DNA of 64,000 nucleotides from the NCBI GenBank assembly GCA_942159475.1, contig OW804099.1, forward strand, positions 12,274,119 through 12,338,118, read 5' to 3'. Positions 1-64,000 of the stretch are shown here, piece after piece (within the stretch, counting starts at the first letter, position 1; every line of letters starts with the position of its first letter). Source of the DNA: Sthenelais limicola (Eukaryota > Annelida > Polychaeta > Phyllodocida > Sigalionidae). The notes under the pieces are model-generated. The model was not told the DNA's origin, did no database searches, and saw only the letters and a list, made by a program, of their open reading frames with translations. Made by a program: the position numbers and the translations under genes.

Positions 1-82
1 GCAAGCCCAGTGGGCGTGGCTGTGATGAGGGGGTGGAGCTAAGGCAGGCCTGCTGCAGGAAACTGTGGAGACGCTCCTGGAT
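1..82 (-). CDS. DCLRE1C: DCLRE1C coding exon 11, partial at window edge
   Basis: The acceptor TATGCTGCAG is followed in phase 0 by [17 protein letters not shown] and a Pro/Ser stretch ending RPLGL. This resembles the family segment ending YKPLGKL just after the catalytic core. The exon continues beyond position 1. Confidence 0.75.
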   Translation of the reverse strand, partial: MQERLHSFLQQACLSSTPSSQPRPLGL

Positions 83-3000
83 CTGCAGCATAGTAACAGT
101 TGTTATAGCAACACCCTATACACAGCATAGTAACAGTTGTTATAGCAAGACCCTATACACAGCATAGTAACAGTTGTTATAGCAAGACCCTATACACAGC
201 ATAGTAACAGTTGTTATAGCAACACCCTATACACAGCATAGTAAGAGTTGTTATAGCAACACCCTATACACAGCATAGTAAGAGTTGTTATAGCAACACC
301 CTATACACAGCATAGTAACAGTTGTTATAGCAACACCCTATACACAGCATAGTAACAGTTGTTATAGCAACACCCTATACACAGCATAGTAAGAGTTGTT
401 ATAGCAACACCCTATACACAGCATAGTAACAGTTGTTATAGCAACACCCTATACACAGCATAGTAAGTTGTTATAGCAACACCCTATACACAGCATAGTA
501 ACAGTTGTTATAGCAACACCCTATACACAGCATAGTAACAGTTGTTATAGCAACACCCTATACACAGCATAGTAAGAGTTGTTATAGCAACACCCTATAC
601 ACAGCATAGTAACAGTTGTTATAGCAACACCCTATACACAGCATAGTAACAGTTGTTATAGCAACACCCTATACACAGCATAGTAACAGTTGTTATAGCA
701 AGACCCTATACACAGCATAGTAACAGTTGTTATAGCAACACCCTATACACAGCATAGTAAGAGTTGTTATAGCAACACCCTATACACAGCATAGTAACAG
801 TTGTTATAGCAACACCCTATACACAGCATAGTAACAGTTGTTATAGCAACACCCTATACACAGCATAGTAACAGTTGTTATAGCAACACCCTATACACAG
901 CATAGTAACAGTTGTTATAGCAACACCCTATACATATAGAAACACCCTATGTGTAAAACCTTTAAACTAAAATAAACTACTATTGTAGAATTAACTTCTG
1001 CTTTAGTCTTGCATGTGAAAAGATTACTGCAATAACTCTAAGAACCCAAATATGGCGAAATTTAATAGTTAGCACTTTTTTAAAATTTTAAATGCACAAT
1101 AGAGACAGCCCTAGGCAGAATAGCACTGGTTTTGACAAGAATTTGTCCTGCTGTATAAAAATGTTGAATAATAAAAAAAAGTGTAATCTATGTACCAACA
1201 AATGCCTTAATAAAACAGCAAATACTTAAGTTTGAGGTTGTGGTGTTATTATTCAAATAATAATAATAAAAAGGTTTCTTCCCTATTTCACAATTTGTAT
1301 AAAGAAATTGTAGTTAAGTAGAGCCCTCCAGCAGGAGAGGCTGCCCACCTTTTTCATGGTATGTGCCATGGGGATGACGTTAGGGAAGACACGTGTGGGA
1401 CACAGGGTGATGACGACATCGCGCACCTCACTGTAGGAGGAGTGGAAGGAGTAGCAGGCGCGCTGGTACCGGGGCCGGTCATGCCGCGGGGTGACCAGGA
1501 TCTCCTCCATACCCACCTACAGAACAACACAGGAGTAGAATATAGTCAACAGGATTGTGTATTGTCATCAACACCTTATATTGTATGAGATATGCTGAGT
1601 CCACTGGGTCTACCTCCTGTAAGACTCTTAATTCCCAGAGTACTGATGTGATGCAATAAAGACTGGAGATTACTGACAAGGATCAACAGAGCCTGGACAT
1701 GTATCTGTCCATACAGATACTGGAACACTACACAATATATATAGTATATAGATACCAGTGTTCTAACCAGTATTTTTGTCAGAATGGTGGAAGTCATTGA
1801 TCTCAGCCCTTTTATCGGGGGTCGGGGGGAAATTTTGGACACATACTCTTTAAATGGTGCATTCTGGTGCATTTGCGATGAATAACTTGATACTGATACT
1901 TTTTAACACTTGTATTTGAAGGCTATTTTACGGAATCAAGCTCTAATTTTTTAGGAAAACATCAAACTATAAATGTAAATTGTAATCTATCATGATAGAA
2001 TTAGAAGACTTCTAGACAAGAGATATTGTTTTTCAAGGTCATAAGACACCAGAACACTCTAATCGTTTTGATACCTTTATTATAATTCTTCCCGATTTCA
2101 ACACTGGATAGGCTTTTTGACCCCGCTTTTGGAAACCTTGAGCACTGCAAAAGCAGTTCTCAGCGCCATGTTTAGATAGAGTGAGCGAGTGAGATTGGTT
2201 GCTTTACGCCCTTATCAATACATTTAATATGGTTATATCAAGGGTGGGAGAGCTGAGAGTGAGGCAGTGAGATTGGTTGCTTTACGCCCTTATCAACACA
2301 TGTAATATGGTTATATCAAGGGTGGGAGAGGTGAGAGGGAGTGAGATTGGTTGCTTTACGCCCTTATCAATACATTTAATAAGGTTATATCAAGGGCGGG
2401 AGAGCTGAGAGGGAGGCAGTTATTGTCATACCAAGGATATGGAGATGAGAAGAAGGGAGAGGGACAGAAAGGCACTTCATGGTCATACCCAGGACTAGTG
2501 CTATAGCTAGAACCCTGGCTACATACCTGCTGTGTGAACCACTAGTGCTTTAGCTAGAACCCTGGCTACATACCTGCTGTGTGAACCACTAGTGCTATAG
2601 CTAGAACCCTGGCTACATACCTGCTGTGTGAACCACATGGTGGACACCGTGATCACCTTCACGTGTAGTGGTTCCTCTGCCAGGCGGCACGGCAGCTTCC
2701 GCCCCTTCTTGTCTTTTACCTGCAACACAAACATCCAATGTATTTATCACTTGAAGTTTTATATATTTGATATGAGGATATGATCCCCATGGGCCACACA
2801 CACTATCCTGTGGCTTGATATACATTCCTGTCAACCCTGGGAATATATCACAAGATCTTATGTTCTTCAGACATTAAAACTGTTTGATAATAAATTTCTA
2901 CAATTATCTAACACTAACTATTTGTATCATTTTGTATTTATTTAGGAGGACCTGTAAGTCATCATGAACAAGAATCCCTAATTATAAAGGCAATGAATAC

Positions 3001-6000
3001 CTGAGACCACTTGCAGGCGTGGATCCTGGTGCTGGCTGCATCGTCTGTAGCAAAGTCTGGGAATGCCTTCACCGCCCGACACTCTCTGTACTTGCGCTCG
3101 GACACGTGAATCTAGCAAATACAGCAAACAGTCAGTGAGTGGGAAACTGGACATCCAGGCACATGATGGTCACATCTACCTTTTATTACGTAGTGATTTA
3201 ATAACTAGTAACAATGGTGGGATTTTACACTACTAACTAAACTTGAAAACCTGGTTGACTTGTTAATCGCTTTTTTTATGGGAGAACGCTGGATTCGTGG
3301 ATTTTGGAATTGTTGTTTTATTTATGCCCCACGTTTCAGATATCTTAGTATCCTTCCTCAGGGGTGCTGTGTACAATAATAACTAGTCAATAAGTCTAAA
3401 TATAATCTACCATAATACCCATCATGTAGTGATTTAATAACTAGTAAATAAGTCTAAATATAATCTACCATTATACCCATGTAGTGATTTAATAACTAGT
3501 AAATAAGTCTAAATATAATCTACCATTATACCCATCATGTAGTGATTTAATAACTAGTAAATAAGTCTAAATATAATCTACATTATACCCATCATGTAGT
3601 GATTTAATAACTAGTAAATAAGTCTAAATATAATCTACCATTATACCCATCATGTAGTGATTTAATAACTAGTAAATAATTTTAATGTGCACAAAATTAT
3701 AAATATTTTCCCCCAAATAAAGAACACAGGGCTTGTATACACCAGCGTCACGTATAATGACTAGGAGGAGACCCACCTTAGTGTTGAAGTGTTTGGCAAT
3801 TTCTATAAAGAGATGTTCATATCCGAGGCCGGCCTTGTGGTTGATGAAGACTGCGTGCTGTGGGCTGGTGTTGATCCAACTCTCCATGCAGGCTATGATG
3901 GTGGCTGTACTCTCCTCCCTACTGGGGATGTAGTAGGCTTCAGGCACACAGAACGTGGTGTCGATGTACAGGCTGTCTATGGGCTTCACACTACAACAAA
4001 CAACATTTACACCCTCAGTAAAAGAACAAGAATTGGTTGAGTCCACAGCTGTCTATTGGCTGTACACTATAGCAACAGAACAAGAATTGGTTGAGTCTAC
4101 AAGACCACAGCTGTCTATTGGCTGTACACTATAGCAACAGAACAAGAATTGGTTGAGTGTACAAGACCACAGCTGTCTATTGGCTGTACACTATAGCAAC
4201 AGAACAAGAATTGGTTGAGTGTACAAGACCACAGCTGTCTATTGGCTGTACACTATAGCAACAGAACAAGAATTGGTTGAGTGTACAAGACCACAGCTGT
4301 CTATTGGCTGTACACTATAGCAACAGAACAAGAATTGGTTGAGTGTACAAGACCACAGCTGTCTATTGGCTGTACACTATAGCAACAGAACAAGAATTGG
4401 TTGAGTGTACAAGACCACAGCTGTCTATTGGCTGTACACTATAGCAACAGAACAAGAATTGGTTGAGTGTACAAGACCACAGCTGTCTATGGGCTTCACA
4501 CTATAGCAACAGAACAAGAATTGGTTGAGTGTACAAGACCACAGCTGTCTATGGGCTTCACACTATAGGAACAGAACAAGAATTGGTTGACTCTACAAGA
4601 CCACAGCTCAACTTTGACTAACAGACAATGGATATGGATGAACAGATAACACTTCGTTCTACTGAATCTGCTTTCAAGGAGAAATATTTTTAACCTAAAG
4701 TTCACCTAAAGAGAACAGATAAATTAAGTTGGAAGTTTACAGGGAAATTGCAAAAAGTTCAGTTTTACTGAAAATTCAGGTAAACCAAGTTCAGATACTG
4801 ACCTGGTGCCTGAGTGTAGACACTCTATCCTACCCACGTCTCCCTGCGCCAACCGGAAGTCACCCGTGTAGAGCGCACGTCCCTCGCCCCCCTCAAACAG
4901 GAACCTGGAGCACAAACATGTCACATGCAATTATTATCATAATTATTACTGGTATTATCATAAGTTGATATATAACCAGCTAAACACACCTTTCTATCTT
5001 GTAAAGCTAAGAATCCAATAAGAAAATTTCAGAACCACCGTTAAAACATGACATAGCCATATATTTTTACACTCAGTAACTGGGTTATACTTTTTGATTT
5101 CACTATTGATATAGTCAGCAGATCAAATACTAGGCTTCGTCTATATCAAGTTAGAAACATGTGTAACAAACTATGGCAGCCAAGTTTAACCATATTTAAG
5201 GGGCACTCGGAGGATATGTGATAATCAGATTCCTCTTTCCACAATTTGTTCTCTTTAATTCTACATTGTATGACACTAGTTCAAGAGTTGTAATGTGATA
5301 TGGAAATAAAAATCTATTATTATAATGTAACTAGTCGGCTTGTTTCACATAATTCTAGAATTCAGAAATATCGAGGCAGGCATTTCAGAATTCCCCTGTC
5401 AATAAGGCAAAAACTACTCAGGACAATATGAGCATTAACATGAACTTTCAAATAGGGAGGTATAATTGACCATTCCAAATAGAATACAGGGGGATGTATA
5501 TTAGAATTGAATTGCCTCTGAATATTCTACAAAAATGGCTATAAATATCTGTTACATTATTATAATATTGAGCACATGAAGTAAGTGTAAGTTTAGTGAG
5601 ACGTACATGATAGATCCTGGGCAGTGGCCGGCAGGTATGGCGGTCACCGTCACGCTATACTGGGTCTGCAAGATAATAAATTAGTTACTTACATAAGGCT
5701 TTCCACGGTAGGACAGTTTGAGTAGTTTCTGTCAAATGTTGGTAATGGTGTTGATGATTATGTTAAACCTTGATATTACTTATGAACATTTTTTTTAGGA
5801 CTTTATCATGATGAATATAATTTAAATGTGGCACCGTCTGAAACACATCGATGGTGGATTTGGGTTTTTTTCAGTTTTGATGTAATTGTAAATGTTATGC
5901 CCTAAATGAATAAAAAAAAAAAAAAAAAAGGTACAAACATGGCTGCCATCAACACCTCCTGCTTCACACAACAAGGCAGTATTTTAGTCATGAAATTGTG

Positions 6001-9000
6001 ATGTGTAAAATTAGTTAGTTATAGATATGAAGAGTGTCCTGGCACAAGGAATGGTGTTCAGTAGTTATCTTAGGCCAGCAACAAGGAAAGACTAGATTAT
6101 CAGTCTAGGCCCAACGTTGAGAGTCCCTTCAAACGAAGGGAAAGCCTCAAACCGCAAAGTGCCATTATAATTCCATTAAGACCGGAAAATGTCATTATAT
6201 TCCCATTAAACGCCGAGTTCTAAGCCAGGAAACTGATTAGCTAGTTAGGGGTCCAATCACTGAATACCATTCTTATCTGACCTGAGGGTTTGAACCTAGA
6301 GTGATTATGGCCAAGGTGGTATAACTCCTCATCCTATATATAATATATGTTTTCAATTCAGTGTCAGTTGTGTTCCTTGTTCCTAGATGAAACCTGATCA
6401 GTTTTTGTAGGAAAGTTTTAGAAATTCTATTTCACACAGTTTTTTAAGACAATATGAAAATATGCAAGATATTTTATACAGAAAACAGCAATAATATTAT
6501 TATAGGAGTTTATTGTGCATACTATATATAGTATAGTAATTGTATGTCAAGGCTCTGTCATTGTATTGGAGGTTCATATCTGAGTGAATGTAAATCTAGT
6601 CTGTATTTGCCACTGCTGTATGACGACCTCTGTATACATAGATTCCACTGACGTCACGGCCGTCGCCATTGCCATTGATAGATGTTTATGTATGCTGCGT
6701 TACTTGAAAATACCGTTTTCTGGCGGTTTTAACCTTGACCAGTTGTAATGTGCCTAAACAAACCCTTCTTGATAGGTTAAATAATTTTCCTTTAGTGTAG
6801 TATTACTCAAGTATCCACCATTGTGAAGTTTATCAGCTTTGTTTTGATAACCACACCATAGACGCAAGGAAAGCGTTGACCCCTGTAATGGCGGCTAGTA
6901 GGGTTCCCCAGCCACCCGGGTGACGTCATGTGAAATCTATGTATTCTACATTTCTTCTTTTTGCTTAGCATTGGAGGAGGCAAGCAGCTAAGTTCTGGTA
7001 TAAAGATGGCGGCGATACTCACTTGACCTGTGACTGCATCAGGCACATTAACAACGCAAGGCACTTCAATGTCGAGCACAACCTGCAAGAGAAGCAGCAC
7101 AATGGTCTATAATTATTTTTTAAACATTTTTATTAGGCAGATTTTCACAACGTGATATGTCTCATCTCCTATAAAGGTATTTACATGTTTATCGATTAAC
7201 TTCATTAATTACATGACAATTCAAGAGAATTTTTACTTCTATAAACTAAGCGTTTAACAACAATTCATGACACATATATCAGTACCTTACATCAACGGTT
7301 GTTTTTGCATTTAGGCCTCTATTTAAATGTATCAACACATATACACCTCATAAGAATTTCATTCACAGTTGGATAAAAAAAAAACTGGTACATCAATAAA
7401 CACCGATTTGCATTTATAGAAATCCTTTCTCATCATTTCCGTAGTAATAATACATTTTCTAATGCTACTGTGTTTCTTCTTATACAATCATAACATTATC
7501 TTAGACTAGATAGTGCAAACTGCAGTATTGTTAGAGGTATCAGATTCAATTCCCTATAGTTTACTAGATACATGTGAAAGTGCAAAACTTGAAAGCAGTA
7601 GAATCTTAGAGAATATATTTTGACACAACTAAAGTTCAAACAAAATGAATACATAGATAATTAGTCACTGAGCATGCGGCAGTAGATAGGTTTCTATTTT
7701 ATTTGTTTTAAAGGTAAATACCAGTGTTTAATAAAAAAAAATGAATGAATCATGGAATTTTCTTTAAACTTTGGATTTAGAAAGAACATGGTTGGGCGAA
7801 CCCAAAAAACCATATGTCATTGGATTAGTTTTTATTTCAGGGACCACTGAAATTTACTTCTGTTCACTATAGAAGTCTATATGGGAAAACGGGTATTTTC
7901 TGCATTTTCCCCAATAGCATATGATTGAATCATACGATTTTCTTTAAAATTTGCATATACATTTCTGACATGTTATTCTACCCTCCCAATTAAAAATAAT
8001 AAGGGGTCATTGAACTAAAAGAAAGTTATTCAGCTGAATGATGTTTGGCTGAATAAAAATATTTAAATACAGTACTGCAGTAGGCAGGCCATACAGGTCG
8101 TACCCTTATGCCACAAGTCATATGGGTCAGATTTTCAGAAAATGTATCCTCCGATCCTCTCAAATAGCCCATATTTATGACAAAACTGAGCTTCAAAATG
8201 CAGTTTAACGTAACAGAACTGATACTTTAAATCAATGCGATACCAAATATACTAAGATATACCTAGTATTCTTCATTTTTCAGCCTAATTTAGCAGAATT
8301 TCCTCGATGTGTAGAGCTGGCAATTGTACATTTTCTGAAAATCTGACCCATATACAAACACTTCTATTGCAGAAACCTTTAGATTTGTATAACAAATGTC
8401 CAGTTACTAAGATATAGAGACCCAGTTATTATCTGTTTTGTCAATAATGTACATGTACTCAACGCAAACAATTGTCTGTAATCAACTCTATAAGCGTTAA
8501 TGTTTCCAGACTTTTTAAGATTTAAGAAACTTTTATTCAATCAGCGATTACAATAAGAAGGGATTCTCCAGCTGGCGGGAGGTCTCCCGTCCTTCTTTTG
8601 CAGAAATTACAATGTATTATAAGGATAGGAACAATGTCACTTTCCTCAATGACTGAAAGTGATTCACATCCAACGATCAGTTAATATAATGTATGATAGA
8701 GTAATTGAACATGGCGTATAATTTTAATATTAAAATATTGTTTCTAACCAAATGTATTACCGTGGGACAACAGCAAAAAATCGAAATATAATTTACAGTT
8801 AATATTAATTTAATGTTCCAGCTTTTGATGTCAAGCCTTGATGTAGAGTATTTCTAATCCCTTTACTCCTTATACTGAGGAGGAATAGCAGATCTAGACG
8901 TTGCAAGTGACTGACCCTAACAAGGTCAAGAAGTAGTTAGCGAGGTGTTTTATCAGTTGAGATAATGACAGACCTCTGCCTCCAGGGAAGCATGGTAAAT

Positions 9001-12000
9001 AGTACACCACCACATAATAACACGCGGTAATAGACACAAGTACTCTACACATAAAGCACATATGTGATATGTGAAGTTTGTTACATGGATTCATATGACT
9101 ATAAGTTCTAAACCCTAAAAAATCAGAACATTTCAATTAAGAGCTCTTGTGATTAAATCACTTTGAAAAAATATCAATTTTGCGACTTGTGACTCATTTT
9201 CCTGAAACACATCACATATAGAGCCAGACATGTAATCAGTGTTGTTCAATATCACCAACTCTACTCTAGTGCCAGGATATGATAGCCAATGCTGGTGGGT
9301 ATATTTATGTACAACACCTCTGCACTGGCAAGAAGGTCGACTATCAGATAATAGACTCAAACAAAAAAAAACAATAGAAAAATCAATATGGTCTGACAAG
9401 AATGTTATTGATTAGCATATTGTTATAATCAGAGATTAAAAGGGAAAATGTGCCATGTTTAGTACCATACAAACTGCAACAATATAAAAAAGTGAATCAC
9501 TTTCAGTTATTGACGAAAGTGATAATGTCCGCTCATAAAAATAAGTGTAAAATAAGATAAAGAAGGATTGAAAACCTCCCATGAGCTGACAATTCCTTCT
9601 TGTTGCAGTCCGAACAGTGAATAAATCTTCTAAATTTAAAATCTCAGTAGTTATCTCTAATGTGGGTATGTGCACAGTAATCGCCCTGGCTTCCACTTTG
9701 TAGGAGAGAACAAATCATAAATGGTGGAATTGTTTAAGACTTTCTTCCTGTGGTCAACAACAAAATGGCAATGGCTAGCTGGACTACAGCACTGTCCACT
9801 AGACATGTCACCACCACAGCACTGACCACTACAGTCATGTGACCACCACAGCACTGACCACTAGTCATGTCACCACCACAGCACTGACCACTACAGTCAT
9901 GTCACCACCACAGCACTGACCACTAGACATGTCACCACCACAGCACTGACCACTACAGTCATGTCACCACCACAGCACTGACCACTAGTCATGTCACCAC
10001 CACAGCACTGACCACTACAGTCATGTCACCACCACAGCACTGACCACTAGACATGTCACCACCACAGCACTGACCACTAGACATGTCACCACCACAGCAC
10101 TGACCACTAGTCATGTCACCACCACAGCACTGACCACTACAGTCATGTCACCACCACAGCACTGACCACTAGACATGTCACCACCACAGCACTGACCACT
10201 AGACATGTCACCACCACAGCACTGACCACTAGTCATGTGACCACCACAGCACTGACCACTAGACATGTGACCACCACAGCACTGACCACTAGTCATGTGA
10301 CACATTTGCATATGTGGTGGCGCCCCCTGGTTTTCCAGGCAACAATCTGATTTTTCATTACTAATTATTAATTAGTTAGAAGGGGGGGAGGGAAATGGTT
10401 GCTTTACGCCCTGTTTTGACACCCTTTTTTTTGTATATTTTATCAGGGCGAGAGAGGAAACACGCTAACAGGATACGATACCCAGCTTTGGGAGATCCCA
10501 GATGTACATTGCCTGTTTGTACTGTTATAAACACAAATAAAGACTTGAACAATGAGTTACCGTAGTGGCCCGTTCATAAGCTCGGGCTTGTATTTGTTTC
10601 GACCCACCTCTAGCCCCAGCTTGCAATTGAGATAGGCTTTTAATCGAGAATTAGATTTTAGAGGATTTTATTTTTTCATGACCCCTACACCCCCGTCTGT
10701 ATTCGAGATAGGCTTTTGAATAGGTCCCGGCTTATAAACAGGCCACTATGGCATTTACCCCCACCCCAACCCCTCCACCCTAATGGTGTATAAGACAACA
10801 GTTACCATAGACTTACCCCCACCCCGCCACCCTAATGGTGTATAATACAACAGTTACCATAGACTTACCCCCACCCCGCCACCCTAATGGTGTATAATAC
10901 AACAGTTACCATAGACTTACCCCCACCCCGCCACCCTAATGGTGTATAATACAACAGTTACCATAGACTTACCCCCACTCCTCCCCCCTAATGGTGTATA
11001 ATACAACAGTTACCATAGACTTACCCCCACTCCTCCCACCTAATGGTGTATAAGACAACAGTTACCATAGACTTACCCCCACTCCTCCCCCCTAATGGTG
11101 TATAATACAACAGTTACCATAGACTTACCCCCACCCCGCCACCCTAATGGTGTATAATACAACAGTTACCATAGACTTACCCCCACTCCTCCCCCCTAAT
11201 GGTGTATAATACAACAGTTACCATAGACTTACCCCCACTCCTCCCACCTAATGGTGTATAAGACAACAGTTACCATAGACTTACCCCCACCCCGCCACCC
11301 TAATGGTGTATAATACAACAGTTACCATAGACTTACCCCAACCCCTCCCCCCTAATGGTGTATAAGACAACAGTTACCATAGACTTACCCCCACCCCTCC
11401 CCCTAATGGTGTATAAGACAACATTTACCATAGACTTGTCCAAGTGTTTGAATCTCTCATCTGCCAGCAGCAAGTCACATGTTACCTCAGAGCAGTAGAG
11501 CTTCATGTGGCAGCTGGAAACATACAAAGTACACAGGGTGAAATAACTGTCATACAGAATTTTTTAGTGAATACAAACAATTTTGTAGCACATACGTTGG
11601 GGGTAATAATAAGGTCAATTTTAATCAATGGTAGAAGGGGAGAATATCGCTGTATATCGGTTAGGGCCGGGGTGGAAATGATGAATCGATGTAGATATCA
11701 TTAAAAGTTGTTGATTTTGATTTTATTGATTACACAAGCTTTCGGGCTATGGACGCCCTTCTTCAGGTGTCAATTTTAATCAAGCTTTAAGTTATATTAA
11801 TAGAAATTTCCTTCCTTACATGAAGTGAGTCCATATATTCAACCCATAATATATTCCAGGGGCTTGAAAAAACCTATGTTTACTTGCCCGGGGCAAGTAA
11901 AAAATGTCTCTGGACAAGTAAAATTTAATGTTAAAGGTCCCCACCCCACCCCCCCCCCCCTTAAAGGCCGTACGAGTGCCAAAGGCGCTTGTACTAGGAA

Positions 12001-14037
12001 ACCGTATATAGGTTCCACTTTAACCTGCTGTATTTGGGTGTCGGCGCTCAGGGTATAAATATGAAAACACAACTCAGCATCCTGCCACCTGATTTTCAGA
12101 CACACTTGCATACATACCACAGAGAATTTATGCACCCGCAAACTAATATAAAACACTTTTTCCATTCGAAACACATTGACAAGATGTCAAAATAAAGAAA
12201 GGGCATGATTTTCTACCGCCAACTATGAAAATTTATTGACACAGGTTTTCAAATAAGGAAGATATGAGGGAAACTTTACTGTTGTATCAGTAAACAATAG
12301 TTTGACAAATTTTCAGCGAGATTGAACATAGACAGTTAGTGAAATATTTATTTTCATCAATATTGGTCCAATAAGAAAGATCGGAGGGAAAGTAGGCCTA
12401 AACATTCTAGCTGCATGCCCGATGCTGGCCACGATGCAATAATGTACGTCCTAATGTATGCAACATCAGTAAGGCAACATGATGAATCAATGGAGTCCTT
12501 GACAACACTTTTTCCCATGTGGGGGATCAATTGCAAGAGGGGGAGGGGGAGCAGTCTTTATTTGTTCTACCCAATTTAGGGGATTCGGGGGAAACCATTG
12601 TTTTCTTGGTCACAGCCAAAATTTCTTGTTTAAGTCTAACAAAGGGATAAAATATCCTGTCAAATAGGCAACAGGATTTTAAACTTGGATAAGTTTTATA
12701 TTAACTATAAAGTTAACGTACACACAGATTAACTGTGGGTGCAAGATGAGAGTCAGAATTGTTTTTCCTGACTAGTGATGAACCATTTGATATGTACGAC
12801 TGAGCTGAGCAAGCTCACATAGAACGTTGCACCATGTCTCACTTGGTAACCATTGTTGTTACCATAGGATGTGAGTTTTTCATTGGTTCGCAACACGTTT
12901 TTTAGTAACTGTGTTTGTCAGGTTCTGTTTACATCACAATAGGATGAGAGTAGCCTGATGAACCATTTGACAGGTCACTTTTGAATTGTAGACCCGATTT
13001 GGGGCAGGTGAGTTTTTGAGACGGGCACTTACAAGTGTTGGGGCAACTCACACTCCACTGTACAATGGTATTGATGGAACGGCAGGCATTGGAGGAAGGG
13101 ACTGACCCTTCTCCAGACTAGTCAATGGACCTAAAAATAAGTGTGTCCACCTTGGACACTGGCTCAGTGATTGGACGAGGTCTGTTATTCATGAATCCCC
13201 GAAAATCTCTAAGGTGTCTGACGAGAAGGTGAAAGAAGGGATGGCTGGAGGATTGATATGTAGTACTAAGTCTTTTGATAAGGATACAATTATATATTTA
13301 ATGAATCTATAATTAGCTCTACCTGATTTTATGAAAGAGAAATCAAATCGTTTTTCGATCAGTTTAAAAAGTAAGAAAAGGCTATGAAGTTAGTAAATTG
13401 TGTTCCTAACAGAAGGAAGATGATTCCCACAATTAGCCATAATGTGTGGAGCCCTGGCAGAAACCATGTAGTTGATATGGCTTCTTTCTCTCCAGGGTCT
13501 CCCATGTTTTGGTCCAAAGAAATTCCAGGCCTTTCCGTTTCCAGGCACATTTACAGTGATTTTCCAGACGAAATCAAGGGCAAGGGGTTGTATTAATGTT
13601 ATTCGTAAGCCAATGATGCATTTGGCAATTTTTATATTCATTTTTATATCAATCACTGTTTTTCCACTTTTACTTTTGAGTCACTGAGTGTAAGGTGCGA
13701 GAGGTCAGGGGGAAATGTAAGAAAATAAGAAATAACATATTATACTCACTTGCTCTTGAGCCGATACGTGAAGTTATTGGACGCCAGACCAACCATATGA
13801 TCTACAAAACAAACATAGAAATATAGGTTCCAGAGGAATGAAAATTAAGATATTATATATGTATGTATGAAGATACGAATAAATGGTCTATTTTGGTCAC
13901 AGTGTCTGCATCTGGGCATTTGGCAGGTAGGCTCGTTCTGAAAGAGCGCGCGTATGTGAGGGCTAGAAAGGTGGAGGAGAGAGAGGGAGATGGAGAAGAG
14001 AGAGGGGGGGGGGGGGGAGAGACAAGACAGAGAAAAC

Positions 14038-14080
<43 letters not shown>

Positions 14081-15202
14081 GAGGGAGAGAGGGGGAGAAC
14101 AGACAGGAGAGAGAGACGGAGGAGAGAGAGAGTTTTAAAAGCTTAACTCTAAGCGAGAAAGGTGGAGGAGAGAGAGGGAGATGGAGAAGAGAGAGGGGGG
14201 GGGGGAGACAAGACAGAGAAAACAGGAGAGAGAGAGAGAGATGGAGGAGGGAGAAAGGGGAGAACAGACAGGAGAGAGAGACGGATGAGAGAGAGAATTA
14301 AGCTTAACTCTAAGATGATGTTCCAATTCAATAATTAAAGGGTTAATTTTCGGCGTTAATTTGACCTACAAATATCCCTATTGGGGTCAAAGTGTGCATG
14401 GCCTCCTCTAAGAGAACTGTAGCATAGTTCCCAGTTAATTCAAAAACATAAAGTAACTTGTGGTAGCCTATGGTCAGGTGTCCTGGGGAGGACTCATAGT
14501 ATCGCCACCGTCCCACATTAACCCGCCCATGAGTGACAGGGAAGGACGTAAATTTACTAAAAGAAGCCATACTAAATGTTCCCTAGAAAAATTAATTGTT
14601 CACCAAATAAATATCATGCCAATAATGCTACATTGTGGTGTAGAAGCATTCAAATAATATAATAAGCATTCATTTTTAAAACTTTACACATATTATATGA
14701 TTATAAAGAGAGACAAGAACAAATATAGGTTCCAGAGGCAGAGGAGTGAAAGTTAAGATGTATGAAGCTTTGAATAGATGGTCTCTTTTGGTCAGGAGTT
14801 TCTGCATTGGGCAGTTGGGAGAGAGATAGAGACAGGGAAAGAGGGGCAGATAGAGAGAGAGGCGGGGGGGGAGATAGAGAGAGAGCAGAGGGGGGGGAGA
14901 AAGAGGAGAGGAGAAAGGGAGGGAGAGGGGGAGAGGGGGAGAGGGAGAGAGAGAGAGGGAGGGAGGGAGAGAGAGAGAGAGGGAGAGAAAGAGAGGGGGG
15001 AGATAGAGAGAGAGCAGAGGGGGGAGAAAGAGGGGAGGAGAAAGGGAGAGAGGAGAGAGAGAGGGAGAGAGAGAGAGAGGAGAGAGAGAGAGGGAGGGAG
15101 GGAGGGAGGGAGGGAGGGAGGGAGGGAGGGAGGGAGGGAGGGAGAGAAAGAGAGGGGGGAGATAGAGAGAGCAGAGGGGGGAGAAAGAGGGGAGGAGAAA
15201 GG

Positions 15203-15273
<71 letters not shown>

Positions 15274-15278
15274 GGGGA

Positions 15279-15348
<70 letters not shown>

Positions 15349-15349
15349 G

Positions 15350-15380
<31 letters not shown>

Positions 15381-16004
15381 GAGAGAGAGAGGACGGGGGG
15401 TAGAGAGATCAGAGAGTGAGTGTGTGTTCGACAGGGAGGGAAGCAAGCTAGACCCAGTCATTCTCACATGTCGCAAGTTTACCCCACATATCATAAAGGA
15501 CTATCCACACTGTATTAATTCTGGGGAACTCCAACTTTACACATAGAAGCCTACACTACAGTCTACACTAACAGACTATAGTAGACTAAAGACTTTAGCA
15601 CAAGCCTTACTACAATACAGCCCCCATACACTCATACAGCCATGGCGTCCTGTGTATCGACTATCGACTAGACCTTGGCCGCATGTTCTCTCTTCCCCTT
15701 ACACCACTATTTGTGCACTTATCCGTGGAATAAAACATAGCAACCAGGAGGAATTTTCACTTTTAAAGACAAAATATAGTGTGCACGGATGTGAGGATGA
15801 GAATGAGAGCACGAGGGCCGGGACATAACGACCATCAGCTGCTGCGTCTAGTACATAGCCTACTAGCGGCACCATGGTGTAGCAGGGTCACTTACCTTCG
15901 TGTTTGTGCGAGAGGAAATACACAGATGACTCCAAGTTCCGACCATCAAACCGGTCTATCGAGAGATCGGTGTACTCTCGCATAATTCCTCCAAAAGAGC
16001 TCAT
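1..16004 (-). CDS. DCLRE1C: Artemis nuclease gene (DCLRE1C), 3' end off window
   Basis: Artemis is a nuclear metallo-beta-lactamase/beta-CASP nuclease that, with DNA-PKcs, opens hairpins and trims ends in non-homologous end joining (family knowledge). The coding sequence is split over 15896-16004, 13750-13801, 11429-11513, 7023-7082, 5607-5665, 4803-4904, 3777-3990, 3001-3111, 2621-2719, 1349-1516 and 1-82, all minus strand and all with GT/AG ends and matching phases. It gives about 380 residues before the window ends. The start MSSF and the motif H33-K-H35-E-D37-H38 match Artemis. Further metal ligands are H116 in GHCPGS, D137 in TGDFR and D166 in DTTF. Beta-CASP residues H258 (RIHAC) and H322 (FHSSYSE) are also present. 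The catalytic core looks intact. The C-terminal regulatory tail is outside the window. Paralogues SNM1A/B fit less well because of the MSSF start and the FHSSYSE region. Confidence 0.95.
83..935. repeat. 37 bp minisatellite in DCLRE1C intron 10, about 23 copies
   Basis: Near-identical 37 bp units containing CAGCATAGTAACAGTTG and GCAACACCCTATACA. Copies differ mainly by C/G at one or two sites (AACAG/AAGAG, CAACA/CAAGA). On the gene strand the array ends four bases before exon 11. The unit's CTATGCTG is shared with the real acceptor CTATGCTGCAG. Confidence 0.95.
936..1348. other. Intron 10 remainder, no feature
   Basis: AT-rich intron sequence with short TAATAA runs near 1240-1270. I see no exon or element in it. 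Confidence 0.6.
1349..1516 (-). CDS. DCLRE1C: DCLRE1C coding exon 10 (FHSSYSE)
   Basis: 168 bases, phase 0, between TTCTGTAG and GTGGGC. It encodes [15 protein letters not shown] and [13 protein letters not shown], the conserved beta-CASP end of the catalytic region, with H322. Confidence 0.95.
2178..2430 (+). repeat. SINE-like TTTACGCCC repeat, three tandem copies
   Basis: Three head-to-tail copies of about 80 bp, each reading GATTGGTTGCTTTACGCCC, then ATATGGTTATATCAAGGG and a GAGAG tail. The same unit is at 27777-27960 and, diverged, at 10385-10551. The form (GAGTGAG lead, TTTACGCC core) resembles SINE-type repeats of gastropods, from memory. It lies in DCLRE1C intron 9. Confidence 0.75.
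2494..2635. repeat. 47 bp triplication spanning exon 9 donor
   Basis: Three 47 bp units. On the minus strand each has the last 14 bases of exon 9 (GGTTCACACAGCAG), then GTATGTAGCCAGGG. The real donor is at 2615-2620 and decoys are at 2568-2573 and 2521-2526. Confidence 0.93.
2621..2719 (-). CDS. DCLRE1C: DCLRE1C coding exon 9
   Basis: 99 bases, phase 0. It encodes [20 protein letters not shown] and ends STMWFTQQ, matching the family's STMWFGER region. The donor CAG|GTATGT and the last 14 exon bases are repeated twice more downstream in intron 9. Confidence 0.92.
3001..3111 (-). CDS. DCLRE1C: DCLRE1C coding exon 8 (beta-CASP RIHAC)
   Basis: 111 bases, phase 0 on both sides. It starts [14 protein letters not shown] and ends RIHACKWSQ, with beta-CASP H258. 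The acceptor is TTGCTAG and the donor CAG|GTATTC. A donor three codons earlier (AAGTG|GTCTCA) would also read as GT but breaks the phase. Confidence 0.88.
3210..3377. other. Possible retroelement terminus fragment
   Basis: Contains CACGTTTCAGATATC followed by CTTCCTCAGG, a hairpin-like pattern also seen near 11730, 29075 and 40975-41100. Such short ACGTTT..CTTC.TCAGG snippets are common at retroelement ends (Penelope-like or similar). The family is not determined. Confidence 0.3.
3378..3680. repeat. 58 bp minisatellite in DCLRE1C intron 7, about 5 copies
   Basis: Units of about 58 bp containing TAGTGATTTAATAACTAGTA and TAATCTACCATTATACCC. It stops about 95 bases from the exon 7 donor and contains no exon bases. 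A stray partial unit is at 3187-3212. Confidence 0.9.
3777..3990 (-). CDS. DCLRE1C: DCLRE1C coding exon 7 (DTTF motif)
   Basis: 214 bases between TTGTAG and GTGGGT. It encodes [14 protein letters not shown], then YYIPSREES and a beta-CASP stretch ([18 protein letters not shown]). D166 is a metal ligand. The first bases of this exon recur in the 62 bp tandem array upstream at 4030-4612. Confidence 0.95.
4030..4612. repeat. 62 bp minisatellite spanning exon 7 acceptor, about 9 copies
   Basis: Each unit holds, on the minus strand, a CTATAG acceptor-like end. In the two or three outer copies near 4486-4566 it is followed by exact exon 7 bases (TGTGAAGCCCATAGACAG); inner copies are diverged here. 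The rest of the unit reads CAGAACAAGAATTGGTTGAG on the plus strand. The array lies directly upstream of the real acceptor at 3990. Confidence 0.93.
4803..4904 (-). CDS. DCLRE1C: DCLRE1C coding exon 6 (TGDFR motif)
   Basis: 102 bases between CTCCAG and GTCAGT. It encodes [20 protein letters not shown] and following residues, nearly the family consensus. It carries metal ligand D137 and ends AG, completed to Ser by exon 7. Confidence 0.95.
5607..5665 (-). CDS. DCLRE1C: DCLRE1C coding exon 5 (GHCPGS motif)
   Basis: 59 bases between CTTGCAG and GTACGT. It encodes [20 protein letters not shown], which carries the zinc ligand H116. It ends AT, completed to Met by exon 6. Confidence 0.93.
6049..6272. 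mobile_element. Possible small inverted-repeat element
   Basis: Ends GAATGGTGTTCAGT and ACTGAATACCATTC are inverted copies with one mismatch in 14, about 224 bp apart. No clear target duplication and no second copy was seen, so this is tentative. It lies in DCLRE1C intron 4. Confidence 0.3.
6635..6943 (-). mobile_element. TACATAG MITE copy 1 (inverted orientation)
   Basis: A 309 bp element with inverted ends TACATAGATTCCACTGACGT and ATGTGAAATCTATGTA (read inward). Its interior matches, in reverse, the elements at 37295-37616, 46312-46631 and 63812-64000. Both ends carry TGACGTCA. It encodes nothing and is a non-autonomous DNA transposon by structure. Confidence 0.85.
7023..7082 (-). CDS. DCLRE1C: DCLRE1C coding exon 4
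   Basis: A 60-base, phase-0 exon (20 codons) between CTTGCAG and GTGAGT. It encodes [20 protein letters not shown], the less conserved strand before the GHCPGS motif. An inverted-repeat element (6635-6943) ends about 80 bases downstream of its donor. Confidence 0.85.
8124..8349. mobile_element. GGGTCAG MITE copy 1
   Basis: A 226 bp element with ends GGGTCAGATTTTCAGAAAAT and ATTTTCTGAAAATCTGACCC, flanked on both sides by ATAT (4 bp target duplication). It is related to copies at 23761, 30694, 56283 and 58028. It is non-coding and lies in DCLRE1C intron 3. Confidence 0.85.
8510..9770. other. DCLRE1C intron 3, unassigned sequence
   Basis: AT-rich sequence. Fragments near 8540-8590 (AAGGGATTCTCC, GGAGGTCTCCCG) and 9555-9610 (GAAAACCTCCCATGAG) resemble a fragment near 53216-53290 and may be old retroelement pieces. 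No coding exon was recognised. Confidence 0.4.
9775..10305. repeat. 30-31 bp minisatellite in intron 3, about 17 copies
   Basis: Units read CATGTCACCACCACAGCACT then GACCACTAG or GACCACTACAG. It gives long open frames of [10 protein letters not shown] type on the minus strand, but there is no sign that these are coding. It is more than 1 kb from the nearest exon. Confidence 0.93.
10385..10551 (+). repeat. SINE-like repeat, diverged single copy
   Basis: Contains GGTTGCTTTACGCCC and ATCAGGGCGAGAG, then a unique 3' part ending AATAAAGACTTGAAC. This may be the full-length 3' end of the element whose head is tandemly copied at 2178-2430. Confidence 0.6.
10745..11434. repeat. 52 bp minisatellite spanning exon 3 donor, about 13 copies
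   Basis: On the minus strand each unit has AAGTCTATG|GTAACTG, copying the last nine bases of exon 3 and its donor (real: AAGTCTATG|GTAAATG). Each also carries a second perfect GTAAGT in GGGGGTAAGT. Units differ in CCACCCCGCCACC versus CCACTCCTCCCCC. Confidence 0.93.
11429..11513 (-). CDS. DCLRE1C: DCLRE1C coding exon 3
   Basis: 85 bases encoding [20 protein letters not shown] and following residues, aligned to the family's YLYCSPVTKELLL region. The acceptor is TTTCCAG and the donor ATG|GTAAAT. The last bases of this exon are part of the 52 bp tandem repeat that follows in intron 3. Confidence 0.9.
11514..13749. other. DCLRE1C intron 2, repeat remnants only
   Basis: Holds a retroelement-like snippet at 11706-11775 (CACAAGCTTTCGGGC, then CTTCTTCAGG). 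A short near-palindrome at 11879-11899 centres on TGCCCGGGGCA. The rest is unassigned. No exon was recognised. Confidence 0.4.
13750..13801 (-). CDS. DCLRE1C: DCLRE1C coding exon 2
   Basis: A 52-base exon between TTGTAG and GTGAGT. It completes D37-H38 of the HxHxDH motif (DHMVGL) and continues with a stretch similar to the family. It ends in phase 2 (AA, completed by C of exon 3). Confidence 0.9.
13975..14300. repeat. Two (GA)n-rich blocks in DCLRE1C intron 1
   Basis: Two related purine blocks (13975-14130 and 14150-14295), each starting GAGAAAGGTGGAGGAGAG or close to it. They look like a segmental copy of each other. The plus strand is almost pure A/G. Confidence 0.85.
14812..15418. repeat. 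Polypurine tract of about 600 bp in intron 1
   Basis: Almost uninterrupted A/G on the plus strand: GAGAGA, GGGAGG and GGGGGG blocks, including a pure GGGA run near 15090-15145. On the transcribed gene strand it reads as polypyrimidine. The long Glu/Arg or Ser/Leu frames here are repeat artefacts. Confidence 0.95.
15896..16004 (-). CDS. DCLRE1C: DCLRE1C coding exon 1
   Basis: Residues 1-36 plus one base. It opens [20 protein letters not shown], as in other Artemis proteins, and ends in the first half of the HxHxDH zinc motif (FLSHKHE). The donor is GAAG|GTAAGT. The start ATG is at 16002-16004 and the reading frame carries into exon 2. Confidence 0.95.
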
Positions 16005-16099
16005 CTTGATGGCTTCTGATTTAACCCGAAAACAGGCCTAAGACGACAAAAATCGCCAAAGACAAGGCAAAATCGAGGATTCCTACTGCGACTCCATTC

Positions 16100-16165
16100 T
16101 CTGACTGGGGGAACCCCTCTCTGGCCTCCTATTGGCGGCGCCGCGGTCATGACGTCATATGGGAA
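16100..16165 (-). promoter_or_regulatory. Putative DCLRE1C promoter: CCAAT box and CRE
   Basis: About 130 bases upstream of the DCLRE1C ATG, the minus strand carries CCGCCAATAG (16131-16138, NF-Y type). A perfect palindromic TGACGTCA (16150-16157, CREB/ATF type) lies in a locally GC-rich stretch. I saw no TATA box. The transcription start is not determined. Confidence 0.5.
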
Positions 16166-16359
16166 TCCCTTATTTCTGTCGCGTTTTTACAAATAAGTTC
16201 AAGATTTAGAAGTTTACTGCAACGCCTTTAATTTAAAAATAAGGAAACGATGTGTTCACAAAATCCCTCGAAGTGTGTTAACCCCAAAAGGTGTTTAGTT
16301 TTGAAGTATTTATTGAAGTTTGACACGTACAAAAGTCCAGGTCTCCGGCCACCACGCGG

Positions 16360-16727
16360 GGCGCCACTGAAACTATAGTGAATATTGTAGTCACCAGATG
16401 GCAGAACACACTCATGAGGGACCTGTTCCTACATTGGTATAAAAATAAGTGGATTGCTGGGTTTATACAATAAGTATTTATACAAACTCTGCTCTGAGAC
16501 GTATAACCAGTACATTTGTGTTTATTTTCTGGATAGCTATGGCTATTTAAGACGTTGTTACAGCATGTGAAGTTGTCAAAATGAAGCCACCTTTTAGGTT
16601 AGTGCAGGAAAATAACCCCTGCTCCCAACACCGCTGGCTGTTACCAAACTTACCTGAAGTTGAGGATTAAGTTTAGACTATATGAACTTTTTGGACGTCC
16701 TTTGGAACGCGTGGCGTGACACGGGAC
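16360..16727 (+). repeat. 350 bp dispersed repeat, copy 1
   Basis: Shares with 20060-20423 and 22430-22801 a conserved head (TAGTGAAT, then a CTCF-like site). It also shares a middle (GGGTTTATACAATAAGTATT), a GCCACC-TTTAG segment and the tail GGAACGCGTGGCGTGACACG. It has the same orientation as the other two. The type is unknown; a solo LTR or non-autonomous element is possible. Confidence 0.8.
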
Positions 16728-19700
16728 TGAATACAACAAATATAATATGTTCTAAAATATGGAGAAAATTCTTTTAATCCGGGTGGTATTTATGCCTACA
16801 CAACGTGCTATTTTCATGATATATTGAGGCATATTATAGATTATTGACCCGTTTGGCTTCGCCCGCCTCTATACTGGGGGGACCTGTAATCGTGGGTTTT
16901 CATCCGGCCCAGTCCCCACACCTGGGTTTGTTACAGAGGTCAACAATTCACAAGTAAGCTTATATACAATTATCTATATTATGGTGTTCACTTTGCCACT
17001 CAGTTCAGATTGAGGGTAAAAGCAATATATAGCTAGGCCTATTTTATATTCTTTTATTTATGATAATTCCGAATGAGTGACATGGATGACAAACTGTTTA
17101 AATTGTATCATTCATTAAGCTCTTTATTTCTACACCAATTATTTATCAAATTGGAAAATATCTCGAGCCTTTTTGGCAATGACTCAGCTTTAACTGCAGC
17201 ACTATAGGGAGAATTACACTGATTTACACTGTAGCCGCGGTTTTTGTATTAAATTCTGCACTCCGTGATACACAATCTCCATAATATAGCTACGCTACTA
17301 CACATATTACTTTCCCATAGAACTTTAATTGCGGCATTAACGTTAGATATTCTTCATTTTGAAAATATATACATCAACGGAAATGTGTGAATAATGTGTG
17401 TAACCAGCAGGGTTTGTGTTAGTAGCCGGGACCCGAGGAAAAATCCTCGCCTACTTTCATCAGCTGCCCGGCTACTTTGTGACCATTTAAAAAAGAAAAA
17501 TTAGTCTAGAATCAGGACCTCTCTGAACTTAGATGTTTCCGTTCATGGAGTACCAGTATACTATATAGCCTGCTAATGAGATATCATTACATAAATCGTC
17601 ATTTATTCTTGCTTTTAAACTCATTTCTGAAAACATTTGTAAGGTGTGAATATCATTCTATGATTATGATAATAAAATATTGTTGAAACTCAACACTTCA
17701 ATGGGGAGAAAGGAGGCGGGGTGGGGTGGGGATAGGGGCGGGGGCTATAGCTGGGGCTCTTTTACATGTTCTCAATTCGCGTAATGTATATGATATGCAC
17801 TATCGGGAATGTGATGTTATTTATTTAGTATCAGTAAGATTTATACATTTTTCACAAGTTTCTGAACTACTGGTCTAGTCTAATATGCCTTTGACATTAA
17901 AAAGCCTGTCGTTCCGAATCTTGATTTCATCAATGCATTTGAGAAACTTCAATCTTTCTGACTATCATGATTTACTCCTTACCTCATCATTTCCAGAAAC
18001 CAGAAACATTGGTTTTCATAGAAAATATGATAGCACCAGATAATGTTCAATATTCTGATATTCTATTCAGATAAATATTGCCCTATCGACTTTCCCAATA
18101 TGTTTCCAAAATCAAGGGGTTTTTTTCAGATAATTATTTATAACTTATCAGAAATTGAAAGTCATGTATCCCATGTATTTACTATTAAATTATTATTTCT
18201 TAAATATAAAAATTTATTTGGGAATGTCAAAGGTCGGCCTAATGATTGATGCAAGTGTGTAGTTACTAGACTCAATGTAAAGTAGTAAGGCCAATATCTC
18301 TTAAGATTTAATGCATTCGACATGAGATGGTAATAAGCATGCTATTTTCTTCTTTTTCAAATTATTTAATTGTGCAATGACACTATGCTACCTATTAGAA
18401 AAACTATATCTCTAAAATATTGTTAGGGTGACTAGGAAAATAAAGTTTAATGTATGCTATGAGCTTAACTTTTAATGTTTAAGGGGTTGCCCTGATGGCC
18501 CTTAAAATCAGCTCAAAATTTTCCTGGGGGTGCATGCCCCCAGACCCCCTAGCTTGTGTGTGCCCCCGTTACGCTGTTAAATATTTCAGGTGAGAAGACT
18601 CCTCCACAAAATATATTCATTGAGCCTATGTTCTGAGTGGTTGCCAGAGATGGGCTTCCCAGGCCTAGCCACAATTTTGATTGCTTGTTTCAAAATATGA
18701 GGAAAAGGTCTTATATATGAACATGAAGTGGAAAATGTATAAAATCTTGACACTGAAATCTTTAGTGGAAATTATGATGATAATACACCAGAAGCCCCCT
18801 CAAACCCCCTCCCACACCCTCCCCCATGAGGCACAAAGGGCCTCACACCAGAAATGGCCCCCCCTACTACTATGCAAATCCCCCCTACTCGAAACCTTAA
18901 CAAAAACCCTGACCAGGCTCCCTGTGTCTCTCTAGAGCGGGTGAGTATTGAGTCTACCACAGTATGTATTAGAGAGATCATGTTATCTGTTGGTTAGTTG
19001 ATCGAGAAGCAAATGTTTATTGTTATCATAAACTACTTCTCCCATATATAACCAGCCACACTTAGCTTAGACCTCCTGAAAAATAGCCTTCAAAATTAGT
19101 TGTGGTCTATAACATGTAGAATCAATATCAGAAAAAAAAATCTTTTATCATTTCCAAGTAATCAGCAACATACTAGAAGACCTAAAGTTTACTTTCAGGT
19201 GCGTGTCTCCTTTGTGTACCTCATTCACGTACACAATTTAATGAAAAAAAAAAAGGTTTTGAATTAAATTGAATTGACAATGTGCATCAGACCCACCAGA
19301 GAGCTATAGGCCTGCATATACATAATATTATTCCGTTTTTTAATATTCCGTCACAATGGTACAGAACGGGACATTAATTTGCCTCTACATAGTATGTCTT
19401 CCAGTTAACCCTGTTCAGAACAATACTATATATGTAGGCCTACTACATGTGTTCCATTGTTGGGGAGGGAGCGGCATATATTATAAATATTTTAAGGAAT
19501 TTGGGTAAATGAAAGATCTCCTCATGGCAATTCAGTATACAGCCCATCGGGTGGGCGGTCCATGAGGGGAAAGGCAGAAACAGCTAGGATATCTTAATAA
19601 TGATAATAATGAATTCTTTATTTCGCAAAGACTAGGCCTAGGCCTACATGTTACAAAACTGGTGATAGCCTACACTTCAGATAATAATCTGGTCTTCCAC

Positions 19701-20059
19701 TACTTCCACTGTATGCCATGGTACTATGGGTTGTAAAACTAGCTATATATATGGTCATGATGGTGCATGGGGGTTAAGTTGAGGGTCATGCTACATGGAA
19801 AACTAGAAAGAGAATTAGCGACTGAGCATTAATTACTAATATTAATATATAATCCGTGTGACCTTATACTAGGTCGCTGATAATAAGAGACTTAAATGAT
19901 TATTATATTATATGCATGAGTCCATCCCGGGTATAAACTAAATTAACGCTTTCCAGGACAAATTCACCATATCTTATAGTTGTCCTCACAGACGGTCATT
20001 GTTGACATTTCCCGCATATGTTTCGTCACAAATGGTTATGATACTTTATGACGTCTTCC

Positions 20060-20423
20060 GCTCGGGGGCTCTACTGATACTGTAGTGAATACTCACTAGG
20101 TGGCAGTATAAACTCGTGAGGACCCTTTTCATATATTAGTATTAACAAAGCCAATTACCGGGTTCGTAAAATAAATCTTTATACAAATTCTCCCCCGATA
20201 CATATAACAATATATGTGTATCTATTTGTCGCGCTAGTCACCACTATTGAAGATGTCGGAGTTGTACGGTAGCATGCATCACTGGAGCCACCCTTTACCT
20301 TAGTACGGTAATATAAACCGGTCTTGCACTGCCACTGGTCGAAGCATCTTACCTTTGGTAAGGTGAAGTTTAATTTTAATAACTTTTTGGACGTCCCCTG
20401 AAACGCGTGGCGTGACACGGGAC
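20060..20423 (+). repeat. 350 bp dispersed repeat, copy 2
   Basis: Has the head GTGAATACTCACTAGGTGGC, the middle GTTCGTAAAATAAATCTTTA and the tail GAAACGCGTGGCGTGACACG. It is clearly homologous to the copies at 16360 and 22430 over its whole length. Confidence 0.85.
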
Positions 20424-21418
20424 CAAATAAGGCAAAATAAAGTGGCGTGGGTGAAGGGTTATTTTAATGCTGCAGGCTGAATATATGCTCATAATATATT
20501 GGTGTATTATATTGGTTTGTCTCGTTTTTTACTGACTTATTGTATAAAATATGATTAGTAATGCGTAGAATGAGATATATGTAAACACTATATTAGAAAT
20601 ATTGATACATTTGTAACCCTAAAAATCAGGCTATTCTGTGAATATTTATGCTCGATGTATAAAAATGTTTATTAGTCCTGAATAAAATATTTACAAAATC
20701 AAATCAAATAAAAAATCAAGTGAAGAGCAGTGAGTCCAGTCTGTAGGCCTAGTATTATCATCTCACGACCATCTGAAACTCTGAAATGTCTTGTACTTCT
20801 GCGTTCACGTAAAGGAAACCTATAGATATATCAAATATAGATGTATTGAACTTCTATTTGAATAATCGACATATATATTGTCCTACGTTGGTGTCAAATG
20901 TTTGTTTGTACAACTGGAGCGACTGACAAGCCTCATGAACCCGGGGATGTCGGGAAACCCCCGGAAAACCCAGTTAAATAAAAGCTTTAAACAAAGTTAG
21001 CGCCACCCATTCATAAAGCTATCTATTTACACTAGACCCTCTTTATAGAAGAGCTCTTCAAGACCAAGGGACCCCAGAATAGGGACGATAATTTTATACC
21101 TGGAAATTAAATATTTTTTTCTGAGTCCTTCCGCAAATTACTGGTACCGTTTATAAGCCAGATCGTCAGAACATGTAGTCGCCAGCTTTATACATTCAAT
21201 TATGCTATTATTAGGTATTGCGTGGATTTGACATAATGTGTTCACTTATGATCAACTATATTTACAACTTCATTTATATTTTAAATGTGGTACAGGTTCA
21301 TAGATATTTCCGCCGGCCTAGATATAACAGGACGCAAAATGACATCTGGATTCACGAAAATATATGTCCATGAAGATAAAACATCCGTGGAGGATTTGCA
21401 AAGTCACAATTTGCTCAT

Positions 21419-21881
21419 CACTCTAGGGTGGATCCGATTTTCGACGACAAATTTGTGTTGGTAGATGAGTCTGCGGTAACAGGGGACCGGTCCCCTCGCC
21501 CGGTCTTAACCACAAACAGATGTGTGGAGCATGAGGCTCTCTATGAGGGACTAGACAGGCAACATTGAATTTGAATAAATCCTGTCTCAGAATGTGCTGG
21601 TATTGATGTAAAACTTCAAATAGGATTCATGAATTATTATGAATCATTATGAATCATTATGAATGTCAATATCAAGAACATCTGTTCACATTGAATTGAT
21701 ATAAGGCAGTTTCTCTTAACAATTTATTAACCCAGTAAGTAGAGTGAAACTTCAAGAGCCCCATTCACTGAAATGCTACTCAAATGTGGTAGACCCTAAT
21801 AGCTGTTACAGGGAAATCGCCGAGCAAAATCGCAGGGGGCATTTGAGATGGTATCTTGGTCCACGGATCCACCCTAGAGTG
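21419..21881. mobile_element. 463 bp element with 18 bp inverted ends
   Basis: Starts CACTCTAGGGTGGATCCG and ends with its exact reverse complement. TCAT flanks both sides (4 bp target duplication). There is no long open frame, so it is a non-autonomous DNA transposon by structure; superfamily not assigned. Confidence 0.8.
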
Positions 21882-22429
21882 TCATGAACATTGTGCCCAT
21901 TGTTAGTCGGCCTATGTTATACATTAGATAGGTCTAATTAAATCGTTATTAAATCAGGACATGGGCTAAGCATCCGCAGCACATTTAAAGTTACCTTAGA
22001 GTAACTTATAGAATAATGGAGCTAAAGACCGCAAGGTATATCCAGAAAAAAATCGGGAACTTTAATGTCCGCGAAACCACAATAATATTTTTACCGAAAT
22101 TTGTATAAAATATCGGGCTATCTAATTAGTATTATGACTCCACAAGACACTAATCTCAATTCTTGAATACCTTAATAAGAGGCACAGTAAGTAGATAGGC
22201 AACCATTAACACAATGCACGTTAAACCAATAAACGAAATTATATTTGATAAGCCACAGAAAAATGAGTCTTAAGTTTGGGGGTTCTCCCCTTTTTTTCTT
22301 TACAAAAAAAAAGGGATTTTGCCATATCATAATATTGAAACGATGAGAGTAACTAAAATTGCACATCTCACCTTTTTATTACGTTTAACTTTACTCTGAT
22401 CAGTCTTTACTCTGATGACGTACGCAATT

Positions 22430-22801
22430 ACAGTAAACCCGCTAGTGTGCTGGATACTCACTAGGAGGCAGCACCCACTCACGAGGGCCCATTTCACACA
22501 TTAGTATAATAAACGCGTATTGCAGGGTTAATACAACAAATATTTACACAAATTCTACTCATTGACATGTTTATAAAACCCAGTTTCTCTAATTTCTGAT
22601 CAACCGCAGCTATTTAAGGGCTTATACGCGCGCGATACCATGCAGCCACCCTTTAGTCTGGTACAGCACAATAGCTCTGGCCTCTAAGCCTGCCTTCTAT
22701 GGACACCTTACGAAGTTTAATCTAAAATTACAATCTGATTGAGGATGACGATTGTAGAGAACTTTTTGGAGGTCCCCTGGAACGCGTGGCGTGACAAGGG
22801 A
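22430..22801 (+). repeat. 350 bp dispersed repeat, copy 3
   Basis: Has the head GGATACTCACTAGGAGGCAG and the tail GGAACGCGTGGCGTGACAAG. The order of conserved blocks is the same as in the other two copies, with more divergence in the middle. Confidence 0.8.
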
Positions 22802-23760
22802 TCCGTCAGTGAAACAAAATAACTGCCTGCTAGAAATAGGACGTTTCCATTGCCATTGAATATGGTCGCATCACTAAACTTGAAATTCCAGGGGAATTAG
22901 GTAATCTAAACGGATTATGGGTTAAATGATTTGCTATTTTATCTAATGACAAAATATAATAAATCATTAATTTTGAAAGCCTTAAAACACTCATTATAAT
23001 TACGTTTAGAGGTGGATATGAACCATGCTAGATAAACCAAGTGTCTTTCCGTTGACAGTGTTCCAGAGATGTTTCCATGGGTCTGGGTTATTTTGTCACC
23101 TTGCGTTTGGTGGTATTGATAACCTTAGCAAGGCACCCAGAGTTTGCTCTTCCTCTAAAGCCCCAGCAGGCCAATATTACATATTCACGCTCCTTACTGT
23201 TTGATGTCACACAGTCTCAGTTATTAAACAAGTTGTATTTGAGCTTCTGAAAGGTTCCTCCATAGTTTTACAATATAATTCAATGAGTGGGGAGACGGAT
23301 CCTTGGACTTCTCATACCGGTGCCAACCTGGGAAACTCTATGCACATCTAAATACAGGATATCGCCCACTGCATCAACATTGTACTTCACATACCAGCAA
23401 CAATAGTGGAATAGCAATGTTCTTGGTACAAACAGTTCCCCGCCAATATCTAATAGTGAATCAGTAGAGCACTACTAGCCACAATAAAGAAGAGACAGGA
23501 CACATGTTAATGATGATGACAAATAATTTATTTCTCCAATAGTTGTTGGTGCGGGTCGTGTGGAGGTGTGTATAATATAGGGCTGAGTGGTGCACCCTGT
23601 GCTACTCCTCCACCCGCTGCCCCCCACAGGTTGTAGTACTTACTAGAAGCTATGCCTACATGATTACCTAGCATCCTCTTACTGCAGCAGCCATATACTC
23701 CACACCAACGCTAAGTCTACAGTCAACACCTGCCTCCTGCCTGCTGTACACATGTACACG

Positions 23761-23987
23761 GGCCAGATTTTCAGAAAATGTACAATTGTTAGCTCTACAC
23801 ATTAAGGAAATTCTCCTAGATTAGGCTGAAAAATGAAGAATATATCTGAGTATATTTGGTATGGCATTGATTTAAAGTATCAATTCTGTTATGTTAAACT
23901 GCATTTTGAAGCTCAATTTTGTCTTAAATGTGGGTTATTTGAGAGGATTGGTGAAAGTGAATTGTACATTTTCTGAAAATCTGACCC
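23761..23987. mobile_element. GGGTCAG MITE copy 2
   Basis: A 227 bp element with ends GGCCAGATTTTCAGAAAATG and ATTTTCTGAAAATCTGACCC. Its interior is close to the copy at 56283. No clear target duplication remains. Confidence 0.8.
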
Positions 23988-26265
23988 ACATGCTGGCTTA
24001 GGCCCTCCACCACCTCCTCGTCTCAGCGCGACTTCTCAACAACATTTACGACTGGAGTTTAGAACCCCATGTTCCGAGTATCCAGATAGAAACTAAATAA
24101 TAAAATATAGAGGACATCGCATACGCGTGACAATTTGTTGAGTGCACAAGTACATCTAAGTACTTATGCACCCTTCACCACCTAGCCACACGTCTGCCTA
24201 AACCCATCCTGGTAAACAATGTTTCCTCATACAGCAACAAAATAGTCATAATTTGGATTTAGATATTATACAATACATACAAGGAGAAAATTATATTCAC
24301 AAAATACCGCGGGAATCTGTTTAATCTGGAAAGACTGTCGACAGAATAAAACATAATATTTGTGATGGGCTAAAGATGCATTCTCAGCAACATGGCCTCC
24401 ACCTTTCTCAGCTCTTATACACTAGGACAATAACAGTAGCAACTGAAGGGTTACAGTAGACCTCGCCCAATGTCATATAGTTAGAATATTGAGTTACAGC
24501 AGTTAACAGTCAACTAAAGGTTAATGTGGGCACAAGCGATAATATGTTGAATTGGGGGTTTCACAGAAATCAACAATCTGGAACAAGTCCATAAAGAATA
24601 GAGAAACAAGTGTTGAGATTATATCAGGCTGAGGTTGGGAGAGAATCCTAACATAAAGTTACTGTTGGTGGCAAAGTTAGCTGAGAATGCAGCTTGTAGT
24701 TGTGATAGACCCTGGTGGACCAACTATTGCTTGACTGTGTACTGTGGGCCCGCCCGCATGTATTCTATATAAGCCTATGTACAGTCTGTCGGGCGGGCGT
24801 ACGTGTACAGTCAGCCCAGGCAGGCCTCATGTTTGTGGCGCACCATCGCTCTCCTGGCTTTAGATGATCTTGACATGTATGATATACAGTGGCGGTCCTG
24901 ATAACTTTCTCACTAATGCGACCAATTTGTATCTAACACCAGTTTGGCTCGGTCCCAATAAGGACATAAGAAAAGAGAAGGTACTCAGTAAAGCGACCAC
25001 CCCGCGCTGCGACCCAAAATAGCTCAGTTCGCATGTCACCTAAGTAGGGTGCTACTGTATAGCACATATTAAAATCACATCCCTTAATTTATGAACTTCT
25101 GGTTATTCTTCCTAACTACATAAAGACCAGTTGTCATAGCAAAGTTTTGGGCCATATCAATGGGGAATTATTGGAAATCATAAGAATGTCACAAATACTT
25201 TCTTTAATAAGAGCGCAGTGTTTGAGGGATGTTTAATAAGAGCAGTGTTTGAGGAGAGCGATTGTAAACATGACGGCCTGCCCAGGACTTGCCACCGTCA
25301 GTTCACCATCACAGGCACTAATAATAAAATCCGTGGCTACACATTACAGGAATCACAGGGGAGGCGCAGGCTCACACCTTATACACAGCTCTACCCGTGT
25401 ATGACACGCCCCACATTACATGAGTGGCACTAACCCTATGTACAGTATACCACAGCACCCTTCATCTACCCAGGTTACAATACGGCACCCATCACAGCGT
25501 GTCCTGTATCTAGCACACCAGCGACAACTATTGGACACTACGTGAAAACGTGGCAGCAATGTTACAAGTAAGTGGTGGTGGTGGTGGTGGGGCCTTCCTT
25601 GCCTTATACACAACAGTTCTAATGGGAAAGTTGTCCATATCAAAAAATAAAATTGTTACATGGCAGCATTCTAAGACTACATCAATATAAGCGAGACACA
25701 ATATTACGCTTCCATCCCATGTGACTCAGTGAAATATATCCCTATTATTAAATTATATTCATTAGATAAAAACCTACGATTCTCATGTGGTCCGTCACTT
25801 TAGTTCATAAACAAATACAGACATGCCATTACTCTGATAATAATAAGTCCATTTCCAAAATGGAATTTCCAGAGGACAAAACAACTATACAACTGTATTC
25901 ATTTGGAGTCAGGTGAAGCTTATTAATTGATTTAAACTATTAACCATAAAAGTGCATTCATTCACTAACAACATATGCAGAGGGAAACTTGCCTATTCCT
26001 CTCTCACTGATCCACTCAAGGACAACTGATAAAAGGAGGAGGCCAGTATGATACCAACAATAAGCTACGGCCTCCGTCAATTGATAATCTATAAAAGAGA
26101 AGATGACATAGAGAAGACCTGGGTGTATAATCTGCTTTACACTGAATGCCAGTCCAAATGCTGCCAATCTGTTTCCATGACGACACAGTGTAAACATGGT
26201 ATAGTGGTGCTAAGCCCAGCTCTCGCTCTCTCTCATTCAGCACGAGATGAAGATGAAGTGATGAC

Positions 26266-26317
26266 GAGACCGACAGGTGGCGCCACCAGTTGTGTACTAG
26301 TGGCGCCACCTGGTCTC
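26266..26317. repeat. Hairpin with GGTGGCGCCACC arms, BRPF1 3' UTR
   Basis: Arms CAGGTGGCGCCACCAGT (26274-26290) and ACTAGTGGCGCCACCTG (26296-26312) pair at 16 of 17 positions around a 5-base TGTGT loop, extended by GAGAC/GTCTC. It lies 56-107 bases after the BRPF1 stop. Each arm also resembles a CTCF core. Confidence 0.75.
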
Positions 26318-26372
26318 ACTGTAACAGATGAAAGATGGCAACAACAACAGCAACAAGTTGTGACTATGTGTG

Positions 26373-43745
<17,373 letters not shown>

Positions 43746-43973
43746 TTTGTAGGTGAAAGCCCCCAACCGGGGTCAGCTGTTGCAGTCCTTTCCTTGGCCA
43801 ATAATGGTAGAATATGAAGGGAATGAGAGGTAGAGAGTGGTGGTGGTATACAGTGGTAGAGCTTCCACCTCCTCCTCCTCCCTCCTCCCGTCTCTCGCTA
43901 AATGAGGCTGCAGAGCCCGGCCTGGCCTAGGCCCTCCCCACCCTCGCCCCACCGCCACAACGCTTATCTCCAC
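43746..43973 (-). other. BRPF1: BRPF1 5' UTR part of first coding exon
   Basis: No stop or start conflict was seen. A plausible acceptor, TTCTGTTGTAG, precedes 43973, so the coding exon may begin here with an upstream non-coding exon. This is inference from splice-like sequence only. Confidence 0.35.
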
Positions 43974-44548
43974 CTACAACAGAATAAACCGCCATTAACA
44001 AAACAATCAAGCATAACATGTCTTTTCCTAGTGGTAAAGTTTGTGAGGAAGAGAAGGAACTGGTTGCCACGACTGGTCGGCTAGCAGCGGGCGTGCAGAG
44101 CCCAGTTTATTATGCACACTCGTACCTCGGGCCGCTGCCTTCCATGACAAGATGGCGCCCACCAACCTACCCAGCCAGCACAAACCATAACACGACCGTC
44201 GCTTTTACACAGCCCATCCTTCGTCTGATCGTCCATATTCAACCGGTTAGACGTAGTAAATGGACTGATGTATACCTCAGTTGTTTAATTAAAGCTATGT
44301 AGTGTTGGATTAAAGCAAAAACAGGTCATATACCCGGAACGCCTGGGTCTACCGTTCTCTAGTTCATTCAAATACAGCTAACAAAGACAGGCACGTTTAC
44401 AACCGCCAGACCTCCATTTTTGTGCGATCTGCGCGTTACTCGCTGCTCTACAGAGTACACCAGAATATTCTCTTCATTTTAAATATACTGTCATGATGTT
44501 AAGAAGGTGTGTAACATGAATGTTGGTAAATAATTAAAGTATACTCAC

Positions 44549-44700
44549 ACTCGGGGCTGTGTAAGGAATGAACCATTATTGAACCTTCTACTGAACGCCT
44601 CATTTCGTGCTCACTGCGCATCCGTTTGCGCACCTCTATCCAAGTTCTTCCGGTGTCATGGCGGAGTGGGAGCGGGAGGGAGTGGTAGTCCCCAGCGTGA
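44549..44700 (-). other. BRPF1: Possible BRPF1 non-coding first exon and promoter edge
   Basis: A good minus-strand donor CCGAGT|GTGAGT lies at 44543-44549, in a GC-richer stretch with GGCGGAGTGGGAGCGGGAGG on the plus strand near 44660. It could be joined to the acceptor at 43974. Between them, AAGATGGCGCC near 44149 resembles a YY1 site. The start point is not known. Confidence 0.3.
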
Positions 44701-46311
44701 CTCAGTCCTCTCACTGAGCCACAACCTCACGCTGCTTCCTTATTTATCATTCTGGCTATTTCAAAACCATTCTAGTAACATTGGTAGGTAAAATGTACAT
44801 AGGTAAAGCCTTTGTTGTTTAAAATTTCAATTGAAATCATCAATATTCATGGGTAAACAAGTTACAAGACTCAAGAGGTTATTTATGACACAGCTCAGTG
44901 TGTGTGTGCGTGGCGGTGCAGCGAGCGGGCGAGGACACAACGCCACAAGTTCTGTTTGCTCTCATTATTATAAGTTCCATGCGGGAAGGCAAGTCTCCAA
45001 CACCAAGGAACATTTCGCCGTGGAAAAACTGCCATTTATTGTTGCCACTGATCAATATAGAACCGTTGTAAAGATATAGTAGGCCTACACTACAGATTAG
45101 ATACGGTATTAAATCATTCATAATCAAAAGTGTTGATCTCTCCTGTCCACCTCAGATTATCACTACTCTCATACTGGCATACAAATTGTACATATACATA
45201 GGCTATGCTGTACTGTAAATATAATGTATACAGCTAGTATAGGCTGGTGCACTAAGTAGGTGGACCTATATACAGCTATATATACATGGCGTCATGTAGT
45301 GGCGTCAACAAGTCTATTACAAGCTGCAGCAGGTGGCGCCAGTAAGCGTCAATGTGGAATTCCATTTATAAATAAAGTCATGCAATCGATCTAAACATAA
45401 ATATTCACTGGCGTGGGGGGAGGAGGGGGGGGGGGGGGGGGTCCTATCCCTAGTATTAAAGAAATAGGGGATATGTATGTTTTCCCTGTGCCAACCCAAT
45501 ATTAAACCCATCTGGAAAATTAAAAGAATAGTAGCCCTTCCTTCATAACTGCTTCCAGGTCATGCTTTATACCCTACTTCTGAATATTTGTAATAAAATT
45601 TTTTATATGTTTTGATAGAACTTGAAGGGATATTTTGCAAAATGCATAGTTTTTCCTATGTTGGAGCAAGATTTGGTAAGGATTTGAGGTCAGAAACAGC
45701 AAACTTGTCCATAGAAAAGAACATGTGTACTTGTCTAAATAGTTTTTCTTCAAATATTCCAACCTTATTATGTTTTCACTTGATTGAACATGAAAAATAA
45801 ATTCAGATGGAGAGAAGAGACCATTTTTATTATATTTTTAGTTTTATTCTAAATATCCTGTAATGTGATATTGTGTTTGATTCTGAAGAAAAGATTATTC
45901 CTTATTTGTATCAATAATATAATAATAATGCGTTACTCGGTAAAAACTTAAGTTTGTTACCGGTATACATTATTTTATTTTCTATGATGATCATGCTGAC
46001 ACCTTGATGTAATCACTTCCCTGGTGGATAACATACTCAATATATGTTAAAGGCTAATTTTTATCATTAAACAAAATTTGTCAAGTGGGTGTTCCTGTTA
46101 TTCCTGGCATTCGAAATTTTCTCCTATTTTCATGGATTATTGTAAATGAAAATATGTTTTCATATAAATCCGTGAAAAACTAGTTTCAATTAACAAAAAT
46201 ATTCGTTCTTTGTTCCTTACACCTCAGTTGCTAGAGGTAGAATGAGTGAATGGTCACTACTGTAGTAGTGGTCAGCCCTAGCTAGCCCTGGTAGGGTAGT
46301 GGTCACTACTA

Positions 46312-46631
46312 TACATAGATTTCACATGACGTCACCCAGTAGGCTGGGGTATCACAGTGGCTACCATGTCTGGGGTCACTGCTACGCTTGCCGTCTATGG
46401 CGGGGGTATCAAAACAAAGTTGATAAACCTCACAAGAGTATATACTTGGGTACGGTAATTCTACACTAAAGGCAGATGATCTAACCTATCATGAAGGCAT
46501 TATTGTGGCAGATTAAAACTGGTAAAGGTTAAAACAGCCAGAAAAGGATATTTTCAAGTATCGCAGCATACATAGCCATCTAACTTGACCCCAAACATGG
46601 CCAGGGCTGTGACGTCAGTGAAATCTATGTA
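46312..46631 (+). mobile_element. TACATAG MITE copy 3
   Basis: A 320 bp element with ends TACATAGATTTCACATGACG and TGACGTCAGTGAAATCTATG, flanked by TA. This is the best-preserved copy, with TGACGTCA at both ends. It inserted next to a copy of the GGTAGGGTAGTGGTCACTAC repeat. Confidence 0.9.
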
Positions 46632-47825
46632 TAGTACTGGACTTCCCGCGACCCACCGCTTCTGTAAGCAGAAGCTGCCAACGGCAGAATCAAAAGGCCG
46701 AAAGCAGTCGTACCGGTTATCACGGTCAAACGCCTATATACCGAGAACGACATTTATAGCTGTCTCTGCCCACCAAATACATGCTTATTGAGCTTAATCT
46801 CCATGCTCACTCCGACCGTATATTAGTAAGCAACGATATTAGCTAGTGATTACTGGAACAATATTGTCTATATTCAATGATAGGGTCAGGTATAGCTCGA
46901 AAGATCCCGTCGGGAAGATTCGAATTGACGGCCATTGCCGCGAAATATATCAACAAGGCCAAAAATGGTGTCTCCCAATACCGCCGCAAGCGCAACTGTA
47001 TCAAGCGCTGTTTAGCCATTGAGGCTAAACGGCGCTAAGGGTGGGGGTGCGGGAGCCGGGGGGTGGGGTGGTGGGCAGCATTGAAAATGAGAAAAAGATT
47101 CCATACTTATATGATACATGTATATAGCCTAAGACACCACAACCAAATTAATCTCGCGGTAATACTCTGGACTAGCTGGCGACAATGGCATAATTTTAAT
47201 TATGTAAAACATACCCAAAGCAAGAACATTCGCCATCACTCCTTCGGAGATGCCAAATACACTATACAGCTTCCTCCATGATCGGGAAACCCCCTCTATT
47301 TCTCATTGTCCAACACCCAAAAGTTACATGACTGCCTAAGTTAGAGCCTTAGGGAGAGATTGGACCAAGATTTTTTAGCTCTTACTGGTATAATTAGTGC
47401 ATAACAGACCTCTCACATTCACCCTTTATCTGCATGAGGACGTCGAAATCAGACATTGTTGTGGTCCTTACACCTTGTGGTAATGTGGTAAACTAACAGC
47501 AAGTGCCAGGAATGGTTTCTCACCCTCCCACGAGGTAGCGCCACCAGCAGCACCAGCCAAAACACTGGCCTCCAAACACTGGCCTCCATTAGCCGTATCA
47601 TCGGCAATGGAGGCCAGATGGATTGAAGCTCAAAAACGATAGGCCTATTATTTTGATGCGTCGGGAGACGCCAATGGGAGAGGGAAGCAGGTAGGGTGTT
47701 GACAGTGTTGTGGGCTGGATGGTGGGCCTACAATAACAGTCCATTCCATGTTTAGTAAAGTAAATAAATAGCCCAAGACTTCCATAGGCCTACGGCTACA
47801 CTGGTGCCATTATATTGTCTAGTCA

Positions 47826-47934
47826 ACCCTGGTAGGGTAGTGGTCACTACTGTAGTAGCGGTCAGCCCTGGTAGGGTAGTGGTCACTACTGTAGTAGCGG
47901 TCAGCCCTGGTAGGGTAGTGGTCACTACTATAGC
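47826..47934. repeat. 39 bp tandem repeat, about 3 copies
   Basis: Units read GGTAGGGTAGTGGTCACTAC then TGTAGTAGCGGTCAGCCCT. A related piece flanks the MITE at 46240-46311. Confidence 0.88.
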
Positions 47935-48872
47935 ATCAGTGGCGCCACCTGACAATATAATTATCTCATTAGTAGTTAGAGTTAGTTGAAAAACTATTCT
48001 ATAGGCAGATGTTTGGCAAAACACTGGTAACATGGTACACTATGAGAAATATAATTTCTATATTCCTCTCATGGATCTTTACTTTTATTTTATTTCCGAA
48101 GATAAGGGGCATACTGGATATTTCCTTCTATGCCTCGATGCTACAACGTGTTTCTGTTATTGTTGATTCGTCAGGTCGGGTGGGCGATGTCCGGTCACGT
48201 TTCACGTTGTAACTGGTAGAGATTTGTGTCTAGCAACCAGCACATTTTGTTATATTTTGAAATTAATATGCAAAAGAAAAATATATTCTATCATGAAATC
48301 TACTTATCATAAGTATTGTCACCATTTCCGAAGAAAGAAAGAAGGTCTGTAATGATTAGATTCAGCCCATTGTTTTCTACTCAACCCCCTGGACTATGGT
48401 CTGGTGCAAACATGCCATAGCAACCCATAGGGAGCAGGGTTAAAATTGCCAAGTTCCATCCTGGATTTCTTAAATTCTACAAAGTTTTGAACATTATCAA
48501 CCCCCTGTGTGTATTTTCTTGGCAATACTGTACATTTCTACAAAGAATCTAGAATTTTTTTCTCAGTTTTTTACTCTGTTCTAAGCAGGTGATATTGAGC
48601 AATTTAGCACTGGTAACCCAGAGGTACGGCGTTCATTGTCACCAGACAATATGGCGGCCAGTGCGGCTGATCACAGCGCCACTTGTAAAAAATCCCTTCC
48701 GTCCGACCTGACAAATATGGTAGAAACGGTATCATTGAGGCTGTAGGGGTGGTAGGTGGTGCCCCCTGCATGTTATCATGAAACTATGTCTTTACTCTCC
48801 CAGTCATTCGCGCCTTGGAACTGGAACATTACAACGTCTGGAAGGGCCATCTTTTTTTCACACTCTAAAAGT

Positions 48873-48905
<33 letters not shown>

Positions 48906-49699
48906 GGGGGAGGGGGCATCTTTTTTTGCAGACTCAGAACTACAATGATGTAACGTTAGTTGGGAATTTTTCGCAAATTCTCCACTCTCTCCCACCCCCA
49001 CCCCCAGTGGTTAAATATGAACAGTCCCTATAATACCTGATATTAAAGTAGACTTTTACTCCCCTTAATTGCTTTAATGTAAGTTTGGCTGTCCAACAAT
49101 CATATACCGGTACCATCTTATTTTCTTTCGGAAAGATTTATAGGCCTACCAACATAATATATTTGCAACAAAGACTCAAAATTTAATGCAACTCCTGACC
49201 TATTTGTGGTAGTATATTATGTATTATGATATATGACAGAATTTACTTATATTGTCTACAAATGATTTTATATGGACAACGCTGTAGTGTAGGATTAATA
49301 TTTGGGCCGTTATTAAAGAAAATGGGAAATAAGGCACCACCTAGCGGCGTTTTTGACAAATTACCCCCCCCCCCCCACACACACACACCAACACCCCTGG
49401 TACGGTACATACATGTACATTATAGAGGTCATTCTGCATACATAGTATACATTCCCACCAATTTGTTTTGGGTCAAACACACTGGCACTGCCCAACGCAC
49501 GTAGATAAGTAGGCCTCGAACACTGACTGACCCAGAAACAAATGCCTTTAGTTCAGAGTTAGCTAGAGTTCATGCTTCATGGCTTATACATTATGGTTCA
49601 TCATCATGGCTCTAAATTATAATAAATCCAAAGAAATTTAAATGTACTTTGTAGATAAGCAGAGCGCAGTGATCCAGAACATGATCGATGATATCATTG

Positions 49700-49973
49700 C
49701 AGTGTGCAACATAGTGAATTGGGAGACCAGAGACCGCCGGTCTCTGTCAAATTGTAACAGTGGAGACCGACAGGATTTTACAGAGACCGAAAAAAAGGGG
49801 GGTATTAATATGGTAATTAAAAAATAACCCAGAATAAGAAAAGTTAGAAAAGATAATTTTATCATTTGTTCATTTCATTGGAGACAGTCGGACTCAGCCT
49901 AATATCAATATCAGAGACCGACAGAAATTCAATGGGGACCTGGGCGTCGGTCTCTGAGTTATGTTGCACACTG
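49700..49973. mobile_element. 274 bp element with perfect 14 bp inverted ends
   Basis: Starts CAGTGTGCAACATA and ends with its exact reverse complement, flanked on both sides by TCATTG (6 bp duplication). The interior repeats GAGACCG several times in both orientations. The CAG start is hAT-like but the 6 bp duplication is not, so the superfamily is open. It ends about 170 bases before the PLEKHM1-like uORF. Confidence 0.8.
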
Positions 49974-50104
49974 TCATTGAGAGTTTTGTTCCCGTTAAAA
50001 CAATACATGTATCATTGTATGCCACTAGCAGTAGCAGACGACAAAATGAGCGATAAAGGGCCACTTAGCGCACAGGTCACGCGCGGTTCCCGGAAAATCA
50101 CGGC

Positions 50105-50114
50105 ACTCGCGAGA
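50105..50114 (+). promoter_or_regulatory. Palindromic CTCGCGAG promoter element
   Basis: ACTCGCGAGA matches the TCTCGCGAGA promoter motif at 9 of 10 positions. It lies about 75 bases upstream of the PLEKHM1-like start codon, a usual place for it. No TATA box was seen. Confidence 0.5.
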
Positions 50115-50144
50115 TTTACTTGAAAGCTGCGACAAAACATAAAC

Positions 50145-50171
50145 ATGGCGCTGGAAGCAGACAACTCGTGA
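50145..50171 (+). other. Upstream ORF in PLEKHM1-like 5' leader
   Basis: ATG at 50145 opens an 8-codon frame (MALEADNS) ending TGA at 50169-50171, 16 bases before the main ATG. Whether it lies in the transcript depends on the unknown start site. Confidence 0.5.
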
Positions 50172-50187
50172 TAAGTACAGGAGCAAG

Positions 50188-50209
50188 ATGAGTTTCCTGG
50201 GGCGATCAG
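50188..50209 (+). CDS. PLEKHM1: PLEKHM1-like coding exon 1
   Basis: Seven codons and one base (MSFLGRS plus G), donor TCAG|GTGAGT. The start was chosen because the frame runs into exon 2 with the right phase. Met 14 in exon 2 is an alternative start. Confidence 0.65.
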
Positions 50210-53200
50210 GTGAGTATGAGTGGCGAGCATACTGTAGAAACAACAAGTATATACCAGGGATTCACTAGGATCTCAGCACAGGGTGGATTATTGTATGGTT
50301 TGTGAATGGTTGCAACTGTTGTGCTGTAAATCTCTCCCACTCCTGACACAGTGACACATGATCCACCCCCTGATGCACAACGTCCACAAGTAGAGGTGAC
50401 GATGGGGGACGTTAGCCGTGTGGTGGTGCAGAGGCTGTAGTCTTTAGAAGTTCTGTCTATCATGTCTCAACGTCACAGGGCAAATACAAAGAGGTTAAGT
50501 CTAGAGCCTTGACATAAATAGGCCTACTACTACTAGTATTACTTTCCAGGAAGTTTTCCAGATAATATTTACTTCTTATGTTCTAATGTAATGTTGTGGA
50601 GGTGTTTTCCCGAATAAAGAGGGGAATGTAAACGTGCTGTGTTTACAAGGAAAGAACATTGTTCAGTGAAGTTGTGTACACCTTACCTAGCCCTCCCCCT
50701 GCCCCGTGCCTGGCCAGGGTATCTCTGAGATGTTTACATCAGCTATATGCAGGGACAAAAATAAATTTATGATGATATCAGATTCTGACTCAGCATCACA
50801 TATAATGGGTTACCTGTTATATAGGTGCATCGTCTGTTCCTACTGATGATCTTCCCTGTCCATTAATTAGCTTTAAATTGTTGTTTTCAATTTTAGTGAT
50901 ACACAAATTCTCAACATTTGGTTGTTCAACATTTTCTAAAATTTATGTTATCAAAATCTGATTTTTATGGGCATCAAATATTTACATTAGTTTGTTATTT
51001 AATCACGGAGGCGTCCAAAGTCCACAATTAATCACAGAGGTTATATGGTATGCAGTCAAGCGTAGTATCTGGTCATTGCTGGTTGGCCGCCAGATAAGAG
51101 AGTGTTTACTCACATTAATGATAATGTCATTAATGGTCCCCCTTTGCTCCCCTTAATTACCCATACATGTTAAGGAATGCAACCGCACATTTGGGTCCCG
51201 CTGTCCTCCTAGTGCGGACCCATATTTTCGTAGCACAGACACGCCGTTGGGACCCGCAACTTGGGACCCAAATCATGCAACCCCATTTTGCTAGCCTTAA
51301 ACGGACATCGCTCAATTAGTGCTTTTATAAGTAAAATGTTACATGGGACAGTCAACTATGCCTTTTACAGACTTATGACAACCAATTTAAGGTTAGGTTT
51401 AGGGTTAGTTTCGGTATTTATTCTATAGGAGGCTGAAAAATGCTAAAAAAAAATAAAGTGCGGACCCAAAGAGACAGGCACCAGACCCTGTGCGCAACTT
51501 TTCACAAATAAGAGGAGTGTGGGTGTTGCAAGACGCGCAAACCCAGAGGACCCGGTTTTCTGCCATTTTTTTCGCGTGCAGATGCATTCCTTGACATGTC
51601 ACTAATTACCACCAATGTGGACAAAATGTCCCCCAGCTGCTTGATTAATTAATTATTGGACCACATGTGAGTGGGGACTAAAACATAACCTTGAAAATAA
51701 AATGATAATTTCACAATAAGACAAAACCTGGTGGTCTGGAAAGGGTTTAGATTATTCTGTACAGGCTGGTACAACTTTTCTAAAACTTGTTCAGTAAGTT
51801 TGGCATGGCATTGCATGACTTGATCTGGAACATGCTGCCCCCGTGAACCTTGTACATCCGTATAACTCCACATGGTTGTATAAATATATTAAATAAGTCC
51901 CTGTGAGCCTTGTACATCCCTCTAACTGGCTGTATAAATCTGTTAAATAAGAAACCAATATTTGCAGGCCCGTCCCCGCAGGCCATGGCCAGGGAGAGCT
52001 ACATCAAGAAGAACATGACGGTTACGCTGGGGCTGGCACTCAAGACTTTACAGCAGAAACATGTCAACTCTGAAGAACCCATATACAGGTGAGTCTTGAC
52101 CTATATACTGGTGAGTCTGTGACCTATATACAGGTGAGTCTTGACCTATATAAGGTGAGCCTTGACCTATATACAGGTGAGTCTGTGATCTATATATAGG
52201 TGAGTCTCTGACCTGTATACAGGTGAGTCTGACCTGTATACAGGTGAGTCTGTGACCTGTATACAGGTGAGTCTGTGACCTGTATACAGGTGAGTCTGTG
52301 ACCTGTATACAGGTGAGTATGTGACCTGTATACAGGTGAGTATGTGACCTGTATACAGGTGAGTCTGACCTATATACAGGTGAGTCTGTGACCTGTATAC
52401 AGGTGAGTCTGACCTATATACAGGTGAGTCTGTGACCTGTATACAGGTGAGTCTGACCTATATACAGGTGAGTATGTGACCTGTATACAGGTGAGTCTGA
52501 CCTATATACAGGTGAGTCTGACCTATATATACAGGTGAGTCTGTCAACTTACTGTTTTTTTAATGTTTTGTTAGAGGAGATTCTGTTTCTAATTATGATA
52601 GGTTCTGATGGTTTTCATAAGGAATTAAAGATTTTATATACACATATATTTAATACAATTAATGTCAAAATTTGCTGACAGGCTACTAATAGTAAAAGTT
52701 TAAACCAATTTAGTTTTAAAAACCCTTACTTCATGAGAGTTACATATTAGCTTTCACGTCTAATGTTTCAATCTCACAGCAACTGAAGGATGTGTAAATT
52801 GTTTATTTGTCCGCTGTGTAGCAACTACATTTATTTTTTGACAATATAATATAGATACAAAATATCCAGTAATGATCACAGTTGCAAAGCATTTGTTCAT
52901 ATTGTTTGTTATTATTTTATTTTTTTTATTATTATTCTTTTATTTTGTGTCTGATACTTGATGAATGAATAGTGTATGTACTACCTCACCATGTATGCTT
53001 CCTTACCTTGAACCTATTAATCATTAATCACCACAATACAACCATTACATGTGCTTTCCTGCAGTGAGGATACGGCCAACACAGTGTGTAACATACTGGA
53101 GGCGGTCTTCCTCCACGGTCTCAAGGCATCCTTCACACACAAGGTAAGCACAGCTGTAGTATAGACCCTGTACAGATGTAGAATAAGCAGTGAACCACCT

Positions 53201-56200
53201 TCAGTCAAGGACGAGGGTGGTATTGTTCATCTGCTTTACAGTTATTGTAAGATAAGGAAAAGGGAGCTTGAAAACCTCCTGTGTAAAGGAGAATCCCCCG
53301 CCGTCTGTCTCAATAAAATGTTTATCAAATCAAATATAGCCAGATGTTTGAGGAGGAGAATAGCCCACTTTACGAATAGGTTGATGACAAACTTTGCAGT
53401 GGTGACTATGCCCCGGGGACGGGACTAGCTGCGGGCGCCTTCCCCGTCAGCTAATACCTTCAGTATAGGTGTCAAACTTTGCCTCCTTATTCTAGGAATA
53501 CAATTTGCTCTTTGGCTTGATAGCTGTTCCAGGATTATCAAATCACATGTTGAGATTAGTTTTGCCTAAACTCAATTAGATTTTATCCGCTAGATCTTAT
53601 GATATAACAACTTTTGTCAAGAGAATCCATCAAAACATAGGGTAAGGAGAAGCATGCACACAGGGATGGATGTGCAGACAGAGGAGAGGGACACAGAGAC
53701 CATGCATAGACTTGCAGTATGCCTCTAGGGCTTCAGAACTAGTGTGAGTGTACAGTGCATTGTACATACAGAGAGAGGGACTGTGCAAGTCTAATGGCCA
53801 GCTGGTAGACTGGTGCTCTGGTGTGCGCTGCCCCTCTCACCTTCCCCGCTGCCCCTGTCTCAGTGTATGGTGCCCGCATTCCAGCCACCACTGACCAGTC
53901 ATGACCTGCGCAGTGAGAGTATCTTAGCACGTCCGGTTACCTCTACAGTAATATGTAAAGTGGGCTATTGGCTTTGGAAAAGACTCTACAATGATTTGTT
54001 GGAATATAGTCATGCATAATTACATTGGTGCTGTCGTGTTTAATATGCTGTACATAGAAAGGTTCTTAGGGTCAGCCAGTAACGGCTACACGAGGGGGAA
54101 AAGCTGTTTATACAATATCAGTTTAGCCCGTTTCCTCTGTATGCCTCTGGTTATGGCAAAGGCAGTAGTTTGATTGAGATAAACATTCATTACTCCAGTT
54201 ATTTTTAAATCGTAGCATAAAAACATTATACCATATTCACTCACTCTTTTTGTGAGAGACATTTTCACTACTGCTTTATACAATTTGTTGTGCCTATCGG
54301 TAGAAATAATCTGTGTTTTATTGATATTTGTTCTGGTAGAAATAATGTGTATTTTCCTTCTCCAATAGCGCAATACGAGGGTGTGTATACTTAACATATA
54401 AAGGAAGAACCCAAGTTGAACCATTTCTAGGTTGATTTGAATTAATGAACTGCGATCTTCAGAAAATACTTCATTAAGACATGCAAAGTGTAGAAAGTCT
54501 CAAGGTTGCACCTTTATTCATTCAAGTTCTGAATTACTGATATATTAAGGCCAAGGAGTAACTGAAGCTAAATTAAGGGCTTTTTTAAAAACTGGTTTTT
54601 ATTCAATGAAATTTCACATGAGTGATACGTTTCATTCGAGAATATAAAGTTTAACTAAAGAGGATGAGCAACATGTCACTCTTAGTATAAGTCATTAAGT
54701 TGATTACATAATTTTTACACAACAATTTACAGGATACTGAATCTCATATCTACCACAGAACAAGTTCGTTTTTTGCCCGACACTAAGTCTAAAATACATA
54801 ATCATACAGTAGACAGCATAGGATAAAAACAGTCAATAATCTCAAAAACACCAGTATGACTTCAAAATAAGTCTAATCATTTCAGATTTGAAGTTCTCGA
54901 TAACTCGATGGACTCATTCTTACCTTATTTACTTGGAGGAAAAGCACTGGTTAAGGGCCAATATATCACAGTGTGGCAAACACCTGGGCAGTCATAACTA
55001 TTCTTAGCCTGCACCCCTCGGTTTATGCCATTACTTTATTAGGAGGGTAGCCTCTAAGTGTTTTTCTGTTTTAAGTTGTATTTCGATTGAATGGGCGCAG
55101 CCTCCTTTTAGTATCACTATAGGAAAGGTATACTCTATACTGGAGCCTCTGTCGCACCCCTGGCTTAGTCTAAATTGGAGGGGTGGCCTGTCAGTGGCCA
55201 CATGGGTCTGTTTTGACTGTGTTGGCTGGTGCTGTTAAGTAGAGGAGTGTATTGGCTTGGCCTGTTTGCTGTGAGTGACAGGGAGGGAGGAGGGAGGACA
55301 GGGAGGGAGGTGTACAGACTGGCTGTGATTGACAGGGGGTTGGGTACTAGGCAGGGGGTTGGCTACTAGGATGGTGCTTGAGGATAAGTGAACAACCCTG
55401 AAAGCTTGTGAATAGTTACTAGGCAGGGGGTTGGCTACTAGGCATTCCTACTAGGCCAGGCCTACAAGTGTGATCTGACAAGCTACATCCTGTAAGATCT
55501 TTATCTTTGGATCTGTAGACTGTCATCTGTACATCTGTGTAAACTGATTTCAGTGAGAGGAAATATCTGAGGAGATCATCAGATAAGTTATGTAACTGAA
55601 GTGTAACATCACTGTGAAATGCCTCCTGCTGATTGTGGCCCAGAGTGGAGGAGGCCAGGTTTGGAAGTGAGTGATGGTTGCCTATGCAATCAAATGAAAA
55701 AAAGAAATACAAAAAAAGAACTATATACTAAAAATTAGAAGCAAAAGAAAATAGCAGTTAGGCAAATCAGCTGGGCTACCCTCCTAGTATCGAAAGATAC
55801 TATAGCAATTGGGCAGTAGTATGTTGTCTTGTTAATTATTAATTATTAGTAATTAATTAAACATCTGTTAAACACATTAAAGAGAACGTCATCGTATTGG
55901 TTATTTTCTGTTTTTCTATTTCTTTTTTAATTTCAATCGAATAATATATTTAATATGTTCAATGGAAAGACTCTATCCGCCATTGATTTTTTCAAGCGTT
56001 GCCTGTTGCATAGAAATATAAATCACGTCATCGCCTCGGTTATTTTTCTGTTCTTTTATTTATTTACTTTTTAAATTTCAATCAAGGCCAATAATATATT
56101 TAATATGTTCAATGGAAAGACTCTATATCCGCCATTGATTTTTTCAAGCGTTGCCTGTTGCATAGAAATATAAATCACATTCATTACTCATTACATTGCA

Positions 56201-59200
56201 ATCTATTGATACACTTCTTCACTACTTAAGTAAAATACGATGAGTCTTTGGGACCGTAAACAGATCCTTACATGTATTACTAGGGTCAGATTTTCAGAAA
56301 ATGTACAATTGGCAACTCTACACATTTAGGAAATTCTCCTAAATTAGGCTGAAAAATGATGAATACCGAGAATATCTGAGTATAATTTATTTGGTATCGC
56401 ATTGATTTAAAGTATCAGTTCTGTTATGTTAAACTGCATTTTGAAACTCATTTTCGTCTTAAATGTGGGCTATTTGAGAAGATTGGTAAAGGTGAATTGT
56501 ACATTTTCTGAAAATCTGACCCACTAGCTTATAACCTTGAGAATAAATTAAGTTCATTACAATAAAAACTCCTCACTGTGGCCACAACACAATAAACAAA
56601 CTGTCGCAATTCATACCACAATTACAGACACCGCAAATTGACCAAGTGTCTTCTAATAATTATTTGTTTTGGTCAAAATTAACATTTATCTCATCATTTC
56701 CTGGACATGAAATATTCAGCTAATGAGAATAAATTCCTATAATTAATGTTATTATAATATTTAATGTTTGTAATTATTATACTGTTTGGTTTGGAAACCG
56801 TTTCTTTCATTTTTCAACTTGCAGGGCCGGCTATGATGATCTATCATGTGTATATCTTCCTACCTTATGAATCAATTAAATAATTTACATTATATAATCT
56901 AGATATGAATAGATTTCAACAGTAATCTAATTATAATTATATGTTATATATTATCAGCTCTCCAGCTATCTAATCGGAATGGATGCTTCTAGAAACCCGC
57001 AACCGGTCAGTTTTCTTGTTTATTCAACTTCACAAAGCTTATAATTCATTTTTATTTCATTTCAGGCCAATTTACTTTATGCCTTAAGACATTCTAGAAT
57101 TGATTTTATCGTTACCTAATCAATTAAAAAACGGATATTTCTGAATCGATTTGTAAAATACTGTTTAGGGGTGCAAACTGTCAGTATTTGTACTGCAATC
57201 AGTATTCATGAAAACTTCCCAAAGTGGACAAATCTCCCCCAAATCCCACCATTTATGTGATATATTGGTGTTGAGTAAATATAATTATGTTTAAATCAGC
57301 AGACTGACACCTGATTGTTGCTATGTGTAGTATCCAAGGACGCCTCCTACGTCACTTGGAGCCTGACAAGCCCAAGACTTTATCACGGGAAACATTTACA
57401 TGTAGTGGAAGCCCTTTTACTCCTGAAAACAGTCCATACTTTTGTCCTGCTCTGCCTTGCCTCCCTGCATCCCACATTCAATATCCACTATTCCTGGAGA
57501 GTCAAATTATCTACTTAACATTGTTAAATACTGGTTGTATAGAAATTACCTCTGATTTTGTATTGCCATCGTTTACTTCTGAATATAACCTTGCGCATGC
57601 CACCATGCCAGGGTTGGGGTGGAAATCGGACAAAAATGACCGATCCCCAAATATGAAAGGGAAGGCAAATGCCTGGCCCTGTTTGTAACACCTGGATAAA
57701 TAAAGGATTAAAAAAAAATAGAATTCCATGTTATTGCGTCCACATTATAAGAATTTATTCGATATTGTATTTTTCATGTTTGGCTCGTATGGAAGACCTG
57801 CTTCTAGCAGATTGTGATGCCCTTTTCCATGCTCTTGTTCTGTATACTTATTTAAATAAACCAATGATATATTATATATTATTCCACATATGTTCTACTG
57901 TAGAGCTTCTGGCAGCTGCTGACGAGGTTTAGTCACAAGGACGCGCTGTCTCAGCTCAACCACCTCGGCCAGATCACTACAGAGATCGGCATGTGTCGGG
58001 TGAGCCTGCAGTCCAATTTCTGTTATAGGGTGAAATCGTCAAAAAATGTACAATTGACCTTCACCTATCCTGGCAAATAATCCAAATTTAAGACAAAAAT
58101 CGGGTTCAAAATTCAGTCCAACATAACCAGACAGGTTGTTTGAATCAAGGCAATACTAAATATACTCAGATATTCCTAGTATTGACCATATTTCGGTCTA
58201 ATTTAACATAATTTACTAAATGAGTTGATCTGCCAATTGTACATGTTCTGAATATCTGACCCTATAATGGCAACGCATGAAACACATTTGTGGGTTATGC
58301 GTATTCTTTGTAACTACTGTTTAAATGTGTATTAGTTCCATCAAATCAAATATCTTTTTCAAAAATAGTCCTTTTTATTGTGGAGAAAGATTTATGATTG
58401 GTTATAGACAATAAGTCAGATCCAAGATCGTATTAAAGATAAACCTGACCAAGTGTCAACAATTTGGGAATAAAAAATGACAACGAGAAAACCAATTTTA
58501 TCAGTTTTATTTTCTTGAGTACAAGGGGCTATATTCACCGTCAAAGATTCACCAGTAGCCCACCAGTTTCTACAATAACACTAAGAACAAATTAACAAAA
58601 TGCTCAGAAACATTTCACAAAATTCGTTTACCAAATTTCGTTGAAACTTTCAAATTAAATATCAACATATTTTTTCAATTTCCCCCTGCTTCCCCCCCTT
58701 GCCAGAAGTATTGCAGTATTTTTGCCATGCACCCACCCACACTTTCATCCCTGAAAAAAAAAATTCAACATTTTTATACAACAAGACTTGATTATTTGTC
58801 AAGACCAAAGCTCACGGGATAAATTCATGTCAAATGAAACGTACCGCTATTGCGGAATCTTGGCAATAAAATTTGTTAAAAAAAATACTATGCTATTCTG
58901 CTATTCTGCTATTCTGCCTGGTGCTGTGTCTAGGGTGGGTTTACCTATCTCTCTAGGTGCATGAGTATCAGGCTATTCTGCCTGGTGCTGTGTCCAGAGG
59001 GTGAGTGGCACCAGGGACCTGTGGGGACTTATGCTTTTTTTAAGGGTGGGGGCTGACATGGGGTAGAAAACTAATGAATTGTTTGGTAGCGTAGCCTAAG
59101 TAACTGACTGTAGATATCAATGACAGTGTATAGGCCCTACATAGAGCTGTCAACTGGGACGAGGAACATGCTAGAAAATGATTTATTTGTGGACCTTCCA

Positions 59201-62200
59201 TTTCAAGCATTAAAGTGGGCCTATCCCATACAAGTGGTAAACTAGTGTGAGTGTGTGTCACAGGAACTGAATGTAGGAAACCTTAGAAATACTACCTGGT
59301 GTACCCATATTCTCATCTGTAAACTGAGTTTTGCTTGACCCCCTTATGCTTATACTGACATATTCTTATACTGGCTAACAAGTTCTTTTGGAAAACCATT
59401 GGTTTCGATGTGTTTCTGGCTACACTGGGACTGACAGTGATACAAAGCTGGAACCAATTTGGTGCCTATAGGCACCCCAGAAACAGAAATTTAGGGATGT
59501 TTTCCTTGACCCTGTCTGCAGTCGCATGGGGCATAAAATATACCCCATCGACATGCAAACAGAATGTTGAGGGCATGCTCAGAAATATTTGGGGTTGTTG
59601 ACAACATTAATGCAAAAAAACATAATTCATCACTACAAAATACCCCAAATTTGGGATTCGGGCAGTTCATTGCAAAGGAACATTTCCTTAATTTATTTTG
59701 TTTAAAGGAAAGGAAATTTGCTGTAAAATGGGCCCAGTGGGATGACACAAGTCAATTAAGTAGGGCTATGGCTATGTCTAGGCCTATAGCCTATATTTAA
59801 AAGGACTAACGAAATCTCAAGACTGAACAAGTTATCAGAATATTCCCAATAGAAACAATGTCAGCTTAAATCATTTCTAACGAAATATTCCTTTAGCCAT
59901 TCTAAAATCTTAAACTAAGCCACTGCAAACTAAGGAATATGATGTGGCATACTACATAATCCTTAACGTAAGGTCAACCCTCCATGCTGCCACCTAGTGG
60001 GTATGGAGAATATAGGTTATGACATACTTAGGCCCGTAGAGATGGCTTCTGGAACTGAACTATGGAACTGAACTTTCCCTGTACTCTCCCTTGATGAAAA
60101 ACGCACCTGTATGCCTCTTCAGTCAACCATATATAAAGTGTTATACCTTTTTGAAAAGCTTGTTTCGATCTGATTCTAGTCGTCTACACGAAATGCATCT
60201 GTTAGTTGTTTCCACGTAATGCCGTGCGTTTACGCGTCACTGCTTGATGCATGTTTATGTGAACAATAGAGCCTCATAGCCATAGGCCGAGTGGGGCGAG
60301 AAACGGCCGCGATCTGTTTAATATAAAGCACAGAAAACCCCAGAAAACAGGTAGGAGGAGTAAGGATGACTTCTTCCAATGCTTTCCCTTGGTATGTATT
60401 CAATTAAAAATCCTCTTTAATAAGCCTTTCTAGAGGGCTATGTCGCCAATATACAGCACATGTACGAGTAGGCCTAACGTTGGCCTATTGGTTGAGCATG
60501 GTGAGGTCGGGTCGGGTCCATTTCCCAGTCATGTGTAGTGCCGAGTGATACCGAGTGTGACCGAAGAGCTGGGGATGGATTCATACGGGAAAATCTCGCT
60601 CCAAGCACCAGTATATAGGGGTCGGGAAATCGCTTATTACTCAGTTCTGATACCTAAAAGACCATGTAGTATTGGAAGTAATCTCCGTGTATATGTTTTC
60701 CCTGGGCCTGGAGACATTGTTTCTGGCCATGGGAAGTCGGGAAGTAGCAGTTTCAGACGATCGATGCAGAGTCGAGTATAAAGCTGGCAGTTCTATAATA
60801 AAGGGGGCGTGGTTAAAATCTTAAGCGGTATGACCTATATAGGCCATAAATATGGCCACTTTTGACGCCAAATCGTCTAGGGTGGGTTTACCTATCTCTC
60901 TAGGTGCATGAGTATCGGGCTATTCTGCCTGGTGCTGTGTCTAGGGTGGGTTTACCTATCTCTCTAGGTGCATGAGTATCAGGCTATTCTGCCTGGTGCT
61001 GTGTCTAGGGTGGGTTTACCTATCTCTCTAGGTGCATGAGTATCAGGCTATTCTGCCTGGTGCTGTGTCTAGGGTGGGTTTACCTATCTCTCTAGGTGCA
61101 TGAGTATCAGGCTATTCTGCCTGGTGCTGTGTCTAGGGTGGGTTTACCTATCTCTCTAGGTGCATGAGTATCAGGCTATTCTGCCTGGTGCTGTGTCTAG
61201 GGTGGGTTTACCTATCTCTCTAGGTGCATGAGTATCAGGCTATTCTGCCTGGTGCTGTGTCTAGGGTGGGTTTACCTATCTCTCTAGGTGCATGAGTATC
61301 AGGCTATTCTGCCTGGTGCTGTGTCTAGGGTGGGTTTACCTATCTCTCTAGGTGCATGAGTATCGGGCTATTCTGCCTGGTGCTGTGTCTAGGGTGGGTT
61401 TACCTATCTCTCTAGGTGCATGAGTATCGGGCTATTCTGCCTGGTGCTGTGTCTAGGGTGGGTTTACCTATCTCTCTAGGTGCATGAGTATCGGGCTATT
61501 CTGCCTGGTGCTGTGTCTAGGGTGGGTTTACCTATCTCTCTAGGTGCATGAGTATCGGGCTATTCTGCCTGGTGCTGTGTCTAGGGTGGGTTTACCTATC
61601 TCTCTAGGTGCATGAGTATCGGGCTATTCTGCCTGGTGCTGTGTCTAGGGTGGGTTTACCTATCTCTCTAGGTGCATGAGTATCAGGCTATTCTGCCTGG
61701 TGCTGTGTCTAGGGTGGGTTTACCTATCTCTCTAGGTGCATGAGTATCAGGCTATTCTGCCTGGTGCTGTGTCTAGGGTGGGTTTACCTATCTCTCTAGG
61801 TGCATGAGTATCAGGCTATTCTGCCTGGTGCTGTGTCTAGGGTGGGTTTACCTATCTCTCTAGGTGCATGAGTATCAGGCTATTCTGCCTGGTGCTGTGT
61901 CTAGGGTGGGTTTACCTATCTCTCTAGGTGCATGAGTATCGGGCTATTCTGCCTGGTGCTGTGTCTAGGGTGGGTTTACCTATCTCTCTAGGTGCATGAG
62001 TATCAGGCTATTCTGCCTGGTGCTGTGTCTAGGGTGGGTTTACCTATCTCTCTAGGTGCATGAGTATCAGGCTATTCTGCCTGGTGCTGTGTCTAGGGTG
62101 GGTTTACCTATCTCTCTAGGTGCATGAGTATCAGGCTATTCTGCCTGGTGCTGTGTCTAGGGTGGGTTTACCTATCTCTCTAGGTGCATGAGTATCAGGC

Positions 62201-64000
62201 TATTCTGCCTGGTGCTGTGTCTAGGGTGGGTTTACCTATCTCTCTAGGTGCATGAGTATCGGGCTATTCTGCCTGGTGCTGTGTCTAGGGTGGGTTTACC
62301 TATCTCTCTAGGTGCATGAGTATCGGGCTATTCTGCCTGGTGCTGTGTCTAGGGTGGGTTTACCTATCTCTCTAGGTGCATGAGTATCGGGCTATTCTGC
62401 CTGGTGCTGTGTCTAGGGTGGGTTTACCTATCTCTCTAGGTGCATGAGTATCAGGCTATTCTGCCTGGTGCTGTGTCTAGGGTGGGTTTACCTATCTCTC
62501 TAGGTGCATGAGTATCAGGCTATTCTGCCTGGTGCTGTGTCTAGGGTGGGTTTACCCATCTCTCTAGGTGCATGAGTATCAGGCTATTCTGCCTGGTGCT
62601 GTGTCTAGGGTGGGTTTACCTATCTCTCTAGGTGCATGAGTATCAGGCTATTCTGCCTGGTGCTGTGTCTAGGGTGGGTTTACCTATCTCTCTAGGTGCA
62701 TGAGTATCGGGCTATTCTGCCTGGTGCTGTGTCTAGGGTGGGTTTACCTATCTCTCTAGGTGCATGAATATCAGGCTATTCTGCCTGGTGCTGTGTCTAG
62801 GGTGGGTTTACCTATCTCTCTAGGTGCATGAGTATCGGGCTATTCTGCCTGGTGCTGTGTCTAGGGTGGGTTTACCTATCTCTCTAGGTGCATGAGTATC
62901 AGGCTATTCTGCCTGGTGCTGTGTCTAGGGTGGGTTTACCTATCTCTCTAGGTGCATGAGTATCGGGCTATTCTGCCTGGTGCTGTGTCTAGGGTGGGTT
63001 TACCTATCTCTCTAGGTGCATGAGTATCAGGCTATTCTGCCTGGTGCTGTGTCTAGGGTGGGTTTACCTATCTCTCTAGGTGCATGAGTATCGGGCTATT
63101 CTGCCTGGTGCTGTGTCTAGGGTGGGTTTACCTATCTCTCTAGGTGCATGAGTATCAGGCTATTCTGCCTGGTGCTGTGTCTAGGGTGGGTTTACCTATC
63201 TCTCTAGGTGCATGAGTATCAGGCTATTCTGCCTGGTGCTGTGTCTAGGGTGGGTTTACCTATCTCTCTAGGTGCATGAGTATCGGGATGACTAGTTAAT
63301 GTAACTAAAACCAGAGCTAATGACTCTATACAATAACAAATATACAAATATAAACATTTATTCTTTATGTTCTGTAACCCTAGTACAATGGAATCAGAAA
63401 ACCGCTAGACTAATTAATATATTCAGTAATGTATTTTATTAGGACCACATATATTACAAACATGTATCAAAAACCTATTCTGGTCATACTCGACACCCTA
63501 GTATAGGGGTGACAGAGAAACGCAATGTTAAAACTGATATATCAAGTAATAATTTATTTTATCACGGTCTCATTTGTTGATTTTACATGTTTGTAGGGGA
63601 TATCTGACTGCCCTTTTTTAATACTACTTGTAAATGATTTGTAATATCTGACCGTATCGTACTGTACTGTGCATATGAACGATTTACCACTTTATATCTC
63701 CAAGTCATATAGCCTAGTTTTACTCTTATATATTCAAAATTATGGTAACAGCCGGAAGAAATGTACTCTATGTAGTTCATAAAGGTATGTCGACCCTTTT
63801 GTCTGTTTATATACATAGATTTCACCTGACGTCACCCAGTAGGCTGGGGTATCACGGTAGCCGCCATGTCTCGGGTCATCGCTATGCTTGCCGCCTATGG
63901 CGGGGGTATCAAAACAAAGTTGATAAACCTCACAAGACAGGATAGTTGGGTAATACTACACTAAAGGCAGGTTATCTAACCTATCAAGAAGATATTATTG
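50188..64000 (+). CDS. PLEKHM1: PLEKHM1-like gene, 5' part (RUN domain start)
   Basis: PLEKHM1 is an adaptor on late endosomes and lysosomes that binds RAB7/ARL8, HOPS and LC3 to drive fusion (family knowledge). Four exons are seen (50188-50209, 51968-52088, 53065-53143, 57904-57999), giving 106 residues in one continuous frame. The protein starts MSFLGRSGPSPQAMARESYI. It continues through ALKTLQQKHVNSEEP, EDTANTVCNILEAVFLHGLK, then FWQLLTRFSHKDALSQLNHL and TTEIGMCR. This matches the PLEKHM1 RUN domain ([40 protein letters not shown]) better than RUBCN, SNX29 or PLEKHM2. The next expected exon (AWLRLALND in the family) was not found before 64000. PH and zinc domains would lie off the right edge. 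Confidence 0.85.
51968..52088 (+). CDS. PLEKHM1: PLEKHM1-like coding exon 2
   Basis: 121 bases between TTTGCAG and GTGAGT. It encodes MARESYIKKNMTVTLGLALK and TLQQKHVNSEEPIY, aligned to the family's first RUN helix. Its donor TATACAG|GTGAGT seeds a long tandem array. Read-through gives an immediate TGA. Confidence 0.9.
52081..52542 (+). repeat. Array of decoy donors after PLEKHM1-like exon 2, about 20 copies
   Basis: Units of 20-25 bp reading CTATATACAGGTGAGTCTGT or CTGTATACAGGTGAGTATGT. Each copies the last 7-8 exon bases and a consensus CAG|GTGAGT donor. The first unit is the real exon end. Confidence 0.96.
53065..53143 (+). CDS. PLEKHM1: PLEKHM1-like coding exon 3
   Basis: 79 bases between CCTGCAG and GTAAGC. 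It encodes EDTANTVCNILEAVFLHGLK then ASFTHK, the best-matching RUN segment. Confidence 0.92.
53144..57903. other. PLEKHM1-like intron 3: duplications and a MITE
   Basis: Holds a possible retroelement fragment at 53216-53330. A direct duplication of about 130 bp is at 55899-56027 and 56036-56178 (GGAAAGACTCTAT, GCGTTGCCTGTTGCATAG). A small GGGGGTTGG repeat is near 55340-55440 and a GGGTCAG MITE at 56283-56522. No exon was recognised. An open frame at 57323-57688 has no family match and no splice logic. Confidence 0.5.
56283..56522. mobile_element. GGGTCAG MITE copy 4
   Basis: A 240 bp element with ends GGGTCAGATTTTCAGAAAAT and ATTTTCTGAAAATCTGACCC, flanked by ACTA on both sides. Its interior is close to the copy at 23761. 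Confidence 0.88.
57904..57999 (+). CDS. PLEKHM1: PLEKHM1-like coding exon 4
   Basis: 96 bases, phase 0, between CTGTAG and GTGAGC. It encodes SFWQLLTRFSHKDALSQLNH then LGQITTEIGMCR, matching the family stretch ending VGRCR. Confidence 0.92.
58028..58262. mobile_element. GGGTCAG MITE copy 5 (diverged)
   Basis: Has ends GGGTGAAATCGTCAAAAAAT and GTTCTGAATATCTGACCC, flanked by TATA on both sides. It starts 28 bases after the exon 4 donor. Confidence 0.78.
58891..58996 (+). repeat. Outlying copy of the 64 bp repeat
   Basis: One and a half units of the repeat that forms the 60877-63287 array, preceded by a CTATTCTG triplet and ending differently (GTGTCCAGAGGGTGAGTGG). It may be a founder or a dispersed copy. 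Confidence 0.85.
59005..60876. other. PLEKHM1-like intron 4, no gene seen
   Basis: Unassigned AT-rich sequence. A CTCF-like CTGCCACCTAGTG is at 59987-59999. Open frames here show no family match. Confidence 0.5.
60877..63287 (+). repeat. 64 bp satellite-like array, about 38 copies
   Basis: Highly uniform units (CTAGGGTGGGTTTACCTATC, TCTCTAGGTGCATGAGTATC, then A/GGGCTATTCTGCCTGGTG). Almost the only variant is TATCAGG versus TATCGGG. Uniformity suggests recent growth. Each unit contains TCTCTCTAG|G, a 3' splice-site-like string on the PLEKHM1-like strand. Confidence 0.97.
63812..64000 (+). mobile_element. TACATAG MITE copy 4, cut by window end
   Basis: Starts TACATAGATTTCACCTGACG and follows copy 3 closely (CACCCAGTAGGCTGGGGTAT, GGGGGTATCAAAACAAAGTT). 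The far end is outside the window. Confidence 0.88.

What the first reader, a model, noticed from the sequence alone, without database searches (positions are those of the whole stretch)
83..52542. Minisatellites anchored on exon-intron junctions in all three genes
Seen directly: at five junctions the tandem unit contains exon bases plus the splice site. These are DCLRE1C exon 9 donor, exon 7 acceptor and exon 3 donor, BRPF1 exon 12 donor, and PLEKHM1-like exon 2 donor. At three more the array starts within about 5-20 bases of the exon (DCLRE1C exon 11 acceptor, BRPF1 exon 8 acceptor and donor). Only a few arrays lie away from exons. Exon ends are a tiny share of the window, so chance placement is unlikely. 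Tandem duplication around AGGT sites is a known model for intron gain; here it appears to act repeatedly at existing junctions and build decoy splice sites. A splice-linked process (R-loops, reverse-transcribed intermediates) or selection on intron length is speculation.
Basis: partly seen in the sequence, partly recalled or inferred. Interest (0 to 1): 0.87.

Follow-up and report, generated by a model that had tools for sequence, protein, structure and literature searches.

The report
Repeat arrays built from splice junctions
Short DNA repeats in this invertebrate genome have grown out of the points where exons meet introns, multiplying splice signals; such 'mirage' repeats were already described in amphioxus, so this is a known kind of structure in a distant animal group, unusually dense in this stretch.

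Summary
The anatomy is real. The window lies in a lophotrochozoan genome (1.13 Gb). At 5 of 45 mapped splice junctions an adjacent minisatellite repeats exon bases plus the splice site (DCLRE1C exons 3, 7, 9; BRPF1 exon 12; exon 2 of a PLEKHM1-like gene); at 3 more the array starts 3-24 bases from the exon. These are 8 of 15 strong arrays; the other 7 lie 77 or more bases away. Array edges sit at junctions more often than shuffling within introns gives, with P from 0.0002 to 0.037 by null and cut-off; minisatellites are dense throughout these introns. This is the structure called 'mirage' in amphioxus, here outside cephalochordates. One further case turned up at a CHD-like exon on another contig, but 23 sampled exon hits and 10 kb of neighbouring DCLRE1C sequence suggest that the window is a hotspot. 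Using 46 of 47 decoy sites would break the frame or bring a stop. I explain it as ordinary minisatellite birth and turnover, tolerated at exon ends because the exon-proximal site still defines the exon (inferred). No consistent R-loop signature was seen.

The parts
86..934 (-). 37-bp minisatellite, 23 copies, ends 3 bases short of DCLRE1C exon 11 (acceptor CAG at 83-85)
1..82 (-). DCLRE1C exon 11, 5' part (continues left of the window)
2494..2636 (-). 47-bp minisatellite, 3 copies, spans DCLRE1C exon 9 donor; 2 decoy donors CAG|GTATGT
2621..2719 (-). DCLRE1C exon 9
4043..4608 (-). 62-bp minisatellite, 9 decoy copies of DCLRE1C exon 7 acceptor with 19 exon bases; the two 5'-most copies are identical to the exon over those 19 bases, the 7 others share a variant; TRF edge 52 bases from the authentic acceptor, which is a diverged copy
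3777..3990 (-). DCLRE1C exon 7
10763..11437 (-). 52-bp minisatellite, 13 copies with the authentic one, spans the DCLRE1C exon 3 donor (AAGTCTATG|GTAA)
11429..11513 (-). DCLRE1C exon 3 (least certain exon: outside the Artemis alignment, next exon not found)
29303..29859 (-). 102-bp minisatellite, 5 decoy copies of BRPF1 exon 12 donor with 43 exon bases (PWWP-like codons), alternating A-B-A-B-A subtypes; one place only in the genome by DNA search
29817..29926 (-). BRPF1 exon 12
34886..35592 (-). 44-bp based compound minisatellite, 24 bases from BRPF1 exon 8 donor; junction probe finds no extra copy and no strong donor in it
35617..35718 (-). BRPF1 exon 8
35726..36273 (-). 61-bp plus 28-bp minisatellites, 7 bases from BRPF1 exon 8 (just upstream of GTTGCAG)
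52077..52544 (+). 21-23-bp minisatellite, 19 aligned decoy copies (20 strong decoy donors, mostly CAG|GTGAGT), spans exon 2 donor of a PLEKHM1-like gene (12 exon bases; exon ends at 52088)
51969..52088 (+). exon 2 of a PLEKHM1-like gene (RUN-domain hint only, E 0.13; start by an acceptor read by eye)

Best explanation
These are mirage-type minisatellites. A short stretch is duplicated in tandem (slippage or unequal exchange) and the array then grows and shrinks. Seeds arise from any local sequence, including a dispersed repeat. A seed that straddles an exon-intron junction is tolerated, because the copy nearest the exon is still the site that defines the exon; the others become intron filler carrying decoy splice sites. 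Inside the exon nearly all such changes are purged, so arrays end at, or a few bases over, exon edges. Shown: anatomy, a locus-specific unit at BRPF1 e12, modest edge enrichment, homogenised inner copies in one array. Inferred: neutrality, exon definition, mechanism of duplication.
For: Units begin inside the exon and carry the splice site at 5 of 45 junctions. Extra copies are found for 8-10 of 45 probes at +30 to +200 in the intron and 0-1 of 45 at 30-60 bases into the exon. Non-junction arrays exist in the same introns, and the 60875-63284 unit matches 38 further places on contigs C1-C9 (40 of 180 candidates scored). BRPF1 e12 array: one place only in 1.13 Gb. Inner copies homogenised and outer copies like the exon in DCLRE1C e7, as reported for amphioxus globin mirages (PMC3087553 section 16). 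Using 46 of 47 decoys would shift the frame or add a stop. Further case: CHD-like exon (name recalled) on contig C4, 41-bp x 4.6 array ending 12-15 bases from the exon, unit sharing 11 of 12 bases with the exon start.
Against: Edge enrichment in own-intron shuffles and the seed model (P 0.0002 to 0.037) hints that junctions may seed arrays more than random placement gives. Exon-derived bases in decoys differ from the exon by 8 synonymous and 4 nonsynonymous changes (24.5% synonymous expected, P=0.0024; 6:4 and P=0.018 without changes common to all copies), more coding-like than inert filler should be. No RNA data: exon definition at these junctions is not shown.
Confidence: 0.68

Rival explanations
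1. Junctions are active birth sites: the splice junction itself (co-transcriptional splicing, reverse-transcribed intermediates or AGGT-flanked breaks) raises the rate of tandem duplication, and new units are repeatedly copied from the exon end.
For: Own-intron shuffles: 6 of 13 arrays with an edge within 25 bp, 1.25-1.97 expected. Excess of synonymous changes in the exon-derived part of decoys, as if units had been copied from, or exchanged with, the working exon at different times. Alternating subtypes in BRPF1 e12. Tandem CAGGTRAGT arrays on contigs C1 and C2: at least 6 against 2 for the reversed motif.
Against: Seed-span model gives only P=0.033. Junction probes are not more repeated than intron probes. 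The donor-array counts are small, not normalised for how common the motif is, and most of those read are long satellites without an exon. Mixed strand skew gives R-loops no support.
Confidence: 0.2
2. Selection keeps the arrays: decoy sites or array length tune splicing or intron size (for example pausing, recursive splicing, intron-mediated enhancement).
For: Strong decoys persist (20 besides the authentic one in one array). C. elegans has a minisatellite over-represented near alternative splicing regions (PMC4039745, abstract seen).
Against: Three of eight junction arrays show neither decoys nor exon bases; TRF consensus units look unrelated; density at other exon loci of this genome is low.
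Confidence: 0.06
3. Assembly artefact: collapsed or expanded repeats in the contig.
For: No reads available; copies of some arrays are 98-100% alike.
Against: Contigs of up to 162 Mb; copies carry distinct variants in order; in amphioxus PGBD5 the same kind of structure was confirmed by re-examined and new sequence data (PMC3902484 passages); reading frames stay intact across the arrays.
Confidence: 0.04

Closest known systems
'Mirage' minisatellites of amphioxus (Adh3, globins BflGb6 and BflGb9, PGBD5, troponin C)
   Same: Tandem units spanning exon-intron boundaries at either the 5' or the 3' end of exons, decoy AG/GT signals, homogenised interiors with differing edge copies; unit length 10-160 bp (PMC3087553 section 16 read; PMC3902484 passages; Canestro et al. 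2002 not held, cited through these).
   Different: Here in a lophotrochozoan (BRPF1 tree), up to 20 decoys at one junction, eight junction arrays within 64 kb. Splicing and length instability not shown here.
Intron gain by tandem duplication of AGGT (Rogers model, from a reference list and recall; potato RdRp case PMC4974935, listing only; human repeats PMC2812944, passages)
   Same: Tandem duplication including a splice signal.
   Different: Those create a new intron; here duplicated units sit in what read as existing introns. No gained intron was looked for in relatives.
Intronic minisatellites of earthworm metallothionein genes (PMC12783039, passages)
   Same: Minisatellites in introns of a lophotrochozoan gene.
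   Different: Monomers of 178-181 bp on average in intron 1; the passages seen do not describe units that contain exon ends.

Membership tests
Mirage minisatellite | Tandem unit contains exon bases and the adjoining intron across a real junction | tested here: met
   5 of 8 junction arrays, one of them (DCLRE1C e3) at a less certain exon; the other 3 only abut
Mirage minisatellite | Units carry decoy AG or GT splice signals | tested here: met
   27 strong decoy donors in 3 arrays; DCLRE1C e3 has 12 copies of a weak donor like its own; the 9 decoy acceptors of e7 keep AG but none reaches the weakest authentic acceptor score
Mirage minisatellite | Regular splicing is not disturbed | not testable with these tools
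   No RNA; decoy use would break the frame or add a stop at 46 of 47 sites
Mirage minisatellite | Length differs between haplotypes or somatically | not testable with these tools
   One place only in the assembly for BRPF1 e12, no second haplotype, no reads
Mirage minisatellite | Interior homogenised, cluster boundaries excluded | tested here: met
   DCLRE1C e7: 7 copies share three changes, the 2 copies at the far end match the exon; read in one array only
Rogers-type intron gain | Duplication inside an exon yields a new intron absent in relatives | not tested
   Intron positions were not compared with those of relatives
R-loop-driven expansion | G-rich sense strand in arrays | tested here: inconclusive
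   Sense GC skew +0.23, +0.14, -0.04, +0.53, -0.16, -0.52, +0.65, +0.21 in the eight arrays: 5 positive, 3 negative

The most novel reading that the evidence does not exclude
Exon ends act as a conveyor: the working junction repeatedly donates fresh units to the array and takes sequence back from it, so that decoy exon fragments evolve almost as if they were coding, and mirage growth is a recurrent, junction-seeded process in animals as far apart as amphioxus and lophotrochozoans.
Probability: 0.2. Interest if true: 0.65.

Novelty: new member of a known kind. Interest (0 to 1): 0.42.

Why it matters
In the papers that I found, mirages are described only from cephalochordates. Finding them at several junctions of one lophotrochozoan locus, plus one on another contig, would mean that the process is either ancient or arises repeatedly. 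It gives natural tests of how the splicing machinery chooses one site among up to about twenty near-identical neighbours, and of the tandem-duplication route to new introns. It also warns gene predictors: in lancelet PGBD5 two such repeats were annotated as an exon that the authors left out of their model (PMC3902484 passage).

Tried and rejected
Genome-wide donor-array test by pattern (CAGGTRAGT three times, gaps 20-50): 597 matches against 49 for the reversed control, but a few long satellites make most of those listed. The control is 6 distinct arrays genome-wide, 2 of them on C1 and C2. The donor pattern has at least 6 distinct arrays on C1 and C2, its listing stopping within C2; with gaps 40-60 two more appear there (532 matches, 36 in its control, whose arrays I did not see). 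Of the arrays read, those in L029, L032-L035 and L036 are long satellites without a visible exon, and L030 (with L031) has at best a tiny exon (one search stopped with an error after its TRF table). So this is no proof of junction seeding. A count of the single motif for normalisation, a third donor pattern and an exon sample from myosin heads did not complete.

R-loop idea: no consistent skew. Exon 4 of DCLRE1C was not found. Organism: the BRPF1 tree puts it in Lophotrochozoa, outside molluscs, with two unnamed long-branched sequences; species not identified. PLEKHM1-like identity rests on a weak RUN hint (E 0.13) and the recalled human protein. Searches used an exon end one base off for that gene (52089 instead of 52088); the own-intron shuffles and donor scores were redone with the right base and the uniform shuffles were not. 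The uniform nulls (6 observed at 25 bp, means 1.06 and 0.57, 0 of 5000 each) are too easy, because arrays may fall far from any gene.

Papers: the statement that I found no mirages outside cephalochordates rests on searches of a library of open-licence papers, of which 41 listed 30 of 104 and 83 listed 15 of 115. Listed papers that I did not open include PMC3862624 (Conus introns), PMC4732748 (Lucina haemoglobin), PMC7960049 and PMC13078855. Canestro 2002 is not held.
Full report
What the window is. A 64-kb stretch of an animal genome: contig C6 at 12.27-12.34 Mb of an unnamed 1.13-Gb assembly in 161 contigs. Three genes were modelled. BRPF1 (minus strand, 14 exons, 43745 to 26373; EPL1, PHD and bromodomain hits; models; homologues). 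DCLRE1C/Artemis (minus strand; exons 3 and 5-11 modelled, exon 4 not found; best solved match Artemis, E 1.1e-71, over query residues 29-286, so exon 3 lies outside it and is supported only by weaker DCLRE1A hits from residue 4). A PLEKHM1-like gene (plus strand, exons 2 and 3; weak evidence). A tree of 42 BRPF1 proteins places the window's protein in a lophotrochozoan group (SH-aLRT 99), outside the mollusc group, with two unnamed sequences (98) and next to nemerteans (86). It is not with the cephalochordates.

Check of the observation. TRF gives 15 minisatellite arrays with score 200 or more and period 10 or more, 8387 bp, 13.1% of the window. Against 45 mapped junctions, 4 arrays run over a junction by 9, 12, 16 and 43 exon bases, one (DCLRE1C e7) has its TRF edge 52 bp away but its units hold 19 exon bases, and 3 end 3, 7 and 24 bp away. 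The other 7 are 77 bp or more from any mapped junction. So the eight named places are real, while 'only a few lie away from exons' is not right.

More than chance? Each array shuffled within its own intron: 6 of 13 intronic arrays with an edge within 25 bp, mean 1.25 (2 of 10,000 shuffles as high) or, if 45 bases of exon overlap are allowed, mean 1.97 (57 of 10,000). Within 10 bp: 3 observed, 127 and 372 of 10,000. Within 55 bp: 8 observed, 12 and 77 of 10,000. A model that asks how often a random unit-sized seed in the pre-expansion intron would straddle a junction expects 2.03 of 13 and 5 are seen, P=0.033. A probe test cuts the other way: 24-mers over the junction have extra copies nearby at 4 of 45 junctions, 24-mers 30-200 bases into the intron at 8-10 of 45, 24-mers 30 and 60 bases into the exon at 1 and 0 of 45; further in, at 100-200 bases, 3-7 of 44, as the probes leave short exons. 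The introns are crowded with arrays, and arrays end at exons. The window was also picked out by a reader because it looked striking, so these P values are generous.

Inside the arrays. Copies were read one by one. DCLRE1C e3: 13 copies at 51-52 bp. DCLRE1C e9: 3 copies at 47 bp. BRPF1 e12: authentic plus 5 copies at 100-102 bp, alternating two subtypes. PLEKHM1-like e2: 20 aligned copies, steps mostly 21-23 bp. DCLRE1C e7: 9 decoy acceptors, the two at the far end with the exon's own 19 bases and seven sharing a variant. Strong donors (at or above the median of 22 authentic ones): 3, 6 and 21 sites in the e9, e12 and PLEKHM1-like e2 arrays, the authentic site included; none in the other 11 arrays scored; 2 in 15.7 kb of non-array intron. 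Weaker sites (score 5 or more) occur in e3 (15) but also in two arrays away from mapped junctions, 9786-10298 (16) and 60875-63284 (38). In the acceptor arrays only two CTTGTAG sites in e7, besides the authentic sites, reach the weakest authentic acceptor on my matrix; the nine junction-like decoys do not. Use of a decoy would shift the frame or bring a stop at 46 of 47 sites; the exception adds 51 bases at DCLRE1C e3.

Coding footprint. Over the exon-derived bases of the five arrays, decoys differ from the exon by 8 synonymous and 4 nonsynonymous distinct changes (24.5% synonymous expected with transitions weighted 4 to 1; P=0.0024); one change in a partial codon and the codon at the PLEKHM1-like unit edge were left out. 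Without the two changes present in every copy of their array: 6 to 4, P=0.018. All four changes in BRPF1 e12 are synonymous; e3 and e9 show none. Copies in an array are not independent and the test was thought of after seeing the data, so I treat it as a hint that units were copied from, or exchanged with, the working exon more than once.

The rest of the genome. Twenty 10-kb stretches at preset round coordinates: 18 arrays, 3.0% of 200 kb; none of the 18 has a donor at the median of the (one base off) matrix, 4 of 15 in the window do. Of 47 PHD hits I read 23 with 1-1.5 kb flanks: the best 8, then 15 chosen by me, leaving out hits that looked like repeated elements; two of the 23 (L039, L040) still look like copies of one element, and exon edges were estimated for 18 only. 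In these 55 kb there are 2 distinct arrays. One is a junction array in a CHD-like gene (name recalled; C4, L004 1278-1467, exon from 1480 or 1483): unit and exon start share 11 of 12 bases, score 19, reached by 0 of 387 other 60-mers of the locus and 0.4% of shuffled units. The other (L007) is about 790 bp from the exon. Ten kilobases left of the window hold DCLRE1C exons 11-13: no strong array lies in the two introns, so at none of four junctions (the exon 12 donor was not located exactly); three strong arrays lie beyond the last coding exon and one of score 217 inside its coding sequence. Window 8 of 45 against 1 of up to 50 edges elsewhere: Fisher P=0.012; for spanning arrays alone 5 of 45 against 1 of 50, P=0.098. 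So a junction array does occur elsewhere, and this window looks like a hotspot. Pattern searches for tandem CAGGTRAGT donors gave 597 matches, 49 for the reversed control; as distinct arrays on C1 and C2 at least 6 against 2, and those whose sequence I saw were mostly long satellites. This is inconclusive.

Local or dispersed? The BRPF1 e12 array region matches one place only. The large array at 60875-63284, away from any mapped junction, has a unit of which about 60 bases match 38 further places on contigs C1-C9: its seed looks like part of a dispersed repeat. This supports a process that expands any local seed.

Known work. 'Mirages', tandem duplications of exon-intron boundaries, are described in amphioxus globins, with Adh3 cited (PMC3087553, section 16 read whole; other passages), and in PGBD5, with globins, Adh and troponin C cited (PMC3902484, passages). 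The globin authors note duplication of both 5' and 3' boundaries, RT-PCR results that suggest regular splicing, length instability, homogenised interiors and a possible route to new introns. Human minisatellites at exon-intron boundaries can make new introns (PMC2812944, passages). I found no report of mirages outside cephalochordates in the searches listed in Tried and rejected, which cover open-licence papers and capped lists only.

Conclusion. A known kind of structure in a new animal group, real and locally dense, with moderate evidence for more than random placement. The most likely account is neutral minisatellite turnover that exon definition tolerates at exon ends.

Noticed in passing
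60875-63284: 64-bp x 37.7 array whose unit shares about 60 bases with 38 further places on contigs C1-C9; a partial copy lies near window position 58908.
   Followed up: partly
2178-2420 and 27796-27966: Two tandem arrays in different genes have similar units (GTGAGA.TGGTTG.TTTACGCCC...), each lying next to another minisatellite array.
   Followed up: no
29303-29859: Decoy copies of BRPF1 exon 12 alternate two subtypes (A-B-A-B-A), a small higher-order repeat; all four exon differences are synonymous.
   Followed up: partly
L036 (C2:153.856 Mb) and C2:154.52 Mb: Two 23-bp satellites about 660 kb apart whose unit reads TTGCTTTCATACAG|GTAAGT, like a joined acceptor and donor (recursive-splice-like) repeated many times; no exon visible in L036.
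   Followed up: partly
L004 1278-1467: Junction array at the acceptor of a CHD-like PHD exon on contig C4, a separate mirage-like case.
   Followed up: yes
13960-15400: GA-rich stretch in two blocks.
   Followed up: no
L052 7281-7573: Glu/Lys-rich low-complexity coding repeats in the large last exon of DCLRE1C, left of the window.
   Followed up: no
G000 C2:120.48, C3:48.78, C6:14.08 Mb: Three PHD-domain hits with identical scores, perhaps copies of a mobile element that carries a PHD-like finger.
   Followed up: no
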